Assembly: GCA_017448985.1 (NCBI GenBank)
Contig: JAFSKL010000028.1
Span: 16,336 to 80,335 of the forward strand
Direction of reading: 5' to 3'
Source of the DNA: Paludibacteraceae bacterium
GTDB taxonomy: Bacteria > Bacteroidota > Bacteroidia > Bacteroidales > Paludibacteraceae
DNA: 64,000 nt
Shown here: positions 1 through 64,000 of the stretch, piece by piece
Numbering within the stretch: the stretch's first letter is position 1
Layout of the letters: each line of letters begins with the position of its first letter
Made by a program: the position numbers and the translations under genes
Notes under the pieces: model-generated
The model's database searches: none
Seen by the model: the letters and a program-made list of their open reading frames with translations, nothing else
What the model was told of the DNA's origin: nothing

Positions 1-1574
1 TTGGCCTTCTTGTCGGCCTCGGCGTTGGCCTCTGCCTCGGCTTTCATCCGCTTGATCTCTTCGTCAGAGAGGCCGGACGATGCTTCGATACGGATCTTCT
101 GCTCCTTGCCGGTTGCTTTGTCCTTGGCGGTGACATTGAGGATACCGTTGGCATCGATATCGAAGGTCACTTCGATCTGCGGTTCGCCACGACGGGCAGG
201 CATGATACCATCGAGGTGGAAGATACCGATTTGCTTGTTCTGTGCGGCCATCGGACGCTCGCCTTGGAGCACTTTGATCTCGACAGAAGGTTGATTATCA
301 ACGGCTGTGGTGAAGATCTCCGCTTTCTTGGTCGGGATAGTGGTGTTGGCTTCGATCATCTTGGTCATAACACCGCCCATGGTCTCGATACCGAGCGACA
401 GCGGGGTGACATCGAGCAGGAGGACATCCTTGACATCGCCGGTGAGGACACCGCCCTGGATAGCTGCACCTACGGCTACTACCTCGTCCGGATTAACGCC
501 CTTCGACGGAGCTTTGCCGAAGAATTTCTGTACGGCATCCTGAATAGCAGGGATACGTGTGGAGCCACCTACGAGGATGATCTCGTCAATATCGGAGGTC
601 GTGAGGCCTGCGTTCTGAAGGGCAGTCTTACACGGCGCGATAGTACGTTGAATCAGGTCATCGATCAGTTGCTCGAATTTAGCACGTGTCAGGGTCTTAA
701 CCAAGTGTGCGGGAACACCGTTTACCGGCATAATATACGGGAGGTTGATCTCCGTGGTGGTAGCAGACGAGAGCTCGATCTTGGCTTTCTCAGCTGCCTC
801 TTTGAGACGCTGCATAGCCATCGGGTCTTTGGTCAGATCGGCACCGCCGTTGTCGGCTTTGAACTCCGAAACGAGCCACTCGATGATACGATGGTCGAAA
901 TCGTCACCTCCGAGGTGGGTATCACCGTCGGTTGCTTTTACTTCGAAGACACCGTCGCCGAGTTCGAGCACGGACACATCGTGGGTACCGCCACCGCAGT
1001 CGAAGACCACAATCTTCATATCCTTGTTCGACTTGTCGAGACCGTAAGCAAGGGCAGCTGCAGTCGGCTCGTTGACGATACGACGTACATTGAGACCTGC
1101 GATCTCGCCGGCTTCCTTGGTAGCCTGACGTTGCGAGTCGTTGAAGTATGCAGGTACTGTGATGACAGCTTCGGTCACTTCCTGTCCGAGATAGTCCTCA
1201 GCGGTTTTCTTCATCTTCTGAAGGATGATGGCCGAAATCTCCTGCGGGGTATAGAGACGTCCGTCGATGTCCACACGGGGAGTGTTATTGTCGCCGCGCG
1301 TTACTTTATACGGAACACGCGCGATTTCAGACTGCAAGCGATCGTAGGTTTCGCCCATGAAACGCTTGATCGAATAGATAGTTTTGGTCGGGTTTGTGAT
1401 AGCTTGACGCTTGGCAGGGTCACCCACTTTGCGCTCACCGCCGTCGATGAATCCAACCACAGAAGGAGTGGTACGCTTACCTTCAGCGTTAGCAATGACG
1501 ATAGGCTCGTTACCCTCCATTACGGCTACACACGAGTTCGTGGTACCGAGGTCAATTCCAATAATTTTAGACAT
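1..1574 (-). CDS. dnaK: Chaperone DnaK (Hsp70), C-terminus beyond the window
   Basis: ATP-dependent Hsp70 chaperone that folds and protects cytosolic proteins with DnaJ and GrpE. About 524 codons are present, starting [18 protein letters not shown] with the phosphate-1 motif at residues 8-14. The ATPase domain shows [12 protein letters not shown] and a phosphate-2 motif [11 protein letters not shown]. The interdomain linker [14 protein letters not shown] lies near residue 380, and the substrate-binding domain runs to the window edge. The usual length is about 635-640 residues, so roughly 110 are missing only because the window ends. No dnaJ or grpE is adjacent. Identification is secure. Confidence 0.97.
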
Positions 1575-1603
1575 AGTATAGTTCCTTTCTTTTTAAATTA
1601 TCG

Positions 1604-1643
1604 ATTTTAGTCTACTAGTCTACTAGTTTTCTAGATGACTAGT
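1604..1643. repeat. 8-mer tandem array, unit CTACTAGT
   Basis: Five consecutive 8-nt units related to CTACTAGT lie upstream of dnaK. Two are identical, the others differ at one to four positions. The unit contains TAG, and the array lies outside coding sequence. Confidence 0.75.
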
Positions 1644-1675
1644 CATCCATAGAATGACAAAGACCGTGCCACACG

Positions 1676-1713
1676 AAAAAGTCTGCCAATTTGTCAGTTT
1701 TGGCAGACTTTTT
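1676..1713 (-). terminator. Intrinsic terminator after era
   Basis: The inverted repeat AAAAGTCTGCCAA / TTGGCAGACTTTT has an 11-nt loop and is flanked by A and T runs on both sides. It would end era transcription on the minus strand and could work both ways. Confidence 0.75.
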
Positions 1714-1715
1714 AG

Positions 1716-1743
1716 GGGTTACGGGTTACAGGTTACGGATTAC
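1716..1743. repeat. 4x7 tandem array, unit GGGTTAC
   Basis: Four heptamers (GGGTTAC twice, AGGTTAC, GGATTAC) make exactly 28 nt and abut the era stop codon. The same unit family recurs inside valS at 59004-59031 and, inverted, inside the genes at 18517 and 19874. Confidence 0.85.
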
Positions 1744-1746
1744 GGG

Positions 1747-2787
1747 TCATGACAAATCGTAGCCGTAGTGCTTGAGGCGGGAGGTGGAGGAACGCCAATC
1801 GCGGTCCACTTTGACATAGAGCTGGAGGAAGACCTGCTTCTGGAGGAAGTCCTCAATGTCCCGTCGGGCTTGTGTGCCGACACGCTTGAGGGCAGAGCCG
1901 CCTTTGCCGATAAGGATGCCTTTCTGGCTGTCGCGTTCGCAGTAAATGACTGCGTCAATGCGGATGAGTTTATCTTCTTCCTTGAAGGACTCCACTTCGA
2001 CTTCGACGGAGTACGGGATTTCTTTGTCGTAGTTCTGGAGTATCTTCTCGCGGATGATCTCGTTGACAAAGAAGCGCTCGGACTTGTCGGTCAGTTGGTC
2101 TTTTGGGAAGAAAGGCGGTCCGACGGGCAGTGCCTCTTTGATGGCGTCGAAGAGCTGGGAAACGCCGAAGCGCTCCTGTGCCGAGATAGGGAAGATTTCC
2201 GCCTCGGGCAATTGGCTGTGCCAGAAAGCAACGAGGTTCTCGAGTGTCTCTTGGGTCGTGAGGTCAATCTTATTTATTATAAGGAACACGCGCGTACCCT
2301 CGCGTTCGGCAACAGCCGCGGGCTGGGTGCCACTTTGCGGCACAGATACGCGCTGTGCCTCCGCTCTCCCCACCGAGTGCACTCCGTTAGCGCTCGTCGG
2401 GGACCCTGATTGATTACAAATCCTTTTGACCTTGGTCAGGAAATCGGCGTTGCGGTCGGGATTATCGTTGACATCGGTCACATAGAGCAGCACATCGGCA
2501 TCGACGAGGGCCGAACGCGAGAACTCGAGCATCTGACGCTGGAGCTGGTAGTTAGGCGAGAGGACTCCCGGAGTATCCGAATAGACCATCTGAAAGTCCT
2601 CGCCGTTAACAATGCCCATGATACGATGGCGGGTGGTCTGCGCCTTCGACGTGATAATCGAAAGGCGCTCCCCCACCAACGCATTCATCAGTGTCGATTT
2701 GCCCACATTGGGATTGCCCACAATGTTCACAAACCCACTACGGTGAGTCTGTGAACATTGTTTATTTACGATTTGGTCATTTACCAT
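1747..2787 (-). CDS. era: GTPase Era with an in-frame insertion
   Basis: Essential Ras-like GTPase that binds the 3' end of 16S rRNA during 30S maturation. G1 is GNPNVGKST (about residues 25-33), G3 is DTPG, G4 is NKID, and a C-terminal KH domain carries GKGGSALKRVG. At 346 residues it is about 50 longer than usual. Two additions explain this. A 17-residue N-terminal lead is encoded partly by a short repeat that supplies the ATG. About 42 residues without family similarity lie between G3 and G4 (DNA about 2288-2413). The start at 2787 is the only in-frame ATG before G1. Confidence 0.94.
   Translation of the reverse strand: MVNDQIVNKQCSQTHRSGFVNIVGNPNVGKSTLMNALVGERLSIITSKAQTTRHRIMGIVNGEDFQMVYSDTPGVLSPNYQLQRQMLEFSRSALVDADVLLYVTDVNDNPDRNADFLTKVKRICNQSGSPTSANGVHSVGRAEAQRVSVPQSGTQPAAVAEREGTRVFLIINKIDLTTQETLENLVAFWHSQLPEAEIFPISAQERFGVSQLFDAIKEALPVGPPFFPKDQLTDKSERFFVNEIIREKILQNYDKEIPYSVEVEVESFKEEDKLIRIDAVIYCERDSQKGILIGKGGSALKRVGTQARRDIEDFLQKQVFLQLYVKVDRDWRSSTSRLKHYGYDLS
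2288..2413 (-). other. Structured in-frame insertion inside era
   Basis: About 126 nt interrupt the stretch between FLTKVKRI and FLIINKIDL, which are nearly adjacent in ordinary Era. In gene direction the DNA holds nested inverted repeats: TCCCCGACGAG paired with CTCGGTGGGGA, then GGCACAG paired with CTGTGCC. It reads through with no stop. This resembles a palindromic element that inserts in frame, as Rickettsia RPEs do. The analogy is inferred; no second copy was found in the window. Confidence 0.6.
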
Positions 2788-2820
2788 TTACCAATTATTT
2801 GGTCATTTGACCATTTGATC
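2764..2820. repeat. Mixed 7/8-mer array, units ATTTACC and ATTTGATC
   Basis: Two ATTTACC heptamers are followed by three 8-mers (ATTTGGTC, ATTTGACC, ATTTGATC), with a further ATTTGGTC before them. The array fills the space between the M16 protease stop and era and provides the era start codon on the minus strand. Confidence 0.75.
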
Positions 2821-2823
2821 ATT

Positions 2824-5736
2824 TTACATGACGGCGTCAAACAACTCTTGTGTGCCGTTGAAGAGTTTGCCGGTAGTCACTTTGGTTACTTTGCAACCCA
2901 CCTTAGCTTCGATGGCCTTCGTATCGATCTTCTTTGGGTCGCCCATGAGGATGATGGTCACGGGTTTGCCCTTGATATTCTCATCGTAGAACTTCTCGAT
3001 ATCGCTGAACGAGAGAGCATCGAGAGCCGCAGCGTTCACCTTAGCGGGATCGTCCTTGTAACCGAGTCGTTGCCATGCCTCGAAGGTAGCCGCCTTATTA
3101 CGCATCAGCGGTTTGGCGGTCTGGTTCGACTGTTTCACAGCTGCGCGCAGGGCCTCTATGTTGGTCGAGTCCTTCGGCATATCACGCAGGATGTCCATAT
3201 AGACGCTGATGGCATCTGCCACCTTGTCGCTCTGGGTACCTACATAGCCGTAGAAGAAGCAGTCCTTACCAGGGAGTACAGGCGTAGCGTCCACACCGTA
3301 AGCCGTATAAGCCATCGAACGTTTCTCACGGATCTCATACATGATCAGGCCCGTGAAACCGCCGGACATATACTGGTTAAAAGCGTCCGACTGTACGTCC
3401 GAAGCAATGTCGTACGGACGACCGTTGATGTAGAAATAGAGGTCAGCCTGCTGTACGTTGCTGTTGGGCAAGAAGAGGATAGTCGGCTTGTCATAACTGA
3501 CGCGCTCTTTGACAAACGGCGAGTTGGACGGTTTCATACCTTCGGTGAGCGGCAGTTCAGCCACCAGTTTGTCCTGCGGCGTTGTTCCGCAATAGAACAC
3601 GTCGAGAGCGTAGGTACGAGCTTGCGCTACCATCGATTGAACTTTCGGCAGACCGAGCGTCCAGATGTCCGCAAACGGCACTTCGTCCAGATAAGCAGAT
3701 TTCTTGCCGTACATAGCGTACTGCATCAATGCCGATTTGAGGACGGCCGTACGTTTCTGACGACTCAGACGGCTGAAGAATTCCGAACCTTTGATGTTAT
3801 CCAACTGCTTCTGCTCGAGGTAGGGCATCAAGAGCTGACGATTAACGAGGTTCATGATCTTGCCCAAGTTCTCATCCTCGCCGGAGATACCTACGGTGAA
3901 GTACGAGTCGTTGCAACTATAGCTGACCGAACCACCAAGTTCAGCGATCTGCTGGTCGAAGTCCTTACCCTCGATGTTGGGGCTGGACATGATACCTGCG
4001 TCTTGCATCAGCGCGGTGACATACGGCAACATCGGCATCTCTTCTGCGCCGACACCGTAACGGAGCTGGAGCGTGAAGATATCGTTCTTCGAGTTCGGCG
4101 TATAGTGCAGCGTCACGTTCTCGCCGAGCGAGCTGATCTGCACATCGTTGAAATTATTGTAAGTCTGCTTGATGGCGTTCTTCGGCATCTGCTTGAAAGC
4201 CTTGGCATAAGCAGTCTCTTCGCGTGACGGCTCTACCGGTTTGATGTTCGGCTTGGGCAGCGTCTTGGGCTTCGGCGTGGTCGAGGCCTCGTCGAACGAA
4301 ACGGTCATATACGGAGCGTCGAAATACTTCTTCGCTACGCGAACAATCTCCTCTTTGGTGAGGTTCTGGATACGCTCGTTCTGCGTGAAGATGTCGTCAA
4401 TCGGCTTGTTGTACGCAAAGGCGTAGAGCAGTGACTGAATCTTAGCCTCGGGTGATTCTTCCTGCACTTTGAAGGTCTGTGCATAGAGACGCTTTACATT
4501 GGCGATCAGTTCATCGTCGATGTCACCGGCCTTGATCTTATCCACCTCTTTCATGATGATAGCTTTGGTGGCTTTGTCGGACTCGAACATCTGCTGATTG
4601 GCATCATAGTACGGCACAGCTGTGATCATGATACGGCCTGTGTTACGACGGGCATCGCTGTAAGCATAAGAAGCAGACACGTCACCCTTGGTGTTGATCT
4701 TGTCGAGCAGACCGATCTGGCCGTTATAGAGCAGCGCGCAAACGAAATCCAGTGCATCCTCGTCCGGGTCGCCATTCTTCACGCCCTGATAAACCCACGA
4801 TACCTGCGGGTTGTAACCGAGGTTATAGTGCTTGGTGGGATAGTCCTTGAACGACAGTTCCGGATAAGTGGGACGTGCAGGCAGTTGCTTGGGTTGCAGG
4901 CGCGAGAAGGTCTCCTGGATCATCGGTTTAGCTTTCTCGGCATCGAAGTCACCGACAACGATGAGCGCCATGTTGTTAGGCACATACCATGTCTCGTAGA
5001 ACTCGATCAGTTTGCTGAGACGCGGGTTCTTGAGGTGCTCGGGCAGACCGATGACGTCACGCTCGTACGGGCAGCCCTGGTAGATATCCTTCTGGAGCTG
5101 CTCCTGAACTTGCGAAGAGGGCTCATTGGCGTACATATTGTACTCCTCGAACACATTCTCCAATTCGGCTTGGAAAGTACGGAAAACGGGGTTGATCAGA
5201 CGCTCGGAGAAGATGTTGAGCCAGCGGTACATCTCAGCCTCGGGGAAGGAGTTGACGTAGGCTGTGAGGTCATAGGACGTGAACGCGTTCACACCTTCAG
5301 CGCCGATGAGGTCCAAGAGAACGAAGAAGTCCTCGAGTGAAGAGATCTCTGCCTGACGCATTGAACACTCGTTGATCTGCGTGGCCAGTTTCTCACGGGC
5401 TTTCTCATCTTTTTCGAGAGCGTACTGGTCGTACAACGCGATGATCGAATCGTAGATGGGTTTCTCTTTCTCCCAATCCAACGCACCGATCTTCTGCGTA
5501 CCTTTGAACATCATGTGCTCGAGGTAGTGCGCGAGACCTGTGTACTCGGCGGGTTCGTCCACTGCTCCTGCTCGAACTACGATGTAGCCCGAGACATCAG
5601 GCTGGTCGTGGTCTTCCCACAACAGGACAGTGAGACCGTTGTCTAACTTGTACTCAGACAGTCCCTCACGGGTCAAAGCTGAGCAAACTGCGATGCTGCT
5701 TATCAGCAACAGAGCGCTAAGTAAAAACTTTCTCAT
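2824..5736 (-). CDS. Exported M16 zinc metalloprotease, double-length
   Basis: 970-residue member of the insulinase/pitrilysin family. A signal peptide (residues 1-20, ending SIAVCSA) indicates export to the periplasm. The catalytic zinc motif HxxEH is HYLEH at residues 70-74 in the N-terminal half. The distal glutamate should fall in the segment containing ENVFEEYNMYANEPS. The C-terminal half repeats the fold without a zinc site, as in other two-domain M16 enzymes that close like a clamshell on peptides. The likely role is degradation of oligopeptides in the envelope. The substrate is unknown. Confidence 0.93.
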   Translation of the reverse strand: MRKFLLSALLLISSIAVCSALTREGLSEYKLDNGLTVLLWEDHDQPDVSGYIVVRAGAVDEPAEYTGLAHYLEHMMFKGTQKIGALDWEKEKPIYDSIIALYDQYALEKDEKAREKLATQINECSMRQAEISSLEDFFVLLDLIGAEGVNAFTSYDLTAYVNSFPEAEMYRWLNIFSERLINPVFRTFQAELENVFEEYNMYANEPSSQVQEQLQKDIYQGCPYERDVIGLPEHLKNPRLSKLIEFYETWYVPNNMALIVVGDFDAEKAKPMIQETFSRLQPKQLPARPTYPELSFKDYPTKHYNLGYNPQVSWVYQGVKNGDPDEDALDFVCALLYNGQIGLLDKINTKGDVSASYAYSDARRNTGRIMITAVPYYDANQQMFESDKATKAIIMKEVDKIKAGDIDDELIANVKRLYAQTFKVQEESPEAKIQSLLYAFAYNKPIDDIFTQNERIQNLTKEEIVRVAKKYFDAPYMTVSFDEASTTPKPKTLPKPNIKPVEPSREETAYAKAFKQMPKNAIKQTYNNFNDVQISSLGENVTLHYTPNSKNDIFTLQLRYGVGAEEMPMLPYVTALMQDAGIMSSPNIEGKDFDQQIAELGGSVSYSCNDSYFTVGISGEDENLGKIMNLVNRQLLMPYLEQKQLDNIKGSEFFSRLSRQKRTAVLKSALMQYAMYGKKSAYLDEVPFADIWTLGLPKVQSMVAQARTYALDVFYCGTTPQDKLVAELPLTEGMKPSNSPFVKERVSYDKPTILFLPNSNVQQADLYFYINGRPYDIASDVQSDAFNQYMSGGFTGLIMYEIREKRSMAYTAYGVDATPVLPGKDCFFYGYVGTQSDKVADAISVYMDILRDMPKDSTNIEALRAAVKQSNQTAKPLMRNKAATFEAWQRLGYKDDPAKVNAAALDALSFSDIEKFYDENIKGKPVTIILMGDPKKIDTKAIEAKVGCKVTKVTTGKLFNGTQELFDAVM

Positions 5737-5767
5737 TTTTGTTAATTTATTTGGTTAGTTATTTTTT

Positions 5768-5799
5768 TCGTTATCTTGAGGTCTCGAGATCTCGACCGT
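5768..5799. repeat. 4x8 tandem array, unit TCGAGATC
   Basis: Four 8-nt units (TCGTTATC, TTGAGGTC, TCGAGATC, TCGACCGT) lie between tdh and the M16 gene. A close relative sits at 44466-44497 between tkt and leuS. Confidence 0.7.
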
Positions 5800-5803
5800 T
5801 CTA

Positions 5804-6829
5804 TTACCATTCCAATAAAACCTTGCCGCATTGTCCGCTGACCATGACGTCGAAGCCTTTCTGGAAGTCTTCGAACTTGTAGCGGTGGGTGATGACCGGA
5901 CTGAGGTCGAGTCCGCCTACCAGCATCTGCTCCATCTGATACCATGTCTCCCACATACGACGGCCGGTGATACCTTTGATGGTCAGGGCATTGAAGATGA
6001 CATCTGACCAGTTGACCTGGGTGTTGGACGGCAAGATACCGAGTTGGGCGATGTTGGCACCTTTGTACATATGTTCAATCATGTCGTTGAAGGCGGCGGG
6101 AGCGCCGGACATCTCGAGTCCTACGTCGAAGCCACGGATACCGAGTTGGAACATAGCGTCCTCTATCTTCTCGCCTTTGGAGCCATCGACCGTGAGGGTA
6201 GCACCCATTTTCTTGGCTATCTCCAGACGGAGCGGGTTGATGTCGGTCACGACGATGTTCTTGGCGCCGGCGAAACGGCATATGCCTGCTGCCATCGTAC
6301 CGATGAGTCCCGCGCCCGTGATGAGCACATCTTCGCCGAGAAGCGGGAAAGCGAGGGCGGTGTGTGTCGCATTGCCGAAGGGATCCATGATAGCCGCAAA
6401 ATTATCGGGTATCTGCGGGTGCACTCTGACCACATTCGATTCAGGCACCGAGACATACTCCGCAAAACAGCCGTCACGCCCCATGATACCGAGAGAGATG
6501 GTGTTCTCGCAGACATGGCCCATACCTCGGCGGCAGTTACGGCAACGCCCACAGGTAATATGTCCTTCGGCCGTAACACGGTCACCTATCCTGAAGTTCC
6601 GTACACCGGGTCCGCAGTCCACAACAATGCCCACAAACTCATGACCCATGGTGTAAGGCGGCTTGCAGTGGCTTTGCGACCACTCGTCCCATTTATACAT
6701 ATGGAGGTCGGTACCGCAGATAGCAGCTTTGGTGACCTTGATGATCACATCGTTCACTCCCATTTCCGGCGACGGGACTTCTTCCATCCAGATACCGGGC
6801 TCGGCATATTTTTTGACTAACGCTTTCAC
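5804..6829 (-). CDS. tdh: L-threonine 3-dehydrogenase
   Basis: Zinc medium-chain dehydrogenase that oxidises L-threonine to 2-amino-3-ketobutyrate with NAD+. Catalytic zinc ligands are C38 and the GHE motif at 62-64, with T40 and H43 of the CGTDLH segment. The structural zinc cysteines are C93, C96, C99 and C107. The Rossmann motif reads GAGLIGTMAAG. The 341-residue length matches the family. The next gene downstream on the same strand is not kbl but the M16 gene; kbl lies just upstream, so kbl-tdh form the two-step pathway from threonine to glycine and acetyl-CoA. Confidence 0.95.
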   Translation of the reverse strand: MKALVKKYAEPGIWMEEVPSPEMGVNDVIIKVTKAAICGTDLHMYKWDEWSQSHCKPPYTMGHEFVGIVVDCGPGVRNFRIGDRVTAEGHITCGRCRNCRRGMGHVCENTISLGIMGRDGCFAEYVSVPESNVVRVHPQIPDNFAAIMDPFGNATHTALAFPLLGEDVLITGAGLIGTMAAGICRFAGAKNIVVTDINPLRLEIAKKMGATLTVDGSKGEKIEDAMFQLGIRGFDVGLEMSGAPAAFNDMIEHMYKGANIAQLGILPSNTQVNWSDVIFNALTIKGITGRRMWETWYQMEQMLVGGLDLSPVITHRYKFEDFQKGFDVMVSGQCGKVLLEW

Positions 6830-6834
6830 TTTTT

Positions 6835-6862
6835 AATGAATAATGATTAATGAATAATGAAT
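6835..6862. repeat. 4x7 tandem array, unit AATGAAT
   Basis: Four heptamers (AATGAAT, AATGATT, AATGAAT, AATGAAT) make exactly 28 nt between kbl and tdh. The unit contains stops (TGA, TAA) and is kept out of coding sequence. Confidence 0.85.
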
Positions 6863-6895
6863 ATTCTCATTTCTTATCTCACTTCGTTCGAACGA

Positions 6896-8122
6896 TTACT
6901 TTAGTACAGCAAGTTTCGTGCCAATCTTGATAAAGGCAGCGATACATTTGTCGAGTTGCTCGCGGGTATGGGCGGCGGAAACCTGCACGCGGATACGAGC
7001 TTGGCCTTTCGGAACGACCGGATAATAGAAGCCCGTGACATAGATACCTTCTTCCTGCAGGGCGGCGGCGAACTCTTGTGAGAGACGCGCGTCGTAGAGC
7101 ATGACGGCACAGATGGCGGATTGCGTCGGTTTGATGTCGAAACCTGCCGCTTTCATGCGTTCTACAAAGTAGGCCGTATTCTCGTGGAGACGGTCTTGGA
7201 GTTCGTTGGAGCGCGTGAGGATCTCGAAGGTCTTGATTCCTGCCGCAGCAATCATCGGCGGGATAGAATTCGAGAAGAGGTACGGCCGTGAACGTTGACG
7301 AAGGAGGTCGATGATCTCTTTCTTACCCGTAGTGAAACCGCCTACGGATCCGCCGAAAGCTTTGCCGAGCGTTCCGGTGATGATCTCTATCTTGCCGCGG
7401 AGGTCATAGAGTTCGGTTACGCCGTGTCCGGTCTTACCAACTACGCCGGCAGAGTGCGACTCATCGACCATGACGAGGGCTTTGTACTTCTTCGCCAGCT
7501 CGTAGATCTTGTCCAACGGGCAGACATTGCCGTCCATGGAGAAGACTCCGTCGGTAGCAATGATACGGAAGCGTTGCGCTTGTGCCTCTTGCAGTTTGGC
7601 TTCGAGGTCAGCCATGTCGCCGTTGGCATAGCGGTAACGCACAGCTTTGCACAGACGCACGCCGTCGATGATAGAAGCGTGATTCAAGGCATCGGAGATG
7701 ATGGCATCTTCTTCAGTCAGAAGCGGTTCGAACAAACCTCCGTTGGCATCAAAGCACGCTGCATAAAGGATGGTATCTTCGGTGCCGAAGAAGTCGGAAA
7801 TGACGCGCTCGAGTTCTTTGTGTGTGTCTTGTGTACCGCAGATAAATCGTACGGAGGCCATGCCGTAGCCGCGTGCGTCCATACGGGCTTTGGCGGCATC
7901 GATGAGCTCCTTGTTGTCAGCGAGGCCGAGGTAGTTGTTGGCGCAGAAGTTGATGACTTCCTGCTCCGCAAACCCCTCCCCGGCCCTCCCCTCAAGGGAG
8001 GGAGTAGCGACTTTGATGCCCGAACTCTGCGGGGTGATGATCACCCGTTCGTTTTTATATAAACCAGCATCTTTGATTTCTTGCAAAGTCTGCTGCAGAT
8101 GTTTCTGAAAATCGTTGTACAT
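6896..8122 (-). CDS. kbl: 2-amino-3-ketobutyrate CoA ligase (glycine C-acetyltransferase)
   Basis: PLP enzyme that cleaves 2-amino-3-ketobutyrate with CoA to glycine and acetyl-CoA, the step after Tdh. The PLP lysine is K254 in TGTLGKAFGG, and the FCANNYLG and DEATILYAACFDANGG-type regions are conserved. I choose ATG 8122 (408 residues, MYNDFQKHL) because it matches the family start; the longer frame runs into intergenic repeats. Residues about 40-52 (TPSLEGRAGEGF) are an in-frame insertion from the C/G-rich palindromic repeat, just before VINFCANNYLG. Confidence 0.95.
   Translation of the reverse strand: MYNDFQKHLQQTLQEIKDAGLYKNERVIITPQSSGIKVATPSLEGRAGEGFAEQEVINFCANNYLGLADNKELIDAAKARMDARGYGMASVRFICGTQDTHKELERVISDFFGTEDTILYAACFDANGGLFEPLLTEEDAIISDALNHASIIDGVRLCKAVRYRYANGDMADLEAKLQEAQAQRFRIIATDGVFSMDGNVCPLDKIYELAKKYKALVMVDESHSAGVVGKTGHGVTELYDLRGKIEIITGTLGKAFGGSVGGFTTGKKEIIDLLRQRSRPYLFSNSIPPMIAAAGIKTFEILTRSNELQDRLHENTAYFVERMKAAGFDIKPTQSAICAVMLYDARLSQEFAAALQEEGIYVTGFYYPVVPKGQARIRVQVSAAHTREQLDKCIAAFIKIGTKLAVLK
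7972..8004 (-). repeat. C/G-rich palindromic repeat inside kbl
   Basis: This imperfect palindrome has arms of CCCTCCC and GGGAGGG around CTCAAG. It is read on the minus strand as TPSLEGRAGEG. Related copies occur in murF-alr, serS, valS and the pseudogene at 24903-25533. Confidence 0.8.
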
Positions 8123-8160
8123 AATTGCTTTTTTGTTATAGTGACATCGGTACGACATTA

Positions 8161-8204
8161 GCATTGACTGTCGGTTGACCGTCGGTTGACCGTCGGTGGT
8201 CATA
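8161..8204. repeat. 4x11 tandem array, unit CGGTTGACCGT
   Basis: Four 11-nt units lie upstream of kbl; the middle two are identical and the outer two degenerate. Sister 11-mer arrays are at 25586-25640 and 42350-42393. Confidence 0.75.
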
Positions 8205-8239
8205 CACGATTCACTTTTCCGAGACAAACCATTTTAGGC

Positions 8240-8351
8240 AGGTTATTAAATAATTCCCTGTTCCAAGGCAAAAGACCTTGAACAGGTTATTAAATAATTC
8301 CCTGTTCCAAGGCAAAAGACCTTGAACAGGTTATTAAATAATTCCCTGTTC
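8240..8351 (-). repeat. 44-nt tandem duplication carrying a hairpin and the gdhA stop region
   Basis: A 44-nt unit is repeated twice exactly, with a third 24-nt partial copy that is the 3' end of gdhA itself. Units start at 8240, 8284 and 8328. Each complete unit contains an inverted repeat CCTGTTCCAAGG / CCTTGAACAGG with a 7-nt loop. The hairpins lie just past the gdhA stop and may act as transcription terminators or mRNA 3'-end stabilisers, although no T run follows. Confidence 0.85.
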
Positions 8352-9677
8352 GAGCATCGCTTGGGCGACCTTCATGAAGCCGGCGATGTTGGCGCCTTTG
8401 ACATAGTCGATGTGACCGTCGGGCTGGCGGCCAAACTTGACGCATTGTTCGTGGATGGACTGCATGATATGATGCAGACGATCGTCCACTTCTTCGGCTT
8501 TCCAGCTGAGGTGCTCGGCGTTCTGTGTCATTTCAAGTCCGGAGGTAGCCACGCCACCTGCGTTGACTGCTTTGCCCGGCGCAAAGAGCACGCCGTTGGA
8601 CTGGAAGAAATGGATAGCGCCCGGCTGGCAGCCCATGTTCGACACCTCGCAGCAACACCAGCAACCGTTGGCTTTCAGTTCTTTGGCGTCGTCTTCGCTC
8701 AGTTCGTTCTGGAAGGCGCAAGGCAGGGCGATGTCGCACGGTATAGACCATGCTTTCTTGTCGGGCGTGAAGACGCAGAGACCGGGGAACTTATCGGCCA
8801 TATCTTGCACCTTATTCCTATTGGACGCGCGCATGATAAGCATGTAGTCGATCATCTCTTTGGTGATGCCATCCTTGATAGCCACTACGCCGTCAGGACC
8901 GGAGATAGCGACCACTTTGGCGCCGAGTTCAACAGCCTTGGTGGCTGCGCCCCAAGCTACATTGCCGAAGCCGGAGATAGCAACTGTCTTGCCTTTGATA
9001 TCTTTGCCAGCCTCGTGAAGGAGGTGTTGCGTGAAATAGAGTGCTCCGAAACCGGTAGCTTCGGGCCGCAGGATGGATCCGCCCCATGTCATACCTTTGC
9101 CGGTGAGGACACCTGTATGATATTCGCGCGCGAGCTTCTGATACATACCGTTGAGGAAGCCTATCTCACGTCCGCCGACACCTACATCGCCGGCAGGTAT
9201 GTCCTGGTCGGGACCGATGCAACGCCACAATTCGAGCATGAAGGCCTGGCAGAAACGCATAATCTCGGCATCGGATTTGCCGACGGGATCAAAGTCCGAT
9301 CCGCCCTTGGCACCGCCCATCGGGAGCGTGGTGAGGGCATTCTTGAAGGTCTGTTCGAAGCCGAGGAACTTGAGCATGGAAGGCGTTACGGCACGGTGGA
9401 AACGGAGTCCGCCTTTGTACGGACCGATAGCGGCATTGAACTGCACGCGGTAGCCGAGATTGGTCTGCACTTTGCCTTCGTCGTCAATCCATGTGACGCG
9501 GAAAGTGAAGATACGATCGGGCTCGACCATTCGCTCCACGATTTTCGCTTCCTCAAACTCAGGGTGTTGATTGTACACCTCTTCAATCGATTCCAACACT
9601 TCCTGAACGGCCTGCAGGTACTCTGCCTCACCCGGATGTTTCGCAGCCAACTGCTGCATGATGTTTTGTACTTTCAT
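8334..9677 (-). CDS. gdhA: NADP-type glutamate dehydrogenase
   Basis: Hexameric enzyme that interconverts 2-oxoglutarate plus ammonia and glutamate; in Bacteroidales it is the main ammonia-assimilating enzyme. The catalytic region reads PMGGAKGGSDFDP, with upstream PYKGGLRFH. The nucleotide fold is ISGFGNVAWGA. ATG 9677 (MKVQNIMQQL) gives 447 residues, the family length. A promoter is centred near 9734 on the minus strand. The stop lies in a duplicated 44-nt segment. Confidence 0.96.
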   Translation of the reverse strand: MKVQNIMQQLAAKHPGEAEYLQAVQEVLESIEEVYNQHPEFEEAKIVERMVEPDRIFTFRVTWIDDEGKVQTNLGYRVQFNAAIGPYKGGLRFHRAVTPSMLKFLGFEQTFKNALTTLPMGGAKGGSDFDPVGKSDAEIMRFCQAFMLELWRCIGPDQDIPAGDVGVGGREIGFLNGMYQKLAREYHTGVLTGKGMTWGGSILRPEATGFGALYFTQHLLHEAGKDIKGKTVAISGFGNVAWGAATKAVELGAKVVAISGPDGVVAIKDGITKEMIDYMLIMRASNRNKVQDMADKFPGLCVFTPDKKAWSIPCDIALPCAFQNELSEDDAKELKANGCWCCCEVSNMGCQPGAIHFFQSNGVLFAPGKAVNAGGVATSGLEMTQNAEHLSWKAEEVDDRLHHIMQSIHEQCVKFGRQPDGHIDYVKGANIAGFMKVAQAMLEQGII

Positions 9678-9729
9678 TTTTTTATGTGTTTTTGGTATAG
9701 TTAAATTCGTCAAATGATTAAATCGGGTG

Positions 9730-9760
9730 CAAAGTTACTACAAAAATTGCATATATGCAA
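9730..9760 (-). promoter_or_regulatory. Promoter for gdhA
   Basis: On the minus strand TAACTTTG (9730-9737) fits the TAnnTTTG -7 box, and TTGC (9757-9760) lies 19 nt upstream. Confidence 0.65.
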
Positions 9761-9797
9761 GAGTTTTGACAAAAAAAAGAAGTTGTGCGCATTTTTA

Positions 9798-9829
9798 TTT
9801 GCATATATGAAAAAAAAGTTGTAATTTTG
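9798..9829 (+). promoter_or_regulatory. Promoter for the C10 protease gene
   Basis: TTTG (9798-9801) and TAATTTTG (9822-9829) are 20 nt apart, matching the Bacteroidota consensus; the start codon is 22 nt further on. It is divergent from the gdhA promoter. Confidence 0.75.
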
Positions 9830-9851
9830 CACCGGATTTTTATAAGCAACA

Positions 9852-12800
9852 ATGAAAAAGATTCTCTCTCTTTTGGTTTTCTTCCCGTTGCTGTTGCCGG
9901 CGAGTCCGGTCAGTAGGAGTGAAGCAGAGTCATCAGCAGTCCGTTTTCTGCAATCACGGGGCATAGCTGAGAGTCAGTTACAAGTGCGTTCTCACGCGGG
10001 TGTGCGCAATTCGAAGGCGGCCGACGGAGTGTGTCCGTACTATGTGTTCGATTACGGTCGAGGCATCGTCATCGCTTCGGCGGACGACCGTTTGCCGGCC
10101 GTATTGGGTTATACGACTTCGCCGAATACGCGTTCGGATTTTCCGCCGGCATTGGAAGCGTGGCTGGAGGACTATGAGGCCTATACGGCGCGTCTGGACC
10201 AGTTGCCAGACGAGGCGGAGAGACAGTCTGCGCCTCAGCGGAACCGGCCGGAAGCGAAGACTACGGCGGATCATGCGTCTGTAGCGCCAATCGTCACGAC
10301 CCAGTGGTACCAGCGCGAGCCGTACAACCTGACTTGTCCCGTTTATCCGGGGACCGAGTTGCGAAGCGTGACCGGATGTGTGGCAACTGCGATGGTTCAG
10401 GCGATGTCCCATTACCGCTATCCGGCACACACGACTGCGGCTATTCCCAAATACACCTACACGGGCGACTATCAAGGCGAGCAAACGAAGATCACGATTC
10501 CGGCTTTGGCGAACAACCTGTTGATCGACTGGGACAATATTCTGGATTTGTATGACAATGAGCACCCACATTCGGGCGTTAATGACACGGCGATTGCCAA
10601 CTTGATGATGTACGCGGGCAAGGCGGTCAAGATGATGTACACGCCCAGCGGAAGCGGCGCTTATACGATCAATGTGGCATCGTCTCTGCGCACCTATTTC
10701 GGCTATCCTGCTACGGTGATGCATCAACAACGCGAGACCTTCTCCAGCGCTGAATGGGACGAGCTCATTTATAATGAGATAGCGAACGATCGGCCGGTTG
10801 TATATCACGGCTCGACGACGACGGGCGGTCACGCCTATATCGTGGACGGCTATGACAGCGAAGGCTATTATCACCTGAATTGGGGTTGGGGCGGATCGTA
10901 CGACGGCTATTTCCTGTTAGATGTGCTGAACCCGCGCAATAACGACAAGACAGGTGCCAGCAGTACGCGCGAAGGCTATGTGATCTCTTCGGGCGCGATC
11001 ATCGGTATCGATACGGAAGAGCATGTTCTGGCGCCGGCTCGGCTGATGATGGAACTGCGGACCACGACCGAAGACAGCCTGTATTACGGCACGCGCAACT
11101 ATACCACTATTCCGACGCATTTCGATATCGGTATCGCGCGTCTGAACGAGGAAGGAGAGATTGCGGCTATTCTGGACAGCCATTCGGATGTCGATTACAA
11201 GAACACGTCCGTTCTGACGAAAGGTTTTGCCCTGAATCTGCCGGAGGCGGGTACGTATCAGGTGGCTTTCGTGAGTCGCGTGACCGGTTCGGAACAATGG
11301 ATTCAGAGTCCGAACGTGAACGGCAACAGGGCGCTGATCACCGTTAGAGTGGATGCACAAGGCAAGGCGACGGTGGAAGGCGAGTACGCACATCTTGACA
11401 TCGAGCAGATCAACGTGATCGGAGCTCGTCAGACGGACTCGCTGCACACGATCGATGTGCTCGTCAGGAACAACGGCCAGGCGACGTACGTCAATCCGCT
11501 GTACCTGAGTTACGCCAACGCGGATAGCACTGATTTCAAGACCGTCAGTCAGACCATCTGGATGGAGAACGACGAGAGTGTGAGCCGCTGGATCCATCTC
11601 GGTTTCACGCCGAAGAACTGGGGCAAGTACAAACTGTATATCCAAACGAGCGCCGAGCCGATGCCCGAGGAGATACTCGACAGCTTGGAGATAAACATCC
11701 CGAAGCCAACGCGTGCTTCGGTGAAAGTAGGTACCAAGACGACCGTCTATCCGACGCTGCAACAGGCGATTGACTATGCCGTGACGAAGAAGAACTCGAC
11801 CGTCAAACTGCTGTGCAACATCAGTTTGGGAACCGATACGCTGAATGTGCGTTCGCAGGTCAGCAAGCACAAGATGACGCTGGACCTGAACGGATTCACG
11901 ATTACCGGCAAGTCGCCGCTCCTGCTGCTGATGCGGCCGAAGTATTCCACGGCAACATTGAATATAGAAGACAACAGCGCCGATCAGACCGGACGAATCG
12001 TTGCTTCGGCGGCTTTCAACGGGCTCATTAGAACTATTTATCTCTACAAAGGTACGCTCAACCTGAAAGGCGGAACGATAGAGGCGAACAACACCTTGGC
12101 TTATTCGGCGACCAACAAGAGCGTCCGTGCGGCGGCTATTCATGTGCGTCCTGCGTACAGTTTCAACATGACCGGCGGCGGGATTGTGGCTCAATCCACG
12201 CGTTATGCCTTTGGTATCGCTTCGTACGGCAATGTGGATATCTCGGGCGGCAGGATAGACGTTCATGAGACGGCTTCGGGTCGTGCGTACGGTTTGTATG
12301 TATTGGGCGGTACGAGCCGTGTGTCCGGTGAGACGGTGGTGAATGTGAACGCCACGTCGTACGGTGTGGGAGCGCTTATAGGCGGAGGCAAACCGTCGAG
12401 CAGCGGCAAACTCTATCACGCCGAACTGATCGTGGACGGCGGTACATTCAATGTGAATGCCGACACCTATGCCTTTGGTCTGTGCGTCATCAACAGTTCG
12501 CGCGGCGAATGGGTCGATGCGGGATCGCTGGAGCTCAACGACGGACTGTTTAACGTGTCTGTGCAGCAGAAAGGGGCTTATGGCGTTTATGTGCGCAAGG
12601 CTCTGCAGGTCAACGATGCCGTAGCCACTCCGCAAGCTGTGATCAGAGGCGGTATGTTCATGATCAAAGGTCCTGCGGGTCTGCGCCCTGTTAACAAGGA
12701 GGCGGCTCCGGAGGCGTTGACCTTGGAAGGCGGCTATTTCAACCGTTCGACCTATCTCAGCAGTTACACGGCTCCCACCAAAGAGTGCGACTACCAACTG

Positions 12801-13064
12801 GTCAAACTGAACAAGAAAGATCCGGCGTACAAGTTGGGCTATCGGTATAAGATAGAGCCGATAGCCGGCGAGACGAAGGCCGAGGAGGTTGTTCGCAAGA
12901 TGGCAGGCGATGCAGACACGGCAAATGGTCCGATTCGCGTGTATGACGCTTTGGGACGGTTAGTGATGAGTGCCGAAACGGGCGATGTGGCTGACCTGCA
13001 TCTCAATCCGGGAATATACATCATTCAAGTAGGCGACAAGGCAGAGAAAATTGCGATACAATAG
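9852..13064 (+). CDS. Secreted C10 (streptopain-like) cysteine protease with T9SS tail
   Basis: 1070-residue secreted protease. It has a signal peptide (LLVFFPLLLPASP), then a Spi-type propeptide or inhibitor domain with LQSRGIAESQL and VIASADDRLPAVLGY. The C10 core has catalytic C176 in TGCVATAM and H327 in GGHAYIVDGYD, with the NWGWGG loop after it. Residues about 620-1000 look like a parallel beta-helix with repeated glycine-rich turns. The last 40 residues (VYDALGRLVMS ... PGIYIIQV) are a type A T9SS sorting domain, implying secretion and surface anchoring. It probably digests host or dietary protein. Relatives include SpeB, interpain and PrtT. Confidence 0.93.
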   Translation: MKKILSLLVFFPLLLPASPVSRSEAESSAVRFLQSRGIAESQLQVRSHAGVRNSKAADGVCPYYVFDYGRGIVIASADDRLPAVLGYTTSPNTRSDFPPALEAWLEDYEAYTARLDQLPDEAERQSAPQRNRPEAKTTADHASVAPIVTTQWYQREPYNLTCPVYPGTELRSVTGCVATAMVQAMSHYRYPAHTTAAIPKYTYTGDYQGEQTKITIPALANNLLIDWDNILDLYDNEHPHSGVNDTAIANLMMYAGKAVKMMYTPSGSGAYTINVASSLRTYFGYPATVMHQQRETFSSAEWDELIYNEIANDRPVVYHGSTTTGGHAYIVDGYDSEGYYHLNWGWGGSYDGYFLLDVLNPRNNDKTGASSTREGYVISSGAIIGIDTEEHVLAPARLMMELRTTTEDSLYYGTRNYTTIPTHFDIGIARLNEEGEIAAILDSHSDVDYKNTSVLTKGFALNLPEAGTYQVAFVSRVTGSEQWIQSPNVNGNRALITVRVDAQGKATVEGEYAHLDIEQINVIGARQTDSLHTIDVLVRNNGQATYVNPLYLSYANADSTDFKTVSQTIWMENDESVSRWIHLGFTPKNWGKYKLYIQTSAEPMPEEILDSLEINIPKPTRASVKVGTKTTVYPTLQQAIDYAVTKKNSTVKLLCNISLGTDTLNVRSQVSKHKMTLDLNGFTITGKSPLLLLMRPKYSTATLNIEDNSADQTGRIVASAAFNGLIRTIYLYKGTLNLKGGTIEANNTLAYSATNKSVRAAAIHVRPAYSFNMTGGGIVAQSTRYAFGIASYGNVDISGGRIDVHETASGRAYGLYVLGGTSRVSGETVVNVNATSYGVGALIGGGKPSSSGKLYHAELIVDGGTFNVNADTYAFGLCVINSSRGEWVDAGSLELNDGLFNVSVQQKGAYGVYVRKALQVNDAVATPQAVIRGGMFMIKGPAGLRPVNKEAAPEALTLEGGYFNRSTYLSSYTAPTKECDYQLVKLNKKDPAYKLGYRYKIEPIAGETKAEEVVRKMAGDADTANGPIRVYDALGRLVMSAETGDVADLHLNPGIYIIQVGDKAEKIAIQ

Positions 13065-15677
13065 ATGGACAGCGAATTGACACCGATGATGAAGCAGTTC
13101 CGCGACATCAAGGCGCAGTATCCTGACGCGATGCTGCTGTTCCGTTGCGGCGACTTCTACGAGACCTATGCGGAGGACGCGGTGAAGGCAAGTAAGATTC
13201 TCAACATCACGCTTACTCACCGCAGTAACGGTTCCAGTCCGACCGGGCAAGCGATGGAGATGGCGGGATTCCCGTTCCACGCGCTGGACACGTACTTGCC
13301 GAAGCTCGTTCGTGCGGGTCTGCGTGTGGCTATCTGTGACCAGTTGGAGGACCCCAAACTGACCAAGAAACTGGTCAAACGCGGTGTGACGGAACTGGTG
13401 ACGCCCGGTGTCAGTTATTCGGATACCACCCTGACGCAGAAAGAGAACAACTGGGTGGCTTGTCTGCATTTTGAGAAGCACACTATCGGTATCGCTTTCC
13501 TCGACATCTCGACGGGTGAGTTCGTGGCAGGGCAAGGCGAGAGCGACTATATCGACAAGCTGCTGACCAATTTTGCGCCGAAGGAAGTGCTGCATCTTCG
13601 CGGGCGCAAAGCGGATGTGGAGAACCTGTTCGGGAACAAGTTTTTCACCTTCGAACTCGAAGACTGGATGCTGGTTGAATCGACCGCGCGCGAGCGTTTG
13701 CAGAAACTATGGGGCGTGAGTTCGTTGAAGGGTTTTGGTCTGGACAAGATGCCGGCCGGCGTGACCGCCGCAGGCGGAATACTGATGTACCTGGACATGA
13801 CGCAACACCTGCAAACGGGGCATATTCAGCACTTGAGCCGCATCGAGGAAGACAAGTATGTGTGGCTCGACCGTTTCACGATTCGCAATCTGGAGTTGAC
13901 CGGCGGTCAGACAGCCGAGAGCAAGACGCTGTTCGATGTGATTGACCGGACCATCACGCCTATGGGCGGGCGAATGCTACATCGCTGGCTGGCTTTCCCG
14001 CTCAAAGAGGTGCGTCCGATACGGAATCGTCAGACGGTAGTGGAGCACCTGTTCAAGCACCCCGAAGACCGCGAGACGCTCAATGACGCTTTGTCGCAGA
14101 TGGGCGACCTGGAGCGCATCGTGAGCAAGGTTTCTACGGGTCGCATCGGTCCGCGGGAGATGGTTCAGCTGGCGCGAGCTCTGCGGGCTGTCAAGCCTGT
14201 GAAGGAAGTGTGCGAAACGGCGCGGGACAATGCCTATCTGTCGTTACTCGGCGAGCAGTTGGACCCATGTTCCGAGATGCGGAGCCGTATCGAACGGGAG
14301 ATAGTGCCGGACCCGCCCTTGGCGCAAGGACGGCCGAACATCATTGCACGAGGCGTAGATACGGAACTGGACGAGTTGCGGGCTATTCAGTCCGACGGCA
14401 AGGACTACCTGCTGCAGATTCAGCAACGCGAGATAGAAGCGACGGGTATTCAAAGCCTCAAGATAGGCTTCAACAATGTGTTCGGCTATTATCTGGAGGT
14501 ACGCAACACCTACAAGGACCAAGTGCCTGCCGAATGGATCCGCAAGCAGACTTTGGTAGGCGCGGAGCGGTATATAACCGAAGAGTTGAAGACCTACGAA
14601 GAGAAGATCCGTACCGCCGAAGAGCGGATACAGATCATCGAGAACCGGCTCTATCAGGAGCTGATGCTGGCGTTGTGCGAATGGGTACCGCAGATGCAGC
14701 TCAATGCCAATGTGCTGGCACAACTGGACTGTCTGCTCAGTTTTGCGACCGTCGCTGCCGAGAACCGCTATGTATGTCCGGACATCAACGACAGTCTGGT
14801 GATTGATATCCGACAGGGACGCCATCCCGTGATTGAGCAACAACTGCCGGCCGGAGAACAATACATCGCCAACGATGTGCTGCTCGACAATAACGGGCAA
14901 CAGATCATCATCATCACGGGTCCTAACATGGCCGGTAAGTCGGCACTACTCCGCCAAACGGCGTTGATCGTGTTGCTGGCACAGATGGGATCGTTCGTAC
15001 CCGCCGAGAGTGCCTCAATCGGCATCGTGGACAAGATCTTCACGCGTGTGGGCGCCAGTGACAACATATCGTTGGGCGAATCGACTTTTATGGTCGAGAT
15101 GAACGAAGCGGCGTCGATCCTCAATAACCTAAGCGAACGCAGTCTGGTCCTTTTCGACGAGTTGGGCCGCGGTACGAGTACCTACGACGGCATCAGTATA
15201 GCCTGGGCCATCGTGGAATATATACACGAGAACAAAGGTCACGCCAAGACGCTTTTCGCGACGCACTACCACGAGCTGAACGAGATGGAGAAGACCTTCG
15301 ACCGTATCCGCAACTACAATGTGTCGGTGCGTGAGGTGAACGGCAAGGTGATCTTCCTGCGCAAGCTGGTACGAGGCGGCAGTGAGCACAGTTTCGGTAT
15401 TCATGTGGCCAAATTAGCAGGCATGCCGGCTTCGATTGTGGAACGGGCGAATCAGATACTCGCGGACTTGGAGAAAGCCGCCAAGAACGGCGACATCGCC
15501 AAGCCGATAGAGCATATAGGCGAGAGCCGCGAAGGAATGCAGCTGAGTTTCTTCCAATTGGACGATCCCGTTCTGGAGCAGATACGGGACGAAGTGAAGA
15601 CACTCGACATCAATAACCTGACGCCGTTGGAGGCTCTCAACAAACTGTCGGAGATAAAAAAACTCGTTGGAGGATGA
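13065..15677 (+). CDS. mutS: DNA mismatch repair protein MutS
   Basis: 870-residue mismatch-recognition ATPase. The mismatch-binding domain starts [20 protein letters not shown] and has the Phe-x-Glu wedge in CGDFYETY. The Walker A motif GPNMAGKS lies near residue 622, Walker B reads [12 protein letters not shown], and the helix-turn-helix dimer region is C-terminal. Its ATG directly follows the stop of the protease gene with no gap, and its stop overlaps mltG by four bases. Translational coupling with mltG is likely. Whether the protease promoter feeds mutS is an inference. Confidence 0.97.
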
Positions 15678-16720
15678 TCAAGAAACGCTATATATTACGG
15701 ACTATTCTCATCGTCGTCGGCGTGCTGGCCGTGATGGCAGGTGTGTTTGTGGCGGAACAGTATTACCGCTTGCATATATGCAACTTCCGCGCCAAGGACG
15801 GCGAGCCGCACAGTTACAACATCTACCCGGGCGCATCAATCGATTCGGTGTTGGCCCTCATTCGTGAGGACTATGACATCAGTTCGGAGACGGACCTGAA
15901 ACTGCATATGCGTTCGCTGGTCTTCAATCATCCTGAACCCGGCCATTACCGTTTTCCCGAACTGACCGGTGACCAAGAGATCATCGAGCGCCTTAAGTTC
16001 GGCTACCAGACGCCCGTGCGCATCACATGGAATAATTTTGTTCGCACGCGCGAGGACTTGGCAGGCAGAGTGACGCGCAACCTGATGATGGATAGTGTGA
16101 CGCTGCTTAGGCTGTTGGAAGACGATGTTTTCCTGGAGCCGTATGGTTTCAACAAAGAGACGAGCCGTTGCCTCTTTATCCCCAACACCTACGAGGTGTA
16201 TTGGAATATCACGCCGGAGCAGCTATTCAACCGAATGCTGCGCGAATACAACCATTTCTGGAACGATGAACGCAGAGCGAAGGCCGATTCGATCGGTCTG
16301 ACGCCCGTGGAGGTGGCTATCATAGCGTCGATCGTGGAAGGCGAGAGTCATAACAAACGCGAGATGCCGCTGATTGCGAGTCTGTACCTGAACCGCGTAC
16401 ACAAAGGAATGCACTTGCAGGCGTGTCCGACCATCAAGTATGCCGTAGGTGACTTCAAGCTGAAGCGTATTCTCTACCGCCATCTGGCCGTTGATTCGCC
16501 GTATAACACCTACAAGAACCCGGGCCTGCCACCGGGACCGATCCGTTGTCCTGCGCCGACGACCATCGACATGGTACTCAATGCGCCCAAGACGGACTAT
16601 CTGTTCATGTGCGCGAGTCCCGAACTGAACAACACGCATATCTTCTCGTCCTCGTATCGTAATCACGCGAATGCCGCTGTGCAATATCGCCACACGATGG
16701 ATACCATTCACTGGGAGTGA
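15674..16720 (+). CDS. mltG: Endolytic murein transglycosylase MltG (YceG)
   Basis: Inner-membrane lytic transglycosylase that cuts nascent glycan strands and sets their length. One N-terminal transmembrane helix (about residues 9-27) is followed by a LysM-like region and the YceG catalytic domain. The catalytic glutamate is E222 in [26 protein letters not shown] is the conserved C-terminal signature. 348 residues is normal. The ATGA overlap with mutS indicates coupling. Confidence 0.95.
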
Positions 16721-16721
16721 A

Positions 16722-16756
16722 AATGGACAATGGAAAATTGACAATGGAAAATTGTG
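16722..16756. repeat. Heptamer array, units AATGGAC / AATGGAA / AATTGAC
   Basis: Four clean heptamers (28 nt) plus a fifth degenerate one start one base after the mltG stop. The fifth unit contains the GTG used as start of the next gene. Confidence 0.85.
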
Positions 16757-17314
16757 ATTTGGGAGAATAACAACGATATCAGGTTGATTGAATGTGCGAA
16801 CGAGAAGCGCACTATTCAGCGTCACCTCAACGAATGTCGGGAGGAACGGCGTCCGTATGTGTTTGTAACCAACACGATGACCGTCAAGACCTTACGCCGT
16901 TTGTTAGTACCCGTTTCGATGCTGGAAGAGGAGACTTACAAAGCGGAGATCTGCACTTATCTGGCTCGCAAAACAGGCGCACACATCATCTTGCTGCAAG
17001 CCAACGACTACGGCAGTCACGCCCGCCAGAATGTGAATCGTATCGTGACGCATATCCGATCGGTCAGCGAACGGACCGGCGTGGAGATCTCGTACGAAGT
17101 GGTGTTGGCCAAGAAAGACAGTTTCGGTCTAATCCGTGAAGCGAGCGAACGGCAACGCGATTTTCAGCACGACCTGCTCATTCTGACTGCCAGCCGTGAC
17201 TACGGCTTGGATGACATCCTTTTCGGACCGCCCGAACGCAAAGCCATTCAACGCGCGTTGGTACCGGTGATGCTGGTTAATCCACGAGAAGACCTTTTTT
17301 CGCTCTGTGATTGA
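16754..17314 (+). CDS. UspA-like alpha/beta protein
   Basis: 186-residue cytosolic protein with the alternating strand-helix pattern of the universal stress protein fold: RRLLVPVSMLEE, then AHIILLQAN, then HDLLILTASRDYG, and the closing LVPVMLVNPR. The nucleotide-binding G-2x-G-9x-G loop of ATP-binding UspA proteins is not clear, so nucleotide binding is uncertain. The GTG start at 16754 lies in a heptamer array and is the most upstream possibility; a later start near VFVTNTMTVKTL cannot be excluded. Confidence 0.65.
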   Translation: MIWENNNDIRLIECANEKRTIQRHLNECREERRPYVFVTNTMTVKTLRRLLVPVSMLEEETYKAEICTYLARKTGAHIILLQANDYGSHARQNVNRIVTHIRSVSERTGVEISYEVVLAKKDSFGLIREASERQRDFQHDLLILTASRDYGLDDILFGPPERKAIQRALVPVMLVNPREDLFSLCD

Positions 17315-17441
17315 CATTTTGCTACAAAAAGCAAAGAATAACGAACAAAAGGTCAGCAATACTGCAAATATTGCAAAAATATGCTATTTTGCTAAGTCAA
17401 TTTAGCATTTTTAAGAAATTCAGCACTTTTTTTAAGAAATA

Positions 17442-17473
17442 TTTGGTCAATTGGTGAAAAAGCAGTACTTTTG
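17442..17473 (+). promoter_or_regulatory. Promoter for the candidate small RNA
   Basis: TTTG (17442-17445) and TACTTTTG (17466-17473) are 20 nt apart. No long reading frame starts before the terminator at 17521-17549. Confidence 0.7.
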
Positions 17474-17479
17474 CACCGT

Positions 17480-17549
17480 GTTTTTCATGGTATTAGATTT
17501 AAGGTTAAATGAAAAGATTGGGTTGTCGTGAGACAACCTTCTTTTTTTT
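17480..17549 (+). ncRNA. Candidate small RNA or leader with a 14-codon mini-ORF
   Basis: A complete short transcription unit: promoter, about 70 nt of transcript, then an intrinsic terminator. Inside it ATG 17487 opens a mini-ORF, MVLDLRLNEKIGLS, whose TGA (17529-17531) lies in the terminator loop. It may be a free small RNA, a translated micropeptide, or an attenuator for the kinase gene at 17619, though that gene has its own promoter. I have a general impression that similar segments occur in other Bacteroidales, which I cannot verify here. Confidence 0.5.
17521..17549 (+). terminator. Intrinsic terminator of the small transcript
   Basis: GGTTGTC / GACAACC stem with a GTGA loop, followed by TTC and eight T residues. 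Confidence 0.85.
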
Positions 17550-17561
17550 ATTCAAAATTTC

Positions 17562-17592
17562 TTGCACAGTTCATTTTTTTTTCGTACCTTTG
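17562..17592 (+). promoter_or_regulatory. Promoter for the BadF/BadG kinase gene
   Basis: TTG (17562-17564) and TACCTTTG (17585-17592), about 20 nt apart and 26 nt before the start codon. Confidence 0.7.
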
Positions 17593-17618
17593 CAGCCGAT
17601 TTTAAATCGTGAAATACT

Positions 17619-18482
17619 ATGGTTCTTATTGCAGACAGCGGAAGTACGAAGGTACATTGGTGTTTGGTAACGGCAAGCGGGCAATGTACGGATGTGTTCA
17701 CGGACGGTATCAATCCGCTTTTTCAGACCACTATTGCGATGCAGAATAGCATCAGTAACCAACTCTTGCCGCAAATAGCACCGCTTCTTTGGGCGGGCAA
17801 GCTGACGCATGTGTTCTTCTACGGAGCAGGTTGTACGCCGGAGAAGAAAGTGTTTGTGCAACGGGCATTGGAGGCCGTGTTCAAGAAAGCGGAAGTGCAA
17901 GTGGAGTCGGACATGTTGGGTGCGGCACGCGGTTTGTTGGGACGCCATGCAGGAATAGCTTGTATCCTCGGTACCGGTAGCGGCAGTTGTTGTTACGACG
18001 GCGAGCATATCGAATGGTGTGTGCCGTCCTTGGGCTATGTGTTAGGAGACGAAGGCTCGGCGGCTGTGTTGGGCAAGAGGCTTGTGGGGGATTTGCTCAA
18101 AAATCAGTTGGGCGAGGACCTGAAAGAGGCGTTTTTCAAGGAGTACGAGACGAGTATGGCGGATATCATTGAGAATGTGTATCGGCAGCCTTTCCCGAAC
18201 AGGTATCTGGCCAAACTGTCCAAGTTCTGCGCCGACCATATAGAAGATAAGCGGATTCACGCGCTCGTGTATGAGCATTTTGTGCAGTTTATTCGCCGCA
18301 ATTTATTGCAGTATAAGACCGACCAGCCGATCGGATTCGTGGGCTCCATCGCGTATTATTACCGCCCTATTCTCGAAGAAGCGATGCGGGCAGAGGGATT
18401 GCCTATGGGCACCGTGCTACGCGATCCGATAGAGGGATTGAAAGAATACCATAAAGATGCTGTTATTCCGACGACGGAATAA
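17619..18482 (+). CDS. BadF/BadG/BcrA/BcrD-type ATPase, probable N-acetylhexosamine kinase
   Basis: 287-residue ASKHA-fold kinase. The phosphate-1 loop is LIADSGSTKVHW (residues 3-14), phosphate-2 is ACILGTGSGSC, and the adenosine motif is GFVGSIAYYY. The GDEGSA segment is typical of N-acetylglucosamine kinases of this family. It may phosphorylate GlcNAc or MurNAc salvaged from cell-wall turnover, consistent with nearby wall genes, but the sugar is inferred. Confidence 0.82.
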   Translation: MVLIADSGSTKVHWCLVTASGQCTDVFTDGINPLFQTTIAMQNSISNQLLPQIAPLLWAGKLTHVFFYGAGCTPEKKVFVQRALEAVFKKAEVQVESDMLGAARGLLGRHAGIACILGTGSGSCCYDGEHIEWCVPSLGYVLGDEGSAAVLGKRLVGDLLKNQLGEDLKEAFFKEYETSMADIIENVYRQPFPNRYLAKLSKFCADHIEDKRIHALVYEHFVQFIRRNLLQYKTDQPIGFVGSIAYYYRPILEEAMRAEGLPMGTVLRDPIEGLKEYHKDAVIPTTE

Positions 18483-18483
18483 A

Positions 18484-18511
18484 TTGGTAAATGGTAATTG
18501 GTAAATGGTAA
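18484..18511. repeat. 4x7 tandem array, units TTGGTAA / ATGGTAA
   Basis: Four heptamers alternate TTGGTAA and ATGGTAA, exactly 28 nt, one base after the kinase stop. The unit carries TAA. The last unit offers an ATG at 18505. Confidence 0.85.
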
Positions 18512-18516
18512 TTGAC

Positions 18517-19863
18517 ATGATAGACACTTTTTTTCTTCCGGGCAGAGTATGCCCGACCAAGGCGATTCGTGAGATCGCAGACAAAGCCTCAGCAGCTTAT
18601 ACGATGATTTGTTTGAAACCGGAGATACAATGGGTATATCTCGGGCAGGAACGAATGGTACAGGTCATGGCAATGACCGGCGCCACGATGGTCTATGCGG
18701 ACCACTTCGCCAAGATGGACGAGAGTGTTTCCGAGGCGCCGGTAATTGATTACCAGATAGGGGCTTTGCGGGATGATTTTGACTTTGGGGCTGTGCAGCT
18801 ATGGGATACGAACAAACTCAAAGCGCTCGTCGCACAAATGGACACAGAGTACGAGTTCGCAGGGCTGTATGACTTGCGGTTGCGGGCAAGTCAAATGGAC
18901 AATGGAAAATGGAAAACGGGAAATGAATCCATTGTGCATATTCCGGAGTACCTATATTATGAGGTGGAAACGGACACGCGTAAGTCCGGAGAGAAACTGT
19001 TCGACTATGTCGATCCGCGCAATCGGGCGGTACAGATTGAGATGGAAGCGTGCGTGACGGCGCATCTCAAACGGATTGGAGCCTATCTCAAGCCCGGTGC
19101 GTATAAGGGACTCCCCGTAACCGATAACCCCTATCCCGTAACCGCCTCAGTGATCATCCCTTGCAAGAACCGCGCGAGGACGATTGCAGACGCGGTGCAT
19201 AGTGCGTTGAACCAGAAAGTGCGTGAGGGCTATTCGTTCAATGTGATCGTGGTCGATGACAACTCGACGGACGGAACGAAAGAGAAGATTCAGGCGATTC
19301 AGGATGATAAGCTAATCGTCATTCATCAGGACAAGTCCTGGCATGCCATAGGCGGGAACTGGAATGTGGCCATTCATGATCCGCGTTGCGGCAAATATGC
19401 CATTCAGTTGGATAGCGATGATACCTATTATGATGAAACGACCGTACAGAAGTTTATTGACTCATTTGAGGGCGGCAAGTACGGTATGGTGATTGGCACC
19501 TACCAGTTAACCAACATGGCCGGTGAGACCTTGCCTCCGGGTGTGATAGACCATCGGGAGTGGACGGACGACAACGGCCGGAACAATGCCTTGCGCATCA
19601 ACGGTCTCGGAGCTCCTCGCGGGTTCTATGTACCGCTGTTGCGGACCATCAATTATCCGACGACCAAGTACGGCGAGGACTATGCGGTAGGCCTGCGGAT
19701 CAGTCGTGACTACCCGATTGGCCGCATCTATGATGTGGTGTATAACTGCCGCCGTTGGGAGGATAACTCCGACGCCAACTGCGACATCGTGGCCATGAAC
19801 CGCAATAACTGGTACAAAGATCGACTGCGTACATGGGAGTTGCAAGCGAGAATGAACAATTGA
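18517..19863 (+). CDS. Family 2 glycosyltransferase with a long N-terminal domain
   Basis: 448 residues from ATG 18517; an in-frame ATG at 18505 falls in the repeat and I consider it less likely. Residues about 1-205 are not recognised. From about residue 208 a GT-A domain follows: [29 protein letters not shown], and the metal-binding [10 protein letters not shown]. It should transfer an activated sugar to an envelope acceptor, which is unknown. Two heptamer arrays are translated within it ([11 protein letters not shown] and TDNPYPVT). Confidence 0.85.
18894..18921. repeat. 4x7 array AATGGAC/AATGGAA, translated
   Basis: AATGGAC, AATGGAA, AATGGAA, AACGGGA: 28 nt inside the GT2 gene, read as [10 protein letters not shown]. 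It lies in the poorly conserved N-terminal half. Confidence 0.9.
19114..19141. repeat. 4x7 array CCCGTAA, translated, stop phase mutated
   Basis: CCCGTAA, CCGATAA, CCCCTAT, CCCGTAA lie just before the GT-A core. The reading frame meets the last three bases of unit three as one codon, and there TAA is replaced by TAT, so the gene stays open. Confidence 0.85.
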
Positions 19864-19885
19864 AAATTGAAAATTGAAAATTAAA
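19858..19885. repeat. 4x7 array AATTGAA at a gene junction
   Basis: Three AATTGAA units plus AATTAAA (28 nt) span the GT2 stop (TGA within unit one) and the TTG start of the next gene (19874). Confidence 0.9.
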
Positions 19886-20917
19886 GTCGGGATATTGACT
19901 GCGCCGAAGATTGAGTTTGAGCAGAAAGAGGACACATTCATTCTAAAGAATGTGCGAATCGGCATCAGCTTTCATTGGGACCGGAAAGAGGACCAGGAGT
20001 TTGCGGGAACCCTTGAAATACGCAATAATCCCGACGGAACTCAAACGGCGATTAATACCATCGATCTGGAGGACTATCTGTGTTCGGTCATTTCGTCAGA
20101 GATGAACGCCAATAGTCCTATGGAACTGCTCAAGGCTCATGCGGTGATCAGTAGGAGTTGGGCGATACGGGCCATGCAAAAAACCAATCACGAGGGCTAT
20201 GATGTCTGCGCGGACGACCATTGTCAGCGGTACGAGGGGCTCAGGCGAATGAACGAACGGGCTGTAGAAGCCGTCAGAGCGACCAAAGGGCAAGTGCTGA
20301 TGTATAACGACGAGATTTGCGACTGCCGGTACTATAAGTGTTGCGGCGGAAGGACGGAGATTTGGCGGACCTGTTGGGAAGATATCGATGTGCCGTATAT
20401 CCAGTCGGTGAAGTGCGACTGGTGTGACATGAGCCGTCAGCCGGCAGCTGTCAGCCGTCAGATTTTACGGCTAGTGCTTAATGACTATGACCAGGAGACG
20501 AAAGATTTCCGGGACTGGCAAGTGACTTACACCGCCGAAGAACTGAGCGAGATTGTTCGTACCAAATCGGGTATCGACTTCGGCGAAATCATTGACCTTA
20601 TACCGCTTCATCGCGGCGCCAGCGGGCGAATCGACCAACTCAAAATAGTAGGCTCCAAACGAACCGAAGTCATTGGCAAGGAGTTGAAGATCCGCTTGTG
20701 GCTCAGTCGGAGTTGTCTCTATAGTTCGTGGTTCGAAGTTGCCCATAACCCGTCACCAGTAACCGGTAACCCCTCATGGACGCTGATTGGACACGGCTGG
20801 GGTCACGGCGCAGGACTGTGTCAGATAGGTGCGGCGGTGATGGCAAGCGAAGGAAAGCCATACGAAGAAATACTTTCGTATTATTATCATAATACTCAAT
20901 TGAAGATTGCAGATTGA
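19874..20917 (+). CDS. SpoIID/LytB-domain protein
   Basis: 347 residues with the SpoIID fold: INTIDLEDYLCSVISSEM (about 57-74), AHAVISRSWAI, and near the C-terminus GWGHGAGLCQIGA. SpoIID proteins are lytic transglycosylases acting on denuded peptidoglycan; Bacteroidales homologues in non-sporulating cells are little studied. There is no clear signal peptide, so localisation is uncertain. The start is a TTG inside an AATTGAA array; MKIKVGIL directly precedes the conserved beta strand and no better start exists. Two arrays are translated inside it. Confidence 0.85.
   Translation: MKIKVGILTAPKIEFEQKEDTFILKNVRIGISFHWDRKEDQEFAGTLEIRNNPDGTQTAINTIDLEDYLCSVISSEMNANSPMELLKAHAVISRSWAIRAMQKTNHEGYDVCADDHCQRYEGLRRMNERAVEAVRATKGQVLMYNDEICDCRYYKCCGGRTEIWRTCWEDIDVPYIQSVKCDWCDMSRQPAAVSRQILRLVLNDYDQETKDFRDWQVTYTAEELSEIVRTKSGIDFGEIIDLIPLHRGASGRIDQLKIVGSKRTEVIGKELKIRLWLSRSCLYSSWFEVAHNPSPVTGNPSWTLIGHGWGHGAGLCQIGAAVMASEGKPYEEILSYYYHNTQLKIAD
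20432..20459. repeat. 4x7 array AGCCGTC, translated
   Basis: AGCCGTC, AGCCGGC, AGCTGTC, AGCCGTC: exactly 28 nt within the SpoIID gene, read SRQPAAVSRQ. Confidence 0.85.
20722..20771. repeat. Two abutting arrays, TAGTTCG (x3) and AGTAACC (x4), translated
   Basis: TAGTTCG, TGGTTCG, AAGTTGC are followed by CATAACC, CGTCACC, AGTAACC, GGTAACC. In the second array the unit whose TAA would be read as a stop instead has TCA. Confidence 0.75.
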
Positions 20918-20926
20918 AGATTGAAG
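20899..20926. repeat. 4x7 array ATTGAAG at a gene junction
   Basis: ATTGAAG, ATTGCAG, ATTGAAG, ATTGAAG: 28 nt encoding the last residues and TGA stop of the SpoIID gene and the TTG start of the next. Confidence 0.9.
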
Positions 20927-22059
20927 ATTTAGCGTTACAACGCTCGAAATACAAGCACCTGACGGACGATGAATGGCGGTGGTTCTTGCAGCAGGTCGAG
21001 GGTCGCGAACGGACAGCGGACAAGCTGCCCGCTTTTGCGGCGATAGAAGACTGGTGGTATCCGGTAAGGCTGAGTTGTGAGCAGTGTTCGTCCGAACTCG
21101 CGGCCAAGTACAAAGCAAGCCTTGTCAGCGGCGAAAAGATGGCCGATTTGACAGGAGGCTACGGAGTAGATTCTTATTTTTTCAGCGATTCTTTTTCTTC
21201 GATAGACTATGTGGAGCAGAATGAAGAACTATGCCGGATTGCCGCACATAACTTCGCCAACAAACTTATTACTATTCATAATACTTCTGCCGAAGAGTTT
21301 CTGCAAACGGCAGGGCAGTACGATTTGATTTTTCTTGATCCGGCTCGTCGGGACAGTCACGGCGGCAAGGTGTTTCGGTTGGAGGACTGTACGCCGAATG
21401 TGGTCGAGTTGCTCCCTACTATGCTCGTTCATGGCAAACGGCTGATGCTCAAACTCTCGCCGATGTTAGACCTGACACAAGCGTTAAAGAGTCTTTCAAC
21501 TTTAAATTGGGACATCTATGTAGTGGCGATAAAGAATGAGGTCAAGGAGCTTCTATTGCTAAGCGGCGGTTCAGGACAAATAACATCGATAGATTTAGAC
21601 AAAATGGACCAAGCATTTGTCTTCACGCGGGAAGAGGAATCCAACAGCAGGACCCTCGTCTGGGTCTTACAGCAGAGCGGTCTCACTTCTAACAGCGCAA
21701 GCGGTCTTTTCCTATACGAGCCCAACGCAGCCATTCTCAAGGCCGGGGCATATAAACTGGTGTCAGAGCGATTCGGGCTCGCCAAACTGGATGTAAACAC
21801 GCATTTGTATGTTTCGGAGGACTTGGTAGCGGACTTCCCGGGACGAGTGTGGAAAATAGAATCTGAAATCAAAAATCAAAAATTTGCACGGCTCAGCCGA
21901 TCGACAGAAATCACAAATGCCAATATCCTTTGCCGCAACTATCCCTTGACGCCGGAGCAGCTCAAGAAAAAACTGCGCCTTCGTGACGGAGGTACCGATT
22001 TCGTTATCGGCTGTCGCGTGAACGGCAAGCCTACTCTCTTCTTAGCCGAGCGTGTATAA
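20914..22059 (+). CDS. Class I SAM-dependent methyltransferase, PG_1098/THUMP-like type
   Basis: 381 residues. The SAM-binding motif I is MADLTGGYGVDSYFF (about 79-93), motif II is DYVEQNEELCRIAAHN, and motif IV is FLDPARRDSHGG. This matches the Bacteroidota family with an N-terminal helical region and a C-terminal THUMP-like/ferredoxin-like fold (PG_1098), which suggests RNA binding; the exact target is unknown. It starts at TTG 20914, overlapping the previous stop, with the start supplied by the array. Confidence 0.8.
   Translation: MKIEDLALQRSKYKHLTDDEWRWFLQQVEGRERTADKLPAFAAIEDWWYPVRLSCEQCSSELAAKYKASLVSGEKMADLTGGYGVDSYFFSDSFSSIDYVEQNEELCRIAAHNFANKLITIHNTSAEEFLQTAGQYDLIFLDPARRDSHGGKVFRLEDCTPNVVELLPTMLVHGKRLMLKLSPMLDLTQALKSLSTLNWDIYVVAIKNEVKELLLLSGGSGQITSIDLDKMDQAFVFTREEESNSRTLVWVLQQSGLTSNSASGLFLYEPNAAILKAGAYKLVSERFGLAKLDVNTHLYVSEDLVADFPGRVWKIESEIKNQKFARLSRSTEITNANILCRNYPLTPEQLKKKLRLRDGGTDFVIGCRVNGKPTLFLAERV
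21860..21880. repeat. Heptamer array AATCAAA, translated
   Basis: AATCTGA, AATCAAA, AATCAAA plus a degenerate AATTTGC, read SEIKNQKF in the methyltransferase. The unit is stop-free in this orientation. Confidence 0.75.
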
Positions 22060-22199
22060 TGCACTACCTTCGGCACGCCCTTATTTGCGCGGCAAACAAG
22101 GAATCCTCCGAAAGTACGTTCGCACTATCGTGCAAACGCCAATCTTTTGCTCCAAAAACTAAAATTATGCAAGCATATTTTATTTTTTGCAACAAAATC

Positions 22200-22230
22200 T
22201 TGCACATTTCGAAAATTTGTTGTACCTTTG
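22200..22230 (+). promoter_or_regulatory. Promoter for murF-alr
   Basis: TTGC (22200-22203) and TACCTTTG (22223-22230) with 19 nt between, 20 nt before the ATG. Confidence 0.75.
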
Positions 22231-22249
22231 TGCCCAAATTGAATAGATT

Positions 22250-24151
22250 ATGCATTTATCGGAAATAAAACGAGTCATTGGCTCCATGGCAGAGGTGTCG
22301 GGTCCGGACGATCTGGACATCCGTCATTTGTTGACGGACAGCAGGCAGTTGAAAGCCAAGAACACCCTCTTCTTTGCTATTAAGACGGAGAAGAATGATG
22401 GGGCGAGATATATCCCGGAACTGAAAGAGAAAGGTGTACAGGCGTTTGTGACGGGCGATTCATTGGCCGCGTTGCAGGCGCTTGCTGCATATGTACGGAG
22501 TCAGTTCCGGGGTACCGTGATCGGTATCACCGGCTCGAACGGCAAGACGGTCGTCAAAGAATGGCTCTACCAACTGCTCAAAGACGATTATACCGTCATA
22601 CGGAGCCCGAAATCGTACAACTCGCAGATCGGCGTTCCGCTAAGCGTTTGGCAGTTAGAACCCCTCCTAACCTCCCCTCAAGGGGAGGAACACCCTCTCT
22701 TGGGGAGAGGGACGGGGAGAGGTTCTCTCGCCATCTTCGAAGCCGGTATATCCCAGCCGGGCGAGATGGAGAAGCTGGAGCGGATCATAAGGCCGACAAT
22801 TGGGGTAATCACATATATCGGCCACGAGCACGACGAGAACTTCGCATCGCTGGAGCAGAAGCGCGAGGAGAAAATGAAGCTGTTTGTGCATTCGGAGACG
22901 GTGATCGAGGACCCGACGCATCAGAATGTGCGCACTTGTGCAGCGGTGATGCGGGCGTTAGGTTACGACGAAGAGACGATAGCCCGTCGCATCCTGCAGC
23001 AGACCCACGAGACGGTACTCAAAGTGAACTTGTCGGCGCTCATCGACAATGTGCGGTACTTCCGCAGCAAGCTGAAACCCGAGACCAAGCTGACCTGTAT
23101 GGTCAAGGCTTTTGCCTACGGCGCCGGCAGTGTGGAAGTGAGCAAGGCACTACAGAATGGACAATGGACAATGGACAATGGACAATGTGCGAATCTGGTC
23201 GATTACCTGGCGGTGGCGGTGGCGGACGAAGGCGTGGAACTGCGTCGCGCGGGTATCACGCTGCCGATCATCATCATGGACCCCGAAGTGGCGGCTATGG
23301 ACCTCATTCTCGAGAACAACCTCGAGCCGAATGTCTATTCGCATCAGTCGCTCAAGACCGTCATCGCAGCCGCCGAGGCCAAGGGTCTGGAGAATGTGCC
23401 TATTCATGTGAAGATCGATAGCGGTATGCACAGGTTGGGTTTCTATAAGGAAGATATGCCTTGGCTCATCGACAAACTGCATTCGACCAAAGCGGTGCGG
23501 GTGGCTTCTGTCTTCTCGCACTTGGCGGGCAGCGACGAGCCCCAATTCGATGACTTCACGCTCGAGCAGATACACTATTTCGACACCTGCGCTGAGGAAC
23601 TAAAAAAAGCCCTCTCCCTTGAGGGGAGAGATGGAGAGAGGTTCCCCATCCTCAAGCATATATGCAATAGTGCGGGTATAGAACGTTTTGCGGAGTACCA
23701 ATTCAACATGTGCCGTTTGGGCATAGGGCTATACGGTTTCTCTTTCGCGGGCGCGCAATTGCGTAATGTGTGTACCTTAGAGACCACTATCCTCTCCGTC
23801 AAGACCGTCAAATCGGGCGAGACGATTGGTTACGGCCGTCACACCACGCTCAGCGAGGACCGGACCATAGCGGTGATACCTATCGGTTATGCCGACGGTT
23901 TCGACCGGCGCTTCTCCAATTACGGCGGCGAGGTGTGGGTCCGCGGCAAGCGTTGTCCCGTAGTCGGGAATGTGTGTATGGACCAGGCCATGGTTGATGT
24001 GACCGGCGCCGATGCCCGTCCGGGCGACATAGCCGAAGTGTTCGGAGAACATATGCCCTTGCAAGAACTCGCCGACAAGCTCGGCACTATCACATACGAA
24101 ATACTAACATCCGTCTCCCGCCGTGTCCAACGAGTCTATTTCTACGAATAA
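22250..24151 (+). CDS. MurF-Alr fusion with the MurF C-terminal domain missing
   Basis: Bacteroidota fuse UDP-MurNAc-tripeptide:D-Ala-D-Ala ligase to alanine racemase in about 820 residues; this one has 633. MurF residues 1-250 include the N-terminal fold, the ATP loop GITGSNGKT (92-100) and central-domain IGHEHDENF. After KLFVHSETVIED the sequence jumps to a short helix and then at residue 254 to Alr (ETVLKVNLSALIDN). The MurF C-terminal ligase domain and much of the central domain are absent. Alr is complete: PLP lysine K286 in MVKAFAYGAG, and GNVCMDQAMVDVTG. Racemase activity is likely; ligase activity is doubtful. Confidence 0.9.
   Translation: MHLSEIKRVIGSMAEVSGPDDLDIRHLLTDSRQLKAKNTLFFAIKTEKNDGARYIPELKEKGVQAFVTGDSLAALQALAAYVRSQFRGTVIGITGSNGKTVVKEWLYQLLKDDYTVIRSPKSYNSQIGVPLSVWQLEPLLTSPQGEEHPLLGRGTGRGSLAIFEAGISQPGEMEKLERIIRPTIGVITYIGHEHDENFASLEQKREEKMKLFVHSETVIEDPTHQNVRTCAAVMRALGYDEETIARRILQQTHETVLKVNLSALIDNVRYFRSKLKPETKLTCMVKAFAYGAGSVEVSKALQNGQWTMDNGQCANLVDYLAVAVADEGVELRRAGITLPIIIMDPEVAAMDLILENNLEPNVYSHQSLKTVIAAAEAKGLENVPIHVKIDSGMHRLGFYKEDMPWLIDKLHSTKAVRVASVFSHLAGSDEPQFDDFTLEQIHYFDTCAEELKKALSLEGRDGERFPILKHICNSAGIERFAEYQFNMCRLGIGLYGFSFAGAQLRNVCTLETTILSVKTVKSGETIGYGRHTTLSEDRTIAVIPIGYADGFDRRFSNYGGEVWVRGKRCPVVGNVCMDQAMVDVTGADARPGDIAEVFGEHMPLQELADKLGTITYEILTSVSRRVQRVYFYE
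22659..22723. repeat. Two adjacent C/G-rich palindromes in MurF, translated
   Basis: Two palindromes stand side by side: CCTCCCC/GGGGAGG and CCCTCTC/GAGAGGG. They add about 21 residues (EPLLTSPQGEEHPLLGRG and on) between VWQLE and LAIFEAGISQPGEM, where MurF normally continues directly. Confidence 0.85.
23156..23183. repeat. 4x7 array AATGGAC, four perfect units, translated
   Basis: Four identical AATGGAC units in the Alr part, read NGQWTMDNGQ, between KALQ and the conserved VDYLAVAVADEG. Confidence 0.95.
23609..23645. repeat. C/G-rich palindrome in Alr, translated
   Basis: CCTCTCCC / GAGGGGAGAG arms; read LSLEGRDGERF within the Alr barrel, in a surface loop before the conserved HICNSAG. Confidence 0.85.
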
Positions 24152-24896
24152 GCTGACGATCGGCTACCGAGTACAGAATACAGAGTACAGAGTACAGACC
24201 GATTTAGACTTTGCGTTACAGCAAGGCGAATTGGTGTGTATGTTGGGTCCTAACGGCTGTGGCAAATCGACCCTGTTACGGACCTTAGCCGGTCTCCAAC
24301 CGCCGCTTTCCGGAGAATACAGAATACAGAGTACAGAGTACAGACCGGAAAAGGCAGTAGCACTGGTGTTAACGGAGCGGCTGTCGCTGGAGAACACGAC
24401 GGTGCATGATGTGGTGGCGATGGGGCGGTATCCGTACACCTCGTTCTTAGGCGGCCTCACGCCGGAAGACGAAGCCATCATCTCCGAATCATTGGAGCAA
24501 GTCGGTTTTACCGGAATACCGGAATCACGGGATACCGGTATATCGAAAAGCTTTTTCAACAATCACTCAGACGGCGAGAAGCAGCGCATCCTGATCGCCA
24601 AGGCGTTGGCGCAACAGACGCCGATCATCCTGTTGGATGAGCCGACGGCGCATCTGGACTTGCCACACCGGATATTGATCCTGCGCTTGCTACGGACGCT
24701 GGCTCACGAGCAGGGCAAGACGGTGTTGATCTCGACCCACGAACTCGATCTGGCGCTGGCGCTCAGTGACCGCATCCTGCTGATGACACCCAGACGCGGC
24801 ATCCGACTCGACACCGCCGAACACTTGAAGAAAGCCGACGCTTTCACCGATGCCTTCGGCATGGACATCTTTAAACCCGGAGCGTCCTTCCGTTGA
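24123..24896 (+). CDS. ABC transporter ATP-binding protein (iron/cobalamin-uptake type)
   Basis: 257 residues. Walker A GPNGCGKST (about 51-59), Q-loop region VLTERLSLENTTV, signature HSDGEKQR, Walker B IILLDEPTAHLD, and the switch histidine in LISTHELD. Family features (AMGRYPYTSFLG) match FecE/BtuD ATPases of siderophore or B12 importers. No permease or binding protein is next to it. The GTG start overlaps the alr end by 29 nt. Three arrays are translated within it, two of them around the nucleotide-binding core. Confidence 0.88.
   Translation: MSNESISTNKLTIGYRVQNTEYRVQTDLDFALQQGELVCMLGPNGCGKSTLLRTLAGLQPPLSGEYRIQSTEYRPEKAVALVLTERLSLENTTVHDVVAMGRYPYTSFLGGLTPEDEAIISESLEQVGFTGIPESRDTGISKSFFNNHSDGEKQRILIAKALAQQTPIILLDEPTAHLDLPHRILILRLLRTLAHEQGKTVLISTHELDLALALSDRILLMTPRRGIRLDTAEHLKKADAFTDAFGMDIFKPGASFR
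24171..24198. repeat. 4x7 array GTACAGA, translated
   Basis: GTACAGA, ATACAGA, GTACAGA, GTACAGA: 28 nt read RVQNTEYRVQT at the ABC ATPase N-terminus. Confidence 0.9.
24317..24344. repeat. 4x7 array ATACAGA/GTACAGA, translated
   Basis: ATACAGA twice then GTACAGA twice, read YRIQSTEYR after SGE, where related ATPases carry a variable strand before the Q-loop. Second copy of this family in one gene. Confidence 0.9.
24510..24541. repeat. 4x8 array ACCGGAAT, translated
   Basis: ACCGGAAT, ACCGGAAT, CACGGGAT, ACCGGTAT: 32 nt read TGIPESRDTGI in the helical subdomain just before the ABC signature. Confidence 0.85.
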
Positions 24897-24902
24897 AGCG
24901 GA

Positions 24903-25533
24903 ATGAAGTCCGTGACCGCTCCGCCTAGAAAGGTAATAATAAAAAAAATCAATACAAATAGGCGGAAATTTTATTTCTTTTTGGCAGCGATGTGCTGCGC
25001 AATGATGAGCCTGGTAAGCGTTCAAAGCGCAAAGGCAGAGATTCTTGTGACAGGAATAACACCGATTGATTCGATTGATGCGCCGAGGTACATCACGGAC
25101 ATAAAGTTCGATCCGGAGACACGCACTTTGAAGTTCAACGACACATACAAAAACGATGAGGTTCTGAATAGCATGTATTGGGTCTATGTGTATTATCGAA
25201 CGAAAAAAACATCCTTATATTCCTGGAAGGAAACACGGGTTGGGACCACGATTTCAGCAATATCATTTGCGACATGACCATTACTGCGATATTCTCCTAT
25301 CAGGACTTAAGCGGCATCTGTGGACCGAAACTGACCTAGGTGTATGACGAAGCATCGAAGAGTGGAAAGAGTTCGACATTCAGGAGGAAACCGGCACACC
25401 GACCGGCATCGACCTTACTTCCTTCCCTTCAGGGGAGGGCCGGGGTGAGGCTTCCAAAATCCTCCGCGACGGCCATCTCTATATCCTCGTCGGTGACCGC
25501 ATCTACGACGCAACGGGACGGTTGGTTAAATAA
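24903..25533 (+). pseudogene. Decayed exported protein with B-repeat and Bacteroidales C-terminal tail
   Basis: The first 124 codons encode a signal anchor (FFLAAMCCAMMSLVSVQSAKA) and a short exported segment ending at 25277. After a frame change GNTGWDHDFSNIICDMTITA resembles the Listeria-Bacteroides (InlB) B-repeat and ends at a stop. After another change EFDIQEETGTPTGIDL leads to DGHLYILVGDRIYDATGRLV, a tail typical of Bacteroidales surface proteins. Three frames share one protein, so the gene is broken; its full-length ancestor was probably much larger. A palindromic repeat sits at 25418-25449. Confidence 0.75.
25418..25449. repeat. C/G-rich palindrome in the pseudogene
   Basis: CTTCCCTTC / GGGGAGGG arms followed by CCGGGGTGAGG; same family as the copies in kbl, serS and valS. 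Confidence 0.75.
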
Positions 25534-25585
25534 CTAAAAAAGCGCTTTCGGAAAAATAAAACATTTCACCCCTCGAAATCCAATA

Positions 25586-25640
25586 GTGGTTATCTCGTGG
25601 TCAAACCGTGCTCAAACCGTGGTCAAACCGTGATCTCAAA
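25586..25640. repeat. 11-mer tandem array, unit GTGGTCAAACC
   Basis: Five 11-nt units, the middle three nearly identical and the outer two degenerate, in the gap before dxs. Confidence 0.8.
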
Positions 25641-25690
25641 TTAAACATTTTCAAACCACTATTTGATGATGCAAATCACTAAACAAACGG

Positions 25691-25717
25691 AAAAAAGCGC
25701 CCCAAAAGCGCTTTTTT
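25691..25717. terminator. Intrinsic terminator upstream of dxs
   Basis: AAAAAAGCGC / GCGCTTTTTT with a 7-nt loop, symmetrical and usable from either side. Confidence 0.75.
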
Positions 25718-25726
25718 CTGTAAAAA

Positions 25727-25758
25727 TTTGCATATATGCAAAATTTTTCGTACCTTTG
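25727..25758 (+). promoter_or_regulatory. Promoter for dxs-trkA-trkH
   Basis: TTTG (25727-25730) and TACCTTTG (25751-25758), exactly 20 nt apart, 42 nt before the GTG. Confidence 0.8.
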
Positions 25759-25800
25759 CGGCCGATTTTAGTTTGCGTAAGTACGCGCATATAAGAAATA

Positions 25801-27771
25801 GTGGAGTATAAGTATATCAATACGATTGATTCGCCGGCGGATTTGAAGAAGCTGAAGGTGGAAGAGTTGCCGGCGGTGTGTGCGGAATTGCGGCAGTTTA
25901 TCATTGAGACGCTGAGCAAGCATCCCGGGCATCTGGGTTCGTCGTTGGGAACGATTGAGCTGACGGTAGCGCTGCACTATGTGTTCGACACGCCGGCAGA
26001 CAAGTTAGTCTGGGATGTGGGGCATCAGGCTTATGCACACAAGATCCTGACCGGCCGTCGGGACCGCTTTCCGACCAACAGGCAGTTCAAGGGACTGAGT
26101 CCGTTCACCAATCCTGCCGAGAGCGAGTACGATGCGTTCATTGCGGGACACGCTTCCAACTCGATTTCCGCTGCGCTGGGAATTGAAGTTGGAAATGGAA
26201 AATTGAAAATGGACAATGGAAAATGTTCCAATGTCGTGGCCATCATCGGCGACGGGGCGATGACAGGCGGTTTGGCGTTCGAGGGACTGAACAACACCTC
26301 GATGGACAAGAACAACCTGCTCATTGTGCTCAACGACAACAACATGGCCATTGACCCGCTCAAAGGCGGTATCACGCAGTACCTGGTGGATCTGACGACG
26401 AGTGCGGGGTACAACAAACTGCGCTGGCGTTTGTACCAGTTGGCGGCCAAGCTGCACTTGGTGGACGAGGAGCGGCGGAAAGCCATCTTGCGGCGGAACA
26501 ACACCTGGAAAGCCTCGCTGAGCAAGCAGCAGAACAATATCTTCACGGGTCTCAACATCCGCTATTTCGGTCCGACGGACGGACATGATGTGGAAGGGCT
26601 GGTGCGGATCCTGAGCGAGATAAAGAACCATCGCGGCCCCAAAGTGCTGCATATACTGACGAAGAAAGGTAAGGGCTATGCGCCGGCGGAGAACGATCAG
26701 ACGGTTTGGCACGCACCCGGGGAGTTTGACGTTGCCACGGGGCAACGATCAATGGACAATGGACAATGGAAAATGGAAAATCCTCCATTGTGGCAAGAGG
26801 TGTTTGGCGAGACGCTGCTGGAGCTGGCGAAGAAGAACGAAAAGATAGTGGGTATCACGCCGGCGATGCCAAGCGGATGCAGTATGTGCATCATGCAGAA
26901 AGAGTTGCCGGACAGGGTGTTCGATGTGGGCATTGCCGAAGGACACGCGGTGACATTCAGTGCCGGTCTCGCCAAAGCGGGTATGCTGCCCTACTGCAAT
27001 ATCTACTCGACTTTCCTGCAACGGGCATACGACAATATCGTTCACGATGTGGCATTGCAGAACCTGCATGTGGTACTGTGTATCGACCGCGCGGGCATCG
27101 TGGGCAACGACGGCGCGACACACCACGGACTGCTGGACATAGCGTACTTGCGGCCGATACCGAACATGCAGATCTGTGCTCCGCGGACCGCTGAGGACCT
27201 GCGCGAGATGCTCTGCCTCGCAGAAAAACTCGACGGACCTATAGCCATCAGGTATCCGAGAGGACGGACGCCACAAATGGAAAATGGAAAATGGGAAATG
27301 GAAAATGTGCGGTATGGCAAGGGCGTGAAGCTTCGCGACGGAGAGGACATGGCCGTATTATCGATAGGCGCTATCGGCAATGCCGTGAGCGAAGCCATTG
27401 AGTCTATCAGTCCGAAGGACGATCTATCAGCAAAGCGGTCTGTCAGTGAAACGGTCTGTCAGTCCGAAGGACGGTCTGCGAGCATCGCGCACTACGACAT
27501 GCGGTGGGTGAAGCCGTTGGACGAGGAGTTGCTGCACGAAGTGGGACGCAAGTTCAAGACCATCGTGACAGCCGAAGACGGGATGATCGCCGGCGGTTTC
27601 GGCAGTGCCGTACTCGAATGGATGGCCGAACACGGTTACAGCCCCAGAGTGATACGGTTGGGCGTGAACGACCAGTTCGTCGAGCACGGTTCCACCAAAG
27701 AATTGTACCATTTGTTGAAATTAGATAAAGAAGGATTATGCGAATCGTTATTGCAGGCGCTGGCGAAGTAG
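25801..27771 (+). CDS. dxs: 1-deoxy-D-xylulose-5-phosphate synthase
   Basis: Thiamine diphosphate enzyme making DXP from pyruvate and glyceraldehyde 3-phosphate, first step of the MEP isoprenoid pathway (IspG is at 49.5 kb). Motifs: [15 protein letters not shown], the ThDP-binding [26 protein letters not shown], and the central domain from [16 protein letters not shown]. 656 residues, longer than usual because three 28-nt heptamer arrays and one longer tandem segment are translated in frame, each in a linker or loop. GTG start. It overlaps trkA by 34 nt. Confidence 0.95.
26194..26221. repeat. 4x7 array AATGGAA, translated in dxs
   Basis: AATGGAA, AATTGAA, AATGGAC, AATGGAA, read [11 protein letters not shown]. 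The single AATTGAA unit falls in a phase read TTG, not TGA. Confidence 0.92.
26751..26778. repeat. 4x7 array AATGGAC/AATGGAA, translated in dxs
   Basis: Two AATGGAC and two AATGGAA units, read [10 protein letters not shown], in the linker between the first and second ThDP domains. Confidence 0.93.
27276..27303. repeat. 4x7 array AATGGAA, translated in dxs
   Basis: AATGGAA, AATGGAA, AATGGGA, AATGGAA, read [10 protein letters not shown] after YPRGRTPQ. Confidence 0.93.
27412..27480. repeat. Degenerate tandem segment of about 16-nt units in dxs
   Basis: CTATCAG and CGGTCTGTCAG motifs recur four to five times with 15-20 nt spacing; TCCGAAGGA occurs twice. It encodes [20 protein letters not shown] within the C-terminal domain, a stretch absent from ordinary Dxs. 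Confidence 0.6.
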
Positions 27772-29072
27772 GTACGCACTTGGCGAAGCTGCTGAGCCGC
27801 GAGAACATGGAGATCAGCCTCTTGGACGAACGAGAGGAGCGTTTGGGCGACCTGAGTGCCAACTACGACATGTTGACACGCGTGGGCAATCCGACATCCA
27901 TTCATGACTTGCGCGAGATGGGCGTGAAAGACTGTGACCTGTTCATCTCCGTTACTCCGCACGAGACGGAGAACATGACAGCGTGCTTGATAGCCAACGC
28001 GTTGGGCGCCAAAAGGACCTTGGCGCGTATCGACAACTACGAGTACCTGCTGCCGGAGAACAAGAAGTTCTTCGAGAACATGGGTCTGAACCACCTCATT
28101 TATCCGGAAGTGCTGGCAGCGAACGAGATAGAAGAGAGTCTGCGGACCAACTGGATGCGCTATCACCTCCATTTAGGTCAAGGCGCCTTGGAGCTGTGCG
28201 TGATCAAAGTGCGTGAGTCGGCCAAGATTCTCGGACGGACCTTCGCCAGCGGTGTGTATAATCACGGCAAGTACCGCATCGTGGCAATCAAGCGCGAGCA
28301 GGAGACGATCATCCCGCGAGGCAGTGATGCAGTGCTGGTAGGCGATATGATCTACTGCGTATGCCCCAAAGAGAACATGGAGTATATGCGTGAGGAGTTG
28401 GGCAAGCCCAAACGCGAGATCAAGAATGTCATCTTCTTCGGCGGTGACCGCATAGCCCGCAAAGCAGCCACGGAGCTGATGAACGAGATGAACATCAAGG
28501 TGATTGAGAAAGACCGTGAGCTGTGTAACATCCTGAGCGACAAAGTACCCAAGGCGTTGGTGATCAATGCCGACGGGTCGGACATGAACATACTGAAAGA
28601 GGAAGGTATTCAGGACGCGGATGCATTCGTGGCGGTGACGGACAGCAGCGAGGCGAACATCTTTGCTTGCCTGGCGGCGAAGCGCTTCGGTGTGCGCAAG
28701 ACGATAGCCGAAGTGGAGAACCTCGATTATATCCCCATGGCGGAAGGTCTGGATATAGGTACAGTGCTCAACAAGAAGACGATCGCCGCCAGCTATATCT
28801 ACCAGATGTTGCTGGATGCGAGTGTGCGCGGTGTGCATAACCTGACGAGTGCCGACGCGGAGATAGTGGAGTTCTACGCCAAAGAGGGCAGCAACATCAC
28901 GCGGCACAGAGTGCGCAACCTGGACCTGCCGGCAGAGGCGAACATAGGCGGTATAGTGCGGGCTGGCGAAGGTATCCTCGTGAACGGCGAGACGCAGATC
29001 ATTGCCGGAGACCTGGTAGTGGTGTTCTGCAAGAGCCATGTGATTAGAGACTTAGAGCGATTCTTCAAATGA
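27738..29072 (+). CDS. trkA: Trk potassium uptake regulatory subunit TrkA
   Basis: 444-residue cytosolic, NAD-binding gating subunit of the TrkH channel. Two RCK_N/RCK_C tandems: [11 protein letters not shown] (6-16) and the second fold [17 protein letters not shown], with acidic residues closing each nucleotide strand. The start overlaps dxs; the stop overlaps trkH by four bases (ATGA), so the pair is coupled. Confidence 0.95.
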
Positions 29073-30517
29073 CACGGACATTTAACTGGCGCATAGTATT
29101 TCGAACGATGGGCGTACTGACGCTGTTGGAGGCGACCTTTATGCTCATTCCCACTTTTGCGGCATGGTGGTACAAGGAGCCGGACTTGGGCGCGTGGATA
29201 GCGTCCGGTGTGGTGACCTGGCTCAGCTGCTGGTGGATGATCTTTGCCGGTCGTCACGCGGAGAAGCGTGTGGGCGAACGGGAAGGATATGTGATCGTGG
29301 CGACGGTCTGGATCGTCTATTCGCTCTTCGGTATGTTGCCGTTCTGGCTGAGCGGGGCGCTGCCGAACATCACCGATGCGTGGTACGAGACGATGGCGGG
29401 ATTCACCACAACGGGCTCGACCGTGTTCACCGATGTGGCGGCGCAGAGCCATTCGATACTGCTCTGGCGGGCGTTCATGCAGTGGCTCGGCGGTTTGGGA
29501 ATAATAGTGCTCAGTGTGGCTATCCTGCCGATGTTCGGTCTGGGCGGTATGCAGCTCTACAGCGCAGAAGTGACGGGTGTGAGCTACGAGAAACTGAGTC
29601 CGCGAATCGCCGACACGGCCAAGCATATGTGGCTGACCTATATCGGTCTGACCGTGGCGGAAGGGGTACTGCTGTGGCTGTTCGGCATGGGTAAATTCGA
29701 TGCCGTGTGCCATTCGATGAGTACCATCTCGACCGGCGGCTTCGCCACGCATAACGACAGTGTCATCGGCTTCGGTCCGGCTATTCAGTGGACGATCATG
29801 ATCTTTATGCTGCTGTCGGGTATCAACTTCACGCAACTCATCTATGCGTTCCGCGGCAAGCCTCAGCGGCTCATGCAGGACGAGGAGACGCGCTGGTATG
29901 TAGGCGCCTGCATCGTGGCAGGCCTGGCGTTGACCATCGGGCTGCTCGTTCATTACAAGATGCTGTCGGGTATCCGCTTGGGCTTCTTCACGGCGATAGC
30001 CACGATCACGAGTACCGGATTCGTGGCGTCCGATTATATGGTGTGGCCGCCTATCCTGTGGATGATCGTGTTCTTCCTGATGTTCACCGGCGGCGCGAGC
30101 GGTTCCACCTCCGGAGGTATGAAATGGGTGCGGCTGGGTATCTTTGCCAAGTCGGCGCTCGCGGAGATCAAGCGGCGTATTCACCCGAATGCCGTCATTC
30201 CCGTTCGTTTCAACGGCCATACGCTGCACGAGCAAACCACGAGTAATGTGATGGCATTCATGTTCTTCTATGTGCTGATCATCGTGCTGGCGTCGCTGTG
30301 CTTCTGTGCCTGCGGCATCGGTTTTGACGAATCGTTGGGTATAGCGGTGTCGATGATCGGCAATGTGGGTGTGTCGATAGGCCAGTGGGGCTCGAGCGGC
30401 TGCTATGCGGCGCTGCCGGCGGTAGCCAAATGGACAGCTACACTCGTCATGCTGATCGGCCGTCTGGAGATTTTCACGGTGCTACTGCTCTTTAGTCGTT
30501 CGCTTTGGAAAAAGTAA
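29069..30517 (+). CDS. trkH: Trk potassium channel subunit TrkH
   Basis: 482-residue inner-membrane protein with about ten hydrophobic segments. Four selectivity-filter loops can be seen, each with a central glycine: AGFTTTGSTVF, STISTGGFATH, ATITSTGFVAS and MIGNVGVS. It forms the potassium pore gated by TrkA just upstream. Confidence 0.95.
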   Translation: MTRTFNWRIVFRTMGVLTLLEATFMLIPTFAAWWYKEPDLGAWIASGVVTWLSCWWMIFAGRHAEKRVGEREGYVIVATVWIVYSLFGMLPFWLSGALPNITDAWYETMAGFTTTGSTVFTDVAAQSHSILLWRAFMQWLGGLGIIVLSVAILPMFGLGGMQLYSAEVTGVSYEKLSPRIADTAKHMWLTYIGLTVAEGVLLWLFGMGKFDAVCHSMSTISTGGFATHNDSVIGFGPAIQWTIMIFMLLSGINFTQLIYAFRGKPQRLMQDEETRWYVGACIVAGLALTIGLLVHYKMLSGIRLGFFTAIATITSTGFVASDYMVWPPILWMIVFFLMFTGGASGSTSGGMKWVRLGIFAKSALAEIKRRIHPNAVIPVRFNGHTLHEQTTSNVMAFMFFYVLIIVLASLCFCACGIGFDESLGIAVSMIGNVGVSIGQWGSSGCYAALPAVAKWTATLVMLIGRLEIFTVLLLFSRSLWKK

Positions 30518-30521
30518 ACCC

Positions 30522-31850
30522 ATGAAGCCCGAGAGAGTTCTTCTGTTTATAGTCTGTGTGATGGCGGTTCTGGGCGCACTGTGTATCGTGTTGCCCGGAC
30601 AGTTGTCGATAGGCGGTAAAGAAGTGCGGTGGCCGACCTTGGCGGAGGTGTTTGAGAAGAAGCATCCAGACATCAGCATTCAGCCTTCAGATACCATTCC
30701 CGAGACTCCGGAAGAACCGGAGGAACCTGAACAGCCGGACACGGTGGTTGTGGAGAAGCCGAAACCGGTGGTGATTCCCAAAGTGGAAGTGAACGATTCG
30801 ATAGACAGCCGCTATTTCCTGCGTGCTTTCTATGAGGCCTTGCCGCAAGCGAGTGAGCGTGTAGTGCGGGTGGTTCATTACGGCGACAGTCAGATAGAAG
30901 AGGACCGCATGTCGCAGCAAATACGCGAGCAGCTGCAGAGCCGTTTTGGCGGACAGGGCGTCGGTCTGATGCCCTTGGCGCAGACGATCCCTACCGTGAC
31001 GATGAAGCAGGAGTTGTACATGAACGGCCGTCGGGTGAATCCGAATGCGGGTCCGAGGCGGTATATGGTCTATGGCATCCGTGACATGCAGCGGCGGGAC
31101 AGCCATTACGGCGTGATGGGTCAAATGGCGGTGATGGCGGACAGTCTGGTACGGGGCAGCGAGGCGGTCCAGGCCGTGTGCGTGCCGCAGTCCGAGAAAG
31201 TGCACTACAGCCGCTGGCGCGTGTTTGCGGACAGTACGATTCATTATGATTTCTCCGGCGATACGGCCTATCTGTGGGGACGCGGAGCCGTCTATGGCCT
31301 CTCGCAAGAGAGTGCGAACGGCGTGATAGTGGACAACATACCGATGCGCGGATGTATGGGGCTGGTCTTCACGAAGATCGATGCCATGCAGTTGAGCACT
31401 TTCTACCGCGAAGAGAATGTGAAGCTTATTATCATGCAGTTCGGCGGCAATGCTATTCCCTCCAACGAGAAACCGACTACGATTTCGGCCATCGTCTATG
31501 GCCTGCGCGACCAGATACGGTACATTAAGCGGTGTGCGCCCAACGCCAGTATCCTGTTTATCGGACCGAGCGACATGATCCGCATGACGGACGGCGAATG
31601 GGAGACCTATCCGTTGGTTCCGTACATGGACCGGCTGCTGAAGAAGATAACGATGGAAGAAGGGGTGGCCTATTTCAGCCTGTTCCAATGGATGGGCGGC
31701 AGCGGCAGTATGATCCGCTGGCGCGAGTTGGGGCTGGCCGGAGAAGACGGTGTCCATTTCCACCGCAGCGGAGCACGCAAAGCCGGCAATGCCGTAGCGG
31801 AGTGGATGCTGGAAGGAATGGAAAATGGACAATGGAAAATTGAAAATTGA
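30522..31850 (+). CDS. Periplasmic SGNH/GDSL-like hydrolase paired with MBOAT
   Basis: 442 residues: one N-terminal membrane anchor (LLFIVCVMAVLGALCIVL), a proline/glutamate-rich linker (about 55-90), then an SGNH fold with VVHYGDSQIEEDR (nucleophile S123), GGNAI and the C-terminal GVHFHRSGA. It probably handles acyl groups on an exported glycan with the MBOAT protein just downstream, as AlgX/AlgJ or PatB do with their MBOAT partners; this is inference from family and position. Its last residues (MENGQWKIEN) and stop codon are made of heptamer repeat. Confidence 0.82.
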   Translation: MKPERVLLFIVCVMAVLGALCIVLPGQLSIGGKEVRWPTLAEVFEKKHPDISIQPSDTIPETPEEPEEPEQPDTVVVEKPKPVVIPKVEVNDSIDSRYFLRAFYEALPQASERVVRVVHYGDSQIEEDRMSQQIREQLQSRFGGQGVGLMPLAQTIPTVTMKQELYMNGRRVNPNAGPRRYMVYGIRDMQRRDSHYGVMGQMAVMADSLVRGSEAVQAVCVPQSEKVHYSRWRVFADSTIHYDFSGDTAYLWGRGAVYGLSQESANGVIVDNIPMRGCMGLVFTKIDAMQLSTFYREENVKLIIMQFGGNAIPSNEKPTTISAIVYGLRDQIRYIKRCAPNASILFIGPSDMIRMTDGEWETYPLVPYMDRLLKKITMEEGVAYFSLFQWMGGSGSMIRWRELGLAGEDGVHFHRSGARKAGNAVAEWMLEGMENGQWKIEN

Positions 31851-31853
31851 CAA

Positions 31854-31858
<5 letters not shown>
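31817..31858. repeat. Six-unit heptamer array joining two genes
   Basis: AATGGAA, AATGGAC, AATGGAA, AATTGAA, AATTGAC, AATTGAC (42 nt). The GG-type units are translated at the end of the SGNH gene; the TTG-type units give its TGA and then the TTG start (31854) of the MBOAT gene. Confidence 0.95.
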
Positions 31859-33765
<1,907 letters not shown>

Positions 33766-33773
<8 letters not shown>

Positions 33774-33797
33774 CAGTTTAACGATTTAACGGTTTAA
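33766..33797. repeat. 4x8 array CAGTTTAA before coaE
   Basis: AGTTCTAA, CAGTTTAA, CGATTTAA, CGGTTTAA: 32 nt carrying the MBOAT stop codon and filling the gap to coaE. Confidence 0.8.
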
Positions 33798-33798
33798 C

Positions 33799-34422
33799 AT
33801 GCTAATAGGTATCACAGGAGGCATAGGAAGCGGCAAGAGCACGGTGGCGCGAGCGTTGGCGAAGCAGGGCTTTGCGGTCTATGACTGTGATGCGGAGGCT
33901 AAGCGGATCGTGAGCGAGGACAACGATGTGCAACGGGCTATCGTCGATTTGTTGGGAGCGGAGGCCTTCAAATCGTACATCGTAAATGACCAAATCGTAA
34001 ATATCTATAACACCGCTTATGTGGCGCAACGGGTGTTTGCAGAACCGGACTTGCGGCAGCGTCTGAACGCCATCATTCATCCCGCCGTGAAACGGGACAT
34101 CAGCCTTCGGCATGAAGTTGTCAGTCCGCTGTTTGTAGAATCGGCGATCCTGGATGAGGCGGGTTTTGACACCTTGTGCGAGGCCATCGTCGAAGTGGAA
34201 GCGCCGGAAGCCATCCGTTTGGCACGGACCATTGACCGGGACTATCACGGCATCGCTTCGCCGGAGAATATAGAAAAGGTACGGGCGCGTATGCGTGCGC
34301 AAAGAGAGGCAAGAGGCAAGAGGGAAGAGCTAAGAGCCAAGAGGATGCCTATCCTCAATGACGGACAAAAGCCGGTGGAAGAACTGGCAACGGAGATTGT
34401 ACATAAATTGATACAACAATGA
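33799..34422 (+). CDS. coaE: Dephospho-CoA kinase
   Basis: 207-residue P-loop kinase, last step of CoA synthesis. P-loop GGIGSGKST (7-15), DCDAEAKRIV, and the CoA-site HPAVKRD. An AGAGGCA heptamer array is translated in the C-terminal helix (EARGKREELRAKR), and a shorter repeat-like stretch (VNDQIVN) lies in the middle. It overlaps murG by four bases. Confidence 0.95.
   Translation: MLIGITGGIGSGKSTVARALAKQGFAVYDCDAEAKRIVSEDNDVQRAIVDLLGAEAFKSYIVNDQIVNIYNTAYVAQRVFAEPDLRQRLNAIIHPAVKRDISLRHEVVSPLFVESAILDEAGFDTLCEAIVEVEAPEAIRLARTIDRDYHGIASPENIEKVRARMRAQREARGKREELRAKRMPILNDGQKPVEELATEIVHKLIQQ
33971..34005. repeat. Repeat-like segment CGTAAAT/GACCAAAT in coaE
   Basis: ATCGTAC, ATCGTAA, ATGACCA, AATCGTA-type units, read IVNDQIVNIYN. 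The same peptide (MVNDQIVN) begins Era, where it also comes from a repeat. Confidence 0.6.
34305..34339. repeat. Heptamer array AGAGGCA, translated in coaE
   Basis: AGAGGCA, AGAGGCA, AGAGGGA, AGAGCTA, AGAGCCA: five units in the helical C-terminal region. Confidence 0.85.
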
Positions 34423-35504
34423 GATATTTGATTTCGGGCGGCGGAACAGGTGGTCACATCTTCCCCGCAGTCAGCATTGCCAATGCGCTGAAGGAGTTGG
34501 ATCCGGAGGCAGAGATTTTGTTTGTGGGCGCGTTAGGTCGCATGGAGATGGAGCGTGTTCCGCAGGCGGGTTACAAGATCGTCGGTCTGCCCGTTCGGGG
34601 TTTCAACCGCGCCCAGCCATGGAAGAATGTGTCGGTGTTAGTCAATCTGGCAAAGTCGATTCGTCAGGTGAAGCGCATCATCCGTGATTTCAAGCCCAAT
34701 GTGGGCGTAGGCGTCGGCGGCTATGCGTCCGGTGCGGCCATGTGGGCGGCCGCCAAGATGGGTATCCCTATCCTGCTGCAGGAGCAGAACGGTTTTGCCG
34801 GCGTGACCAACAAGATTCTCAAGGACAAAGCGGCAAAGATATGCGTGGCGTATGAGAATATGGACCGTTTCTTCCCTGCCGACAAGATCATCCTCACCGG
34901 CAATCCGGTAAGGCAAAACCTCTTGCAAGGACAAAGGACAAAGGATAAAGGACAAAAATGCCTTCTCATTTTAGGCGGGAGTCTCGGGGCTAGGACGATC
35001 AATGAGGCTATCAAAGCGGCGTTGCCCGAATTGGCGAAGAGCGACATACAGGTGGTTTGGCAAACGGGCAAAGGCTATATCGATATGTGTCGGGCTGCTT
35101 GGGAAGCGGCAGGTAAGCCGGCGAATATCGAAGTGCACGATTTCCTCTCCGACATGCCGGACCGATATGCCCAAGCCGATCTGGTCATCTCGCGTGCCGG
35201 TGCCAGCAGTATCAGTGAGATATGCCTGTTAGGCAAGCCGTCTATCCTGGTACCTTCGCCGAATGTGGCCGAGGATCATCAGACGCATAACGCGATGGCG
35301 CTCGTCAACAAAGAGGCGGCGGTGTTAGTGCGTGATGCCGATGCTACACAGCAGCTTGTTCCCACCGCGCTCGCATTGATACAGGACGAAAAAAAACTTG
35401 AGCTGCTTCATACCAATGTATCGAAGTTAGCCCAAGCCGATTCAGCCAAGCGGATAGCCGAAGAGGTTATAGCTCTGGCGTGTAGTTCACCAAGTCTCCG
35501 TTGA
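34419..35504 (+). CDS. murG: MurG, UDP-GlcNAc:undecaprenyl-PP-MurNAc-pentapeptide GlcNAc transferase
   Basis: Peripheral inner-membrane GT28 enzyme making lipid II. N-terminal ISGGGTGGHIFPAVSIA (5-21), GVGVGGYASG, LLQEQNGFAG, and the UDP-GlcNAc site SRAGASSISEICLLGKPSILVP. 361 residues. One heptamer array is translated between the two Rossmann domains (LQGQRTKDKGQKC), before LLILGGSLGARTINE. Its last 38 nt overlap the convergent trpB2. Confidence 0.96.
   Translation: MRYLISGGGTGGHIFPAVSIANALKELDPEAEILFVGALGRMEMERVPQAGYKIVGLPVRGFNRAQPWKNVSVLVNLAKSIRQVKRIIRDFKPNVGVGVGGYASGAAMWAAAKMGIPILLQEQNGFAGVTNKILKDKAAKICVAYENMDRFFPADKIILTGNPVRQNLLQGQRTKDKGQKCLLILGGSLGARTINEAIKAALPELAKSDIQVVWQTGKGYIDMCRAAWEAAGKPANIEVHDFLSDMPDRYAQADLVISRAGASSISEICLLGKPSILVPSPNVAEDHQTHNAMALVNKEAAVLVRDADATQQLVPTALALIQDEKKLELLHTNVSKLAQADSAKRIAEEVIALACSSPSLR
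34928..34955. repeat. 4x7 array AGGACAA, translated in murG
   Basis: AGGACAA, AGGACAA, AGGATAA, AGGACAA: exactly 28 nt; the TAA in unit three is out of frame (read GAT AAA). Confidence 0.93.
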
Positions 35505-36789
35505 GGAAACTGTCATAGGCGGTCATATCAATCAGACCGTGTCCACTCAGGTTGAAGAGAATGACCTTCTCTTCGCCTGTTTCTTTACATTTCCGTGCCT
35601 CACGAATGGTGGCAGCGATGGCGTGACAGCTCTCCGGAGCCGGAATGATGCCTTCGGTGCGCGCAAAGAGCATACCTGCATCGAACGACTCGAGTTGCGG
35701 GATGTCCACACCACGCATATAGCCGTCCTTGAGGAGCTGGCTGACGATGGTACCGGCACCGTGGTAACGCAGACCGCCGGCGTGGATGTTAGCCGGTTTG
35801 AACTTATGCCCGAGCGTGAACATAGGCAGCAGCGGTGTGTAACCGGCTTCGTCGCCGAAGTCATACTCGAACTTGCCTTTGGTCAGTTTGGGACAACTGC
35901 TGGGCTCGGCGGCAATGAAGTCGATCTTCTTGCCCTCTTTGAGCACATGGCGCATAAAGGGGAAAGCGAGTCCGCCGAAGTTACTACCTCCGCCAAAGCA
36001 GGCGATGATGGTGTCGGGGAATTCTCCCGCCATTGCCATCTGTTTCTCCGCCTCCAGGCCGATAATGGTCTGATGCAGCGACACATGGCTCATCACGGAA
36101 CCCAAGGTATATTTGCAGTCCGGCGTGGTAGTAGCCAGTTCGACTGCCTCAGAGATAGCCGTTCCCAGCGAGCCCGGGTGATTCGGATCGGCGGTGATGA
36201 TATCCTTGCCGGCGCGCGTAGACATGGACGGCGAGCCTTCCACCGTAGCACCGAAGGTCCGCATGATAGAGCTGCGGTAGGGTTTCTGCTGCATCGAGAT
36301 CTTCACCTGATACACGGCGCACTCCAGACCAAAAGTCTTGGCCGCATAACTGAGGGCCGCACCCCATTGGCCGGCGCCGGTCTCGGTAGTGACGTTCTTC
36401 GTACCTTCCTGCTTGCAGTAATAGCACTGCGGAATAGCCGAATTGACCTTGTGCGAGCCCAACGGATTGACGCTCTCGTTCTTGAAATAGATATGCGCGG
36501 GCGTGCCTAAAGCCTCTTCCAGCGCGAACGCGCGTACGAGCGGAGTAGAGCGGTAGAACTTATAGCGCTCAAGCACTTCTTCGGGGATATCGATCCACGG
36601 ATGAACCTGATCCAGTTCCTGACGTGCACACTCGGCGGCAAAAATATGCGCCAGATCATCCGCAGTCAGCGGTTCTTTCGTTGCGGGATTCAAAAGCGGC
36701 AGCGGCTTATTCACCATCTCCGCCTGGATGTTGTACCATTGGCGAGGCAGTTCGCTCTCGTCCAATAAAAATCTTTTTTGTCCTTTCAT
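35467..36789 (-). CDS. TrpB2-type tryptophan synthase beta chain
   Basis: 440-residue PLP enzyme. PLP lysine in NPLGSHKVNSA, glutamate in TETGAGQWGAALSYAA, phosphate loop CFGGGSNFGG. The length, the N-terminal extension and the LVRAFALEEAL region match the TrpB2 group, which acts without TrpA and condenses serine with indole. No other trp gene is nearby, so it probably salvages indole. Convergent overlap with murG. Confidence 0.92.
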   Translation of the reverse strand: MKGQKRFLLDESELPRQWYNIQAEMVNKPLPLLNPATKEPLTADDLAHIFAAECARQELDQVHPWIDIPEEVLERYKFYRSTPLVRAFALEEALGTPAHIYFKNESVNPLGSHKVNSAIPQCYYCKQEGTKNVTTETGAGQWGAALSYAAKTFGLECAVYQVKISMQQKPYRSSIMRTFGATVEGSPSMSTRAGKDIITADPNHPGSLGTAISEAVELATTTPDCKYTLGSVMSHVSLHQTIIGLEAEKQMAMAGEFPDTIIACFGGGSNFGGLAFPFMRHVLKEGKKIDFIAAEPSSCPKLTKGKFEYDFGDEAGYTPLLPMFTLGHKFKPANIHAGGLRYHGAGTIVSQLLKDGYMRGVDIPQLESFDAGMLFARTEGIIPAPESCHAIAATIREARKCKETGEEKVILFNLSGHGLIDMTAYDSFLNGDLVNYTPEL

Positions 36790-36838
36790 TTTTGTAAGTA
36801 ATTAGTATTGAGTAATTAGTTTTTTACAAAATCGGCCG

Positions 36839-36870
36839 CAAAGGTACAAAAAAATTTGCATATGTGCAAA
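36839..36870 (-). promoter_or_regulatory. Promoter for trpB2
   Basis: Minus-strand TACCTTTG (36839-36846), with TTTGC (36866-36870) 19 nt upstream. The region overlaps the divergent promoter at 36855-36886. Confidence 0.7.
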
Positions 36871-36886
36871 AAAAAGTGTAACTTTG
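36855..36886 (+). promoter_or_regulatory. Promoter for the AsmA-like gene
   Basis: TTTG (36855-36858) and TAACTTTG (36879-36886), 20 nt apart. Its upstream element interleaves with that of trpB2, so the two promoters may compete. Confidence 0.72.
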
Positions 36887-36905
36887 TGCGCAAAATCGTT
36901 ATTTT

Positions 36906-38561
36906 ATGAAACGGGTATACAAAATTACGCTTATTGTTTTAGGGGCCTTGTTCGCCCTTTTTGCCGCTGCTTTCATCGGCGCGGACGTGTTGGTTTCTCG
37001 CTTTGTGCAAAAGAAAGTGGACAAAGCGCTGTCGGGAATCGAAGGCTGTGAAGCCCGTTGCGGGAACATCCACGTGTTCCTTTTCAGCGGTACAGCGGAA
37101 GTGGACAGTCTGCGGTTTGTCTATCACGGCAAGCCTGTCTCCAAACGCGACACAGTAGGACCGGGTATCGAAGTGGGCATTGAGAAGATCGTCGTGGGAC
37201 GCGTGTTCTATTCGATGCTGCTCCAGCGCAAAGTGCTGGTCAGCGATGTGCGGGTCATTCGTCCGAGTATGGAGATGTGGCTCGACGACAAGCATCCCGA
37301 CGCCTCGTTCCCGAAAATAAAGGACAAAAAACTGGAGGAAGCGACGACCGCAAGCGAGAGCGAAGACGGTCAACGCAAGCGGCCGTTGGAGTACGCCGAA
37401 GTGCAGCGTTTTCATCTCAAGAACGCCAACTTCAAGCTGCATAGCCTCCGCACCAAACTGGACTTGGCCGTGGACAGCTGTTCGTTCGTGGCGCACAGCC
37501 TCCGTTACGACTCGGTCTTCACCTACAGCGATTCGGTGTATAAGTTCGGCCTCGAGCACGCGGCAGTACTGTTGCCGGACGGACGAATGCGCCTCGAAGT
37601 GAACGACATCGCTCAGGAAGATGAAGGATCGTTGACTATCGGCAACACCCGCATCTGCCACACCATGAACCGCAAGAAATTAGGCGACCTCGTCAAAGAA
37701 CCCGTCACATGGATGGATATGCAGGTGGAGAGCGTCAAGACCTCGCCGTTCAATCCGCTCCACAAAGTGATGGACAAGGACTACACGCTGGACAACATCC
37801 AAGTGGTCGTGGCCCGCATGGACGTCTATCGCGACAACAGGCATAAACCGACGCACACGTTCCCGATGCCGCAAGAGGCGCTGATGCAACTCAAAGTGCC
37901 GTTCTGCATCAACGAAGTGAACGCCGACATCAAGAAGATCGACATTGCCTTGGCCTCGACCGACATCAACATCGGCGAGATGCACCTGCAGAAGATCCAC
38001 GCCGACGTGCATAACATCACCAACAAACGCGGCGAGACGATGCGTATAGAGGGCTCGTGTCCTGTCGATAAGGGCATAGCCAAGGCGGAAATCGGCATGA
38101 CGATGAACAAACTATGCGAATTCTCCACCCATATCAATGCCAAAGATGTGGCAGCCGACTTCCTCAATCCGTTCATCCGACCGCTGGTAGGCATATCGTT
38201 TGACATGCATATAGACGAACTGGAGACCAAGTATTCGGGTACAAGCGAATTGGCAGGCGGTACTTTCAAACTGCTCTACCACGGTCTCAAAGTACAAGTA
38301 CACAAAGAGGACGATATCCCGTTCAAGATCATCACCCGCAACGCCGGCACGTTCACGCAACTGGCCAACACGCTGGTTCCCAAGAGCAATCCTTCTACCG
38401 TAGATATACGCCCGCGGGAGTACTTCGTCGAGTGGAAACGCGATGAATGGAAACCGTTCCCGCTGTATATGTTCGGGCCCTGCATCGACGGCATCAAAAA
38501 GACTATGCTACCGGGTCTGAACGTACATATGCAGACTGACATGAAGAAGAAGAAAAAGTAA
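36906..38561 (+). CDS. AsmA-like membrane-anchored periplasmic protein
   Basis: 551 residues with one N-terminal transmembrane helix (ITLIVLGALFALFAAAFIGADVL) followed by a long beta-rich region with GIEVGIEKIVVG and VLVSDVRVIRPSMEMW. This layout resembles AsmA/DUF748 proteins that bridge inner and outer membranes for lipid traffic or assembly. The C-terminus is lysine-rich (MKKKKK). No catalytic motif is seen. The family call is by pattern only. Confidence 0.6.
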   Translation: MKRVYKITLIVLGALFALFAAAFIGADVLVSRFVQKKVDKALSGIEGCEARCGNIHVFLFSGTAEVDSLRFVYHGKPVSKRDTVGPGIEVGIEKIVVGRVFYSMLLQRKVLVSDVRVIRPSMEMWLDDKHPDASFPKIKDKKLEEATTASESEDGQRKRPLEYAEVQRFHLKNANFKLHSLRTKLDLAVDSCSFVAHSLRYDSVFTYSDSVYKFGLEHAAVLLPDGRMRLEVNDIAQEDEGSLTIGNTRICHTMNRKKLGDLVKEPVTWMDMQVESVKTSPFNPLHKVMDKDYTLDNIQVVVARMDVYRDNRHKPTHTFPMPQEALMQLKVPFCINEVNADIKKIDIALASTDINIGEMHLQKIHADVHNITNKRGETMRIEGSCPVDKGIAKAEIGMTMNKLCEFSTHINAKDVAADFLNPFIRPLVGISFDMHIDELETKYSGTSELAGGTFKLLYHGLKVQVHKEDDIPFKIITRNAGTFTQLANTLVPKSNPSTVDIRPREYFVEWKRDEWKPFPLYMFGPCIDGIKKTMLPGLNVHMQTDMKKKKK

Positions 38562-38607
38562 AAAATTGCACTTTTTACTAAGCAAAACGCATTTTTTTGC
38601 CGAAAAA

Positions 38608-38639
38608 TTTGGTCATATCAAAAAAAAGCAGTAATTTTG
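38608..38639 (+). promoter_or_regulatory. Promoter for rplU-rpmA
   Basis: TTTG (38608-38611) and TAATTTTG (38632-38639), 20 nt apart. Confidence 0.78.
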
Positions 38640-38645
38640 CGGGCT

Positions 38646-38767
38646 TTTTTGTCGAAAGCATACATGCTTGAGAAAAAATCGCGTTTTGATTTTTTGCGGA
38701 AAGGCTTGAAAAGTCGCGCTTGGATAGCGCGCGCCGCACCGCCCTAACTTAATACAAGTTTGTACAA
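38646..38767 (+). promoter_or_regulatory. Leader of the L21-L27 operon
   Basis: About 120 nt of untranslated leader with a hairpin (AAAAAATC / GATTTTTT) and a G/C-rich block (GTCGCGCTTGG with GCGCGCGCC) close to rplU. Its length and structure suggest ribosomal-protein autoregulation, but I do not recognise a known leader family. Confidence 0.35.
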
Positions 38768-39088
38768 ATGTACGCAATTGTAGAAATGAAAGGCCAGCAG
38801 TTTAGAGTAGAAGCTGGCAAAAAACTGTTCATCAATCGTATGAACGAGCTCGAGAAAGGCGCTACCGTGGAGTTTGATCACGTACTGCTCCTGGACAACG
38901 AGGGTAAAGTAAAAGTTGGAGCTCCTTATGTAAAGGGTGCAAAAGTCGTTTGCGAAGTGCTCGACAACGAGTGCCGCGGTGACAAGATTCTTGTCTTCCA
39001 CAAGAAGCGTCGCAAAGGTTTCCGCAAACTGAACGGACACCGTCAGGACCTGACCAACGTAATCGTTAAAGAAATTGTTATTGCTTAA
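38768..39088 (+). CDS. rplU: 50S ribosomal protein L21
   Basis: 106 residues, [20 protein letters not shown] start and [18 protein letters not shown] signature in the C-terminal half. It binds 23S rRNA. First gene of the usual rplU-rpmA operon. Confidence 0.98.
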
Positions 39089-39106
39089 AAAGAAAGGACA
39101 ACCAGT

Positions 39107-39370
39107 ATGGCTCACAAGAAAGGTGTCGGTAGTTCTAAGAACGGCCGTGAATCAGAAAGCAAACGTCTTGGCGTGAAGATCTTTGGTGGTCAATTCGCAA
39201 AGGCAGGTAACATTATCGTACGTCAACGTGGTACCGTTCACAACCCGGGTGAAAACATGGGTATCGGTAGCGACCACACATTGTTCGCGCTCTGCGATGG
39301 TATCGTAACCTTCCGCAAGAAACGCAACAACAAATCGTACGTTTCCATCCAACCGGTGGCTGAAGCTTAA
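39107..39370 (+). CDS. rpmA: 50S ribosomal protein L27
   Basis: 87 residues: [20 protein letters not shown], then [18 protein letters not shown] and [17 protein letters not shown]-type core. The N-terminal tail reaches the peptidyl-transferase centre. 18 nt after rplU. Confidence 0.98.
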
Positions 39371-39391
39371 TCGGTTCGGGGAAACAACCAC

Positions 39392-39435
39392 CATCTCCTA
39401 CCGAGGCTTCGGCTTTTGGTGGGAGATTATTTTTT
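39392..39435 (+). terminator. Terminator of rplU-rpmA
   Basis: ATCTCCTACCGA / TTGGTGGGAGAT stem followed by a T run (39430-39435). Confidence 0.85.
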
Positions 39436-39454
39436 AATGATTAATGATTAATGA
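39434..39454. repeat. Heptamer array TTAATGA
   Basis: Three perfect TTAATGA units and a degenerate fourth (TTATTCC) directly after the terminator. Stop-bearing, non-coding. Confidence 0.85.
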
Positions 39455-39487
39455 TTATTCCGCAGGACTACATCCGCCTTACGAGAT

Positions 39488-39515
39488 ATTCATTATTCAT
39501 TATTAATTATTCATT
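39488..39515. repeat. 4x7 array ATTCATT before serS
   Basis: ATTCATT, ATTCATT, ATTAATT, ATTCATT: 28 nt immediately upstream of the serS start. It is the reverse-complement family of AATGAAT (6835-6862). Arrays at 39434 and 39488 form an inverted pair. Confidence 0.88.
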
Positions 39516-39521
39516 AAATTT

Positions 39522-40916
39522 ATGTTAACATTAAAACAAATCTATGATGATAAGGCTCGCGTGATAGCGGGCTTGGAGAAAAAACACTTCTCAGGCGCCG
39601 CAGAGGCAATCGACGAAGTGCTTCGTCTTGATGGAGAGCGCAAGGCCGCACAGCAGGCTAAGGATGCCGCAGCTGCTGAGATGAACAAGATCAGCAAGTC
39701 CATCGGTATGCTCATGGCGCAAGGCAAACGTGAGGAAGCCGAAGCTGCCAAGGCGCAGACAGGCGCACTCAAAGCGCAGATTGCCGAGTACGACGTGAAG
39801 ATGAGCGAGGCCGAAGAGGCGCAGACCAAACTGCTGCTCACCATTCCCAATGTACCCTACGACATCGTGCCAGAGGGTGCTTCCGCAGAGGACAACCTCG
39901 CTGTTACCATCGGTAACTGGCCCAACCAGCCGATGATCGATGAGATTGAGAAGAACGGATATGTGGCCCTAAAAGATTGGAATAGCGAGGTGGATGAGAA
40001 GATCGCTGAAGAGCGTTTATCTACCCTCTCCCTTGAGGGGAGAGCCGGAGAGGGGTTGAAACTGCCGCATTGGGAACTCGCCAAGAAATACAACCTCATC
40101 GATTTTGACCTCGGTGTCAAGATCAGCGGTGCCGGATTCCCCGTTTATATCGGTCAGGGTGCCCGTCTCCAGCGCGCGCTCATCAATTTCTTCCTCGCGG
40201 AAGCCAACAAAGCCGGTTACACGGAGATCATGCCGCCCACAGTGGTCAACGCCGCTTCGGGTTACGGAACGGGCCAGTTGCCGGACAAAGAGGGACAGAT
40301 GTACCACTGCGAAGTGGACGACCTCTACCTCATTCCGACAGCCGAGGTGCCTGTGACCAACCTCTACCGCGATGTCATTCTCGACGAGGCACAACTGCCC
40401 ATTAAGAACTGCGCATACACGGAGTGTTTCCGTCGCGAGGCAGGCTCCTACGGCAAGGATGTACGCGGTCTAAACCGCCTCCACGAGTTCTCCAAGATCG
40501 AGATCGTACGCATCGACACGCCCGAACATTCGGACGCTTCGCATAAAGAGATGCTCGACCATGTGGAAGGCCTCTTGCAGAAACTGGAACTGCCCTATCG
40601 TATCCTCCGTCTCTCAGGCGGTGACATGTCGTTCACAGCAGCGCTCTGCTATGATTTTGAGGTGTACAGCGAAGCGCAGCATCGTTGGCTCGAGGTATCC
40701 TCGACCTCCAATTTCGACACGTATCAAGCGAATCGTCTGAAATGCCGTTACCGCCGTGCCGAGGACAAGAAAGTGACACTCTGCCACACGCTCAACGGCT
40801 CGGCTTTGGCCCTGCCGCGTATCGTGGCTGCGCTCCTCGAGAACAACCAGTGCGAAGAAGGCATTCGTATCCCCAAAGCCCTCCAACCGTTCTTTGGAGA
40901 CGACATGATTCGGTAA
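39522..40916 (+). CDS. serS: Seryl-tRNA synthetase
   Basis: Class II synthetase, 464 residues against a usual 424 or so. The N-terminal coiled coil (about 1-110) contacts the long variable arm of tRNA-Ser. Motif 2 lies around TECFRREAGSYGKDVRGLNRLHEF and motif 3 in LNGSALALPRIVAALLEN. A palindromic repeat is translated as LSTLSLEGRAGEGL between the coiled coil and HWELAKKYN. Confidence 0.96.
   Translation: MLTLKQIYDDKARVIAGLEKKHFSGAAEAIDEVLRLDGERKAAQQAKDAAAAEMNKISKSIGMLMAQGKREEAEAAKAQTGALKAQIAEYDVKMSEAEEAQTKLLLTIPNVPYDIVPEGASAEDNLAVTIGNWPNQPMIDEIEKNGYVALKDWNSEVDEKIAEERLSTLSLEGRAGEGLKLPHWELAKKYNLIDFDLGVKISGAGFPVYIGQGARLQRALINFFLAEANKAGYTEIMPPTVVNAASGYGTGQLPDKEGQMYHCEVDDLYLIPTAEVPVTNLYRDVILDEAQLPIKNCAYTECFRREAGSYGKDVRGLNRLHEFSKIEIVRIDTPEHSDASHKEMLDHVEGLLQKLELPYRILRLSGGDMSFTAALCYDFEVYSEAQHRWLEVSSTSNFDTYQANRLKCRYRRAEDKKVTLCHTLNGSALALPRIVAALLENNQCEEGIRIPKALQPFFGDDMIR
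40024..40055. repeat. C/G-rich palindrome in serS, translated
   Basis: CCCTCTCCCTTGAGGGGAG core followed by AGCCGGAGAGGGG; read LSLEGRAGEG, almost identical to the peptide in kbl on the other strand. Confidence 0.9.
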
Positions 40917-40921
40917 AATAA

Positions 40922-40944
40922 ACGTCCTTCGGGGCGTTTTTTTT
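40922..40944 (+). terminator. Terminator of serS
   Basis: ACGTCC-TTCG-GGGCGT stem-loop followed by eight T residues. Confidence 0.88.
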
Positions 40945-40951
40945 ATCCTTA

Positions 40952-40972
40952 AACTTTCAACTTTAAACTTTA
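40952..40972. repeat. Heptamer array AACTTTA
   Basis: AACTTTC, AACTTTA, AACTTTA with a degenerate fourth, between the serS terminator and the next promoter. Confidence 0.75.
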
Positions 40973-40996
40973 AACAGAAAAAGTTCCACTTTTTCT

Positions 40997-41027
40997 TGTG
41001 TATGTCATTTTTTTTTTGTAACTTTGC
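40997..41027 (+). promoter_or_regulatory. Promoter for the gene at 41052
   Basis: TTG (40997-40999) and TAACTTTG (41020-41027), 20 nt apart. Confidence 0.7.
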
Positions 41028-41051
41028 CGCGAATTTGTGAAATTGTGTTTT

Positions 41052-41582
41052 ATGCAAACAGCATTGTTGATAATTCTGGTCGTGGCCGTGGTCATCTTCG
41101 GCTTTTGGATGATTCAGTATTCGACCTTCCGCAACGAGGAGAAGAAACGTCAGTTTGAGCTCAAACGCGAGTCCCAGAAAGCGGTCTCGCCTATTCGTCT
41201 GCGCGCTTACGAACGGCTCGCACTCCTTCTTGAGCGTACCAAGCCGGAGCATATGCTCATGGAGTTGCAATCCAACCAGCCCGAGGCGTTGAGTACTTGG
41301 ACCGTTTCCCAACTGCAGCAGTACTTGCTCCAGACCATTCGCGCGGAGTTTGACCATAACCAGAGCCAGCAAGTCTATGTGAGTGAGGAAGTATGGGACA
41401 TGATCGTCAACGTTCGTGACCAGATGGCCACTTTCGTCATCGCTATCGCCGGACAACTGCCCAAGGACGCCAACACACAGACCTATGTGACGACCCTGCT
41501 GACCGCTTTCAACTCCAACGGACTCACGCCCACGGACAAAGCGCTCGAATATCTGAAAAATGAGGCGAAAGAGCTTATGTAA
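41052..41582 (+). CDS. Membrane-anchored conserved Bacteroidales protein
   Basis: 176 residues from ATG 41052; an upstream in-frame GTG at 41037 is possible. One N-terminal transmembrane helix (LLIILVVAVVIFGFWMI), then a helical cytosolic region with SPIRLRAYERLALLLERTKPEHML. I recognise it only as a conserved Bacteroidales protein of unknown role. It overlaps the next gene by 23 nt, implying coupling. Confidence 0.75.
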   Translation: MQTALLIILVVAVVIFGFWMIQYSTFRNEEKKRQFELKRESQKAVSPIRLRAYERLALLLERTKPEHMLMELQSNQPEALSTWTVSQLQQYLLQTIRAEFDHNQSQQVYVSEEVWDMIVNVRDQMATFVIAIAGQLPKDANTQTYVTTLLTAFNSNGLTPTDKALEYLKNEAKELM

Positions 41583-42333
41583 CATAGTACTCTTGCTGTG
41601 GCTGATGGCCAACGCCCTGCCGCTGATGGCGCACAACGACTCGACGGCTCTGGCCAAAGCGCCCCTCTACGGCGGGACGCAAGTCAAACTGGACATCGCA
41701 TCGCCGATCATCATTGCTGCCTCCAACAAATGGCAGATGCAACATTACGAAATGGCGGTCAATGTGCGGCTCAAGGATCGCTTTTACCCCACTTTTGAAC
41801 TGGGTTACGCAGGCGGCACGACCACACAAGGCGACACCATTGCCTATGCCGGACAAGGCGGATTCTTCAGGGCCGGAGTGGACCTCCATCCGCTCAAGAA
41901 ACATCCCGAGAGTCCTCACGCCATGCTCATCGGCGTTCGGCTCGGAGCTGCGGTACAGGACTTTAATCAGGACCTCACCCGCGAGCCCAAAAGCACCGCC
42001 ACGGACGCCTTGGTAACAACAGATGTCTATGCCGTCAACACCAAGGGCATCTACGGCGATTGCTGGGGAGAGATAGTGGCAGGATGCCAAGTCGAGATAG
42101 CCAAAGTCGAACGACCAACGACCAACGACAAACGACCAATGGCTTTTTACATGGGATGGATGGGACGGCTCAAATGTCTGTTCACGCGCTCGCTCGTTCC
42201 CACAGCCAAAAAGCAACTGACGGACGAACAACTGATGGCCGGAAGCGTGCTCACGCCCATTTACATTCCGGGCTACGGCAAACGGGATAACATAGCGTGG
42301 GGATTCGACTACTACATCGGATGGCGATTTTAA
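41560..42333 (+). CDS. DUF6048-like exported protein
   Basis: 257 residues with a signal peptide (IVLLLWLMANALPLMA), beta-rich body with YPTFELGYAGG, GFFRAGVDLHPLKK and a C-terminal PIYIPGYGKRDNIAWGFDYYIGWRF region, consistent with a small outer-membrane or periplasmic barrel-like protein. The DUF6048 match is from memory of the C-terminal pattern. A heptamer array is translated (ERPTTNDKRPM). Confidence 0.72.
   Translation: MRRKSLCNIVLLLWLMANALPLMAHNDSTALAKAPLYGGTQVKLDIASPIIIAASNKWQMQHYEMAVNVRLKDRFYPTFELGYAGGTTTQGDTIAYAGQGGFFRAGVDLHPLKKHPESPHAMLIGVRLGAAVQDFNQDLTREPKSTATDALVTTDVYAVNTKGIYGDCWGEIVAGCQVEIAKVERPTTNDKRPMAFYMGWMGRLKCLFTRSLVPTAKKQLTDEQLMAGSVLTPIYIPGYGKRDNIAWGFDYYIGWRF
42111..42138. 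repeat. 4x7 array ACGACCA, translated
   Basis: ACGACCA, ACGACCA, ACGACAA, ACGACCA: exactly 28 nt read RPTTNDKRP. Confidence 0.92.
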
Positions 42334-42349
42334 CCCTAATCAGCGGTCC

Positions 42350-42393
42350 GGAACGACAGTCGAACGACGGTCGAACGACGGTCGAACGACAGT
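42350..42393. repeat. 4x11 array CGAACGACGGT
   Basis: GGAACGACAGT, CGAACGACGGT twice, CGAACGACAGT: 44 nt in the gap before tkt. Confidence 0.88.
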
Positions 42394-42455
42394 CAAAGCC
42401 AATGTAAGTACACTAACACACCAAGAAAAGAACAAAAATTAATATAAAAATTACT

Positions 42456-44465
42456 ATGAACAAGACACAACTTTTAAATCGCGCGGCGGACAACATCCGA
42501 ATCCTGGCCGCAGCAGCAGTAGAGAAAGCTAAGAGTGGTCACCCGGGCGGAGCTATGGGTGGCGCGGACTTCATCAATGTCCTCTTTAGCGAGTTTCTGG
42601 AATACGACCCAGAGAATCCGGGCTGGGAGGCACGTGACCGTTTCTTCCTCGATCCGGGTCACATGGCGCCGATGCTCTACGGACAGCTCTGCCTCGCCGG
42701 TAAGTTCACACTCAAAGACCTGCAGAACCTCCGTCAATGGGGTTCGGTAACGCCCGGACACCCTGAGCGCGAGATAGAGCGGATGATAGAGAACACCTCC
42801 GGACCGCTCGGACAGGGACACACATTCGCTGTCGGAGCTGCCATCGCGGCCAAGTGGTTCAACACCCGTTACGGCGCTATTCATAATCCGACCATCTATG
42901 CCTTCATCTCCGACGGCGGCGTACAGGAAGAGATATCGCAAGGTGCAGGCCGTTTGGCAGGACACCTCGGGCTGGACAATTTGATCATGTTCTACGACTC
43001 CAACACCATACAGCTCTCGACGGGCTGCGGTGAAGTGACATCCGAAGATGTGGCGGCCAAGTACAATGCCTGGGGATGGTATGTGCAAGAGATACCGGGC
43101 AACGACCCGGACGCTATTCGCGAGGCCATCATCAAAGCCAAAGCCGAGAAGAACCGCCCGTCGCTCATCATCGGTCACACCATTATGGGCAAAGGCTGCG
43201 TCACGGAAGAAGGCGCCAACTGGGAAGGCAAGTGTTCCACCCACGGCGCTCCGCTCAGCAAAGCCGGCGCTTCGTTCGAGAAGACGATCGAGCATCTCGG
43301 CGGTGATCCCACCAACCCGTTCCAGATCTTCCCCGAAGTGAAGCAACTGTACGACGACCGCGCTGCCGAACTGCGCGAAATATGCAACAAACGCTATGCC
43401 GCTTACTACGATTGGAAACAAGCTAATCCGCTGGCCGCCAACGAATACGAGACCTTTATGTCCGGCGAAGTGCCCTGCATCGACTGGAGCCTCATTCAGC
43501 AGAAAGCCGGTGCGGCTACGCGTAACGCCAGCGGTGTCGTGCTCTCGTTCCTGGCGGAGAATGTAGGCAACATGATCGTTTCGTCCGCCGACCTCAGCAA
43601 TTCCGACAAGACCGACGGCTTCCTCAAGAAGACTCACGCGCTCAAGAAAGGCGATTTCAGCGGACAGTTCCTCCAAGCGGGTGTCAGCGAACTGACCATG
43701 GCCTGCGTCATGATCGGTATGAGCCTCCACGGCGGTATCATCCCTGCCTGCGGTACCTTCTTCGTCTTCAGCGATTATATGAAACCAGCCGTGCGTATGG
43801 CTGCCCTCATGGAACTCCCTGTGAAATTCATCTGGAGCCACGATGCGTTCCGTGTAGGTGAAGACGGTCCGACCCACGAGCCCGTCGAGCAAGAGGCACA
43901 GATCCGTCTGATGGAGAAACTGCACAACCACAGCGGCAAACCCTCGATGCTCGTTCTCCGTCCGGCGGACGCAGAAGAAACGACCCTCGCTTGGCGTGCT
44001 GCCATCGAGAACACCGCTACACCGACCGCTTTGATTCTGAGCCGTCAGGACATAGCACCGGTGCCCAATGTCAATCTCGCAGGCTTCCGCAAAGGTGCGT
44101 ACATCGTCAGCAAGGATGAGAATCCGCAAATCGTGCTCCTCGCTTCCGGCAGTGAAGTATCCACTCTTCTCGCCGGCGCCGAATTGCTCCGCGCTGAAGG
44201 TATCCGCCTGCAAATAGTCAGCGTGCCTTCCGAAGGACTCTTCCGCCAACAACCGAAAGAGTACCAGGACGAAATACTCCCCAAGCACCTCAAACGCTTC
44301 GGCATGACCGCAGGCCTCAGCTGCACTCTCGAAGGACTCGTCGGCGAGAACGGCGCTATCTGGGGACTCAACTCCTTTGGTTTCTCCGCGCCATACAAAG
44401 TGCTCGACGAGAAACTCGGCTTCACCGCACAAAATGTGTACGAACAAGTAAAGAAATTACTATAA
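42456..44465 (+). CDS. tkt: Transketolase
   Basis: 669-residue ThDP enzyme of the pentose phosphate pathway. [14 protein letters not shown], the ThDP fold [12 protein letters not shown]-type segment (read [18 protein letters not shown]), [18 protein letters not shown] in the pyrimidine domain, and a C-terminal domain. Length is normal and no repeat insertion is seen, unlike its neighbours. Confidence 0.96.
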
Positions 44466-44497
44466 TCGAGATCTCGAAGTCTCGACATCTCGAGATA
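44466..44497. repeat. 4x8 array TCGAGATC between tkt and leuS
   Basis: TCGAGATC, TCGAAGTC, TCGACATC, TCGAGATA starting at the base after the tkt stop. Sister of 5768-5799. Confidence 0.85.
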
Positions 44498-44514
44498 TCG
44501 AAAATAAATTAAAC

Positions 44515-47268
44515 ATGGAATACAATTTTTCTGACATCGAGAGACGCTGGCAGGAAGCGTGGGAGAAAGAAGGCGTTTACGCCGTTTCGAATGAGTCCGA
44601 CAAGCCGCACTACTATGTGCTCGATATGTTTCCTTACCCTTCGGGTGCGGGCCTTCATGTCGGTCACCCGTTAGGCTACATCGCAAGTGATATCTACAGC
44701 CGTTACAAACGCCTCAAAGGCTTCAATGTGCTGCACCCGATGGGTTTTGACAGTTATGGTCTGCCCGCAGAGCAGTATGCCATTCAGACCGGGCAACATC
44801 CCGAAAAGACGACCTTTGAGAATATCGACCGCTACATCTCGCAACTCAAGAAGATCGGTTTCTGCTACGACTGGAACCGTGAAGTGCGGACCTGCGACCC
44901 TAAGTTCTACAAATGGACGCAGTGGGCGTTTGTGAAGATGTTCAACTCGTACTTCGATCCCAAGACGCAGAAAGCACAGCCCATCTCCAAACTGATTGCC
45001 GAATGGGAAGCCAATGACCCCAAATGGGCGACATTGTCCGAGCGCGAACAGCAAGAGCGCCTGATGAAGTACCGCATCGCCTACCTCGCTGACACCAAAG
45101 TAAACTGGTGTCCGCAGCTCGGCACAGTGCTCGCCAACGACGAGGTGAGCGAAGGACTCTCTGTCCGCGGCGGCTATCCCGTCGAGCAACGCGTGATGCG
45201 TCAGTGGTGTCTGCGCGTCAGCGCTTATGCCGGACGTCTGTTGGAGGGTCTGGACCGCATCGACTGGACCGACAGCCTCAAAGAGACGCAGCGTAACTGG
45301 ATCGGACGCAGCGAAGGTGCCGAGATGCAGTTCAGCATCAAAGGCCAGGACGAGCCGTTCACCATCTTCACCACCCGCGCGGATACCATCTATGGCGTCA
45401 CTTTCATGGTGTTGGCGCCGGAAAGCGAGTACGTACAACGCGTCATCACCGACGAGCAACGCGAGGAAGTGGAGGCTTATCTCGCCCGCTGCAAGAACCG
45501 TACCGAGCGTGAGCGTATAGCCGATCGCCGCGTCACGGGCGTGTTCACCGGCAGTTATGCCATCAACCCGCTCACGCAAGGCGAGATCCCTATCTATATC
45601 TCCGATTATGTGCTCGCGGGCTACGGAACGGGCGCCATCATGGCGGTACCGGCTCACGACAGCCGTGACTACGCGTTTGCCAAGCATTTCAACCTGCCGA
45701 TCATCCCGTTAATTGAAGGCGCCGACATCAGCGAGGAGTCGTTCGACGCCAAGGAAGGCAAGATGATCAACTCCGGCTTCCTCAACGGCATGGAGGTGAA
45801 AGAGGCCATCCAGGCCATGAAGGAGTATATCACCAACACGGGTATCGGTCGTGTCAAGGTTAACTACCGCCTCCGTGATGCTATCTTCTCGCGTCAACGT
45901 TATTGGGGAGAGCCTTTCCCGATCTACTACAAAGACGAGATGCCGTACACGCTGCCCGAAGAGGCTCTGCCGCTTACCTTACCAGAGGTATCGGACTTCA
46001 AGCCGACCTCCGACGGCCGTCCGCCGTTGGGCAACGCCAAGGACTGGACCTACGACGGTCATCCGCTGGAGCTTTGTACGATGCCGGGCTTTGCCGGCAG
46101 TTCGGCTTATTACCTCCGTTACATGGACCCGCATAACGACGAAGCGCTCGTCGGCAAGCAGGCCAACGAATACTGGCGTCAGGTGGACCTTTACTTAGGC
46201 GGTTCGGAGCACGCGACGGGTCACCTCATCTATTCGCGGTTCTGGAACAAGTTCCTCTACGACCTCGGCTATGTGTGCGAGGACGAGCCGTTCAAGAAAC
46301 TGATCAATCAGGGAATGATTCAAGGCCGTTCGAACTTCGTCTATCGCTATATAGGTGAAGGTGCGACGGGTAATCTCTATATCAGTTATAACCTCATCGA
46401 GAATCCCGAGTACAAGGACAAAGTGCAGCCCATTCATGTCAATGTCAACATCGTCAACAACGATGTGCTCGATATCAATGCCTTCCGCGCGTGGATGCCG
46501 GAATTCAAAAACGCCGAGTTCGTCTTCGCGGACGGCACATCGTCTGAACTGATCGGCTACACCGCCGGACCGAAGCAGTACATCTGCGGCTGGGCGGTAG
46601 AAAAAATGTCCAAGTCCATGTTCAATGTGGTTAATCCGGACGATGTGATCGCCAAGTTCGGCGCCGACACGCTCCGTCTGTACGAGATGTTCCTCGGCCC
46701 GCTGGAGATGTCCAAACCGTGGGACACCAACGGCATTGACGGGGTGCATCGTTTCTTGCGCCGCTTGTGGAATCTGTACGAGAATATCTCCGACGCCGAG
46801 CCGACCAAAGACGAACTGCGCAGCCTGCACAAGCTCATCAAGAAGATCACTTGGGACATCGAGAACTTCTCGTTCAACACCTCTATACCGGCGTTCATGA
46901 TCGCGCAGAACGAGCTCACGACGCTCAAGTGCAACAAACGCGCCGTCCTCGAGACTTTCGCTATCCTGCTGGCACCCTATGCCCCGCACATAGCCGAAGA
47001 AGCTTGGCACCGTTGCGGCAACGACTCGTTCGTGGTCAATGCCGAGTGGCCCGAGTGCGACGAGGCTTACCTCGTTGAAGACACGCAGAAATATCCTGTG
47101 CAGTTCAACGGCAAAGTGCGTTTCACCTTCGAGTGCCCGAAAGACACGCCGAAAGAGGAGGTAGAGAAACTCGTCCTCGCGCACGAAGACACATCCAAAT
47201 ATCTCGCCGGCAACACAATCAAGAAAATAATCGTCGTTCCCGGCAGAATTGTCAACATCGTGATGTAA
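44515..47268 (+). CDS. leuS: Leucyl-tRNA synthetase
   Basis: Class I synthetase, 917 residues. HIGH motif as HVGHPLGY (about 49-56), CP1 editing domain with [19 protein letters not shown] as EKMSKSMFN, anticodon-binding helices and a C-terminal domain ending GRIVNIVM. Complete and without a repeat insertion. Confidence 0.97.
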
Positions 47269-47289
47269 CCGCCACAATGGCAAAGAAGA

Positions 47290-47494
47290 AGGACATATAA
47301 AGAAGAGGCAGAACTTTCAAGATCGCAATTTGCGACCTTGAACGATGAGGAGGAAAACTTGAAGTCGCAATTTGCGACTTCAAACCCGGAAGATATAAAT
47401 ATGTCATCGCAAATTGCGAGGACATTTGAAACAAAAGTGGTTTGCCTTCGCCAAGATGGAATTAACAACCGACGAATTATTAACTAAGATATAA
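47290..47494 (+). pseudogene. Remnant resembling an ORF6N-type regulator, with three palindromes
   Basis: One frame reads EEAELSRSQFATLNDEEENL then KSQFATSNPEDINMSSQIA and ends at 47487 with no usable start codon. LKSQFATS is typical of the ORF6N/KilA-N DNA-binding proteins of mobile elements in Bacteroidales. The DNA carries three palindromes around TCGCAATTTGCGA (47316-47342, 47359-47383, 47401-47425). The rest of 47269-47606 holds nothing else I can name. Confidence 0.45.
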
Positions 47495-47606
47495 CCTCCG
47501 CGCGTAGCGACGCGTGATAACATATTGTGTGCATAAACGATTGCGATAAAGAATTAGCGGGCAGCCAATAATGGTTGCCCGCTATTACTTAATAATCGTG
47601 CATCTT

Positions 47607-49097
47607 TTACTCTGCCAAATTGACAGCGTAATAACGGACGCGGCCTTGGGGTGTGCAGCCGGTAATGAAGAGAACGCGGTCATGCTCGGAGGCGGAATTG
47701 GCGCGACGGACGATGTCGTCAAGGTCTTCTTCTGTGCGCACGGAGCGGTTGTTTACTTTCAGGATGATGAAGTCCGCCGGCACGCCGGCACTCTTCAGTT
47801 TGCCTGCCTTGAGCGACTTGATTTGCAGGCCGTAATTGATACCTAAGCGTTCTTTTTGTGCATCCGTCAGTTCTGAGAAAGTGGCACCCAAGACAGACGC
47901 TTTGTCCTCGGCGGAGATGACACCTGTGCCACCGTCGCGGTTGGTGAGTGTCGCTTGGACGGTGAGCGTCTTGCCGTCGCGCAGGAGAGTGACGGAAATT
48001 ACGTCTCCAGGACGATGACGACCGATATGTTCCTGCAAGTCGGTGCCTGTCTTAACCGCAACATCGTCAATGCGTGTGATCACATCGCCGCTCTTAATGC
48101 CGGCTTTCTCCGCTGCGCCGTCCGGCACTACACGCTCCACGTACGCACCTTGTAACGTGCTGAGTTTCTTTTCTTTCTGCAGTTCGGACGTGATCTCACG
48201 CATCTGCACGCCGAGGATAGCGCGCTGTACGACACCGTATTGGCGGATGTCGCTCACCACTTTCTGCACAATGCTCGTCGGGACAGCAAAACTATAGCCC
48301 GAATACGAACCGGTCTGCGAGGCGATGGCGGTGTTGATACCCACCAGTTCGCCGCGCGTGTTAACCAGCGCACCGCCGGAGTTGCCGGGGTTGACGGCGG
48401 CGTCAGTCTGAATAAACGACTCGATCTTCATCTCCGCATTGAGGATATTGATGTTACGTGCTTTCGCAGAAACGATACCTGCCGTGACGGTCGAAGTGAG
48501 GTTAAACGGATTGCCGACAGCAAGCACCCATTCGCCGACACGCAGGTCGTCGGAGTTGCCCATGAGGATCACCGGCAGGTTTGTCTCTTCAATCTTCAGA
48601 AGCGCGATGTCCGTGTTCGGATCGGTGCCCACCAGCGTCGCCGTGTATTCGCGCTTGTCGTTGAGCACAACTTGAATCTGGTCCGCGCGGTCAATGACAT
48701 GATTGTTGGTAACGATGTAACCGTCCTCGGAGATGATCACACCCGAACCGGAAGCCTGTTGATCAGGCATTTCGCGTTGCTGCCCCGGACGGCCGAAGAA
48801 GAATTCAAATAGATCCATCTGCTGCGACGATACCTGATTGCGGTAAGTCGTCTTGACGTGTACCACGGCATTAACGGATAATTCGGCGGCTTGGGTAAAG
48901 TCCGTCTCGCCGGCCTGCGGCAAAGAAGCGAAGCGGCTGTAAGCGGTCGAGATTCCGGAGGAATCGGAAACTAATTGGGATTTGAGATTTGAAATTTGAG
49001 AATTGGTTATGCCGTATTTCAGCACGGCGAACGTTGTTCCGGCACTGACGGCTGCAATGAGCAGCACGACGCCTAAAAATCTAAATAACTTTTTCAT
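47607..49097 (-). CDS. HtrA/DegQ-family periplasmic serine protease
   Basis: 496 residues. N-terminal membrane anchor or signal (FLGVVLLIAAVSAGTTFAVL), trypsin-like domain with catalytic His in VTNNHVID, Asp in TDIALLKI and Ser in NPGNSGGALVN, then two PDZ domains (GVQMREITSEL..., and a second C-terminal). It degrades or refolds misfolded envelope proteins. A short heptamer array gives residues NSQISNLKSQ just after the anchor. Confidence 0.95.
   Translation of the reverse strand: MKKLFRFLGVVLLIAAVSAGTTFAVLKYGITNSQISNLKSQLVSDSSGISTAYSRFASLPQAGETDFTQAAELSVNAVVHVKTTYRNQVSSQQMDLFEFFFGRPGQQREMPDQQASGSGVIISEDGYIVTNNHVIDRADQIQVVLNDKREYTATLVGTDPNTDIALLKIEETNLPVILMGNSDDLRVGEWVLAVGNPFNLTSTVTAGIVSAKARNINILNAEMKIESFIQTDAAVNPGNSGGALVNTRGELVGINTAIASQTGSYSGYSFAVPTSIVQKVVSDIRQYGVVQRAILGVQMREITSELQKEKKLSTLQGAYVERVVPDGAAEKAGIKSGDVITRIDDVAVKTGTDLQEHIGRHRPGDVISVTLLRDGKTLTVQATLTNRDGGTGVISAEDKASVLGATFSELTDAQKERLGINYGLQIKSLKAGKLKSAGVPADFIILKVNNRSVRTEEDLDDIVRRANSASEHDRVLFITGCTPQGRVRYYAVNLAE
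48972..49006. repeat. Heptamer array GATTTGA, translated in htrA (antisense)
   Basis: TAATTGG, GATTTGA, GATTTGA, AATTTGA, GAATTGG. On the gene strand (TCAAATC) it is stop-free; on the plus strand it would contain TGA. Confidence 0.78.
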
Positions 49098-49189
49098 AGT
49101 TCTGTGAATTTAAATATGCAGAAAGAGTATTACAAACTTCGTGCCAAAGTAAAAAATAGCACTTTAAGAATACTTTTTTGCGCAGTTGC

Positions 49190-49220
49190 TTGCACATGTA
49201 AAAAAAAAGCAGTAATTTTG
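49190..49220 (+). promoter_or_regulatory. Orphan promoter, no gene downstream
   Basis: TTG (49190-49192) and TAATTTTG (49213-49220), 20 nt apart. It faces the 3' end of the minus-strand tRNA-Lys. A transcript would meet the hairpin at 49271-49286 after about 50-65 nt. Confidence 0.55.
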
Positions 49221-49264
49221 CAAGCAAAATTGTAACGCGCGAATTGAAAGAATAAAAGACAAAC

Positions 49265-49286
49265 AAAAAAGAGAGTCGAAACTCTC
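49265..49286 (-). terminator. Terminator of tRNA-Lys
   Basis: GAGAGT-TTCG-ACTCTC hairpin with six U residues on the minus strand. On the plus strand it ends TTCTTG, so it may also end a transcript from 49213. Confidence 0.82.
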
Positions 49287-49292
49287 TTCTTG

Positions 49293-49365
49293 TGAACCAG
49301 CTGGGGCTCGAACCCAGGACCCCATCCTTAAAAGGGATGTGCTCTACCTGCTGAGCTACTGATTC
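49293..49365 (-). tRNA. tRNA-Lys (UUU)
   Basis: The cloverleaf folds on the minus strand: acceptor GAATCAG / CTGGTTC, D-arm AGCTCAGCAGGTAGAGC, anticodon loop CTTTTAA (UUU), T-arm with GGTTCGAGCC. Discriminator A; CCA is not encoded. Confidence 0.95.
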
Positions 49366-49402
49366 TCCATTATGCGTAAACGCCTTTTTTCAAAAGCGGC
49401 TG

Positions 49403-49410
49403 CAAAGGTA
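49403..49410 (-). promoter_or_regulatory. Promoter -7 box for tRNA-Lys
   Basis: TACCTTTG on the minus strand, 38 nt before the mature tRNA. No clear TTTG partner. Confidence 0.6.
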
Positions 49411-49532
49411 CTACAATTTTTTGAATTGAGCAAAATTTTTGTGATTTTTTTTCAAAAAAAATGCAAAAATAATCGTTTTTGTTTACAAAATAAGAAATTT
49501 ATTAAAAAAAAATAACATTTTAAGGCATTTTT

Positions 49533-50903
49533 ATGCAAATAAAATTAGAAAATAAGCGCAGAAAGACCATAAATATCCAGGTTGGGAACATTTTTATAGG
49601 TTCCGACTACCCTATTCGCATCCAAACGATGGCCAACACCTCGACCAATGACATCGACGCATCGGTGGATCAAGCCCGCCGTTGTATTGAAGCCGGCGCC
49701 GAACTGTTGCGTTTCACCACACAGGGTCTGCGCGAAGTGGAATCGCTCCGCGAGATACACGCGCAAGTGCTGACTGCCGTACCGCTGGTAGCCGATGTAC
49801 ATTTCCAAGCCGATGTGGCTGATGCCGCCGCACAAGTGGTGGAAGCCGTTCGTATCAACCCGGGCAACTACTGCAAGGATCCGGCCAAACTGGAAGAACG
49901 CTTTGTGCATCTCTTGGAGATCTGCCGCGAGCACAAGACGGCCATCCGCATTGGTGTTAATCACGGTTCGCTCTCCGAACGGATGATGGATCAATTCGGC
50001 GACACGCCGCAAGGAATGGTCGAATCGGTCATGGAGTTCCTCCGCATCGCCGAACGGGAGAAGTTCGACAACATCGTCATCTCCATCAAAGCCTCCAACA
50101 CGCGCGTCATGGTCGAAACCGTTCGCCTGCTCGTCAAAACGATGAAACACGAACACATGGCTTACCCGCTCCATTTGGGCGTGACCGAAGCCGGTGAAGG
50201 TGAGGACGGACGCATCAAATCGGCGGTAGGCATAGGAGCCTTGTTGGCCGACGGAATAGGCGATACCATTCGTGTCAGCCTCAGCGAAGAGCCCGAGAAC
50301 GAGATTCCTGTCGCACAGGACCTCGTGGACTATTTCGCGAACGAGGACTCGCCCCGTTATGACGGTTCGGTGGTAGCCGAAGTGCTGGATAACATAGGCG
50401 GTGACGCTGAGATCCGCTACACCAGTTACGAAGACGATTGGGAGCTCTTCTGCCTCCAGGCGGCTGCAGAGACGGGACGCTTGCTATGGGAATTCAAGGC
50501 GCGCGAACTGACGCTCGTTAATCCCAATTTCTCGGAGACCAAGCTCAATTTCCTGAGCAAAGATATCCTTCAGGCTGCGCGCGTTCGCATCTACAAAACG
50601 GAGTATATCTCCTGTCCTGGCTGCGGACGGACACTGTTCGACCTGCAAAAAACGGTAGCGGAAGTGAAAGCGGCTTGCAGCCAAAAGCTAAAAGCCAACG
50701 GCCAAAGTTATAAAATAGCCGTCATGGGTTGCATCGTCAACGGTCCCGGCGAGATGGCAGACGCCGACTATGGCTACGTCGGAGCCGGACGCGACCGCAT
50801 CAGCCTCTATCGCGGCAAAGAGTGTGTGCTCAAGAATATCCCGCAAGAAGAGGCCGTGGAACAGCTCCTCGCACTCATCGAAGCAGACAACAACAACCAC
50901 TAA
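49533..50903 (+). CDS. ispG: 4-hydroxy-3-methylbut-2-enyl diphosphate synthase, short A* domain
   Basis: [4Fe-4S] enzyme of the MEP pathway that reduces MEcPP to HMBPP. N-terminal TIM barrel (RRKTINIQVG to SLSEEPENEIPVAQDL) and C-terminal cluster domain with cysteines in ISCPGCGRTLFDL and MGCIVNGPGEMADADYGYVG. Bacteroidota enzymes normally carry a large inserted A* domain and reach about 600 residues; this one has 456, with only about 85 residues between the barrel and the cluster domain. A heptamer array is translated as SQKLKANGQ. Confidence 0.93.
   Translation: MQIKLENKRRKTINIQVGNIFIGSDYPIRIQTMANTSTNDIDASVDQARRCIEAGAELLRFTTQGLREVESLREIHAQVLTAVPLVADVHFQADVADAAAQVVEAVRINPGNYCKDPAKLEERFVHLLEICREHKTAIRIGVNHGSLSERMMDQFGDTPQGMVESVMEFLRIAEREKFDNIVISIKASNTRVMVETVRLLVKTMKHEHMAYPLHLGVTEAGEGEDGRIKSAVGIGALLADGIGDTIRVSLSEEPENEIPVAQDLVDYFANEDSPRYDGSVVAEVLDNIGGDAEIRYTSYEDDWELFCLQAAAETGRLLWEFKARELTLVNPNFSETKLNFLSKDILQAARVRIYKTEYISCPGCGRTLFDLQKTVAEVKAACSQKLKANGQSYKIAVMGCIVNGPGEMADADYGYVGAGRDRISLYRGKECVLKNIPQEEAVEQLLALIEADNNNH
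50679..50706. repeat. 4x7 array AGCCAAA, translated in ispG
   Basis: AGCCAAA, AGCTAAA, AGCCAAC, GGCCAAA: 28 nt between two cluster-domain segments. Same family as 32126-32153. Confidence 0.88.
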
Positions 50904-50915
50904 ACATATTACGAC

Positions 50916-52190
50916 ATGAAAAAATCATTGTTCATGGCATTGGCAGCGATAGTACTGGCCATGCCGAGTATGGCACAAGACGAAGAATGGCGCTGGTCGC
51001 AAGACCGCGTGGCGAGTGACTTATCCTACACCACTCCTCCCAACTTTGAAGGGGTGACACCGGCGCGTGTTCCGCAGACTGTTTCCGAGGCAGTGAAAGC
51101 CCTGCCGGCCGTTCCTACCGTAGAACAGATCATCACGCCGGAGGCCAAAGAGAAAGCCATCCGATCTACGCATCAACCCTATACGATGGCCCTTGAGCAG
51201 ATGTCATTGCGCCTCATGAAAGAGGACGAAGGTCTCCGCAGACGCCAAGATGCTATCCGTATGAAACAGGCGCAACAAGGCCAACACGCTATGCAGCAGT
51301 ACCAGAGTAATGTCAACGCCGGTCTGATGCCGTCGCAGCAAGAGATGATGGCGCTGTATATGTCCGGTGAGATCAACGAGAACATGTCCGATGAGCAGAT
51401 GATGGATGTCATGGCGGGTAAGTTCGCCGCCAAATGGGGCATCAGCAAGCAGGAATACCTCAAGATCATCGGAATGGCTCAGTCCAATCCCAAAGGCTGC
51501 GAGGCGTATATCAAGTCCAACCATCCGGACCTCTACAAGCGTCTCTATGCCGCCAATGCCGGCTATAACACGCAAGACATACCCGATGACCCGCGTGACG
51601 AACGACTCGGACAGATAGGTGAAGAGCTGGCAGAATTGCAGCAGCAATTGGAAGAGCCGCTCAGCAACTACAATTACAACTATATGCTGTCGGCCAGCCG
51701 CAGCCAGAGCGCGTACAGCAAGATGTTGGAACAGATGCGCGCCGACTGGAAGACCTGCTCTGAGGCCAAGCAGATAGACGCCATCGAAGATGCCCTGCAG
51801 AAACGCATCGACGAATGGGTTAAGACGCTGAGTTACGATGTCTTTGACGATGTGCCTTATCCCGCATGGTTTGGCACCGAGCGCAAGAAAGAGAACGCGC
51901 TCATTGACCAGTGGAACAGGCGCTGGGCTGCCAAATGGCTCAAGATAGCGCAAGACGGCGATGCTTCGATTCGTCCCATCTTCGAGAAATTAATAGCCCT
52001 CGAAGCCGAGAATGAACAGCTGGGCAAACAGGGTGACTCGGAGAATGCGATCTACCTGAGCAACAAACTGCGTATCAACAGTTTCTTCAGTTTCTTGGTA
52101 GGAGCCAAGCAGCCTGCCCAGGATGCCTTCTCGTTCCCCTGCATCGAATTCGTAGAGACCAGCGGGATCGTCCACCTCGGTAAAGGATAA
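50916..52190 (+). CDS. Exported helical protein of unknown function
   Basis: 424 residues with a clear signal peptide (MKKSLFMALAAIVLAMPSMAQ). The rest is hydrophilic, methionine- and glutamine-rich and probably helical (KQAQQGQHAMQQYQSNVNAG, GEELAELQQQLEEPLSNY). No domain is recognised. It lies 12 nt after ispG and may share its transcript. Confidence 0.75.
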   Translation: MKKSLFMALAAIVLAMPSMAQDEEWRWSQDRVASDLSYTTPPNFEGVTPARVPQTVSEAVKALPAVPTVEQIITPEAKEKAIRSTHQPYTMALEQMSLRLMKEDEGLRRRQDAIRMKQAQQGQHAMQQYQSNVNAGLMPSQQEMMALYMSGEINENMSDEQMMDVMAGKFAAKWGISKQEYLKIIGMAQSNPKGCEAYIKSNHPDLYKRLYAANAGYNTQDIPDDPRDERLGQIGEELAELQQQLEEPLSNYNYNYMLSASRSQSAYSKMLEQMRADWKTCSEAKQIDAIEDALQKRIDEWVKTLSYDVFDDVPYPAWFGTERKKENALIDQWNRRWAAKWLKIAQDGDASIRPIFEKLIALEAENEQLGKQGDSENAIYLSNKLRINSFFSFLVGAKQPAQDAFSFPCIEFVETSGIVHLGKG

Positions 52191-52219
52191 AAGTTCAAAG
52201 GCTCGCCGCCTCAAAAAAA

Positions 52220-52234
52220 GAAGGGGGGATTCGA
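52220..52234. repeat. 15-nt copy of the tRNA-Ser 3' region
   Basis: GAAGGGGGGATTCGA repeats the acceptor/T-arm segment of the tRNA-Ser gene found at about 52359. Such direct repeats can mark an old integration site, but 15 nt is short. Confidence 0.4.
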
Positions 52235-52291
52235 CAATTGCCGCAGGCAATAATCGACAGAGCGTAGCGGCGGAGAACTCCCGAACGAGGG

Positions 52292-52313
52292 GTGAGAAGG
52301 CTCGCCTTCTCAC
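52292..52313. other. Perfect hairpin GTGAGAAGGC/GCCTTCTCAC
   Basis: A 22-nt palindrome followed by AAAAAG. It adjoins the bidirectional terminator at 52314-52352. Possibly a second terminator arm or a small repeat. Confidence 0.5.
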
Positions 52314-52352
52314 AAAAAGAAATAGGCCACCATCCGGTGACCTATTCTTTTT
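52314..52352 (-). terminator. Bidirectional terminator after tRNA-Ser
   Basis: AATAGGTCACC / GGTGGCCTATT stem with A and T runs on both sides. Confidence 0.82.
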
Positions 52353-52355
52353 CTG

Positions 52356-52442
<87 letters not shown>

Positions 52443-52467
52443 GTAGCTTAAATCTCAAAAGCGGGTG

Positions 52468-52475
52468 CAAAGGTA
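52468..52475 (-). promoter_or_regulatory. Promoter -7 box for tRNA-Ser
   Basis: TACCTTTG on the minus strand, 26 nt before the tRNA. Confidence 0.62.
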
Positions 52476-52515
52476 CTGCTTTTTTTTGATATGACCAAAT
52501 ATTTTTTCACTTTTT

Positions 52516-52547
52516 TTTGTGTATATCGCAAAAAAATAGTAATTTTG
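52516..52547 (+). promoter_or_regulatory. Promoter for the CYTH gene
   Basis: TTTG (52516-52519) and TAATTTTG (52540-52547), 20 nt apart, divergent from the tRNA-Ser promoter. Confidence 0.75.
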
Positions 52548-52566
52548 TGCCCAAATACGATTTATT

Positions 52567-53034
52567 ATGCCTAAAAACACTGAAATTGAACGCAAATTCC
52601 TCGTCGTATCGGATGCTTTTAAAGCGGAGGCGACGACCAGTTACGAAATCATGCAAGGCTACTTGTGCAAAGAACCCGGCAAGACGATTCGTGTGCGTAT
52701 ACGCGACGCGCGCGCGTTCCTTACTATTAAATCCGCACACCTGCGAGACGGCCTGGCCAAGTTCGAATGGGAGAAAGAGATCGATGTGTCGGATGCCAAA
52801 GAACTGATGCAGTTGTGCCTGCCGGGAGCTATCAGCAAGACCCGCTATATCATCCCCGCCCTGCCTTTTGACGACCAGCCGCGTTGCTGGGAAGTGGACG
52901 TCTTTCACGGACGCCTGGACGGTTTGGTACTGGCAGAAATCGAATTAGGTAACGAGTTCGAGCCCTTCCAAAGACCTGCCTGGCTCGGTGAAGAGGTGAC
53001 GGGTCAGCCGCAGTACTACAACGCCAACATGTAG
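52567..53034 (+). CDS. CYTH-domain (triphosphate tunnel) protein
   Basis: 155 residues. EIERKFLV at residues 5-12 is the hallmark ExExK motif; further strands include KTIRVRIRD, FEWEKEID, KTRYIIP, CWEVDVF and LAEIELG, the charged faces of a triphosphate tunnel. Bacterial members hydrolyse tripolyphosphate or related triphosphates. The exact substrate is unknown. Confidence 0.9.
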   Translation: MPKNTEIERKFLVVSDAFKAEATTSYEIMQGYLCKEPGKTIRVRIRDARAFLTIKSAHLRDGLAKFEWEKEIDVSDAKELMQLCLPGAISKTRYIIPALPFDDQPRCWEVDVFHGRLDGLVLAEIELGNEFEPFQRPAWLGEEVTGQPQYYNANM

Positions 53035-53036
53035 CG

Positions 53037-53948
53037 TTACAGGCAGTTGCACTTATGCGGATTAGCCTTGTACGGATTATACGGCGAGATCGCATAAGCA
53101 ATCTTGATACCCACATCGAACAGCGAACAGCGGTTCACCAGCGCCGCGCCCTGCCTGTTGGCGCCGAGCACCGTGGATGTCAGTTGGCGCTCCAACGGCA
53201 CAAACGGATCTTGCGTCGCAGTCAGCATCACCAGACTCTCCGCCTCACTGCGGTTAATAGGCCTGTCGGTCAGCGACACATCCGTATAGAGTCCGAAAAC
53301 GATGAACGAATGGTGATTCCGTCCGGTTTTGACATAGTGGGTATAATTGATTTCCGCCGCTATCCACCACTCCGGCTTCGGCAGTTCGGCCATCGTTATC
53401 TTCCCTTCGTCCTTCATCGCAAAATGCCGCGTGGCGCCTAACGGGACCGACTCATAAACCCTATTGTCGTAGTCGGGATAATAGACCGACAACTCTGCAT
53501 CTTTGAGTGTCTCTTGCCATGACCCCATCAGCGGCAGTACCACTTTCGGTCCCGCAAAAAAGCTCCACTCTTTGAACGTCGCCCCTATCTGGACCGGTAC
53601 ACCCACTGACAACGTTGAATAGCGTTCCCGCAGACGACCTATCTTATAATCCACTTGCATCGTCTGCTTCTCGATGTCCTTCACCTGATAACTGTCCTCG
53701 TAATTACGCTTGCTGAAACCGCACATATGTTCGTCCACGGTCACGCCAACACGGAGTGAGAAATAATAGGGTGAATGATACCTATATGCCAGTTCCAATC
53801 CTCCATGGACATACGGCTGCATCACCACATAGTTCGTCGAAGCGCGCCAGCCTGCCAAGCCGCCACGCAAGCCCACTTCAAATATACTCTCCGCGTGAAC
53901 CAACACCGGCAGCAGCACTAATCCTATGAGTAACTTACGAAGGGTCAC
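53037..53948 (-). CDS. Outer-membrane beta-barrel-like protein
   Basis: 303 residues with a signal peptide (LLIGLVLLPVLVHA) followed by alternating amphipathic strands (FEVGLRGGLAGW, YYFSLRVGVTVDE, LSVGVPVQIGATF, SFFAGPKVVLPLMG), as in OmpA-like or PorT-type barrels. GTG start overlapping the stop of the gene upstream on this strand, so it is translated with the T9SS adhesin. It may serve as a membrane anchor; inferred. Confidence 0.7.
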   Translation of the reverse strand: MTLRKLLIGLVLLPVLVHAESIFEVGLRGGLAGWRASTNYVVMQPYVHGGLELAYRYHSPYYFSLRVGVTVDEHMCGFSKRNYEDSYQVKDIEKQTMQVDYKIGRLRERYSTLSVGVPVQIGATFKEWSFFAGPKVVLPLMGSWQETLKDAELSVYYPDYDNRVYESVPLGATRHFAMKDEGKITMAELPKPEWWIAAEINYTHYVKTGRNHHSFIVFGLYTDVSLTDRPINRSEAESLVMLTATQDPFVPLERQLTSTVLGANRQGAALVNRCSLFDVGIKIAYAISPYNPYKANPHKCNCL

Positions 53949-56461
53949 GGCACAAACACTTTTTCGCTATACACGTTATCACCTTGCTCGATGAGCAACA
54001 GGTATATTCCTGCCGGCAACTGCGGCCTTTCCTCCGGATTCGCCGTCTGCCATGTCCCGAGCAGCACACCGCTGCTGTTATAGGCCCGAACGGTCGTCAC
54101 GGCCGGAACTACCGTACTGCGCAGATCGATGATGTTCGAACATACTTCGGTGCTGTCGTCCAAGGTCAGGAACACCTGATAGACGCCATGCAGAATAGAC
54201 TCTTCCGAGTAGTCATCTTCGGTTGCGCCCTCTATCAGCTCATCGTCCTTGAACCACCGGTAACTAACCACTTGCCTGTCAGGATACAACTCCCGCACTG
54301 TGACATTGTCCACTAACAGCACCCAGTCATATTTATTGACCAATATCGTCGGACAGGTCGGTTCTACAGGCGGATCTACAGGCGGATCTACCGGCGGCAC
54401 TTCACATTCCTTGGTCACCAACTGCACCGGCTCGCTCGTCGCACGGCAGTTCTTACTGTCCAGATTGCCGGCATTGGCCACCGTCACCCGATACCAGCCT
54501 TCGTCCGTTTTCGCCACCTCGTCGATAGTCAAGATCTTTGCGCTCTCGCCGGCCAATATCGCCCACGAATTACCGTCCGCCGAATACTCCCACCTATACT
54601 CCGGACTGGTCAACGCGCTTGCGTCCTCCAGCTCCGCAGTTATTGTGTGTGATTCTTTCAGGCACACAGGACTCGCACTCTTAAGCGACACCGGCAGACA
54701 AAGTCGGATTTCAATGTCGTCAAGGGCAAAATCGTTACCTATAGAACTGGTGACATTATTGTAGATGGTGAGCGTCACCTCATCCACGCCATCAGGCACC
54801 GTGAAGTTCATTCCGACATGATTCCACTTAGCCGAGTACTGCCAACACGAGTAGTCACCCTCAAACGTTTCGTCATACGGTATATCTCCCGTGTCGTAAG
54901 CCGGTACCAATTCGTCGCCTGTCGTGGGATCCGTCAGCGTAAACAACAGTCGCGGATAAGCGTACTTGCCGGGACTGCCTACATATTGCCCCCATGTCAT
55001 CACATTCGCCACATAAGCGGAGAAAGTTAGCCGCAAACCCGGGCAGAGGTCGGTAATGGTCGTCTGATAGAACTTGGCATTGTCGCCGCGCGCGTCAATT
55101 TCCATAAGATACCCGCGAGTGCGATCGTCCGGATAGGTATGGTCATCTTGCAAATGCCATTGAGAACGACGATTCTCCGGTAGATTAGTTAAAGAAGTAT
55201 CGCCATTACAATACCCGGATTTCGTTATCAGATAAGCACCTGAATGCATCACTTGCCAAGCGTCAGACAATAACTGCTCATAGGTCATGCCTACCACAGG
55301 GTCTATTCCCACTCTCGGATCACTCGGATCGTTCCCGCCGAAGTCCTCGCGGAACAAGAGCGTACCGTCCGTACATAGTTCTGCCGGCTCTACCGGCGGC
55401 ACTCCACATTCCTTGGTCACCAAGCGGAAAGGTTCGCTCGTCGCACGGCAGTTGACGCAACCGATATTCCCTTTGCCCGCAACAGCCAACTTGTACCAAC
55501 CGGCTTTGTCCTTGCTCATCTTGTCAAACGCCAAATCCCGCTTGTTGCCGTCCGTCACTTCCGTCCAGTTGTCGCCGTCGGACGAATAGAACCATTGGTA
55601 TTCAAGCGGTTCAGGGAAGGTACCATCGTTGTCAAACTCTACCGCAAAAGCGTACGCCTCTTGCTCGCACACCTCGTTGGCCGACACTATCTTAACCGGC
55701 GGCGCGCACAGACGAATCTCTATATCGTCCATTGCAAAATCGTTGCCGTTAGAAGCGGTGCAAGCGTTCTTAATAATCAGTTTAACGGCCGTTCTTCCGG
55801 GCGGCACCTCAAAATTCATACCCACCACGTTCCAATGCGCCGAATTGCGCCATTCACCGGGCATATCCGCGTAACTCCTGTCCACAGGAATAGGGCCTGT
55901 TTTGTACGGCGCTACCAGTTCGTCACCCGTTTTAGGGTCAACTAGCACGAAACTCAGTTGCGGATCGCCGTTGTTCCCATGATCGTACGAATAAGATGTC
56001 GTGATATTGGTCACATAAGCCAGGAAGGTCAGTTTGGTGCCTTCGCAAAGCCCGTCGATTACAGTCTCAAAGAAGGTACTTTGGTCCAATCTGCTGTCTA
56101 TCTCGAGCAAGTACCCGCGCGAGTAGTCGTCCGGATAGGTATGGTCGTCCATAATGAACCAGTGCGAGTAGGAGTATGACTCCGCATTGCGGTAACCCAC
56201 TTTGGTCAGCAGATAACACCCGCTGCTCATTCCGATACAAGGGTCTGTTCGGTGAGCACAATTGGCGGTGTCAAAAATCTGTGTGTATAATCTACTCATA
56301 CCCGGCGCCGGATTTACTCCCGCTACGGGATCGTCCGGGTCATTGCCGCCGAAGTCCTCGCGGAACAAGAGCGTACCGTCCAGGCAAAGGTCATCCGTCT
56401 GCGCCGCCATCGGCAGCACAAAAAACAGGGATAGCAATATGACTTGCGCGTATTTTTTCAT
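53945..56461 (-). CDS. T9SS-secreted adhesin-like protein with duplicated domains
   Basis: 838 residues from ATG 56461 (signal peptide MKKYAQVILLSLFFVLPMAAQ). Two similar blocks of about 300 residues, each opening with DGTLLFREDFGGNDP, hold a jelly-roll/carbohydrate-binding-like domain (NDFAMDDIEIRLC in both) followed by an Ig-like domain (WYKLAVAGKGN and WYRVTVANAGN). A proline-rich linker (PPVDPPVDPPVEP) leads to a C-terminal sorting domain (VRAYNSSGVLLGTW ... AGIYLLLIEQ). Likely a cell-surface adhesin or glycan binder. Confidence 0.82.
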   Translation of the reverse strand: MKKYAQVILLSLFFVLPMAAQTDDLCLDGTLLFREDFGGNDPDDPVAGVNPAPGMSRLYTQIFDTANCAHRTDPCIGMSSGCYLLTKVGYRNAESYSYSHWFIMDDHTYPDDYSRGYLLEIDSRLDQSTFFETVIDGLCEGTKLTFLAYVTNITTSYSYDHGNNGDPQLSFVLVDPKTGDELVAPYKTGPIPVDRSYADMPGEWRNSAHWNVVGMNFEVPPGRTAVKLIIKNACTASNGNDFAMDDIEIRLCAPPVKIVSANEVCEQEAYAFAVEFDNDGTFPEPLEYQWFYSSDGDNWTEVTDGNKRDLAFDKMSKDKAGWYKLAVAGKGNIGCVNCRATSEPFRLVTKECGVPPVEPAELCTDGTLLFREDFGGNDPSDPRVGIDPVVGMTYEQLLSDAWQVMHSGAYLITKSGYCNGDTSLTNLPENRRSQWHLQDDHTYPDDRTRGYLMEIDARGDNAKFYQTTITDLCPGLRLTFSAYVANVMTWGQYVGSPGKYAYPRLLFTLTDPTTGDELVPAYDTGDIPYDETFEGDYSCWQYSAKWNHVGMNFTVPDGVDEVTLTIYNNVTSSIGNDFALDDIEIRLCLPVSLKSASPVCLKESHTITAELEDASALTSPEYRWEYSADGNSWAILAGESAKILTIDEVAKTDEGWYRVTVANAGNLDSKNCRATSEPVQLVTKECEVPPVDPPVDPPVEPTCPTILVNKYDWVLLVDNVTVRELYPDRQVVSYRWFKDDELIEGATEDDYSEESILHGVYQVFLTLDDSTEVCSNIIDLRSTVVPAVTTVRAYNSSGVLLGTWQTANPEERPQLPAGIYLLLIEQGDNVYSEKVFVP

Positions 56462-56470
56462 TTTAGTCTG

Positions 56471-56478
56471 CAAAGGTA
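56471..56478 (-). promoter_or_regulatory. Promoter -7 box for the adhesin operon
   Basis: TACCTTTG ends only 9 nt before the ATG at 56461, so the 5' leader would be a few nucleotides at most. Confidence 0.6.
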
Positions 56479-56527
56479 CAACAAATATTTGGAATATACA
56501 AGGATTTTGCAAAAATAATGATTTTTA

Positions 56528-56559
56528 TTTGCACAATTCAAAAAAAAGTCGTACCTTTG
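56528..56559 (+). promoter_or_regulatory. Promoter for valS
   Basis: TTTG (56528-56531) and TACCTTTG (56552-56559), 20 nt apart. Confidence 0.78.
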
Positions 56560-56583
56560 TAGCCGTTTTTGCTGCAAAGCACG

Positions 56584-56611
56584 AATTTTTAATTCGTAAT
56601 TTTTAATTTTT
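56584..56611. repeat. 4x7 array AATTTTT before valS
   Basis: AATTTTT, AATTCGT, AATTTTT, AATTTTT: 28 nt in the valS leader. Confidence 0.8.
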
Positions 56612-56622
56612 AATTCTATCAT

Positions 56623-59298
56623 ATGGATAGCAAATATAATCCCAAAGACATCGAAGCCCACTGGTATCAGTATTGGCTGGACAACAAACTCTTTCACAGC
56701 GAGCCGGACTGCCGCGAACCTTTCACCATCGTTATCCCGCCGCCCAACGTAACGGGCGTGCTCCACATGGGTCACGTGCTGAATGAGACCATTCAGGACA
56801 TCCTCGTTCGTCGTGCCCGTCTCGAAGGCAAGAACGCCTGCTGGGTTCCGGGCACCGACCACGCGTCGATAGCCACCGAAGCCAAGGTCATCAAGCGCCT
56901 CAAAGAGCAAGGCATCAACAAATCCGACCTCACACGCGAGCAGTTCCTCAAACACGCGTGGGACTGGACCGACGAACACGGCGGCATCATCCTCAAGCAG
57001 CTCCGCAAGCTCGGCTGCTCCTGCGACTGGGACCGCACCGCCTTCACCATGGACGAGACCCGCTCCAAAGCCGTCATCAAAGTGTTCTGCGACCTGTACC
57101 GCAAAGGCCTCATCTACCGCGGACTCCGCATGGTCAATTGGGATCCGGAGCGCCAAACGGCTCTCTCCGACGAGGAAGTGATCTACCACGACGAGCATAA
57201 CAAGTTCTACTACCTCCGTTACCGCGTGGCCGAAGACCCGACCAAATATGCCGTCGTCGCCACCACGCGTCCGGAGACCATTTTCGGCGATATAGCCGTC
57301 TGCATCAACCCTAAAGAGGAGAAGAACCAATGGCTCAAGGGCAAGCATGTGATCGTACCGGGTGTAGGCCGCGTGATACCGATCATCGAGGACCGCTACG
57401 TGGAGATAGGCTTCGGTACCGGCTGCCTCAAAGTGACGCCGGCCCACGATGTGAACGACTATATGCTCGGGCAGAAATACAAGCTCAAGACCATCGATAT
57501 CTTCACGCCGGACGCGCATCTGAACATGGATACCATCGAGCCGGAACTGCAGCCGAATGTGCGCAAGTACCACGGAATGGACCGTTTCGACTGCCGCAAG
57601 GCCATCGTCGAGGACCTCAAAGCGCTCGACCTCGTGGAGAAAATAGAGGACTACGACAACAAAGTGGGTTACTCCGAGCGCACCAATGTGCCTATCGAAC
57701 CGCGGTTGAGTCTCCAGTGGTTCGTCAAGATGCAGCATTTTGCCGACATCGCGCTGCCGCCGGTGATGAACGACGACATCGTCTTCTATCCCGCCAAATA
57801 CAAGAACACCTACCGCAACTGGCTGGAGAACATCAAAGACTGGTGCATCAGCCGCCAGCTCTGGTGGGGACACCGTATTCCCGCATGGTACGATGCAGAA
57901 CTTCTGGCACAGACAGGTCTCGAGAACTATCCTGATGACAAGATCCTTGTATGCGAAGGAGATCCAAACACCCAAATGGTAAATGGTAAATGTCAAAATG
58001 GTAAATGGATTCAGGACGAAGGCGCTCTCGACACCTGGTTCTCGTCATGGCTCTGGCCTATCTCGCTGTTCAACGGCATCGACGATCCCGGCAACAAAGA
58101 GATCAACTATTACTACCCCACTTCCGACCTCGTAACGGGTCCGGATATCATCTTCTTCTGGGTAGCACGAATGATCATGGCGGGCTATGAGTACGTCGGC
58201 AAGATGCCGTTCAAACATGTCTATTTCACGGGTATCGTCCGCGATAAACTGGGCCGCAAGATGTCCAAATCGCTGGGCAACAGTCCCGACCCGCTGGACC
58301 TCATCGAGCGTTACGGCGCCGACGGTGTCCGTATGGGTATCCTGCTCTCCGCACCTGCCGGCAACGACATCCTCTATGACGATGCCCTCTGCGAGCAAGG
58401 ACGCAACTTCTGCAACAAGATCTGGAACTGCTTCCGTCTGATTAAGAGTTGGGAAGTAGCGGATAATGCTCCCTCTCTTGAGGAGAGGGCAGGGGAGAGG
58501 TTTGCGATCAAATGGTTCGAAGCCAAACTGGCGCAGAGCGAAGCGGAGATAGCCGACCTGTTCAGCAAATACCGTCTGTCCGAGGCCTTGATGGAGATCT
58601 ACAAGCTGTACTGCGACGAGTTCAGCGGCTGGTACTTAGAGATGATCAAACCGGCTTATCAGCAGCCTATCGACCGCGGCACCTACGAAGCCACGCTCGC
58701 GTTCTTCGACCGTCTGCTGCGACTGCTCCATCCGTTCATGCCGTTCATCACCGAAGAGCTCTGGCACGGCTTAGAGCCGAGCAAGCAAGGCTGCGCGGTG
58801 AGGTCTATCATGAACGCCACCTTAGCGCCTATCGGCAACGTTGATACCGCTATCCTCGCAGAGGTCGAAGACCTCAAAGCCATCATCGCCGGTGTGCGTA
58901 ACGCGCGCGCAGCGAAGAATATCCCGCCGAAAGAGCGTCTCACGCTCATCTCGCCGGTAGCCCTGAATCCGCTCGTGGAGAAACTGGCCAATGTAGAAAT
59001 AAAGGTTACGGGTGACGGGTTACAGGTTACGGGCAACTGTTCCAAGTTCATCGTTGGCACCACCGAGTTCGCCATCCCGATGGACGCATTTATCAATGTG
59101 GAAGAGGAGCTCAAGAAACTGGAGGCAGACCTGCAGCATCAGCAAGGCTTCTTGCGGGGTGTGATGGCCAAACTGAGCAACGAGCGCTTCGTCCAGAACG
59201 CCAAGCCGGAGATCGTGGCCCTCGAGCAGAAGAAACGCTCCGATGCCGAAGCCCGTATCGCTGCCCTCGAAGAGGCCATCCGTGCACTCAAAGGATAA
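56623..59298 (+). CDS. valS: Valyl-tRNA synthetase
   Basis: Class I synthetase, 891 residues. HIGH motif as [11 protein letters not shown]1 editing domain with [19 protein letters not shown] as [14 protein letters not shown], and a C-terminal coiled coil ([19 protein letters not shown]). Three short repeats are translated in frame: NGKCQNGKW in the catalytic-domain loop before [24 protein letters not shown] before the anticodon domain, and [10 protein letters not shown] before the coiled coil. Confidence 0.97.
57974..58002. repeat. Array AAATGGT with one extra base, translated in valS
   Basis: AAATGGT, AAATGGT, AAATGTC, then AAAATGGT (8 nt). The third unit replaces the in-phase TAA by CAA and the extra A shifts the next unit, giving 29 nt rather than 28. 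Confidence 0.85.
58469..58500. repeat. C/G-rich palindrome in valS, translated
   Basis: CTCCCTCTCTTGAGGAGAGGG arms in part (CCCTCTC / GAGAGGG), read SLEERAGER. Confidence 0.88.
59004..59031. repeat. 4x7 array GGTTACG, translated in valS
   Basis: GGTTACG, GGTGACG, GGTTACA, GGTTACG: 28 nt read [10 protein letters not shown]. Stop-free in this orientation. Confidence 0.92.
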
Positions 59299-59311
59299 AA
59301 GAAAAAAGCAG

Positions 59312-59319
59312 TACCTTTG
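59312..59319 (+). promoter_or_regulatory. Promoter -7 box for the lipoprotein gene
   Basis: TACCTTTG shortly after the valS stop, 24 nt before ATG 59344. Confidence 0.6.
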
Positions 59320-59343
59320 CAGCCGATTTTGAATAATAGCCTT

Positions 59344-59814
59344 ATGACAACAAATACGATGTTCAATTTTACCCCCCCCCATATCGCGAATGGCGGTTTG
59401 ATTGGTAAAGTAGGCACTTCGCAACGCATAGGCGGTGCACGGCTTTTATGCTGTGTGCTGCCTTTTTTGTGCGCGTTCCTTTTGAGCGCGTGTACGCGTA
59501 GCAGCCAACGCCCTGCCGACGAGGCACCGATGGTCGAGATCCCTGCCTCCGTCTTCTTCCATCCGGACTCGCTTGTCAAGTACGCCGAACTGGCGTATCT
59601 CCATGACGACCCCAAAGGTCTGTTCGTGACGGGCGCCGCCGCGTATCTTCGTGAGCAGGGCCAAATGCCGGATAGCTGCACCACGGTGCCGCTTGACGAA
59701 GCCGATATCATGCTCCTTCATGCAGCAGAGTTAGGAAATGTCGATGCCCTAAACCTCATCCGCTGCCTCGCCGCCCACGGCTGCTGGAAACATTCTATTC
59801 CTGAATCTAAATAA
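59344..59814 (+). CDS. Small lipoprotein of unknown function
   Basis: 156 residues from ATG 59344; ATG 59359 is possible. A hydrophobic stretch (LLCCVLPFLCAFLLSAC) ends in a lipobox-like LLSAC, so the mature protein would begin at that cysteine and sit in a membrane. About 30 residues precede the hydrophobic stretch, unusually long for a lipoprotein signal, and this lead contains a C9 tract. The C-terminal half is helical (DEADIMLLHAAELGNVDAL), with a Sel1-like flavour. Confidence 0.65.
   Translation: MTTNTMFNFTPPHIANGGLIGKVGTSQRIGGARLLCCVLPFLCAFLLSACTRSSQRPADEAPMVEIPASVFFHPDSLVKYAELAYLHDDPKGLFVTGAAAYLREQGQMPDSCTTVPLDEADIMLLHAAELGNVDALNLIRCLAAHGCWKHSIPESK
59372..59380. repeat. Homopolymer tract of nine C
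   Basis: Nine consecutive C residues between the start codon and the signal segment of the lipoprotein gene. Slippage by one base would break the frame. Confidence 0.85.
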
Positions 59815-59823
59815 ACCTAAACC

Positions 59824-61578
59824 ATGAAAACAGAAGATCAAGTACGCGATGATGCGCACAAAATATTAGGCCTTGAGGATACCGAAACATCAAAAGCCGG
59901 TGTCGGACAACTGACCTCATTTGCCAAATTAGGCTTTAAGGGCGAAGGTTCCAACTACCGTCCCGACGGATGGTATCTGCCCAACGAAACGACTTTCCCT
60001 GCCATCATTCTCGAAGTCAAGAAAGAGGACTGCGATCTCAAACAGCCGCAGATAGATGAGTTGCTCAAGAATTGTGTTGTGGCGCACTCGAAGTATAAGA
60101 ATGTCGTCGGCATTTTATATAACGGCCTTGATATTTTGGTGTATAAAAACGAGGAGCTGCTAGCAGATGAGAAAGAGTTGCAGAATAAGGAGCATTACCT
60201 GGGGCTCTTTGCGCAGAACACGATTGATAAGCAAAAGATCTATACGCTCACAAAGCGCATCAATGATTCTTTGCACACAAATTTCGGCATAAAAAATCTT
60301 AACCATCGAATGATTTTTACTGCCTGCGCTCTCGTAGCCAAACGGTATGGTGCTACGTTGGTAAAAGGCATGGATTATACTACCTTCCATACATCTATTC
60401 ATTCGACGTTATCTAAATCTCTCGAAGAGGCAAAGCGACAAAATCAAAAGCTCGATCTGTTGCTTGATGTTTATGCCTCGATCAAAATGAACATTACGGA
60501 TAATCAGCAGGCAATAGACGAATTCATTGATTGTGTAACGGAAATATCTGATAATATCAATTCTGACTTTTGGCAGGGTGAGGATGTTATGGCGATTTTC
60601 TTCAATGAATTTAACCGCTATAAAGGCAAATCTGATAAAGGACAGGTTTTCACTCCTGACCATATTACATCTTTAATGTATAATATAATCCATGTAGATA
60701 AAAATGATATCGTGCTGGATGCTGCGTGCGGTAGTGGTGCGTTCCTTGTTAAGGCGATGTGTAATATGATAAAAGATGCCGGTGGGAGCAACACAAACAA
60801 AGCTAAAGTCATTAAGCAAAAACAACTCTATGGTATAGAAGTAGACCGTGAAATATTTGCGCTTGCTTGTGCTAATATGCTAATTCATAAAGATGGTAAA
60901 ACAAATATAGCACAATTAGATAGTAGATATGAAGAAGCCGGACGATGGATTGCATCTAAAGGAATTACAAAAGTTCTAATGAACCCACCTTTCGAATCAA
61001 AATATGGATGTCTTGAAATAGTTGGCAATGTGTTGGATAATGTGCCGCAGAATACATCTTGTGCGTTTATTTTACCCGATAAGAAATTAGAAAAGGATCG
61101 TCTTGGCAAGAAACTGCTAAAGAAACATACTCTCCTTAAGATTATTAAGTTGCCCGAAAAAGTCTTTACCGGCACAACGACTTCTGTATTTATTTTTCAA
61201 GCACAAAAGCCTCAGAACGATAAAGAGATTTTTGCCTGCTATATTGAGGATGACGGATTAGAGACGGTAAAGAACCAAGGCCGGCAAGATATCCGTAATA
61301 AGTGGAACGACATTGAAAAGTATTGGCTGAATGTGGTAGAGAAGCAGTCCGGCAATGATACCATCCAATGGCTCAAACCGTCCGAACACCTCTCCTACCA
61401 AATGCCCGAAAAGCCTTTTGAGATTTACGAGGAAGATTTCGTCAAAACTATGATGGACTATGAAATGTTCAAACAGGGCAAAGACGTCAAGGAGTTTAAC
61501 GAACAACTCTTGCAGCATGTATTATACAGAAGTGCTGTCTCATTAATGGAAGACAAAGTAACAATAATTTTAGATTAA
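59824..61578 (+). CDS. Type IIG/BcgI-like restriction-modification protein (nuclease plus N6-adenine methylase)
   Basis: 584 residues. The N-terminal domain has a PD-(D/E)xK nuclease motif: P47-D48 then E64-V-K66 in RPDGWYLPN ... IILEVKKED. A helical linker leads to an N6-adenine methylase with motif I DAACGSGAFLVKAM (about 298) and motif IV NPPF (387-390). Nuclease and methylase in one chain, plus a separate specificity protein 7 nt downstream, resembles BcgI. Its AT content is higher than in flanking genes, which suggests horizontal gain. Confidence 0.87.
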   Translation: MKTEDQVRDDAHKILGLEDTETSKAGVGQLTSFAKLGFKGEGSNYRPDGWYLPNETTFPAIILEVKKEDCDLKQPQIDELLKNCVVAHSKYKNVVGILYNGLDILVYKNEELLADEKELQNKEHYLGLFAQNTIDKQKIYTLTKRINDSLHTNFGIKNLNHRMIFTACALVAKRYGATLVKGMDYTTFHTSIHSTLSKSLEEAKRQNQKLDLLLDVYASIKMNITDNQQAIDEFIDCVTEISDNINSDFWQGEDVMAIFFNEFNRYKGKSDKGQVFTPDHITSLMYNIIHVDKNDIVLDAACGSGAFLVKAMCNMIKDAGGSNTNKAKVIKQKQLYGIEVDREIFALACANMLIHKDGKTNIAQLDSRYEEAGRWIASKGITKVLMNPPFESKYGCLEIVGNVLDNVPQNTSCAFILPDKKLEKDRLGKKLLKKHTLLKIIKLPEKVFTGTTTSVFIFQAQKPQNDKEIFACYIEDDGLETVKNQGRQDIRNKWNDIEKYWLNVVEKQSGNDTIQWLKPSEHLSYQMPEKPFEIYEEDFVKTMMDYEMFKQGKDVKEFNEQLLQHVLYRSAVSLMEDKVTIILD

Positions 61579-61585
61579 TTTTCTT

Positions 61586-62173
61586 ATGAGCAAAATCGAC
61601 ACATCGAATTGGATAGAGTTCTCGATGAAAGAGTTAGGTTTTGATAACTTTCACGGGAAACGTCTTACTAAGAAAGACAGAATAGTTGGTACTATTCCTT
61701 TCATTACGGCTGGTAAAGAAAATCAAGGTGTTGTAGGATATATTGGTAATAATTGGCCAACTTATCATAATCCAATAACGGTTGATATGTTCGGTAATGT
61801 ATTTTATCATAAAGGGGATTTTGCGGGTGATGATAACATCTATTTCTTTGTAAATAATCAAATAAACGAGTATAGTAAATTGTTCATTGTGTCTTCTATA
61901 CAATGTTCTCTAAAGGCAGTCTTTGCTTATGTTGATCAGTTTCGTCAAGATAATGCCGATGAATTAAAAATCCTTCTCCCTGCGAAAGGTAATGAGCCCG
62001 ACTGGCACTATATGGAGATGTATATGCGAGGAGTGGAAGCCATCGTCAAAAACAAACTCTCTTTGCTCGTACCGCACAAAACGGAGGTAGCCATTAAGGA
62101 CGCTGCAAATGTCACTTTTAACAACGCAAATGTGACATATATCGACCAAAGTAAGACCTTTAATGTAAAATAA
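61586..62173 (+). CDS. Specificity subunit with a single target-recognition domain
   Basis: 195 residues. GTIPFITAGKENQGVVGYIG is the classic start of an HsdS target-recognition domain, with DNIYFFVNNQ, a Q-C-S-L-KAVFAYVDQFRQ segment and ILLPAKGNEPDWHYMEMYM before the helical arm. Type I S subunits have two such domains; one suggests a half-subunit that dimerises and reads a palindromic or bipartite site with the protein upstream. The C-terminal tail (NVTFNNANVTYIDQSKTFN) is of unknown role. AT-rich. Confidence 0.85.
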   Translation: MSKIDTSNWIEFSMKELGFDNFHGKRLTKKDRIVGTIPFITAGKENQGVVGYIGNNWPTYHNPITVDMFGNVFYHKGDFAGDDNIYFFVNNQINEYSKLFIVSSIQCSLKAVFAYVDQFRQDNADELKILLPAKGNEPDWHYMEMYMRGVEAIVKNKLSLLVPHKTEVAIKDAANVTFNNANVTYIDQSKTFNVK

Positions 62174-62184
62174 TATCGATTTTT

Positions 62185-62216
62185 CTTGCATATATCGGGA
62201 AAAAGTTGTACCTTTG
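62185..62216 (+). promoter_or_regulatory. Promoter for the gene at 62426
   Basis: TTGC (62185-62189 region) and TACCTTTG (62209-62216), 20 nt apart; it leaves a leader of about 200 nt. Confidence 0.7.
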
Positions 62217-62425
62217 CACCCGATTTCGCTGGTATCGACAGCGTAAAAAAGCGATAACATAGTATTTTTCAAGGCATATTCCTTTGTAAACGAATTCGGC
62301 AAATTTCAGTAAAGAAAAGAAATATGTCCCAATTATCCGTGACTTGCATGGGTAGGTGGGGCATCTTTACGCTTTGCCGAAAGCCGTTTACTGTTCCATC
62401 TATCTGTGCTTTTTTATGAAGCAAT
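62217..62425 (+). promoter_or_regulatory. Long leader with a possible 31-codon upstream ORF
   Basis: About 205 nt between promoter and ATG 62426. It contains GGTATCGACAGCG, a possible pairing of GAATTCGGCAAA with TTTGCCGAAAG, and an ORF 62324-62419 (MSQLSVTCMGRWGIFTLC...). The ORF ends 7 nt before the next start, so it could be a leader peptide; equally the region may be a structured RNA. I do not recognise a catalogued riboswitch. Confidence 0.4.
62324..62419 (+). CDS. Possible 31-residue leader peptide
   Basis: ATG to TGA, cysteine- and hydrophobic-rich (TCMGRWGIFTLCRKPF). No ribosome-binding site stands out. Reported because it fills the leader and abuts the next gene; it may not be translated. 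Confidence 0.3.
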   Translation: MSQLSVTCMGRWGIFTLCRKPFTVPSICAFL

Positions 62426-62833
62426 ATGAGTAAACCTGTTTTCTTTAATTCCAAAGTCGTCTATCACGACAACAGCCGTGAGTACAACATTGATGCGCGC
62501 GGACGGGACCTCTCCGAGGTAATTCGTACTATTGACACCCAAGATGTCGTGCCCGTTCAGGAAGAAAAGCCGGAGTCGAAATCCGAGCATTTCCCGTATC
62601 TTACCCAAAAGTGTTTTGACGAGAAAAGAGTTTCGACCATAGAAGCCGAGATACAGGCAGCGCGCAAAGGTACTGCCGAAGATATGTGGCGCACACTTTG
62701 GAATAACGAGAACTTGGGATATGTGGCGGTTCAGTATATCAATGCTACTACCCTCTACCGCGAAATCGAAAAATGGTACGGAGAACTCCCCTATAAAGAG
62801 CGGAATTTTAGAGAAGCACGGAATAAAAGGTGA
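62426..62833 (+). CDS. Accessory Bacteroidales protein of unknown function
   Basis: 135 residues, no signal peptide. N-terminal beta-like segment (VVYHDNSREYNIDARGRDLSE), acidic linker, then a helical domain FPYLTQKCFDEKRVSTIEAEI ... WRTLWNNENLGYV ... YGELPYKERNFREARNKR. I have an impression that this C-terminal domain recurs in short Bacteroidales genes of unknown role near mobile regions; I assign no function. Confidence 0.6.
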   Translation: MSKPVFFNSKVVYHDNSREYNIDARGRDLSEVIRTIDTQDVVPVQEEKPESKSEHFPYLTQKCFDEKRVSTIEAEIQAARKGTAEDMWRTLWNNENLGYVAVQYINATTLYREIEKWYGELPYKERNFREARNKR

Positions 62834-62910
62834 CTGCCGTCCATTGCCGTTCACTGCCGCGTGATACTGCCGTCTATTGCCGTTTGACTGCCGTCTACTG
62901 CCGTTGAGTG
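62831..62910. repeat. About 8 units of a 10-11-mer, core ACTGCCGT
   Basis: TGACTGCCGT, CCATTGCCGT, TCACTGCCGC and further degenerate units, starting over the stop of the preceding gene. The longest array in the window. Confidence 0.8.
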
Positions 62911-62917
62911 CCATAAT

Positions 62918-62946
62918 GACCTGCATTTTAGCGGGTCTTTTTTTTT
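62918..62946 (+). terminator. Terminator after the gene at 62426
   Basis: GACCTGC / GCGGGTC stem, ATTTTA loop, nine T residues. Confidence 0.85.
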
Positions 62947-62951
62947 GTATA

Positions 62952-62959
62952 TACCTTTG
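62952..62959 (+). promoter_or_regulatory. Promoter -7 box for the HNH gene
   Basis: TACCTTTG just after the terminator T run, 47 nt before ATG 63007. Confidence 0.6.
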
Positions 62960-63006
62960 CACCGCCTTTCGGGATTAACTAACTATCCCTCCCGTCTGGC
63001 GATGTT

Positions 63007-63540
63007 ATGAATATATCTATTTTAGAAATCATGCACGAGGGCACACTCCTGCGCCTTGTGCCACACGAACCCGACAACGGCTACCGGTTCTATTGCTCCG
63101 GTGACGGCACCATCGGTCTGCGTATCGCACCCAATGGGCAAGAGACGGTAATGGTGGGCGCGCCTACTACTACCGAGAACAGTAAAGACCCAACCAATGC
63201 CCATCGCAAACAGCGGTATCTGAAATTTATGCATGCGTGGGGACATGAGGAACACATCCTTGTCTCTCATGCGGTCTATCTCGCCTGGGTAGGGCCTTTC
63301 GACGAACCTTGTATCGACCACAAGAACGGCATCACTACCGACAACAGGTGGCAGAACCTCGAACCGGTCTCATATGCGGAGAATGCCCGTCGTACCAAAG
63401 TCCTCAACGGCCTCCATAAGGTCGGTATTAACCCTGCTGAACTGCCGTTCGATGTCCTTGATCGCTACCTCGACCCCAAGATCCACCACGACCCCCACGA
63501 CCTCTCCGACCGAGAAATATCCCGACATCAGGAGTCTTAG
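63007..63540 (+). CDS. HNH endonuclease-like protein
   Basis: 177 residues. The HNH_3 core reads VYLAWVGPFDEPCIDHKNGITTDNR in part (IDHKNGITTDNR), then WQNLEPVSYAENARR, the pattern of phage-type homing nucleases. The first HNH histidine lies in IDH and the asparagine in TDN. The N-terminal half is unassigned. No intron or prophage is nearby, so it is a free-standing accessory nuclease, possibly linked to the restriction-modification genes. Confidence 0.78.
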   Translation: MNISILEIMHEGTLLRLVPHEPDNGYRFYCSGDGTIGLRIAPNGQETVMVGAPTTTENSKDPTNAHRKQRYLKFMHAWGHEEHILVSHAVYLAWVGPFDEPCIDHKNGITTDNRWQNLEPVSYAENARRTKVLNGLHKVGINPAELPFDVLDRYLDPKIHHDPHDLSDREISRHQES

Positions 63541-63606
63541 CTTGTTCCCTTTTGTGAAAAATCGACCTAAAAAGGATCATGGTAAAGAGATCTTTCTTCG
63601 AATTCC

Positions 63607-63720
63607 GTCGGGATTTGATCCCGACACCAAAATCTTTGTTAATTAGCGTCGAATCGTATTCGACAAAAGTATGTTAATTGCGTCCAAATTGCATTTGGAC
63701 ATCCAAAATCAGTGTTAATT
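63607..63720. repeat. Three palindromes with conserved ends and spacer GTTAATT
   Basis: Three hairpins start at 63607, 63648 and 63682. Each opens GTC and closes GAC but has a different stem (GGGATTTGATCCC, GAATCGTATTC, CAAATTGCATTTG). Each is followed by a spacer ending GTTAATT (63638, 63673, 63714). Confidence 0.7.
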
Positions 63721-63723
63721 TTG

Positions 63724-63780
63724 GCTTGTATCTTTTTTTATCCAAAAAGATCAAAAATAATTCGTAAAAAAGATACAAGC
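63724..63780. terminator. Inverted repeat GCTTGTATCTTTTTT, probable bidirectional terminator
   Basis: Arms GCTTGTATCTTTTTTTA and TAAAAAAGATACAAGC with a 24-nt A-rich loop. A T run in the left arm and an A run in the right suit termination either way. The rest of 63541-63847 contains no gene I can support. Confidence 0.6.
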
Positions 63781-63847
63781 TATAGTATAAACAACTATAA
63801 ATAAGTAAGTTATAAAATCTAAAAAAGTTATAAAAACTGAAAAAATT

Positions 63848-64000
63848 ATGAAAACAGACAATTTAGCAGCTCTGCGTGAGTTGCGCTTGCAAGAAAAAGC
63901 CATCAAGGCACAAATCGATGAAATCAGTACGCCGGCTACCAATGAGGCGGTGGCGATTCTGGCAGAACAAGGCCTGGAGAAAGGCGAGTTTGAGATTGAG
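63848..64000 (+). CDS. Start of an unidentified gene, cut by the window end
   Basis: 51 codons are present: MKTDNLAALRELRLQEKAIKAQ and a helical continuation with DEISTPATNEAVAILAEQGLEKGEFEIE. Charged, probably coiled coil, no signal peptide. Function cannot be judged from this fragment. Confidence 0.6.
   Translation, partial: MKTDNLAALRELRLQEKAIKAQIDEISTPATNEAVAILAEQGLEKGEFEIE

Follow-up and report, generated by a model that had tools for sequence, protein, structure and literature searches.

The genome of a gut bacterium (G000) and the genomes of its relatives hold many tandem heptamer arrays of about 32 nt, some of them within genes for core enzymes. The size of these arrays is nearly constant, and it is equal within genes and between genes. 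We tentatively favor the view that the arrays are dispersed tandem cassettes of about 32 nt, that those already present in a lineage supply full-size copies for new sites, and that selection keeps the tolerable ones. The abundance of heptamers was known already; the fixed-size, house-word dynamic is new.

The window, the whole 64,000-nt stretch of DNA that was analyzed, had been predicted to contain at least 17 loci of exactly four heptamers. The original prediction in fact listed 21 starts, and 20 of these are heptameric when a start is scored as such if at least 16 of 21 lag-7 comparisons match within 28 nt; the start at 19114 gives 14 of 21 matches and is without a scored segment. The arrays are better described as four units plus about 4 nt than as exactly four, and shorter and longer ones exist. 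At a segment score threshold of at least 14, the window holds 20 lag-7 segments, compared with a mean of 0 over the 10 order-3 Markov simulations that served as the null. The other lags between 2 and 40 give 0-3 segments each, apart from lag 14 (2 x 7), which gives 10. In 464 kb, about one fifth of the G000 genome, there are 82 lag-7 segments. TRF recovers the listed arrays and extra ones that had gone unlisted, such as the perfect array at 33342-33374. Tandem-repeat searches find periods 7, 8, and 11 all enriched in the genome, as is period 16; a control of 100 kb of E. coli MG1655 has 0 arrays of period 3-16. In being tandem 7-nt units above chance, the arrays qualify as heptanucleotide simple sequence repeats. 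The arrays of the window are as follows, with the strand given where one is assigned.

1712..1745, TTACGGG, 4.9 copies, intergenic, adjoining the 3' end of an Era-like GTPase gene (1747-2787, minus strand)
6834..6863, TAATGAA, 4.3 copies, intergenic
8164..8197, period-11 array TTGACCGTCGG, same class with another period
16719..16754, AATKGAM family, 4 units + AATT, junction of a YceG-like gene and the next ORF
18485..18511, TGGTAAW, stop/start junction 18482/18505
18894..18923, plus strand, AATGGAM, within glycosyltransferase ORF 18505-19863 and in frame
19858..19882, AATTGAA, spanning stop/start junction 19863/19874
20432..20461, plus strand, AGCCGTC, SpoIID-like ORF 19874-20917
20899..20929, ATTGAAG, spanning gene junction 20917/20914
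23156..23187, plus strand, perfect AATGGAC x4 + AATG, MurF/alanine racemase ORF 22250-24151
24165..24198, plus strand, TACAGAG, ABC-ATPase ORF 24123-24896
24314..24344, plus strand, second TACAGAG array of the same ABC-ATPase ORF, with 26 nt, including an internal variant, common to the 24165 array
25596..25632, period-11 array CGTGGTCAAAC, intergenic
26193..26225, plus strand, dxs site A, (AATKGAM)4-AATG, aa 131-142
26750..26781, plus strand, dxs site B, (AATGGAM)4-AAT, aa 317-327
27275..27307, plus strand, dxs site C, (AATGGRA)4-AATG, aa 492-503
31817..31858, AATKGAM, 6 units, junction 31850/31854
32124..32153, plus strand, AGCCAAM (weaker), MBOAT-family ORF 31854-33773
33342..33374, plus strand, perfect AATGGAA x4 + AATGG, same MBOAT-family ORF
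34305..34343, plus strand, AGAGGCA, coaE ORF 33799-34422
34927..34956, plus strand, AAGGACA, MurG-like ORF 34419-35504
39434..39457, TTAATGA, intergenic, upstream of the seryl-tRNA synthetase gene
39487..39516, TATTCAT, intergenic, with an exact 30-nt copy at G000:C2:109284
40952..40975, AACTTTA, intergenic
42110..42136, plus strand, AACGACC, DUF6048 ORF 41560-42333
42351..42394, period-11 array GAACGACAGTC x4, intergenic
48975..48999, minus strand, TTGAGAT (weaker), HtrA/DegP-like ORF 47607-49097
50679..50706, plus strand, AGCCAAA (weaker), ispG (GcpE) ORF 49533-50903
56584..56617, AATTTTT, just upstream of the valyl-tRNA synthetase gene at 56623
59004..59033, plus strand, GGTTACG, valyl-tRNA synthetase ORF 56623-59298

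The copy number of 279 arrays has a median of 4.57, or 32 nt, and the mode of array length is 31-33 nt. In the 464 kb, 64 arrays at lag 7 have 4.3-4.9 copies, vs. 1, 0, 0, and 0 at lags 10, 13, 17, and 19, which serve as controls. At 2.1-2.6 copies there is no excess (10 at lag 7, 7-10 at the same control lags). An excess is seen also at 2.7-3.9 copies (48, vs. 15, 4, 6, and 5 at the controls), and these arrays may be trimmed four-copy arrays or genuine intermediates. Plain slippage would give a fall-off from two copies upward; the distribution found peaks at 4.3-4.9 copies. The predicted constancy across unrelated units is borne out in that array size varies little, and copies are not spread evenly from two upward. 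The median is 32 nt in each class of a set of 221 arrays, coding (n = 88), intergenic (n = 67), and boundary (n = 66), where both sister genomes are included and where genes come from a home-made caller that in the window missed ORF 19874-20917 and shortened 20914-22059. A reading-frame filter, under which growth from 1 to 4 copies adds 21 nt, was considered as the source of "four" and rejected: 4.x copies are found in 25 of 36 intergenic and 36 of 66 coding arrays. Since intergenic arrays are equal in size, such a filter fails to explain four copies.

The words fall into lineage families. House words are AATKGAM in G000 and MATTGTR in the sister genomes G021 and G041. Many words do occur, as predicted from the differences between loci, but nine window arrays belong to one AATKGAM family (16719, 18894, 19858, 23156, 26193, 26750, 31817, 33342 and, by eye, 27275). 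The usual form in house families is W(XW)4, in which a 4-nt word W (AATG or AATT in G000) is present five times with four 3-nt spacers between. Among the arrays listed from the G000 sample, 19 are AATKGAM, and 14 of these have 4 units + AATN (near-units judged by eye); of the other five, one has 3.6 units, two have at least 5, one has 6, and one has 4 or 5. In an end-phase test, house arrays start and finish on an identical tetramer; the test carries some bias, since segment ends are trimmed at variable positions, and copies in one family are non-independent. Matches to a MATTGTR 28-mer number 50 in G021, 200 in G041, 11 in G018, and 0-2 in nine other genomes. AATGGAC x3 is present in 14 of 61 genus genomes, with 73 matches in G000, and is absent from 47. 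A near copy (at most 3 mismatches in 28) exists elsewhere in the 464 kb for 66 of 93 arrays, vs. 19 of 93 reversed and 0 of 93 random 28-mers; the remaining 27 are without one within the sampled fifth of the genome. Two exact 30-nt duplicates, internal variants included, lie on different contigs. In each of the seven genomes compared, an array is on average most similar to others of that genome, in G042 by a small margin. For the most part, the arrays did not originate independently of one another. The original prediction had set an array-generating mechanism against one spreading element, and that opposition is not supported: the genomes contain spreading house families.

Arrays in genes keep the reading frame. 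On the coding strand, 67 of the 88 coding arrays are purine-rich vs. 21 that are not, and 70 are stop-free in the sense direction, 45 in antisense. In 17 dxs genes, arrays (score at least 10) occupy 30 of 68 site-states at four sites, and none at this score is found in these genes outside the four sites. At site A an array adds 9 or 10 residues. At site B a GCGAACG/GGCTAAC array overlaps the V-A-N-G-E-R codons. One dxs gene (L094) has an identical 34-nt block at sites A and B; another (L097) has an identical 27-nt block at sites C and D, where the array is degenerate and below the scoring threshold. An AlphaFold model of Dxs, of low confidence (mean pLDDT 63), places the arrays in coil, apart from residues 131-134 at site A, which are the last of a helix. 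The same protein loops and gene junctions carry unrelated words in different species. Arrays also occur in L166, from Bacteroides caecigallinarum, a relative that is in culture.

Three close genome pairs, all metagenome assemblies at species distance with one genome per species, provide 11 sites at which a single genome of the pair holds an array. All 11 alternative alleles are free of lag-7 segments, and in nine the likeness to the array is no greater than that of random windows; the other two have 7-8 nt in common with it (P = 0.028 and 0.004). All eight of the sites that can be aligned in more species have at least four further species without a lag-7 segment; the other three have no further species to set polarity. 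At G043 36434, L099 17753, and L100 740, further species (3, 1, and 4, respectively) hold arrays of other words. Sister genomes have some arrays in common (10 of 19 in G021/G041, 5 of 16 in G042 vs. G043), and between species some are common and some altered. The majority of arrays lack fixation at orthologous loci, and the refuting case of ordinary conserved sequence across the order is not seen. Copy-number steps of 14 nt separate close genomes. For the array at G042 40960, taken as gained, relatives with 2-3 mismatches exist in its own assembly, with no exact donor. Six clean insertions show shifts of 0, 0, 1, 1, 4, and 5 nt rather than the constant target-site duplication of an integrase- or transposase-inserted element; a TAAA duplication noted by eye at L099 17753 was rejected on this ground. 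With no constant duplication and no above-random shared word at 9 of 11 sites, classical integrase and microhomology-primed template switching are both unsupported.

These observations bear on how the arrays arise. The predicted generating mechanism, such as template-jumping or slippage, agrees with a nearly constant size over unrelated units, but at nine of the 11 presence/absence sites no local slippage seed is seen. Under slippage in place, a chance W-X-W near-repeat would expand where it stands, polymerase contact length would favor 7 nt, and point mutation would freeze the array at 4-5 copies. The identical tetramers at both array ends are expected from slippage between two W words, the overlap with native codons at dxs site B is what local growth would give, and the 14-nt steps, the excess at 2.7-3.9 copies, and the two alternative alleles with matches of 7-8 nt also agree with it. 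We nevertheless find this origin rather doubtful: two-copy arrays are not in excess, a periodic seed is lacking in all 11 alternative alleles and extra similarity in nine of them, internal variants are common to distant places, and house words are lineage-specific.

Movement by a transposase, for example the RAYT-like Y1 proteins of these genomes, is quite unlikely. A divergent Y1/RAYT-like family is present in 12 of 17 genomes tested, G000 included, with seven loci in G041; it occurs in 10 of 11 close-clade genomes (the exception, G021, is 63% complete) vs. 2 of 6 others, an association with arrays that is confounded by clade. The arrays resemble REPs in size, and some contain hairpins. They are, however, non-palindromic, and of eight window arrays folded as ssDNA four have an MFE of 0 and four lie between -0.7 and -1.7 kcal/mol (z no lower than -1.81). 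Only two of eight RAYT-like loci have heptamer arrays within them, and three of the eight have CGTCC-tagged hairpins directly downstream; G005 (84% complete) holds 5 arrays within 46 kb but lacks a Y1/RAYT-like match. A reverse transcriptase (DGR, retron) was rejected as the writer: RVT_1 has no match in G000 (97% complete) or G041, and matches in 5 of 17 genomes. A role for the arrays as functional sites, for regulator binding or for ribosome or RNA contacts, under selection at gene junctions is very improbable. Several do sit on stop/start junctions, and the available part of one paper proposes a translational role for TAACTGA repeats (PMC4679880); but word and occupancy vary among species at one junction, and arrays of the same size lie inside genes, which house 88 of 221.

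Lineages amplify a single house word or a small set of them. Under the cassette model that we favor, a new array would be a short patch copied during replication or repair from an array already present in the genome, and the patch would either be inserted at its new site or replace the sequence there. Purifying selection would then spare arrays in loops, linkers, and junctions. Period 7 would be inherited from founding arrays and was perhaps set by polymerase geometry (cf. Mrazek and colleagues). A stronger version, which we regard as unlikely, is that the bacteria have an activity that reads fixed patches of about 32 nt off arrays and writes them elsewhere, inserting them or overwriting what is there, without terminal repeats, target-site duplication, or a usual transposase, such that the sequence propagates itself and only its architecture stays constant.

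The STRR sequences of filamentous cyanobacteria are dispersed tandem heptamers, and the arrays are like them in this respect. Among long simple sequence repeats of 5-11 nt, period 7 is dominant (Mrazek et al., 2007, via PMC4679880 and PMC4692102), and in this respect the arrays are alike, as far as the available parts of these sources go. Within the same limits, the arrays may differ in having about 4.6 copies and no two-copy class, and they differ in being in frame within many conserved genes, in lacking a seed at most presence/absence sites, and in using words of lineage-specific families. TAACTGA direct repeats are known from Beggiatoaceae, cyanobacteria, and five Bacteroidetes (MacGregor, 2015; PMC4679880, available part). 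The original claim that heptamer repeats are undescribed in Bacteroidales is nearly right for the fixed-size pattern, but TAACTGA is one heptamer on record for Bacteroidetes. TAACTGA is one word, in that part of the source mostly upstream of start codons, whereas many words are found here, in coding and intergenic DNA alike.

A genome with REP/REPIN sequences and their RAYT transposase carries numerous pieces of 20-40 nt, of which some lie within genes (PMC3116915, PMC3733652, available parts). The arrays are similar in this, but they are tandem heptamers instead of hairpin palindromes. A RAYT-like protein is encoded in G000 and 11 others of the 17 genomes, with no link to arrays beyond the clade-confounded association. 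Rickettsia palindromic elements are short repeats inserted in frame in conserved genes. The arrays are alike in this, with insertion without frame loss at the dxs sites of 17 genes, and differ in being tandem heptamers, not palindromes. The findings point to a process of mutation by which core enzymes (Dxs, MurG, CoaE, and ValRS in the window) gain about 9 or 10 codons at once, and by which the same loops come to hold different peptides from species to species. Counts of heptamer repeats go back to at least 2007, and close Bacteroidales strains would allow a direct test of their origin. For annotation, array-encoded peptides are translated DNA arrays and not conserved motifs.

The heptamer arrays are recovered in the window by both TRF and a lag-match scan. 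When a heptameric call requires at least 16 of 21 lag matches in the 28-mer, 20 of the 21 predicted starts hold a heptameric 28-mer, and the remaining one, 19114, is weak. The excess of period 7 is also borne out, with 20 segments in the window against none expected from order-3 Markov simulations. In 464 kb of the source genome, G000 (2.36 Mb in 45 contigs), lag 7 gives 82 segments, lags 8, 11 and 16 give 11-12 each, and lags 3-6 give none; lags 14 and 21 are echoes of lag 7. Two 50 kb stretches of E. coli have no arrays at periods 3-16. Judged by Dxs protein, the closest named genomes are assemblies with the titles Paludibacteraceae or uncultured Bacteroidales, many of ruminant origin, which puts G000 within or close to Paludibacteraceae. 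Array densities rest on stretches of 20-464 kb. In 329 kb from other Bacteroidales there are 16 arrays, the same class among them, ten being 27-34 nt long. Among other Bacteroidales (loci L150-L170) most genomes have no array and a few have most of them (six each in L152 and L166), which suggests repeated origins or frequent loss of array-rich lineages. TAACTGA sets are described from five Bacteroidetes in PMC4679880. None of the matches listed in the open-licence literature on Bacteroidales and related mobile repeats describes heptamer arrays that are fixed in size, in frame and specific to a lineage.

The near-constant copy number of the original prediction is upheld: the spectrum peaks at 4.3-4.9 copies, where there are 64 lag-7 arrays and 0-1 at each of the control lags 10, 13, 17 and 19. 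Over the same controls the excess is smaller at 2.7-3.9 copies (48 vs. 4-15) and absent at 2.1-2.6. Across 129 loci (2.47 Mb, excluding duplicates, the first 30 short loci and L150-L170), the 279 period-7 arrays have a median of 4.57 copies or 32 nt, with 4.5 copies or 36 nt for period 8 (n = 48) and 3.9 copies or 43 nt for period 11 (n = 65). A reading-frame filter, in which three added heptamers make seven codons, was considered as the source of the number four and rejected, since intergenic arrays are of the same size as coding ones.

Lineages amplify array words of their own. Three units of AATGGAC (up to two mismatches) are present in 14 of 61 genus genomes and absent from 47, with 73 matches in G000, 44 in G004, 35 in G002, 32 in G051, 20 in G045 and few in the other nine. 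Matches to the MATTGTR 28-mer, counted with overlapping registers, number 200 in G041 and 50 in its sister G021; G018 has 11, and nine further genomes have 0-2 each. For 66 of 93 G000 arrays there is a near copy elsewhere in the sampled fifth of that genome, compared to 19 and 0 of 93 in controls. With equal samples, arrays are nearest to those of their own genome in all seven genomes, although narrowly for G042 (3.51 vs. 3.57 for G015). A common word is found in 12 of 34 pairs of arrays less than 1 kb apart and in 433 of 3233 pairs on different contigs. Internally, 14 of 19 arrays of the AATKGAM family sampled in G000 consist of four units plus AATN, near-units being judged by eye, and most arrays of such lineage-amplified words can be read as W(XW)4, a 4-nt word W repeated five times around 3-nt spacers X. 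In four families the start and end phases are not random, and 52 of 233 arrays open with AATT or AATG/CATT (about 16 expected); these statistics partly reflect scoring bias and related copies, and describe anatomy rather than provide proof.

Three close pairs were aligned: G021/G041 (61 kb, 94.6% identity), G042/G043 (79 kb, 89.1%) and L099/L100 (about 86%). These are metagenome assemblies, one per species, and the comparisons are therefore at the species level. The sisters have 10 of 19 (G021/G041) and 5 of 16 (G042 vs. G043) arrays in common, the others being altered or absent. At 11 sites in the three pairs, a 20-40 nt array in one genome has none opposite it. None of the 11 other alleles contains a lag-7 segment; at nine sites their similarity to the array does not exceed that of random windows of the same genome, and two have 7-8 nt in common with it. 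Further species could be aligned at eight of the sites. At every one of these, four or more of the added species have no lag-7 segment, a pattern that favors gain; three of the eight carry arrays of different words in one to four further species. At other places the two sisters have different arrays opposite each other (CAACTTT vs. TAATTTT, TTTTTAA vs. CTTTCAC, AATTTTT vs. AATTTAC). In two cases an array lies opposite non-scoring sister sequence of unchanged length, where the change may have gone either way. No constant target-site duplication is found across six clean insertions.

A copying process fits best, because the arrays come as full-size pieces, their words are mostly from the genome's own stock, and there is usually no seed. 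Slippage also acts on existing arrays, as indicated by 14-nt steps between close genomes, and perhaps at site B of dxs, whose array overlaps native codons. Neither G000 nor G041 has a reverse transcriptase match. Y1/RAYT-like proteins, found in 12 of 17 genomes, are candidate copiers, but the arrays form no hairpins. Template switching during repair is another candidate and would permit both insertion and replacement; its usual mark, microhomology, is however no higher than random at nine of the 11 sites.

The stretches examined from eleven close-clade genomes hold 221 arrays, 88 of them in genes, 66 at gene boundaries and 67 between genes, a tally that counts both sister genomes and takes approximate boundaries from a home-made gene caller. 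Genes in the window with arrays include dxs (three), murG, coaE, valS and the MurF/alanine racemase gene; the ispG array is weaker. The coding strand of genic arrays tends to be rich in purines (67 vs. 21), and 70 of the 88 are stop-free in the sense direction vs. 45 in antisense, as would be expected if arrays were filtered at the protein level. Just ahead of coaE, the stop/start junction (window 33777-33798) is bare in eight of 14 genomes aligned besides L099 and has other sequence in six, several being other short arrays.

Four sites (A-D) in each of 17 distinct close-clade dxs genes give 68 site-states, of which arrays scoring at least 10 fill 30; no array occurs outside these sites in the gene. 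A single site carries CAATGGA, GGAATCA, GGTTACG, GGCTAAC, ACAAATT or AGTTGAG, depending on the species. The first three sites align to gaps in the sequence of the solved enzyme 2o1s, and a low-confidence Dxs model renders the arrays almost entirely as coil; we infer that the sites are probably surface loops or linkers. L094 has an identical 34 nt block at sites A and B, and L097 an identical, degenerate 27 nt block at C and D. At site D, the fourth loop (window 27402-27478), the in-frame repeat is of another kind and contains GTCCGAAGGAC palindromes; relatives of it occur in L008 and, in shorter form, in L002 and L109. Hairpin-like elements lie within heptamer arrays in the dxs loops of L096 and L008, at G021:C48 near 38915 and in the G041 counterpart of G021:C48 8778, several with an AATAATC-like linker.

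The RAYT/Y1-like proteins, encoded at L205:2047-3121 (G000:C12:8053-9120) and in L206, L207 and L208, are divergent, reaching only 21.6 bits against Pfam Y1_Tnp. They are about 350 aa long and carry an MPDHVHI-type motif. Directly 3' of copies in G041, G042 and G043 are tandem CGTCC-tagged hairpins or CGTCC repeats (the L207 hairpin is GCTTCGTCCATTTTGCCGGATAATATCCGGC). In this they appear to differ from the RAYTs of PMC3733652, none of which is reported to have CGTC repeats at its flanks. Elsewhere in the window, the space between two minus-strand genes contains 2.6 copies of a 44-nt unit at 100% match (8239-8351), and 17478-17550 matches Rfam RF04319, BTncRNA_FopS, at 76.1 bits.
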